DNA of 18,992 bases, from NCBI GenBank assembly GCA_024276815.1, contig JAJRWM010000216.1, positions 1 to 18,992 of the forward strand, in the 5' to 3' direction. The DNA comes from a bacterium (GTDB lineage Bacteria; JACRDZ01; JAJRWM01). The notes beneath the pieces were generated by a model. It had not been told where the DNA came from. It worked only from the letters and a program-made list of their open reading frames with translations, and ran no database searches. Both the position numbers and the translations under genes were made by a program. Numbering within the stretch: the stretch's first letter is position 1; each line of letters opens with the position of its first letter. Positions 1 to 18,992 of this stretch are shown here, piece by piece.

Positions 1-1
1 C

Positions 2-232
2 GCGGAACGGCTGGCGAAACTTTTGCCGAGGAAAAAAGTAAAAATAAACCTGATACCGTTTAATATCCATCCCGGGCTGGAATTTTTCCCTCCTGATGAT
101 GTTATAATACTTGAGTTTCAGCAAAAACTCATAAACGCCGGTTTTTCCGTGTTCATCCGACACAGTCGGGGCCTTCGAATCAAAGGAGCCTGTGGACAAC
201 TGGCGGCGGGAAGAGAAGATGGGGATAATTAG
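2..232 (+). CDS. rlmN: RlmN, 23S rRNA (adenine-2503-C2)-methyltransferase, C-terminal fragment
   Basis: The frame is open from the window edge, so only about 76 C-terminal residues are present. The fragment carries the two most recognisable RlmN C-terminal blocks: a VKINLIPFN stretch followed by HPG, and a SRG...GACGQLA ending. In the family, the Cys of the ACGQLA block is the residue that forms the methyl-protein intermediate during radical-SAM methylation of A2503 in 23S rRNA, and it is intact here. The radical SAM CxxxCxxC cluster lies upstream of the window. The gene ends with TAG and overlaps the next gene by 14 nt, which suggests co-transcription. The sister family Cfr also has this Cys, but the ending reads as RlmN. 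Assignment is by motif recognition, not alignment. Confidence 0.9.
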   Translation, partial: AERLAKLLPRKKVKINLIPFNIHPGLEFFPPDDVIILEFQQKLINAGFSVFIRHSRGLRIKGACGQLAAGREDGDN

Positions 233-1190
233 CCGAAAAGACCTGTCAACAATTATGATTGTTGCCTGGTGCGGTCTGCTTACCGGGTCTCTGTATGGAG
301 CGCGAAACGCTTTTTCCCTGTATGAGGAAGCCCGGCAGAAAAACCGGGAGCCGTATGGCATACAGCTAAGAAGTTACCAGGCGCAGGTGAAGAACAACCT
401 GATCGATGATATCTTATCCTATGCCGAGGCGCGCCGTCCGGCTTTCTATTTTCCGGAACCGACAATTATCAGACAATTCTGGAAACAGGACCATCCGATC
501 TTCACCAGGTTGGAAGGCGACGACGCTCCCCTGGCTGTCAGGGATATCGTGGACAATTTTTTGATGTACAGCGGACAGGTGTTTTTTTCCGAGGTCTACG
601 GCGACACTGGCGCTGATTCGAGGGATGAGATCAGGAACCTGCGTCGCAACAGCCGGGCGAGGGTAAAGGAAGATGACACCCATTACTACCTGGTGTTTAC
701 CCCGCGGGGTGAGTTCATCGAATCGAACACCAAGGAACTGGGACTGCTAACGTTGGAAACCAGGATAACCCGTACCGAGATCGATATCCTCAAAAAGGGA
801 TTGTTGATAACGCGGACCCTCAGCGAGGGAGAGGTTAAAGTCTCGGGTAAAGAGAATTACCGGAAAAGGGTCGCGGCGGTCGCCGAGTTGGAATATCTGC
901 GAAAAGACGGGGTGAACCTGATAAGCCGGGTCAGGAGTTATAATGTAGGCGAGGATGACTATGAAAATCTGGTGACCTACTTTTATACTGAGAAAGACGG
1001 ATTTTATTTGCCTGAAAAAATAATCTCGCGGCAAAAAACAGTAAAAGACGGTAAAGAGCGGATTATGAATGTGGAAACCGTTTTCAGTGATTACCTGGTT
1101 AACCGGGATTTCAGCAAAAAAGCGGAGCTTGAATATCGGGCGTTTGAAGAAATGAACAGAGAACTGAACATAAGGGAGAAAACTCCATGA
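219..1190 (+). CDS. Secreted LolA/outer-membrane lipoprotein-sorting-like protein, function unknown
   Basis: The product is 323 aa from ATG 219. A GTG at 192 would add nine residues; ATG 219 is preferred because it gives a compact signal peptide (MGIISRKDL, then a hydrophobic stretch ending near SLYGA at residues ~9-28) and has a purine-rich GGGAAGAGAAG directly upstream. After the signal peptide comes a helical charged region. The C-terminal half (~residues 150-310) consists of alternating beta-like segments with the '[15 protein letters not shown]' and '[24 protein letters not shown]' style seen in LolA/LolB-fold lipid-binding proteins. That fold assignment is inferred from pattern and is not a firm family hit. 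It overlaps the leuA start as ATGA, implying translational coupling. Its role beside rlmN and leuA is not obvious; the predicted location is the periplasm. Confidence 0.6.
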
Positions 1191-2422
1191 ATGACAAAAA
1201 TATAGTAAAAATATTTGACAGCACGCTAAGAGACGGCGAACAGTCTCCGGGGGTTAGTCTTAACGTCGAAGAAAAAATAAAAATCGCCGAACAGTTGGTC
1301 AGGCTGAAGGTTGACGTAATCGAGGCCGGTTTTCCAATCACCTCCGTTGGAGACTTTGAGGCGGTTAAAGCTATCGCCGGGAATATAAAAGGGGTGACTG
1401 TTTGCGCTTTGGCCCGGACAGTCAAGGCTGATATTGACCGGGCCTACGAGGCGATCAAGGAGAGTGACGACCCGCGCATCCACACCTTTATCGCAACCAG
1501 CGACATCCATCTTAAGCACAAGCTGAGAAAAAGCCGCGATGAAGTGCTGGAGATGGCTTACAATATGGTCAAGTACGCCAAGAGTAAAACCGCTAATGTT
1601 GAGTTCTCCGCTGAGGACGCGACCAGGAGCGACCGGGATTACCTGTGCCGGGTTGTCGAAAGAGCGATTGAAGCCGGCGCCGTGGTGGTCAATATTCCGG
1701 ATACGGTGGGCTATATAACGCCTCCTGAGTTCGGTGATTTGATTAAATACCTGGCGGCTAACGTTAAAAATATCGAACAGGCCATTATCAGCGTGCATTG
1801 CCATAACGATCTGGGCTTGGCCGTGGCCAATTCCCTGATGGCCGCCAAGAACGGCGCCCGCCAGATCGAATGCACCGTCAACGGGATTGGCGAGCGGGCC
1901 GGCAACTGCTCAATGGAGGAAGTTGTCATGGGCATGGCCACTCGCTACGACTTTTATCAATGCCGTTCAGACGTTGAGCTAAAGCAGATATATCCGACCT
2001 CCCGCATGGTCAGCAGCTTGACCGGCATGGTCGTTCAATCCAACAAAGCGATTGTCGGCAGCAACGCTTTCGCTCACGAGTCGGGGATTCATCAGGATGG
2101 CGTGTTGAAAGAGCGTTCGACCTATGAAATAATGAGCGCCGAGTCCATCGGTCTGCCGACCAACCGGCTGGTGCTGGGCAAGCATTCAGGGCGTCACGCT
2201 TTTCGTGAGAGACTGGTCAGCCTGGGCTTTGAGCTGAGCGAAGAGGAGACAGAGAAGGCTTTCATTAACTTTAAAGAACTGGCTGACAAGAAAAAAGAGA
2301 TCTATGATGAAGATATTGAAGCGCTGGTTGAAGGAGTCGTGCTGGGTATCCCGGAAGTTTATCTTATGAAGTATGTTTACGGTGCCAGCGGATCGGACAC
2401 CATCCCGGAAGCTACGGTGTAA
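1187..2422 (+). CDS. leuA: 2-isopropylmalate synthase, catalytic part, ended by an in-frame TAA
   Basis: LeuA condenses acetyl-CoA with 2-oxoisovalerate in the first committed step of leucine synthesis. The 411-residue reading contains the HMG-lyase-like TIM barrel with [11 protein letters not shown] at residues 12-22, the metal-binding HCHND with His204 and His206, NGIGERAGN, and the HESGIHQDG block, so the catalytic core is complete. The start ATG 1187 overlaps the upstream TGA by 4 nt and has GGGAG about 8 nt upstream. TAA at 2420-2422 is codon 412. The same frame continues without other damage into the regulatory domain up to TAG at 2722, which would give 511 residues, the usual LeuA length. 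Homologues usually have a charged or polar residue at this site, within ATVxLxIDG. Translation ending here would give an enzyme without its leucine-sensing domain. Homocitrate and citramalate synthases are related, but the motifs and the leuC remnant downstream favour LeuA. Confidence 0.92.
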
Positions 2423-2425
2423 CTG

Positions 2426-2722
2426 GTGATTGACGGCAAGACCGTTCGCGGCACCGGTAACGGCGACGGGCCGGTAGACGCTGTATACAACACGATTGCC
2501 CAGCTCACGAAGACCGGGAGCCACCTTGAGTTCTACTCGGTCAAAGCGATCACGGGCGGCACCGACGCTCAGGGCGAGGTTACCGTTAGAATTGCCGAAG
2601 AAGGCGTTAAGGTAAGCGGGCGGGGATCTGATACCGATATCATCGTGGCCAGCGCTATTGCTTATATTAACGCTCTTAACCGTATGGAGTATCGGCTGAG
2701 ATTGCGTGGCCAGAAAAAATAG
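2426..2722 (+). CDS. leuA: LeuA C-terminal regulatory (LeuA dimer) domain, separated by a single TAA
   Basis: This is the same frame as the upstream leuA, resuming one codon after the TAA. The 98 residues from GTG 2426 match the LeuA allosteric domain: IDGKTVRGTGNGDGPVDAVYN, a central SHLEFYSVKAITGGTDAQGEV block, and a VSGRGSDTDIIVASAIAYINALN ending. In the family this domain binds leucine and mediates feedback inhibition. No second lesion is visible, so the interruption is recent, is read through, or is a sequence error. Reinitiation at GTG 2426 could also yield a free regulatory domain; GGAAG at about 2408 is a distant possible ribosome site. The final stop is TAG, followed 11 nt later by the fmdB-type gene. 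Confidence 0.85.
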   Translation: MIDGKTVRGTGNGDGPVDAVYNTIAQLTKTGSHLEFYSVKAITGGTDAQGEVTVRIAEEGVKVSGRGSDTDIIVASAIAYINALNRMEYRLRLRGQKK

Positions 2723-2733
2723 GGGGCTGGCGG

Positions 2734-2952
2734 ATGCCGTTATTTGACTTTGAATGCCAAAAATGTCATAAAAAACACGAACTATTGGTTGGTTCCTCGG
2801 AGAGTAAACCAGTCTGCCCCGATTGCGGCGGCGGATTAAGCAAGCTGCCTTCGCTTTTCGGAGTGAAAAGCGGCGGCGGCTTCAGGTCCTCACAGGGCGG
2901 CGGGAGCTGTCCCAGTGGATGTTCAAAAACAAGTTGCGGAACCTGCCATTAG
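2734..2952 (+). CDS. FmdB-family zinc ribbon protein
   Basis: A 72-aa protein beginning MPLFDFEC, the typical start of FmdB-type putative regulatory zinc ribbons. Cys8, Cys11, Cys28 and Cys31 form two CxxC knuckles that should bind one zinc ion. The tail is rich in Gly, Ser and Cys, with four more Cys in the last ~15 residues, and could be flexible or bind metal. The family is widespread in bacteria, but its molecular role is unclear; the name comes from a gene near a formamidase locus. It follows leuA by 11 nt with a G-rich leader (GGGGGCTGGCGG) and is probably in the same transcript. It ends with TAG. Confidence 0.85.
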   Translation: MPLFDFECQKCHKKHELLVGSSESKPVCPDCGGGLSKLPSLFGVKSGGGFRSSQGGGSCPSGCSKTSCGTCH

Positions 2953-3004
2953 TGCAAATAAGAACAAAGTCAAGGGCAAATTAAAAGCTTATGTAAGGCT
3001 TTTT

Positions 3005-3104
3005 AGGGGTAGCTCTTTTTAATTACAAAAACCGCTCCCCCTAAGACCCCCTCGCAAAAACTTAAATATGCCTTTGGCAAAGATAACTATCTGCAATTGA
3101 ACCT
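3005..3104 (+). repeat. Dispersed hairpin repeat, copy R1
   Basis: This is the best-formed copy of a repeat seen five times in this window. The left half is a hairpin: AGGGGTAGC at 3005-3013 pairs with GCTCCCCCT at 3034-3042 (8 of 9 pairs), and inside it TTTTT at 3016-3020 pairs with AAAAA at 3027-3031. It is followed by a second C-run and a conserved GCAAAAACTTAAATATGCCT. The right half is looser. No T-run follows the stem on either strand, so it does not look like an intrinsic terminator. It fills the 175-nt space between the zinc ribbon gene and the DUF1844 gene. Confidence 0.75.
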
Positions 3105-3127
3105 TAAACACGCTAATGGGGGAAATG

Positions 3128-3481
3128 ATGAGTGACAATGATTTGAAAAACACTGAGAATGAAGCGGCGGAAAAAGAAGAATCTCAGGGAAACAATAACA
3201 GCCAGCGGAAAGCGCCGATAATTCCGGTTGCCCACGTGGTCACCAACAATATCTTCATGCTTCTGAGCCTGTCTTTACAACATATGGGGATAACGCCTGA
3301 GATGGAGCAGGCTGAGGAACCGCAAAGCGATATTGACCTCGAAGAGGCTCGACTGGCTATCGATTTATGCGATCTTCTGCTGCAAAGAATAAAAAACAAA
3401 CTGGCGGCGGAAGAATGCAAGGGGCTGGAAGATATGCTGGCCAACGCCCGTTTTTGCTATGTCCGTCTGGTAAACAAATAG
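3128..3481 (+). CDS. DUF1844 family protein
   Basis: The product is 117 aa from ATG 3128. Earlier ATGs exist at 3116 and 3125, but GGGGGA at 3118-3123 is suitably placed only for 3128. The first ~30 residues are acidic and probably disordered. The rest shows the DUF1844 pattern: a hydrophobic IFMLLSLSLQHMGI segment, then DLEEARLAIDLCDLLLQRIKNKL and a C-terminal helix ending ...ANARFCYVRLV. DUF1844 proteins are small helical bacterial proteins of unknown function. The gene lies between two hairpin repeats and ends with TAG. Family assignment is from memory of the pattern. Confidence 0.75.
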   Translation: MSDNDLKNTENEAAEKEESQGNNNSQRKAPIIPVAHVVTNNIFMLLSLSLQHMGITPEMEQAEEPQSDIDLEEARLAIDLCDLLLQRIKNKLAAEECKGLEDMLANARFCYVRLVNK

Positions 3482-3522
3482 CATAAAAGATCAAAGCAAG
3501 ATCAATAAAAAAATAGATTAAT

Positions 3523-3565
3523 TGGGGGAGATCTTTTTAATTACAAAAACCGCTCCCTCTAAGGC
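3523..3565 (+). repeat. Dispersed hairpin repeat, copy R2 (left half only)
   Basis: GGGGGAG at 3524-3530 faces CTCCCTC at 3553-3559, with one G-T pair, around the TTTTTAATTACAAAAA core. A 26-base core is identical to R1. The right half found in the other copies (GCAAAAACTT and beyond) is missing; the sequence after about 3565 is unrelated. It lies 42 nt past the DUF1844 stop and about 35 nt before the leuC remnant start. Confidence 0.65.
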
Positions 3566-3600
3566 GCCCTTCTTTCTATTAATAAAGGAGTTACTTGTAA

Positions 3601-3714
3601 ATGACCAAGATGACAGTTGCAGAGAAAATTCTGGCGGCTCATGCCGGAAAAGACGAAGTCAGGCCCGGAGATTACATCATGGGCAGTCATGCTGTTCTCT
3701 TGCGCTTGAAATAA
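3601..3714 (+). pseudogene. leuC: leuC remnant: N-terminus of 3-isopropylmalate dehydratase large subunit
   Basis: ATG 3601 has AGGAG about 10 nt upstream. The first 26 codons (MTKMTVAEKILAAHAGKDEV then RPGDYI) match the N-terminus of LeuC/aconitase-type dehydratase large subunits, which isomerise 2- and 3-isopropylmalate in the step after LeuA. From about 3679 the frame gives eleven unrelated residues and a TAA; the expected nucleotide and Fe-S cluster regions, roughly 390 residues, are absent. The last part overlaps the stop codon of the opposite-strand TVP38 gene at 3687. The leader and start still look normal, so the break is probably a rearrangement or insertion junction and not old decay. 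The rest of leuC is not in the window. Confidence 0.75.
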
Positions 3715-4373
3715 TTGTAAACAGCCGGAACCAGGGCGAACAGCGCTAATAGCAAAAAAGCGATTAATATCTTGACCGAGAATATGTCTTGAGGTGACTC
3801 TATCGTGTTAAGCTGACTGCCGGCGAAGGTATAGACCAGCGAGCCTGGCAAAATACCCGCCGAGGTCGTCCAGATAAAGGTTCTGAGCGGGATTTGAGTT
3901 AAGCCGGCTAAAATATTAATCAGAAATAAGGGGAAAATCGGGATAAATCTCAGGGTTAAAAGATAGCTGAAACCGTTTAGGGCTAACTCCTGATTGAACT
4001 TGTTTAGTTTCTCCTGATATTTCTCCTGAAACCAATGACCGACTAAATAGCGGGCAAAGATGAACGCGGCGGCGGCTCCCAGCGTCGCTCCGACGTTTGC
4101 GTAAATGGCGGCCGGTAACGTGCCGAAGAGGAAACCGCCCGACAAGGTCAGAATGGTCGCTCCCGGCAGGGAAAGACCGGCAACGGCGATATAGGTAAGA
4201 ATAAAACCGACAACAGCCTGCGGGTAATTATTCTCAACAAAATACTGGAGCTGCGTTTTATTTTTTTGCAGGTTTTCAAAGGTGAGATATTCGCTAATTC
4301 CCGCCGCTCTGGTTAAAATGATGAGAGCCAGCAAGATAAGAATTATGAGTATTTTTTTTTGGTAACCTTTCAT
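3687..4373 (-). CDS. TVP38/TMEM64 family (VTT domain) membrane protein
   Basis: A 228-aa integral membrane protein of the inner membrane. Hydrophobic segments lie at about residues 8-26, 52-70, 80-112, 136-158, 168-187 and 200-222. The VTT/SNARE-associated signature is visible as LSGGFLFG (77-84), NVGATLGAAAAFIFARYLVG (93-112) and LRFIPIFPLFLINILAG (141-157). Relatives include DedA-like proteins implicated in membrane lipid handling; the substrate is unknown here. The start ATG 4373 comes one nt after the TAA of the oxidoreductase gene upstream, so the two are translationally coupled. TVP38 proteins and this type of oxidoreductase are often adjacent or fused in other bacteria (established association). 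It ends TGA, and the C-terminus KRKRTA looks natural although the leuC junction is only ~8 bp further on. Confidence 0.88.
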   Translation of the reverse strand: MKGYQKKILIILILLALIILTRAAGISEYLTFENLQKNKTQLQYFVENNYPQAVVGFILTYIAVAGLSLPGATILTLSGGFLFGTLPAAIYANVGATLGAAAAFIFARYLVGHWFQEKYQEKLNKFNQELALNGFSYLLTLRFIPIFPLFLINILAGLTQIPLRTFIWTTSAGILPGSLVYTFAGSQLNTIESPQDIFSVKILIAFLLLALFALVPAVYNYFKRKRTA

Positions 4374-4374
4374 C

Positions 4375-5817
4375 TTATTCCTTTTTGTCCCTGGAGGTCA
4401 TTTTTTTCAGAACTTTTAAAAAGGGGTTGTTCTGGAGTTTTTGGATGTAATCCTGTTTGCCGGCCTGCCTGGTAATATCCGAGTAGGTCGGGTAAGCGTG
4501 GATTACCGATTGGATTTTGCTGAAAGGAATATTAAAGGATTTGATAATCTGCGCTTCATGGATTAATTCCCCGGCGTTTTTGCCCAGGATGTGCGCGCCG
4601 AGCAACTTGTCATGGTGGTCGCAGATAAATTTCGCTCTGCCGGTTGTGGCCAGGTCTGTTTTCGCTCGATCCAGATTTTTATATTCATAGGTGAAGATTT
4701 TAATGTTAGCGCCATATTTTTCTCTCGCTTCGGCTTCGGTTATACCAAGGTGAGCGAACTCAGGATCGGTGCAAGTCGCCCAGATGATATTGCTGTAGTC
4801 TACCTTTTTCCTGATGGGCAACAACGCGTTAGTGGTAGCGATAACGGCCTGATACTCAGCGATATGGCTGAAACGATAGGGGCCGACGACATCGCCGCAG
4901 GCATAGATATTGGGAGCCGTGGTTTTCAGGTGTTCGTCCGTTTTTATACCCTGAGCGCTATACTCAACGCCGGCATTTTCCAGATTAAGGCCTTCAGTGT
5001 TGGCTTTGCGGCCGACGCCGGTAAAAAGCATATCCGCGTGGATTTCTTTTTCTTCGTTATTTTCATCTTTAACCGTGAGAACGACTCCGCCGCCCCGATG
5101 CGCTACCTTGACGGGTTTGGTGTTGATCATAATCTCGATTCCTTCTTTAACCAGCGCCTGTTTGAGGATTTCCGCCAGTTCCTGGTCATCCCTTTTAAGT
5201 ATTTCACCACTGCGGTGAACAATGGTCACCTTGACTCCAAGGCGGTGCAAAGCCTGCGATAACTCAATGCTTATCGGGCCGCCGCCAATCGCGATCAAAG
5301 ACTCGGGCAGAAATTCCAGATCAAAGAGATTATTGTTATTTAAATATGAGATTGATTCAATGCCTTCTATTGAGGGAATAGCCGGTCTTGAGCCGGTGGT
5401 TATGACAATTTTCTCCGCCCTGATTATAGTGTCGCCAATTTTCACCTGATGGTTATCCAGGAATTCCGGCTCGCCCAAAAACACTTTGATCCCTTTGCTC
5501 TCAAAAATCTCAGGCGTCTCATCCACGTATACTTTTTCCCGGACCGCTCGGACATGCGCCATGACGTTATTCGTGTTAAGTTCCAGCTCGTTTTGCACGA
5601 CCAGGCCATAGTCTTTCAGGTTATTAATGTTATGAGCGATATTGCTGGCCCTGATCAGAGCCTTACTGGGAACGCAACCGGTCCAGGTGCACTCACCGCC
5701 TAATTTCCTTTTTTCAATAATGGCCACACTTTTACCCAGCCCCTTAGCTGTGTTGGCAGCCGTAATACCGCCGCCGCCGCCGCCAATGACCAAAAAATCG
5801 ACATTGATGCTTTCCAT
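4375..5817 (-). CDS. FAD/NAD-dependent pyridine nucleotide-disulfide oxidoreductase (mercuric reductase-like)
   Basis: The product is 480 aa from ATG 5817, chosen because GGGAGGAAATAAA lies immediately upstream; the open frame reaches back 28 more codons without family similarity. The order of parts is the FAD-binding motif at residues 11-17, the redox pair Cys43/Cys48 in GGECTWTGCVPSK, the NAD-binding IGGGPISIELSQALHRLG, the second FAD motif IYACGDVVGP, and a dimerisation domain with HAYPTYSD near the C-terminus. The fold is that of dihydrolipoamide dehydrogenase and mercuric reductase, but no N-terminal heavy-metal domain is present and the substrate is unknown. The FAD motif is six consecutive Gly, encoded by a GGC-rich tract, where GxGxxG with Ala is usual. 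It is coupled to TVP38 downstream, and repeat R3 lies upstream. Related oxidoreductases are common in ArsS clusters. Confidence 0.9.
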   Translation of the reverse strand: MESINVDFLVIGGGGGGITAANTAKGLGKSVAIIEKRKLGGECTWTGCVPSKALIRASNIAHNINNLKDYGLVVQNELELNTNNVMAHVRAVREKVYVDETPEIFESKGIKVFLGEPEFLDNHQVKIGDTIIRAEKIVITTGSRPAIPSIEGIESISYLNNNNLFDLEFLPESLIAIGGGPISIELSQALHRLGVKVTIVHRSGEILKRDDQELAEILKQALVKEGIEIMINTKPVKVAHRGGGVVLTVKDENNEEKEIHADMLFTGVGRKANTEGLNLENAGVEYSAQGIKTDEHLKTTAPNIYACGDVVGPYRFSHIAEYQAVIATTNALLPIRKKVDYSNIIWATCTDPEFAHLGITEAEAREKYGANIKIFTYEYKNLDRAKTDLATTGRAKFICDHHDKLLGAHILGKNAGELIHEAQIIKSFNIPFSKIQSVIHAYPTYSDITRQAGKQDYIQKLQNNPFLKVLKKMTSRDKKE

Positions 5818-5924
5818 TTTATTTCCTCCCTGCACCTTGGCCTGGGCCAACTCCATACCCAAAAGTTCAGATTCCTTTAAAGCAAAGTGCAACCTTAGCA
5901 AAGGCGATCAAAGATAAAGTTCTT

Positions 5925-6027
5925 AGGGGGAACTCTTTTAAATTGCAAAAACCGCTCCCCCCCCCTTGCAAAAACTTAAAATATGCCTACCGCAAAAAGG
6001 TTACATCTGCTCGCAACCCGCTCTAGT
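5925..6027 (+). repeat. Dispersed hairpin repeat, copy R3
   Basis: AGGGGG at 5925-5930, a TTTTAAATTGCAAAA core, then GCTCCCC running into nine consecutive C, TTGCAAAAACTT, ATATGCCT, CGCAAAAAGG, and an end in CAACCCGCTCTAG. It aligns with R1 over its whole length, apart from a shortened spacer where the two C-runs have fused. It lies in the 215-nt gap between the oxidoreductase start and the end of the DUF2064 gene, antisense to both. The nine-C tract is slippage-prone. Nothing else was recognised in this gap. Confidence 0.75.
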
Positions 6028-6032
6028 AAAAA

Positions 6033-6707
6033 TCATATTCGGCAATTACTTAGAAATCTTAACGTGTTTGAGTCCTTTAAATCGGTGTTGGTGTTTCTGT
6101 TGGCCAAATTGATTAAATCATCGATTGTGTCAACGTCCTGCCAGCATGGTAAAACCTGGTAACGATAATTGTTTTTCTCAAATTTGGCGCGGGTCTCGGC
6201 AAAAACCTTTTCCGTACTCCAGGAGATGCCCTCGAAAAATCCGGCCAGAAAGGTGTCCCGATTAAAACCGATTAAATAATAACCGCCGTCGTCAGCCGGG
6301 CCAATAACCGCGTCATTGTTTTCCAGAGCGCTAAAAGCGTCCGTGATAATTTGGGCGGGCAGGTCAGGGCTGTCGCTCCCAATAACAATTATCCTTTTAT
6401 AACCATTTTTGAGGCACCGCTTGAAAGCGTTTGCCAGCTTCTCGCCAAGACTTTCACCCGTTTGACTGAAAAAGCTGATTTCGTCGCCTAACCATTGCTT
6501 AAACTTATCCACTGATTGCGCGGGATAAACGCAGACATGGTAAGGGATAGCCAGAGTCTTGATGGTCGCTAATATATCCAGAATAAAATTTCTGTACAAA
6601 GTAACTGTTATTTCCTCGCCCAGCGATGCGGCCAGGCGGGTCTTTACTCGGCCCGCTTCGGGAAATTTGACGAAAAAGAGAAGGCACCTGTTTTCCCGGC
6701 TGATCAA
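6033..6707 (-). CDS. DUF2064/TIGR04282-type glycosyltransferase A-fold protein (rSAM/selenodomain-associated)
   Basis: A 224-aa protein with a GT-A/nucleotidyltransferase-like fold. Visible blocks are FVKFPEAGRVKTRLA (12-26), IVIGSDSPDLP (107-117) and GPADDGGYYLIGF (136-148), which together identify the DUF2064 'CofC-like' family. These proteins are usually annotated as glycosyltransferases on the basis of fold; the donor and acceptor are unknown. The start is TTG 6707, whose TTGA overlaps the TGA of the upstream DUF3047 gene, a strong sign of translational coupling. The last ~20 residues are Asn/Thr-rich and may be extra. The family commonly occurs with the TIGR04283 transferase and ArsS, as here. 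Repeat R3 begins a few nt past the stop. Confidence 0.88.
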   Translation of the reverse strand: MISRENRCLLFFVKFPEAGRVKTRLAASLGEEITVTLYRNFILDILATIKTLAIPYHVCVYPAQSVDKFKQWLGDEISFFSQTGESLGEKLANAFKRCLKNGYKRIIVIGSDSPDLPAQIITDAFSALENNDAVIGPADDGGYYLIGFNRDTFLAGFFEGISWSTEKVFAETRAKFEKNNYRYQVLPCWQDVDTIDDLINLANRNTNTDLKDSNTLRFLSNCRI

Positions 6708-7561
6708 TGGTAGACCTCAATATAATCAATGAAGGACACGGAGCTTTCGCCCGTGTTGTCAGAGTCGTTCATGATGGCGATGCTGGCCCTGGCGGGCGGG
6801 GGCTCGCCAAACGCAGCCTGGTAATCCTCGACAATATTTACCCGCTCGTTTTGCCAACTCCCCAGGTTTTTGACGCCTTTTTGCCGGATTATCATTTTGG
6901 AGCGAGAGGTGTAAGCGCTGGTGATAAAATATTCCCGGTGATTTTTGTTGGCCCAGATATAGTTGAGACCGCTGTCCGGGGGATATTCGCCGTAAACAAG
7001 TTTCGCCGTGTTATATTTAACCTTGTCGAAAAAACTGGCGGAGTCCGGATTATATTCAAAAATGATGTAAACGCGAAGAGGATAATCATCGCCTTTTTTA
7101 GTTTTCGCGTCTCCCTTCTGATAAACATTTTCGACCTTCCAGCGCCATTTCACCAGCGGGTACTCGTAGACATTGAACTTGTTTTTGTATATCAGGCCGG
7201 ACGCGGAGGCCTCGCTGGCGGTTTTCAAAAAACTTTCCGCGCCATTTTTTTCAATCTTGTAGGTTGAATGTTTTTTTATTTTGGGGAAGGTTAGCGGTTT
7301 CCAGTTCTTCAGATCGTTGAAATCCTCCCTGAACAACGAAGCTGGTTCCCGGGCGAAACCACAAATAGCTATCCAGACAAGGAATAATACGATTAGAGAA
7401 AAATGCAACCAAGCGTAAATTTTGTCAGGGGGACTCTTTTTAGAAAAAAAACGTCCCCCTGTAACCCCCTGCAAAAACTTTAGTTGGCCGGTGGCAAAAA
7501 AAATACATCTGATTGCCACCCGTTCTAATTTTTTTTGGGCTAGTTTTTGGAGGCTAAACAT
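6704..7561 (-). CDS. DUF3047 family secreted protein with a repeat-encoded N-terminal extension
   Basis: The ORF encodes 285 aa. The C-terminal ~210 residues match DUF3047: FREDFNDLKNWKP, VKWRWKVENV, the signature DDYPLRVYIIFEY, LNYIWANK and a final SSVSFIDYIEVYH. Function is unknown; a beta-sandwich with carbohydrate-binding-like features is a guess. A signal-like hydrophobic segment (HFSLIVLFLVWIAICGFA) sits around residues 53-70. The ~34 codons before it coincide with dispersed repeat R4 read antisense. ATG 7561 has a good ribosome site (AAAGGAG, 9-nt spacing), favouring a start before the repeat. TTG 7408, just ahead of the signal segment, would give a normal 234-aa secreted protein but has no visible ribosome site. 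The gene is coupled to the DUF2064 gene by TTGA overlap. Confidence 0.8.
   Translation of the reverse strand: MFSLQKLAQKKLERVAIRCIFFATGQLKFLQGVTGGRFFSKKSPPDKIYAWLHFSLIVLFLVWIAICGFAREPASLFREDFNDLKNWKPLTFPKIKKHSTYKIEKNGAESFLKTASEASASGLIYKNKFNVYEYPLVKWRWKVENVYQKGDAKTKKGDDYPLRVYIIFEYNPDSASFFDKVKYNTAKLVYGEYPPDSGLNYIWANKNHREYFITSAYTSRSKMIIRQKGVKNLGSWQNERVNIVEDYQAAFGEPPPARASIAIMNDSDNTGESSVSFIDYIEVYH
7427..7527 (+). repeat. Dispersed hairpin repeat, copy R4, inside the DUF3047 reading frame
   Basis: AGGGGGAC at 7427-7434 pairs perfectly with GTCCCCCT at 7453-7460 around a TTTTT...AAAAAAAA interior. Then come a second C-run, GCAAAAACTT, GGCCGGTGGCAAAA, ACATCTGATTGCCACCCGTTCTA. Compared with R1, both arms have changed together (AGC/GCT versus GAC/GTC), keeping the pairing. 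On the minus strand this copy contains no stop in the DUF3047 frame. Confidence 0.75.
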
Positions 7562-7677
7562 GTAGCCAGTCTCCTTTTTTCAAACATTTAATAATGTTGT
7601 AGGTGTTGAATTAGAGGATTTAAATAATGTTTCGGTTCTTTTATCTCTAAATTATTTACCTGCCGGCCAGTGTTAAT

Positions 7678-8625
7678 TTATTCTACCAGGGAACCGAAAC
7701 AACTGCTGCCGGCGCCGGCGGTACAGGCGTAACAATGTTCGGCCAGGGTGATTTCAGGCTTGAAATTTGACCAGTCGTCAAGCTCCCAGAATTTAACCTC
7801 TTCGTAATCCTTGACTCGCAGGTTTAAAGCGAGATTGAAATCACAATCATAGATGTCGCCCTTGTAATCAACAGAGAGCAAATCGCGGCACATAAGGTTG
7901 GCCAAGGTGTCCGGATTATATTTTCGCGTAAGCAGGTCCAGGTATTCTTCCAGCTTACCCTGTTCGACAAGGAAACGCTTAAATCTTTTAATCGGTACAT
8001 TGGTCAAAGAAAGGAGTCGGTTAAACCCAATTTCATATTTATCTTTCAGGGTTTGCTTGTACAGCTTTTCCAGGCCTGACTGAGCCGCAGGTAAAAAATT
8101 CCCGCCGGGATTGTAAACCAGTTCCAAAACCAGGTCAGGGCCGCCGTAGCCCAGATTGTTTAACCGTTTCAGGACCTTGATACTGGTCTGGTAGACGCCC
8201 GCGCCCCTTTGCCGGTCAACATTTTCCTCGTAGACGCAGGGTAATGAAGCGACAATTTTAACCCGGTGTTTTTTATACAGATCGGCGTAAAAAGAGTATT
8301 CAGGAAGATCCAGAACTGTCAGGTTGGTGCGTACGGTTATTTTTTTATTGTATTTTGACAGTTCCTCAATAAATATTTCCAAATTAGGGTTTAATTCCGG
8401 CGCTCCGCCGGTAAATTCCACCGACTCAACATCGAGTCGGCTTAATTTCTTCAGAATATTTTGAGCCGTCCCGGAACTCATATTGTTGTTACTTTGACTG
8501 GAGGCCTCCTGGTGGCAATGGACACATGACTGGTTGCATTTATTCCCCAGATTTATCTGGATGATTTTCACATTGCCTTTTCTGATCGCCCGACCGGTTT
8601 CGGTTAAAAGTTCGCTGGCGCGCAT
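7678..8625 (-). CDS. arsS: ArsS-like radical SAM protein (arsenosugar biosynthesis)
   Basis: A 315-aa radical SAM enzyme. The [4Fe-4S] motif is Cys30-x3-Cys34-x2-Cys37 in NKCNQSCVHC, followed by VEFTGGAPELNPN. The C-terminal half has the family-specific TNVPIKRF-like block, MCRDLLSVDYKGDIYDCDFN, and the Cys-rich ending HCYACTAGAGSSCFGS. These identify the 'radical SAM/Cys-rich domain' family named ArsS. In cyanobacteria ArsS has been shown to act with the methyltransferase ArsM, joining a deoxyadenosyl group to a dimethylated arsenic species on the way to arsenosugars. No arsM gene is visible in this window, so the substrate here is inferred. The start ATG 8625 has GGAGG at 7-nt spacing and follows the glycosyltransferase stop by 13 nt. 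It ends with TAA. Confidence 0.88.
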   Translation of the reverse strand: MRASELLTETGRAIRKGNVKIIQINLGNKCNQSCVHCHQEASSQSNNNMSSGTAQNILKKLSRLDVESVEFTGGAPELNPNLEIFIEELSKYNKKITVRTNLTVLDLPEYSFYADLYKKHRVKIVASLPCVYEENVDRQRGAGVYQTSIKVLKRLNNLGYGGPDLVLELVYNPGGNFLPAAQSGLEKLYKQTLKDKYEIGFNRLLSLTNVPIKRFKRFLVEQGKLEEYLDLLTRKYNPDTLANLMCRDLLSVDYKGDIYDCDFNLALNLRVKDYEEVKFWELDDWSNFKPEITLAEHCYACTAGAGSSCFGSLVE

Positions 8626-8638
8626 AACATGCCTCCAA

Positions 8639-9340
8639 TCAGTAGTGTATTTTTGCCAGGGATTCAGGAGAAAATCCCAGCGCGTAGCCGAAGTTTATCA
8701 TCTGATTTTTAAGGGTCACTTTGATTACGCCCTGATCTTCCCACCTTCGGGAAGACGTTGTAACCCTTTCGTTTACTATATAGATAGCTTTTTGGTCTTT
8801 TTTGATTCTCTCCATTAATTCAATATCTTCCAGTAGCGGGATATCCTTAAACCCACCTATCTTGAAAAAATAATCTTTGTCAATAAATATTGCCTGATCT
8901 CCATAGGGTATTCTGGTCAGACGCGAACGCAGAGTTGTCGCCCGGCCAATCAGTTTCAGGATCGTTTTATCAGAATCAATGCCCAGCTCAAACGCGCCGC
9001 CGACATACTCGCTTGTTTTCATCACGCTATTTATTTTCTGGAAAGCGTTACCGGGAAGCAAGGTGTCGGCATGTAAAAAAATCAGGACATCACCGCCTGA
9101 GAGGGCGGCCCCTTTATTCATTTGCCTGGCCCGCCCCTTGTCGGAGCCAGTGATAACAACTCTTTTATCTGTTATAATTTTGCCTGTTTTTTGTTCAGGA
9201 TCGCCGTCAACGACAATTATTTCGTGAAGGTAAGCGGAGGCAAGCCTAAACAAATGCTCAATCAGCGGGTTTATCGTCTCTATTTCATTGTAGACGGGGA
9301 TAATAACAGAGATTTTACGGTTCTCATTGGTTGTATTCAA
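8639..9340 (-). CDS. Family 2 glycosyltransferase, TIGR04283 type (rSAM/selenodomain-associated)
   Basis: A 233-aa GT-A fold glycosyltransferase: ISVIIPVYNE at residues 10-19, IIVVDGDP (41-48), GRARQMNKGA (69-78), FLHADT (88-93, metal/nucleotide-sugar binding), IPYGDQAIF, and LLEDIELMERI as the likely catalytic-base region. The ending with TSSRRWEDQG is typical of the TIGR04283 group. The start is TTG 9340: an in-frame TAA lies two codons upstream and no ATG is available before the conserved beta strand; the ribosome site is weak (GAG). It is the first gene of the ArsS cluster and could attach a sugar to, or modify, the ArsS product, but that is inference from context. It ends TGA, 13 nt before arsS. 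Confidence 0.85.
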   Translation of the reverse strand: MNTTNENRKISVIIPVYNEIETINPLIEHLFRLASAYLHEIIVVDGDPEQKTGKIITDKRVVITGSDKGRARQMNKGAALSGGDVLIFLHADTLLPGNAFQKINSVMKTSEYVGGAFELGIDSDKTILKLIGRATTLRSRLTRIPYGDQAIFIDKDYFFKIGGFKDIPLLEDIELMERIKKDQKAIYIVNERVTTSSRRWEDQGVIKVTLKNQMINFGYALGFSPESLAKIHY

Positions 9341-9456
9341 AGTTTAATGCTCATGAAGAGTCGCCTTCTCTTCTCCTTGAACCTGGGATGCCGGGTTGGG
9401 ATTTCCATAACCTCAAAAGTTTAAGTTGCTCTTAACAAACACATGTAAGGCAAAAT

Positions 9457-9552
9457 CAAGAACTCTTTTTGTAAAACACCGCCCCCAAGCCCCCACAAAA
9501 ACTTTCATTTACCTGTCGGTAAAAATTGTATAACTGATAGTCACTTATTCTA
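9457..9552 (+). repeat. Dispersed hairpin repeat, copy R5 (diverged), in the 338-nt gap 9341-9678
   Basis: AACTCTTTTT at 9461-9470, GTAAAACACC, GCCCCC, a second C-run, CACAAAAACTTTCATTT, ACCTGTCGGTAAAAA and an end in CACTTATTCTA follow the same order as R1, R3 and R4. The G-rich left arm has been lost, so the main hairpin cannot form. The gap also holds the REP-like element at 9624-9678. The remaining stretches (9341-9456 and 9553-9623) contain nothing I recognise beyond the presumed promoter area of the glycosyltransferase gene. Confidence 0.6.
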
Positions 9553-9623
9553 ATATCTCCGGCCATGTCGCTCGTTCATTCTGTCCTGGTAAGGCGTCAG
9601 TCTTCCGGGGAAAAGACCTTATT

Positions 9624-9678
9624 TGTCATTCCCGTGCCAACGGGAATCCACTAGATTCCTGCATATGCTGGCATGACA
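9624..9678. repeat. REP-like palindromic element (GTCATTCCCG type)
   Basis: TGTCATTCC at the left end and GGCATGACA at the right end are inverted repeats with one mismatch. Inside, ATTCCCGT/ACGGGAAT (9628-9647) forms a perfect 8-bp stem with a GCCA loop, and a second weaker palindrome (GCATATGC) follows GATTCCT. This is the general form of the widespread TGTCATTCCCG...GGAATGACA bacterial interspersed palindromes, many of which are linked to RAYT transposases. It directly abuts the stop codon of the ligase gene on the minus strand, so it may also act as an mRNA 3' stabiliser or weak terminator. Confidence 0.75.
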
Positions 9679-11928
9679 TTACTGGTTCCCCCACTTCACT
9701 GACGGGTTACCTGTCCTGCCTGTTTTCACCCTTTTTACTTTACCAAGCCGGATCAGGTTGCTGAGCGCCAGCTTGCCTTCTTCGCTGTTGGGATAGCCCC
9801 TTGATATTTTCCGCCATTCCATTACCGCTCGCTCAACATCGCCGCTTTGCTCATAGGCGTACGCGAGATTAAACTGTGCCCTCAAATATTCCGGTCGCAA
9901 TTCCAGAGCTAACTGGTACTGCCCGACAGCTTCCTGGTATTTGTTCATTTCCAGATAGGTGTTACCAAGGTTATTATAGGCGGAGACAAAGGAGGGATCA
10001 AGAGCGATCGTTTTCGTAAACTCCCGAACAGCCTGTAGGTAGCGTTTAGTCTGTTTGTAAACTACGCCCAGGTTGTTATGGAAAGGCGCCTTGTCCGGCT
10101 CAGATTGGATGGCCTGCAAATAATAAATCGCCGCATGGTCAGTTTTGTTCTGTCTGAACATTAAGTTGCCGAGGTTGTAATATATCTCGGCAAGCCCAGG
10201 ATTTATTTTGAGCGCACCCTGAAAACTCTGTTCCGCCAGATCAAATTGTCCCAGCAGGGCGTAAAGACCGCCCAGGTTGTTAAACACTTCCAAAAAGTTA
10301 GGATTAATCAACAACGCTTTTTTGTAAGCGTCGACAGCCAGATCATATTGCCCTGCTTCTTTATATAGCTGGCCCAGGTAATTATAGGTATGATGATAAT
10401 TAGGACTTAGCTTGATTACTTTCTGATAAGCTTGTATCGCTTTTTCAGCGTCTCCCTGCTCTCTCAAAATATTACCCAGCAACAGGTAGTTTTTATAGTC
10501 GCAATCATAAAGACTTATGGCCTTCCGAAGCTCTTCCGCCGCCTTGGGCAGATTGCCCTTTTTATATTCATTAAGAGCGTTCCTGGTAAAGGTATTGCTG
10601 GCGAAAGGATAGTAAACGTAAAACAAGGTTACCAGGCCAAAAAGACAAGCCCCGGTATAGAGTATCCATCTGATATTATATATAAACTCAAATTCGTATT
10701 TTCTCTGCCGGGCCGGCTCGATAACGCTCAGCAGGCACCCGCTGAAAAACCAGAACATAACGGCGGTCGCCGGATTAGTCAGATTAAAACTGTTCATACC
10801 GTTAAAAACCAACACCAGCCAGCCAGCGCCGTAGGCTACCGCTAAATTATATTCCTCGCTGTCTTTTCGCAGGAAACGAACCATCTGGAAAAAAACGATC
10901 AACAGGAAACCGATAAACGACAGACCGCCGACAACGCCCTGCTCAATAGTTGTCTCCAGGTAATCATTATTTAAATGCTCGTTGTTGTATTGAATGTTCA
11001 GCCAGCTCTCGTTTGAAGCGTAGGGGGGGAAGGCGTAGGAGAAATTACCCTTGCCGACCCCGAACCAGGGATTGTCAAAAATGATATTTTTACTCTCCCG
11101 CCACAAGCGGAAGCGGCTGTTAAGCTCCTGGTTGTCTTTGTTGAAATACAGCGAAAACCCAACCACTGAGCACAACAAAATGGTTAACAGCAATCTGATA
11201 AGAGACGCTTTGCCGTGTCCCGCCGTATGAGGGGAGCTTAGGGCGAGATAGTAGATCACAACAATTCCGGCGAAGAGGGAGAGCGCACTGCTTAAATTCA
11301 TGGTCAGGCCCAGGCTGATAATCATACATGCCGTACAGGCCAGGATTAATTTACTGAAAAAGGTCTTGCCGTTTTCCCGGGCGAGCACAAGACCGACCGG
11401 TATGATCGGCGCCAGCCACTGGGCGTTGAAACTGGCGCTGCCCAGAGTATGCAGGGCCGCCCTGATATTATTATGAAAAACATATAAACGCAGTTTGGTC
11501 AAGAGGTAGTAGGCCGCGACAACGCCGCCCGCTAAAACCAGGCTGATGCTGATAACCACGAGTTTGCGCGTGCCGAGTTTGCGCTGGCTGATGATTAAAA
11601 AGAACATGATCAGTAGCAACAGCTCGGTCGATTTTAACAGGGCGAGCGGAGGGTTTACTGAAAATGGTATGGAAAACACTAACGTGGCCAGAAAAACCAT
11701 CAGGGGCCAGTAACTTTTATAGAAGGCTAAATAGATGCACCTTCGATAAATTATATAAAACCAATATATGGTAATAAGGATAATAAGGGAGAACTGGGTG
11801 AAGACAGACTTAATCAGAAGATAGCTTTCCGTGGTTTGAGAACTGTAGATTAAAGCGACCAGTATGAGCGCGACGGCTGTCGCCAGCCCCGCGTAGAACT
11901 CGAAAGTTTCCCTGCTTAGCTCTAACAT
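9679..11928 (-). CDS. O-antigen ligase/Wzy_C-domain membrane protein fused to TPR repeats
   Basis: A 749-aa two-part protein. Residues 1-440 are polytopic membrane sequence with a long external loop carrying the ligase/polymerase signature: SRFRLWRESKNIIFDNPWFGVG (271-292, including Arg272 and Trp276) and HLNNDYLETTIEQGVVG (318-334). After the last membrane segment, about residues 450-735 form roughly eight TPR units with the usual LG/Y/A/P spacing, probably for protein contacts on the periplasmic side. The family transfers or polymerises undecaprenyl-linked glycans, or glycosylates proteins (PglL-type); which applies here is unknown. The start ATG 11928 is 2 nt past the stop of the Cache protein, with no ribosome site of its own, so it is translationally coupled. 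It ends TAA, immediately followed by a REP-like palindrome. Confidence 0.88.
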   Translation of the reverse strand: MLELSRETFEFYAGLATAVALILVALIYSSQTTESYLLIKSVFTQFSLIILITIYWFYIIYRRCIYLAFYKSYWPLMVFLATLVFSIPFSVNPPLALLKSTELLLLIMFFLIISQRKLGTRKLVVISISLVLAGGVVAAYYLLTKLRLYVFHNNIRAALHTLGSASFNAQWLAPIIPVGLVLARENGKTFFSKLILACTACMIISLGLTMNLSSALSLFAGIVVIYYLALSSPHTAGHGKASLIRLLLTILLCSVVGFSLYFNKDNQELNSRFRLWRESKNIIFDNPWFGVGKGNFSYAFPPYASNESWLNIQYNNEHLNNDYLETTIEQGVVGGLSFIGFLLIVFFQMVRFLRKDSEEYNLAVAYGAGWLVLVFNGMNSFNLTNPATAVMFWFFSGCLLSVIEPARQRKYEFEFIYNIRWILYTGACLFGLVTLFYVYYPFASNTFTRNALNEYKKGNLPKAAEELRKAISLYDCDYKNYLLLGNILREQGDAEKAIQAYQKVIKLSPNYHHTYNYLGQLYKEAGQYDLAVDAYKKALLINPNFLEVFNNLGGLYALLGQFDLAEQSFQGALKINPGLAEIYYNLGNLMFRQNKTDHAAIYYLQAIQSEPDKAPFHNNLGVVYKQTKRYLQAVREFTKTIALDPSFVSAYNNLGNTYLEMNKYQEAVGQYQLALELRPEYLRAQFNLAYAYEQSGDVERAVMEWRKISRGYPNSEEGKLALSNLIRLGKVKRVKTGRTGNPSVKWGNQ

Positions 11929-11930
11929 GA

Positions 11931-14150
11931 TTATTTAGTATCGGGTGTCCGTTTCACTGGGGTAATACTTTTCTTTGCTTTTTTGCCGCTTTTGCTTTTT
12001 TTCATATCTTTTAAAACCATATCGACCTCCTCGGTTGAAAGGCCTATTCTGATTAATCCTAAAGCTCTATTTGCTTCTTTGAGCGGCTGGACAATCTCCA
12101 GGTTTCGGGCCAAACCTCCCGCGGTTGGCCGGGTCTTCGTGGCCACAACCGTCTCGCCCGCGCTATCAACGATCATAACATAATTAACGTTCTCCTCCTT
12201 CTGCGCCCAGCCAACGGCATCCTGCAAATCTTTGATTTTGCCGTCTTTGATAAACTTGACGCAAGCCGCGGCGATGCCTCTGGCAATGACAGCCCCGCGC
12301 TTTTTGAGAGCGTCACGCATCAGTTGGCGGACCTCCTGCTCGCTGAACAACGCGCCTATTTCTTCTTCTCTTTGCCGGGCGGCTTTGAGCAAGGTTGGTT
12401 TTAATTCTCCGAAGGTCTGAACCCGGTATTTGGGAGGCGGGTTGATTTTAAAATCGTTATCGGCGAACAATCCATTAATCTGCACGTCATCATAGCTGAT
12501 GGTAAGAATGTTTACCCCCTGCGGATCAAACCACTCCAGTTTGGCCGGCATAAAATAATCTCCGTGGATCATTATCCTCAGCTTGGCGAAGGTCAGCCCC
12601 TTGGAGACAATGTTCTGTTTTAGCAGCATGGTGATTACGTAGGTGGGGACATCGTTGATGATCTTGATATCAAAAGTGTCATTGCCGAATTTCTCAAAAT
12701 CAAGAGAGGCGAACTGGCGGGGGATATTGACCAGTTCATCGTTAACCAGTTCCTGATAATCCTTCAATTCCTCCGCTTTCATGGTGATGACCCGCCGTTC
12801 CGAAGGTTTAATCACCGTGGCCTTGTTGTATCTGGTGACAATCGACTCGCTGAGAAATGACGGAGATATCACTTCGAACCTGGTTTGTTTATAATATTGT
12901 TCATCGAAGTCGTTGTAAGTGATGAGGGTGTTTTTGTTTTTCTCCATCAGCCGCTGATAGCTGCTTTTCCGGACCTGATTGGCGGACTGGCGTATTTTCA
13001 ACCGATATTTGACTCCGTCCGGCGAAGTGACCTCCAGCTTGGTCAACACCCTCAGGCTGTTAATTTTCTGATTTCTCAGCGAACCGTCCAGAACTTTTCT
13101 GGTCGCCTGGCTGATTGGCGATAATTGCTTGATTTCCCGCGGAGGAGGTTCCGCTTCTGTCACCGCTGTGCCCAATGAATCCGTTTTCGGCGCGGCTGAT
13201 TTCTCCGGCGGTTGAGCGGCGTCAAATTGAGCTGTTGTGTCCAAAACCGCTGCCGGGGATTCCGCCCCAACATCCGGGGTGACAGGGAGCTTTGGTTGTT
13301 GGGGCGCCGCCGCGTTGAGGGGTTTCACCACTCCAACAAACCAGCCCATCTGGGAATAGGGAGCGAAGCCAATTTCATACCGGCTTTCGCCAACCTGATA
13401 TTCCGCGACGCCTGATTCCTCAGTCAACATCAGCTGGAAAACGTTTTTCAAGCCCTCAGTATCAGTTATTTTATCGTTAAGAATTTTCTTTCGCTCGGGA
13501 TGGTAGATATAATTGCCTTCCCCGTCAACAATGATGACATGGCCATTGTTCTCAATCTTGAAATTCGTGATAAGATCGGTAATTGACTGAGGTGTCCACT
13601 CAAACAGTAAAACTCCTTTGTCCATATTGCTTATATCAACCAGGGGAGTCGCCAACTGGATAACCTTCTTATTGGTAATATTTGAGGTCAGCAAAGAAGA
13701 AACATAGATATCGCCGGGACTCAGCTTCATGGTTTCCCTGAAATAACCTTTCGCGCTCTCGTCGTTGTAGCTCTTCACCTGGATACCGTCAACCACCTTG
13801 AGTTCCTCAATCCCCCGATCGTTGACAATTTTGATGACCTGGTAATGTTTAAACTCGCGGGCGAAATAAATGATGTTGCTTGCCCAGGCGGATCGTCCCC
13901 CCTTGCCAAATTTTTTTATCCCCTTGGCCAGGACCAGGATATCCTTACCTTTATCGTTAATCTGGATATTAATCTGTTTAATCAGAAGATTCGCCTGCTC
14001 GAGCAGTTTATTGTCAGTGGCAGTATTTGCCTTTTCCGTTTCTTCCGATAGCGGAGTAATCTTTTCCTGTCCCCAGGCTCCGAGAGTTAAACAGGCTATT
14101 AAAAAGATATTTATGACAATAAATTTACCTGATTTATCGATTTTATACAT
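11931..14150 (-). CDS. Periplasmic Cache-LolA-like-Cache-like multidomain protein
   Basis: A 739-aa exported protein. Residues 1-27 are a signal peptide (hydrophobic IVINIFLIACLTLGAWG). Residues ~45-278 resemble a double Cache sensor, with the typical GHVIIVDGEGNYIYHPE near 203-219. A Pro/Ala-rich linker covers ~280-345. Residues ~360-590 look LolA/lipoprotein-sorting-like: FDIKIINDVPTYVITM, a PAKLEWFDPQGVNILTISYDDV hairpin and NDFKINPPPKY. Residues ~600-715 look like another sensory domain (NVNYVMIVDSAGETVVATKTRP, then LGLIRIGLSTEEVD). A Lys-rich tail follows. No later membrane segment or kinase, cyclase or methyl-accepting domain is present, which is unusual for Cache proteins. AGGAGATCAAATG at the start overlaps the kelch gene stop. 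Ligand and role are unknown; the domain calls are pattern inference. Confidence 0.65.
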   Translation of the reverse strand: MYKIDKSGKFIVINIFLIACLTLGAWGQEKITPLSEETEKANTATDNKLLEQANLLIKQINIQINDKGKDILVLAKGIKKFGKGGRSAWASNIIYFAREFKHYQVIKIVNDRGIEELKVVDGIQVKSYNDESAKGYFRETMKLSPGDIYVSSLLTSNITNKKVIQLATPLVDISNMDKGVLLFEWTPQSITDLITNFKIENNGHVIIVDGEGNYIYHPERKKILNDKITDTEGLKNVFQLMLTEESGVAEYQVGESRYEIGFAPYSQMGWFVGVVKPLNAAAPQQPKLPVTPDVGAESPAAVLDTTAQFDAAQPPEKSAAPKTDSLGTAVTEAEPPPREIKQLSPISQATRKVLDGSLRNQKINSLRVLTKLEVTSPDGVKYRLKIRQSANQVRKSSYQRLMEKNKNTLITYNDFDEQYYKQTRFEVISPSFLSESIVTRYNKATVIKPSERRVITMKAEELKDYQELVNDELVNIPRQFASLDFEKFGNDTFDIKIINDVPTYVITMLLKQNIVSKGLTFAKLRIMIHGDYFMPAKLEWFDPQGVNILTISYDDVQINGLFADNDFKINPPPKYRVQTFGELKPTLLKAARQREEEIGALFSEQEVRQLMRDALKKRGAVIARGIAAACVKFIKDGKIKDLQDAVGWAQKEENVNYVMIVDSAGETVVATKTRPTAGGLARNLEIVQPLKEANRALGLIRIGLSTEEVDMVLKDMKKSKSGKKAKKSITPVKRTPDTK

Positions 14151-14158
14151 TTGATCTC

Positions 14159-14629
14159 CTAGTTAGTGATTATTTTAATAATTTCCCCGACTTTGGATAG
14201 CTGGTTTAATTCCACCTTTTTGGCTTGCTCGCCAAAATTTCCGCCCACCAGCAAATAGCCGCCGCGATTTAACAAGGTCATAGTATGTTCTTCGCGAGGC
14301 GTATTTAGTTTTTTGAGAGAATCAAAACGACCTTTTAAAACATTATAAATTTCCGCGTTTGCCAGCACCCGCCTGCCGCTCCGACCGCCAGTGACCAGAA
14401 CCAGCGCCGAGCGTGAGACAGCCGCCGCCGCGTGGGAACTGCGGGCTTCTTTCAGCGAACCGGTCAAATAAAAACGTTCGGTTGAGGGATCGTAAATTTC
14501 CGCGCTTCTCAAGTCGCCGGTATAATTTCTACCGCCGGCAATCAAAACCCGGCCGTCAGCAAGCAAAGTCGCCGTATGGCAGGCGCGCGCGTATTTCATA
14601 TCGCTGATTTTTTGGCTTATATTGGTCAC
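14159..14629 (-). CDS. Kelch-repeat lipoprotein, C-terminal part (blades 5-7) after an in-frame TAA
   Basis: The segment is in the same frame as the upstream kelch ORF and begins five codons after its TAA. It contains three more kelch units marked by ACHTATLLADGRVLIAGG, SSHAAAAV...LVLVTGG and EEHTMTLLNRGGYLLVGG, with AEIYDP and AEIYNV between them. Together with four units upstream this makes seven, the count of a closed beta-propeller, so the two ORFs are one gene. ATG 14629 has no convincing ribosome site and would start inside blade 5, making an independent product unlikely. It ends TAG 8 nt before the Cache gene, with the stop embedded in that gene's ribosome site. Confidence 0.75.
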   Translation of the reverse strand: MTNISQKISDMKYARACHTATLLADGRVLIAGGRNYTGDLRSAEIYDPSTERFYLTGSLKEARSSHAAAAVSRSALVLVTGGRSGRRVLANAEIYNVLKGRFDSLKKLNTPREEHTMTLLNRGGYLLVGGNFGEQAKKVELNQLSKVGEIIKIITN

Positions 14630-14641
14630 CGGATCATAAAG

Positions 14642-15340
14642 TTAAGCGCCTTTATTATAATATAAAGCCCCATTCTCAGTGTACCATCCTCCGGTAAAAA
14701 GAATAAAGCCATTTTTCAACAAAGTAGCCGTACGGTTCGCGCCTTTATAATAGGTTCGGCCAACCAGTTTGAAGTTATTGGCCAAAGGAGAATAAACCTC
14801 AACCGTGGAGAGGGGCTTCTTGCCCGAATTACCGTTGGCGAGCAAGACAAAACCATTGGCAACCAGGGTGGCGGTGTGCGCGTAGCGTGAGTTTTCCAGA
14901 GGGGGAGCCGCGACGCTCATGTTTTGTGAAGGGTTGTATAATTCACTACAAAACAACGTTTTGGAACCATTTTTACCACCAGCGATTAATACCCGGCCGT
15001 CGTTCAGCAAGGTCGCGGTGTGTTGACTCCTGGGATTATCCAGAGTAGCGTTATTAAGAAACATTTCTTTTTTCACATCATAGATCTCGCATCGGTTTAA
15101 AGGAACAAAGCGATCCAGTTCAGCGATGTAAGTTTCTCCGCCGGCAATAAACAGATCTCCATTTTTCAACAAGGTCGCGGTATGCGCTCTCCGGTTGATA
15201 TTCAGGTTGGACGCGTAATCCACCTCAAACCCAACTAATCGGGAGGGAGAGTTAAGCAGAAACCGGGGGGTGCAGCCGGATAAAAAGAGACAGAAGGCTA
15301 ACGAAAAGCAAACAACAATTTTTATTATTTTTTTCAACAT
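14642..15340 (-). CDS. Kelch-repeat lipoprotein, N-terminal part (blades 1-4), ended by an in-frame TAA
   Basis: ATG 15340 is chosen over GTG 15349 because it gives a compact lipoprotein signal (MLKKIIKIVV then a hydrophobic stretch) with lipobox LSGC and acylated Cys23; Thr at +2 suggests the outer membrane. Four kelch units follow, with RRAHTATLL, SQHTATLL, YAHTATLV and ANRTATLL. The TAA at 14644-14642 is codon 233, inside GA*LYDP. In the other blades this column is always Glu (CEIYDV, SELYNP, VEVYSP, AEIYDP, AEIYNV), so a Glu codon is expected. Full length with the site read as sense would be 393 aa. Kelch propellers are protein- or glycan-binding scaffolds. The gene heads the operon with the Cache protein and the O-antigen ligase. 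Confidence 0.78.
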   Translation of the reverse strand: MLKKIIKIVVCFSLAFCLFLSGCTPRFLLNSPSRLVGFEVDYASNLNINRRAHTATLLKNGDLFIAGGETYIAELDRFVPLNRCEIYDVKKEMFLNNATLDNPRSQHTATLLNDGRVLIAGGKNGSKTLFCSELYNPSQNMSVAAPPLENSRYAHTATLVANGFVLLANGNSGKKPLSTVEVYSPLANNFKLVGRTYYKGANRTATLLKNGFILFTGGWYTENGALYYNKGA

Positions 15341-15367
15341 AAATCTCACAATAATATTTGAACGCTA

Positions 15368-15376
15368 ATTTTAACA
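15368..15376 (-). promoter_or_regulatory. Possible extended -10 promoter for the kelch-Cache-ligase operon
   Basis: Read on the minus strand this is TGTTAAAAT, matching the extended -10 pattern TGnTAnAAT, 27 nt upstream of the kelch start. The -35 region is poor. It sits in the 134-nt gap between the GNAT stop and the kelch start. Weak evidence only. Confidence 0.25.
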
Positions 15377-15474
15377 AATATTCAGGATGTTTACCATCGT
15401 TACTCCCGCTTTATACCGCTATGTATGCTGGTATTGTTGTTCGCATCACGAATATCCCGGCCAGGCGGTTGGAA

Positions 15475-15945
15475 TCAGGGGACGTGTCTATCTTCGGGAA
15501 TAGTAAAAAGCATCGGAATTTCGTTGCAATCCATGTAATTTGTACAGTTTACACATTCCTGCCAGATTTTACTAGGTAAAATTTCCTTGTCTACTTTTCG
15601 GAAGCCTCTTTTTTCAAAAAAATCAGGTATGGGTGTCAGGACAAAAATCCGCCTTATGCCTAATTCGCCGGCTTCATCGAGCGCTTTATTTACCAACTTG
15701 TTACCTAAGCCCTTATTTTGAAATTCCGCTGAAACAGCCAGCGATTTAATCTCAGCCAGGTTTTCCCAGCACACATGAAGCGCGCAGCAACCTACGATTG
15801 AGCCTTTTTTTTCAACTAAAATAAAATCACGCAAATTCTCGTAGATCTGGATTGGCGAGCGGGGTAACACCAGGCGTTCTTTGGCGAAACCATTTATTAA
15901 CCGCTGGATGCTTTTGACGTCGTTATTATTGGCTTTTCTTATCAT
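15475..15945 (-). CDS. GNAT N-acetyltransferase, N-acetylglutamate synthase type
   Basis: The product is 156 aa from ATG 15945, with AAGG just upstream; the open frame extends 19 codons further without similarity. It begins MIRKANNNDVKSIQRLI and contains LPRSPIQIYENLRDF, VGCCALHVCWENLAEIKSLAV, the acetyl-CoA loop QNKGLGNKLV, a VLTPIPDFFEKRGF block, and the Cys-containing ending KIWQECVNCTNYMDCNEIPM. This pattern is that of the short single-domain acetyltransferases that acetylate glutamate to start arginine synthesis in many bacteria (often annotated argA or the acetyltransferase of ArgH(A)). It is transcribed away from wecB across a 149-bp divergent spacer. No other arginine gene is near. 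It ends TGA. Confidence 0.82.
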   Translation of the reverse strand: MIRKANNNDVKSIQRLINGFAKERLVLPRSPIQIYENLRDFILVEKKGSIVGCCALHVCWENLAEIKSLAVSAEFQNKGLGNKLVNKALDEAGELGIRRIFVLTPIPDFFEKRGFRKVDKEILPSKIWQECVNCTNYMDCNEIPMLFTIPEDRHVP

Positions 15946-16026
15946 TACCTTAAACCGCTTTTGATTTTCGATTATCTTATTTGAGCGGCTTGAAAAAGTC
16001 AAGTCCCAACAAGTCTTAAACCGGGT

Positions 16027-16056
16027 TTGTTAGGTGGGTTGAATCTATGTTAAGAT
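16027..16056 (+). promoter_or_regulatory. Possible sigma70-type promoter for wecB
   Basis: TTGTTA (16027-16032) and TAAGAT (16051-16056) are separated by 18 nt, and the -10 box lies about 38 nt before ATG 16095. This is the divergent spacer between the GNAT gene and wecB. Matches are moderate and untested. Confidence 0.35.
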
Positions 16057-16094
16057 AGCCTCTGCCTGAAAAAACAGAATTGAAGGTTAGTGAT

Positions 16095-16223
16095 ATGAAA
16101 AACATTTTATTTGTCTTTGGCACCCGACCTGAAGCGATTAAACTGGCGCCGCTGATCAGGGCTTTTCGGGAATATAATAATGATTTTAGGGTAAAAGTGT
16201 GTGTGACAGCTCAGCATCGGTAA
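16095..16223 (+). pseudogene. wecB: wecB N-terminal segment (42 codons) ended by an in-frame TAA
   Basis: ATG 16095, with GAAGGT upstream, opens a frame reading [20 protein letters not shown] and on to CVTAQHR, which is the standard WecB/MnaA N-terminus, including the GTRPEAIK nucleotide-binding loop. TAA at 16221-16223 is codon 43. In homologues the next residues are (E or Q)MLDQVL, and the frame continues exactly so after the stop. The segment alone is too short to function. Reading the codon as sense gives 376 residues, the usual WecB length. Confidence 0.8.
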
Positions 16224-17225
16224 ATGCTGGACCAGGTGCTGGAGTTCTTTGACATACGAACTGATTACGACCTTGATCTGATGAGGCCCGATCAAACCCT
16301 GTTTGATATCACCGCCCGGGGGCTTAAGGGGCTGGAGGCAGTGCTGGACGACTTTAATCCCGACCTGGCGCTGGTGCATGGGGACACGACAACGGCTTTC
16401 GTCGGCGCGCTGGCCGCCAGTTACAGGAAGATCAGCGTGGCTCATGTCGAGGCCGGGTTGAGGAGGTACAATAAACATTCGCCGTTTCCCGAGGAGATAA
16501 ACCGCAAACTGGCCGGGCATTTAGCCGATTATCATTTCGCGCCGACCCTGAAAGCGAAGCGTTGTCTCGAAAACGAGGGCATCAAGGAAAATGTCCGGGT
16601 GGTTGGCAACACGGTAATTGACGCGCTGTATCTGGCTTTGGAGATAATCAGAAAAACTGGCGAACGCAATTATCGTGAGCATTTTGATTATCTTGATTTT
16701 TCCCGCAAGCTGATTTTAATTACCGGTCACCGGAGAGAAAGCTTTGGTCAGCCTTTTGAAAACATCTGTAACGCTTTGCAGGAACTTTCAGGGAAGTTCC
16801 CCGACCTTGAAATGGTCTATCCGGTTCACCTTAATCCTCATGTCCGGGAGCCGGTAAACCGAATACTCAAAAACAATCCCCGGATCCATCTGGTTGAACC
16901 CCTGGAATATCCATATCTTGTCTGGTTGATGAATAAATCGTATTTTGTCTTGACTGATTCCGGCGGCATCCAGGAGGAGGCTCCGTCTTTGGGTAAACCG
17001 GTACTTGTCATGAGAGAGGTTACTGAGAGGACGGAAGGTATTGATGGCGGCACCGCCAGGCTGGTCGGCACTGACCGGGATGTCATTGTCGCTGAAGCGT
17101 CAAAGTTACTGAATGATGATAATGAGTATCTGAAAATGTCTCGGGCGGTTAACCCCTACGGAGATGGAGACACCAGCGCTAAAATTGTTCAGATTATCTT
17201 GAAAGAATATGCGGGAAAACCTTAG
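16224..17225 (+). CDS. wecB: UDP-N-acetylglucosamine 2-epimerase (non-hydrolysing), body after the in-frame TAA
   Basis: The enzyme interconverts UDP-GlcNAc and UDP-ManNAc, providing ManNAc-type sugars for surface polysaccharide. From MLDQVLEFF onward the family blocks are all present: LVHGDTTTAF (Asp97 of the full frame), HVEAGLR (Glu119), PEEINRKLAGHLADYHFAPT, VVGNTVIDAL, ITGHRRESFG (His212, catalytic region), YPVHLNPHVREPV, and TDSGGIQEEAPSLGKPVLVMR. Starting at ATG 16224, which directly follows the TAA (TAAATG), gives 333 aa but lacks the GTRPE loop, so such a product would probably be inactive. Reinitiation there is possible. It ends TAG. The wzz-type gene follows after ~300 nt, consistent with a polysaccharide locus. 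Confidence 0.9.
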   Translation: MLDQVLEFFDIRTDYDLDLMRPDQTLFDITARGLKGLEAVLDDFNPDLALVHGDTTTAFVGALAASYRKISVAHVEAGLRRYNKHSPFPEEINRKLAGHLADYHFAPTLKAKRCLENEGIKENVRVVGNTVIDALYLALEIIRKTGERNYREHFDYLDFSRKLILITGHRRESFGQPFENICNALQELSGKFPDLEMVYPVHLNPHVREPVNRILKNNPRIHLVEPLEYPYLVWLMNKSYFVLTDSGGIQEEAPSLGKPVLVMREVTERTEGIDGGTARLVGTDRDVIVAEASKLLNDDNEYLKMSRAVNPYGDGDTSAKIVQIILKEYAGKP

Positions 17226-17524
17226 ATACCAAGGCGCGAAAAACGCTGAATATTGCCAACAAGTAACTCCAGGGCGAAATTCAGGCTTTACGCTCTTAAT
17301 TAGGACTGGCGACAATACTTCAAGAAGAACAATCGATAACCATACAACCTAAATGTCTGATTAGAGAGAAAAGGTTTTACTCGGTTAAAATTTCATGCTA
17401 AAATTCTTCCTCTTAACGATTTCGAACTGGCGGTTAAGGAATTGCGGGCACAGGTAAATCGGCGTTAAGCATCATCATGTTTTAATAATTAATGTTTTAT
17501 CAATCTATCTTTTATGGAGAACAA
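17226..17524. other. Intergenic region between wecB and wzz, no confident gene
   Basis: The 299 nt are AT-rich toward the right end and presumably hold the wzz promoter, but no clear -35/-10 pair stands out. A stretch open from 17361 to TAA 17466-17468 translates to 35 residues of protein-like character (LERKGFTRLKFHAKILP then NDFELAVKELRAQVNRR) with no usable start codon. It could be the tail of a decayed gene; I do not recognise it. Confidence 0.3.
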
Positions 17525-18727
17525 ATGAGCAGTGAGCAAAGAGTAGCTGATTGTGTTGAGAGAGAAGTTGATCTCTATGAGTTGTTTCTGATAATTAAAA
17601 GAAAATGGAAATTAATTCTCAGTATTTTTCTGGTATCCGTGCTTCTTACCGGGATTATTAGTTTTTTAAGCCCACCGCTATACCGAATAAAAGTCACCAT
17701 TGTTCCCGGCTGGCTCGATAAAACGGCTGAAGGCCGGGTCATCCTTGTTGATTCTGTTGAAAACATCATCTCCGCGATCGAGAACGGTAGCTATAATATG
17801 AATATTATAAAGGCGCTGAGAATTCAGGACGATCTATCGCTGGACGACCTGGAATTCGAGGTTGAGCGTTCGGAAGATTCGGACGTTATCCATATAAGTA
17901 ACGATGCTTTTGATTCATCACTGGGTAGAAATATCAGCGAGGAACTGCTAGCCCAGATAAAAGTTTTCTATAACGATCGGGTCGAATTGCGAAAAGAGAA
18001 AATAGACAAATTAATCCATTTATTAAGGAACAAAATACTGGCGATAAAGAACAAGGTCATCAACGTGGAAAATGAGAAGGATCAAATTAAAAACGATAAA
18101 AGCAAAGTTGAGAATGAAAAAAAGAGAATCAAGAAAGAAATTGAACTGCTGAAAGAAAAAATAGCCGTGTTGAAGGAAACCGGCGCGGCTTTAACATCTC
18201 AACTGCTCTACGTAAAAGAGAATACCAAGGTTATGGGAGAAGAAAAGAAGGCCTTGTTGAAAGAAAGCGGCCAGAAAAACGCTATGGCTCTGCTGTTATA
18301 TTCCAACACCATCCAGCAGAATATCTCTTACATTGACCGGTTAAGCTCACAGATTGGCCAGAACAAGCTGGAGTTACAGAGAGCCTTGACAGATATCGAC
18401 AAGTTTGAGCTTAAGCTGATGGATAAGGATACCGATCTGAAAAACCTGGATCTTAAGTTAGATAAACTGGACATAAAAACCAAAGACGTGGAAGCTGAAA
18501 TTAACAATTCAGAACAGTTAATTAAAAGCCGCGAACTGGATAAGCAGCTAATCGAGGGAGTAAGGGTACTCCAGCAACCTACTGTAGACCCGACACCGGT
18601 AAAACCAAAGATCAAGCGCAACATTTTAATCGCGGCTTTAGCGTCGCTTTTCTTTGGTGTGATTTTATCTTTATTCATTGAATGGTTTGATGAAAAAAAA
18701 CAAGCAAGTCATGAAGGAAAGAGATAG
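17525..18727 (+). CDS. Wzz/GumC-type polysaccharide chain-length or export protein with a long coiled coil
   Basis: The product is 400 aa from ATG 17525, chosen because TATGGAGAAC precedes it at good spacing; an upstream in-frame ATG at 17492 has none. The N-terminus contains DLYELFLIIKRKWKLI followed by a membrane segment (~residues 27-47) and SPPLYRIKVTI, the Wzz domain signature. The periplasmic part has a predicted coiled coil from ~160 to 350, very rich in Lys, Glu, Asp and Asn. The C-terminus has QQPTVDPTPVKPK, a second membrane segment (~370-390) and a short cytoplasmic tail. No tyrosine kinase domain is attached. Such proteins set glycan length or form the periplasmic part of Wzx/Wzy export systems. 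Context with wecB and a flippase supports this. It ends TAG. Confidence 0.85.
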   Translation: MSSEQRVADCVEREVDLYELFLIIKRKWKLILSIFLVSVLLTGIISFLSPPLYRIKVTIVPGWLDKTAEGRVILVDSVENIISAIENGSYNMNIIKALRIQDDLSLDDLEFEVERSEDSDVIHISNDAFDSSLGRNISEELLAQIKVFYNDRVELRKEKIDKLIHLLRNKILAIKNKVINVENEKDQIKNDKSKVENEKKRIKKEIELLKEKIAVLKETGAALTSQLLYVKENTKVMGEEKKALLKESGQKNAMALLLYSNTIQQNISYIDRLSSQIGQNKLELQRALTDIDKFELKLMDKDTDLKNLDLKLDKLDIKTKDVEAEINNSEQLIKSRELDKQLIEGVRVLQQPTVDPTPVKPKIKRNILIAALASLFFGVILSLFIEWFDEKKQASHEGKR

Positions 18728-18771
18728 GAATTCTCTTTTGGAGAACGAAGGAAATTTCTCAAGAAATAATA

Positions 18772-18992
18772 TTGTCTAAATGGAAGACCAAACTTACTGT
18801 TTTTTTTAATAAAGGGCTTGTAAAAGATACTATCTGGACAACCATTTTCAATACCATTGGTAAAAGCTTCGGATTTTTGATACCTTTTTTCCTGGCCGCC
18901 TGGTTTGGTATCAGCGCTGAGACAGACGCTTTCTTTTTTGCCTATGGTTTGATTCTTTTGCTCTCCGGGATATTCGCTCCCGTAGTAGAGAG
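18772..18992 (+). CDS. MurJ/Wzx-like polysaccharide or lipid flippase, N-terminal fragment
   Basis: The frame runs off the window end, leaving about 73 residues. It reads KDTIWTTIFNTIGKSFGFL, then IPFFLAAWFGISAETDAFFF, then a second hydrophobic segment ending in GIFAPVVE. The FG(x)SAETDAFF motif is characteristic of the MurJ/MVF branch of the MOP flippase superfamily, which translocates lipid-linked sugars across the inner membrane. The likely start is TTG 18772 (LSKWKTKL); there is no in-frame ATG upstream, and the wzz gene ends 44 nt before. A purine-rich GAAGGAAA lies rather far upstream at ~18747, so the start is uncertain. Following wecB and wzz, a glycan-unit flippase is likelier than peptidoglycan MurJ. 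Confidence 0.78.
   Translation, partial: MSKWKTKLTVFFNKGLVKDTIWTTIFNTIGKSFGFLIPFFLAAWFGISAETDAFFFAYGLILLLSGIFAPVVE

Follow-up and report, generated by a model that had tools for sequence, protein, structure and literature searches.

The in-frame TAA codons that interrupt leuA, a kelch-repeat lipoprotein gene and wecB are, with a probability that we put at roughly 60% and judging from the assembled sequence, part of a genome-wide scatter of G-to-T changes in the recorded consensus, produced by damage or error, and would not belong to the inherited genome. The window analysed here, 18,992 nucleotides in length, is the whole of contig C153 of a draft genome of 2.39 Mb (246 contigs, 91% complete, 3% contaminated). 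The interruptions, as reported in a first-pass annotation of the window, were confirmed, while the readthrough that it had left open found no support, and the stops most likely represent no biological feature.

Three interrupted genes in the window

The leuA gene, encoding 2-isopropylmalate synthase (positions 1187-2722, plus strand), specifies a protein of 511 residues in one reading frame with a single TAA inside (2420-2422). The NCBIfam model NF002086 matched the translation from residue 2 to 503 in one stretch across the TAA (785 bits), and in an alignment to 103 homologs 123 of 124 conserved columns were intact, the remaining one showing a conservative deviation. The column of the TAA itself is variable in the homologs (T in 32, K in 18, R in 11, V in 10, Q in 6 and E in 5). 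A comparison with related genomes had been proposed, and the best match to LeuA proved to be open in all matching relatives but one, which carries one TAG (G017, 60% identical). The kelch-repeat lipoprotein gene (14159-15349, minus strand) was matched by the Pfam models Kelch_4 and Kelch_6 on either side of its in-frame TAA (14642-14644), and the gene's own internal repeats suggest that the codon replaces a Glu. Finally, wecB, encoding UDP-N-acetylglucosamine 2-epimerase (16095-17225, plus strand), was matched by TIGR00236 in one stretch across its TAA (16221-16223; 479 bits, residues 4-370). All 55 conserved columns of wecB were intact, the TAA column holds Glu in 10 of 13 homologs (Q, D and G once each), and none of the wecB matches in relatives contained an internal stop.

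The translations and family models revealed neither frameshift nor deletion in the three genes, and the claim that each carries one clean in-frame TAA, with full-length sequence on both sides, was borne out at these coordinates. The more general description of the stops as single, clean, TAA-rich and located at Glu-, Gln- or Lys-type positions likewise held. The bases following the internal TAAs had been given as C, A and C and read as leaky contexts; they are in fact C in leuA, C in the kelch gene and A in wecB, the last two having been swapped. For the four genuine TAA terminators, the next bases are G, A, T and T, as stated. The leaky-context argument is weak, since the bases after the internal stops are what one would expect from the codon that follows within a gene.

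Two further observations concern the leu region of the window. At 3601-3690, leuC has a normal start (MTKMTVAEKILAAHAGKDEVRPGDYIMG) and is cut after about 30 codons, at about 3683, where genes on the opposite strand follow. The half of the genome that was read contained no remainder of this leuC, only a divergent paralog (L039), and the cut probably reflects a junction in the assembly or a rearrangement; the abrupt end means that the assembly has at least one suspicious join. In addition, two intergenic direct repeats of 47 bases (3006-3052 and 3524-3570), 89% alike, lie upstream of two small leu-region genes, and a shorter core of this repeat occurs in five copies in the 1.2 Mb read.

In-frame stops and base changes across the genome

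The survey of in-frame stops covered about 1.2 Mb, corresponding to about half of the draft genome, and yielded about 20 credible in-frame stops among 99,672 aligned codons. In the control, comprising 80 loci from other genomes and processed by a similar method, about one credible stop (a TAG in L192) was found among 230,436 codons; the other control stops turned out to be alignment shadows or true ends of genes. The rate in the source genome is thus well beyond chance. The alignments used reference proteins derived from 80 related loci, from 13 stretches of E. coli K-12 and from the relatives' LeuA loci, and the nearest genomes compared share only the phylum with the source. Homology was required for calling a stop, as codon and codon-pair scores alone mix true gene ends with read-through candidates. 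Credible sites were parted from alignment shadows by eye, in the genome and the control alike, and antisense shadow alignments were left out in the same way (e.g. L061, L140 and L258, antisense of rpl and rpo genes).

The interrupted genes include gap, ptsI, cimA, phoH, clpX, cysS, ahcY, ilvB, glyA, plsX and rplA, and prmC and pyrH carry two in-frame stops each; among them gap, ptsI, clpX, cysS, glyA, prmC and pyrH are core genes, interrupted with intact flanks. Further candidates came from codon-pair scoring, and several of these were supported by family models that extend across the stop, namely glyA, glnA, plsX, rplA, tig, ygiQ, menA, murF and the genes for a rubrerythrin, an OmpH and a cNMP-binding protein. 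Among ABC_tran domains, one TAA was present in the genome's own 33 matches, compared to none in the listed matches from five relatives. TAA predominated, and TAG was also common, occurring in prmC (twice), ilvB, gltD, plsX and glmU. In glyA, a TGA occupies the position of an invariant Gly (YAEGYPGRRYYGG; YAEGYP-G-RRYYGG, PDB sequences compared). A search for a motif in the sequence surrounding the stops found none. Instead of the equal numbers of frameshifts and of the three stop types that the first-pass annotation had named as evidence against its proposal, we observed a single frameshift in the source genome, as opposed to seven in the control, and unequal stop types. The rarity of frameshifts and the unequal stop types indicate a substitution-specific G-to-T process rather than ordinary gene decay.

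The two TAGs of prmC, which encodes the release-factor methyltransferase and adjoins prfA, are located at 9849 and 10362 of L097 (contig C226), and the same contig carries a murA with an Arg-to-Leu change at a fully conserved position. On contig C140, a tandem pair of tRNA-Gln (UUG) genes differing by one base (L157, 1501-1575 and 1681-1755) is situated just upstream of the glmU with the in-frame TAG.

The replaced residue could be assigned at 16 sites, with Glu at 14, Gly at one (the TGA of glyA) and Gln at one (phoH, DEA-Q-N). Homologs vary at the leuA site and at both pyrH sites, which were left out of these 16, and the residue at the first prmC site is weakly assigned. At five of the 14 Glu sites (kelch, cysS, GT4, menA and ygiQ) the residue is one that we take to be Glu from family motifs or repeats. 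TAA accounted for 11 of the Glu sites and TAG for three, which fits the genome's usage of GAA and GAG (p = 0.18). A G-to-T change explains 15 of the 16 sites; compared to all single-base routes from the genome's codons to a stop, this share gives p of about 3e-10, and the p-values are approximate because some Glu assignments derive from known motifs or repeats instead of alignment. The phoH site would require a C-to-T change, and G-to-T thus accounts for nearly all site types, but not all. The complement direction (Ser, Tyr or Cys to stop) was not represented among the 16 assignable sites, and the ratio of G-to-T to C-to-A on the coding strand was 15 to 0 (p of about 8e-4, rising to 0.04 when the count is restricted to the GpA context).

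Missense changes of the same type, at catalytic or invariant residues, were also encountered. At a position where Arg occurs in 29 of 29 relatives, the single-copy murA encodes Leu, a G-to-T missense, and iscS encodes Trp in place of a Gly shared by all five PDB relatives shown. Radical G-to-T missense changes at conserved sites were about 3.0-fold more frequent than in the control, compared to about 1.7-fold for most other types (C-to-A 1.7), a contrast confounded by natural variation. Stricter bulk tests were dominated by natural divergence (about 40-50% identity), to which much of the excess could be due, and we regard the bulk excess as supporting but not decisive. Conserved Asp-to-Tyr and similar changes were tried as evidence in several test designs and were swamped by natural divergence, and the Gly-to-Cys matches in valS, mraY, a nifS-like gene and thiC look like natural variants; only murA and iscS were retained. 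The rRNA genes were located but left out of the comparison for want of statistical power.

Origin of the stops and alternative explanations

A change of the first G of GAA, GAG or GGA to T would produce TAA, TAG or TGA, respectively, and G-to-T elsewhere in codons would produce missense. A possible route is that oxidised or otherwise damaged guanine was copied as T, or that an error arose, and that the change was kept where few reads cover the site, in which case the proteins of the living cell would most likely be uninterrupted. Among the known causes of artefactual G>T, oxidation ranks first (PMC12390751). A consensus error had been listed in the first-pass annotation as a competing explanation, and it is favoured by the G-to-T spectrum, the mix of TAA, TAG and TGA, the missense changes in murA and iscS and the scarcity of frameshifts. 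The changes in core genes would be hardly bearable for a living cell, and we therefore place the substitutions in the recorded consensus and infer damage or consensus error, rather than inheritance, as their cause. What speaks against a consensus artefact is the strandedness of the changes: damage in whole-genome shotgun data should affect both gene orientations alike, whereas the counts are 15 to 0 for coding-strand G-to-T. This apparent bias is not explained by an artefact in the consensus. It would be covered, jointly with the G-to-T changes and the absent indels, if the DNA of starved or dead cells had truly contained oxidised G, mostly on the coding strand as the exposed one, and if this G had been copied as T with few molecules sequenced. 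We consider this improbable, as the strand bias is modest, the residue assignment is partly by inference and a very low effective depth would be required.

A strand bias would also arise more easily in vivo, through transcription or replication, than ex vivo, as would be the case if the mutations were real and heritable and the lineage were a G-to-T mutator with a defect in oxidised-guanine repair, evolving under weak selection with its interrupted genes broken or polymorphic. Loss of mutY has a G-to-T signature in E. coli (Nghiem 1988, as cited in PMC11078426), and no mutY above the family cut-off was found in the genome. The sole match to the mutY model, below the cut-off, is an Nth-like HhH-GPD protein of 220 amino acids on contig C36 (L067, 4861-5376), and mutM is present. 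The genome may lack a true mutY or carry it in the unassembled part, and with the genome 91% complete its absence is weak evidence. Such a lineage appears unlikely, given that stops and catalytic changes fall in the core genes murA, pyrH (twice), prmC (twice), gap and cysS, that the flanks are intact, as are nearly all the other conserved columns (123 of 124 in leuA, 55 of 55 in wecB), and that frameshifts are nearly absent, whereas indels and every type of stop would be expected of a genome in decay. A degrading lineage had been the other competitor named for the window; ordinary decay would give frameshifts and spare murA, pyrH and cysS, and it is disfavoured by the interrupted core genes, the rare frameshifts (one compared to seven in the control) and the rarity of TGA.

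The remaining alternative is translational. UAA and UAG might be partly read as Glu or Gln while still terminating, through leaky termination or an ambiguous code like that of Blastocrithidia, in which UAR = Glu together with a dual UAA exists (PMC12153298). In keeping with this, the sites are overwhelmingly Glu, TAA is more frequent than TAG, the interrupted genes look otherwise intact and essential, and two of the stops lie in prmC, the gene for the methyltransferase that acts on release factors. The translation machinery, on the other hand, offers no counterpart. The first-pass annotation had recommended a search for a tRNA with a UUA anticodon and for altered RF1 or RF2; 33 tRNA genes were found in the 91% complete genome, the anticodons of those that were read are ordinary and include no UUA, CUA or UCA, and both RF1 (PVT and GGQ) and RF2 (SPF and GGQ) are standard. 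Its conclusion that wholesale reassignment of TAA is excluded stands, TAA being the terminator of 170 of 382 long ORFs, with TGA ending 136 and TAG 76, shares that are unremarkable. Across the genome, TAA is also the terminator in 12 of the 23 genes that contain one internally, as often as in other genes, and UAA would consequently need two meanings within one gene; glyA, with its internal TGA, itself ends in TGA. The three interrupted genes of the window all terminate in TAG, which suggested two mixed codes in which interrupted genes never end in TAA. This was ruled out by the 12 of 23, and the three TAG endings are a matter of chance. Moreover, the TGA at an invariant Gly in glyA and the missense changes in murA and iscS would need a second explanation, and the stop-codon reassignments known to date in bacteria are confined to UGA (PMC8629427). 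Taken together with the TAG sites, these results leave readthrough or suppression unsupported, and a dual meaning of UAA and UAG is quite improbable. The specific version in which the two codons are partly read as Glu, by misreading or by a tRNA in the missing 9%, and still terminate, with unrelated errors behind the changes in glyA, murA and iscS, is very improbable.

Consequences and comparison with known systems

If the stops are indeed G-to-T changes in the consensus, the genome would be expected to contain roughly a hundred false stops or more, extrapolating from 20 per 100,000 codons, and silent or missense changes would be several times as many. Gene calls, essentiality estimates and screens for recoded genomes would be misled. 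Should the coding-strand bias be real, it would suggest that guanine damage can be preserved, resolved by strand, in a draft genome.

The occurrence of TAA and TAG in place of Glu codons in intact core genes is a close imitation of a Blastocrithidia-like code, and among known systems this eukaryote comes nearest to the combination of UAR = Glu and a dual UAA (PMC12153298). The two cases share in-frame TAA and TAG at Glu positions in conserved genes and the use of TAA as a terminator. Blastocrithidia, however, has cognate UAR tRNAs, an altered eRF1 and UAA as its sole stop, whereas the present genome has normal RF1 and RF2, uses all three stops (TAG still ends 76 of 382 long ORFs), shows TGA at Gly and missense changes, and yielded no cognate tRNA among the tRNA genes read. 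The glyA TGA resembles the bacterial UGA reassignments (codes 4 and 25) in that a stop aligns with a sense residue, but unlike in those codes UGA ends 136 of 382 long ORFs, including glyA, and RF2 is intact. A mutY-type mutator spectrum shares the G:C to T:A transversions, and mutY was not found here; unlike in such a mutator, the mutations fall in essential genes and would be hardly tolerable for a living lineage. The G-to-T sequencing artefacts caused by 8-oxoguanine have been ascribed to single-stranded capture probes and do not appear consistently in matched whole-genome data, whereas the putative changes described here are fixed in a draft consensus; what both have in common are single-base G-to-T changes without indels.
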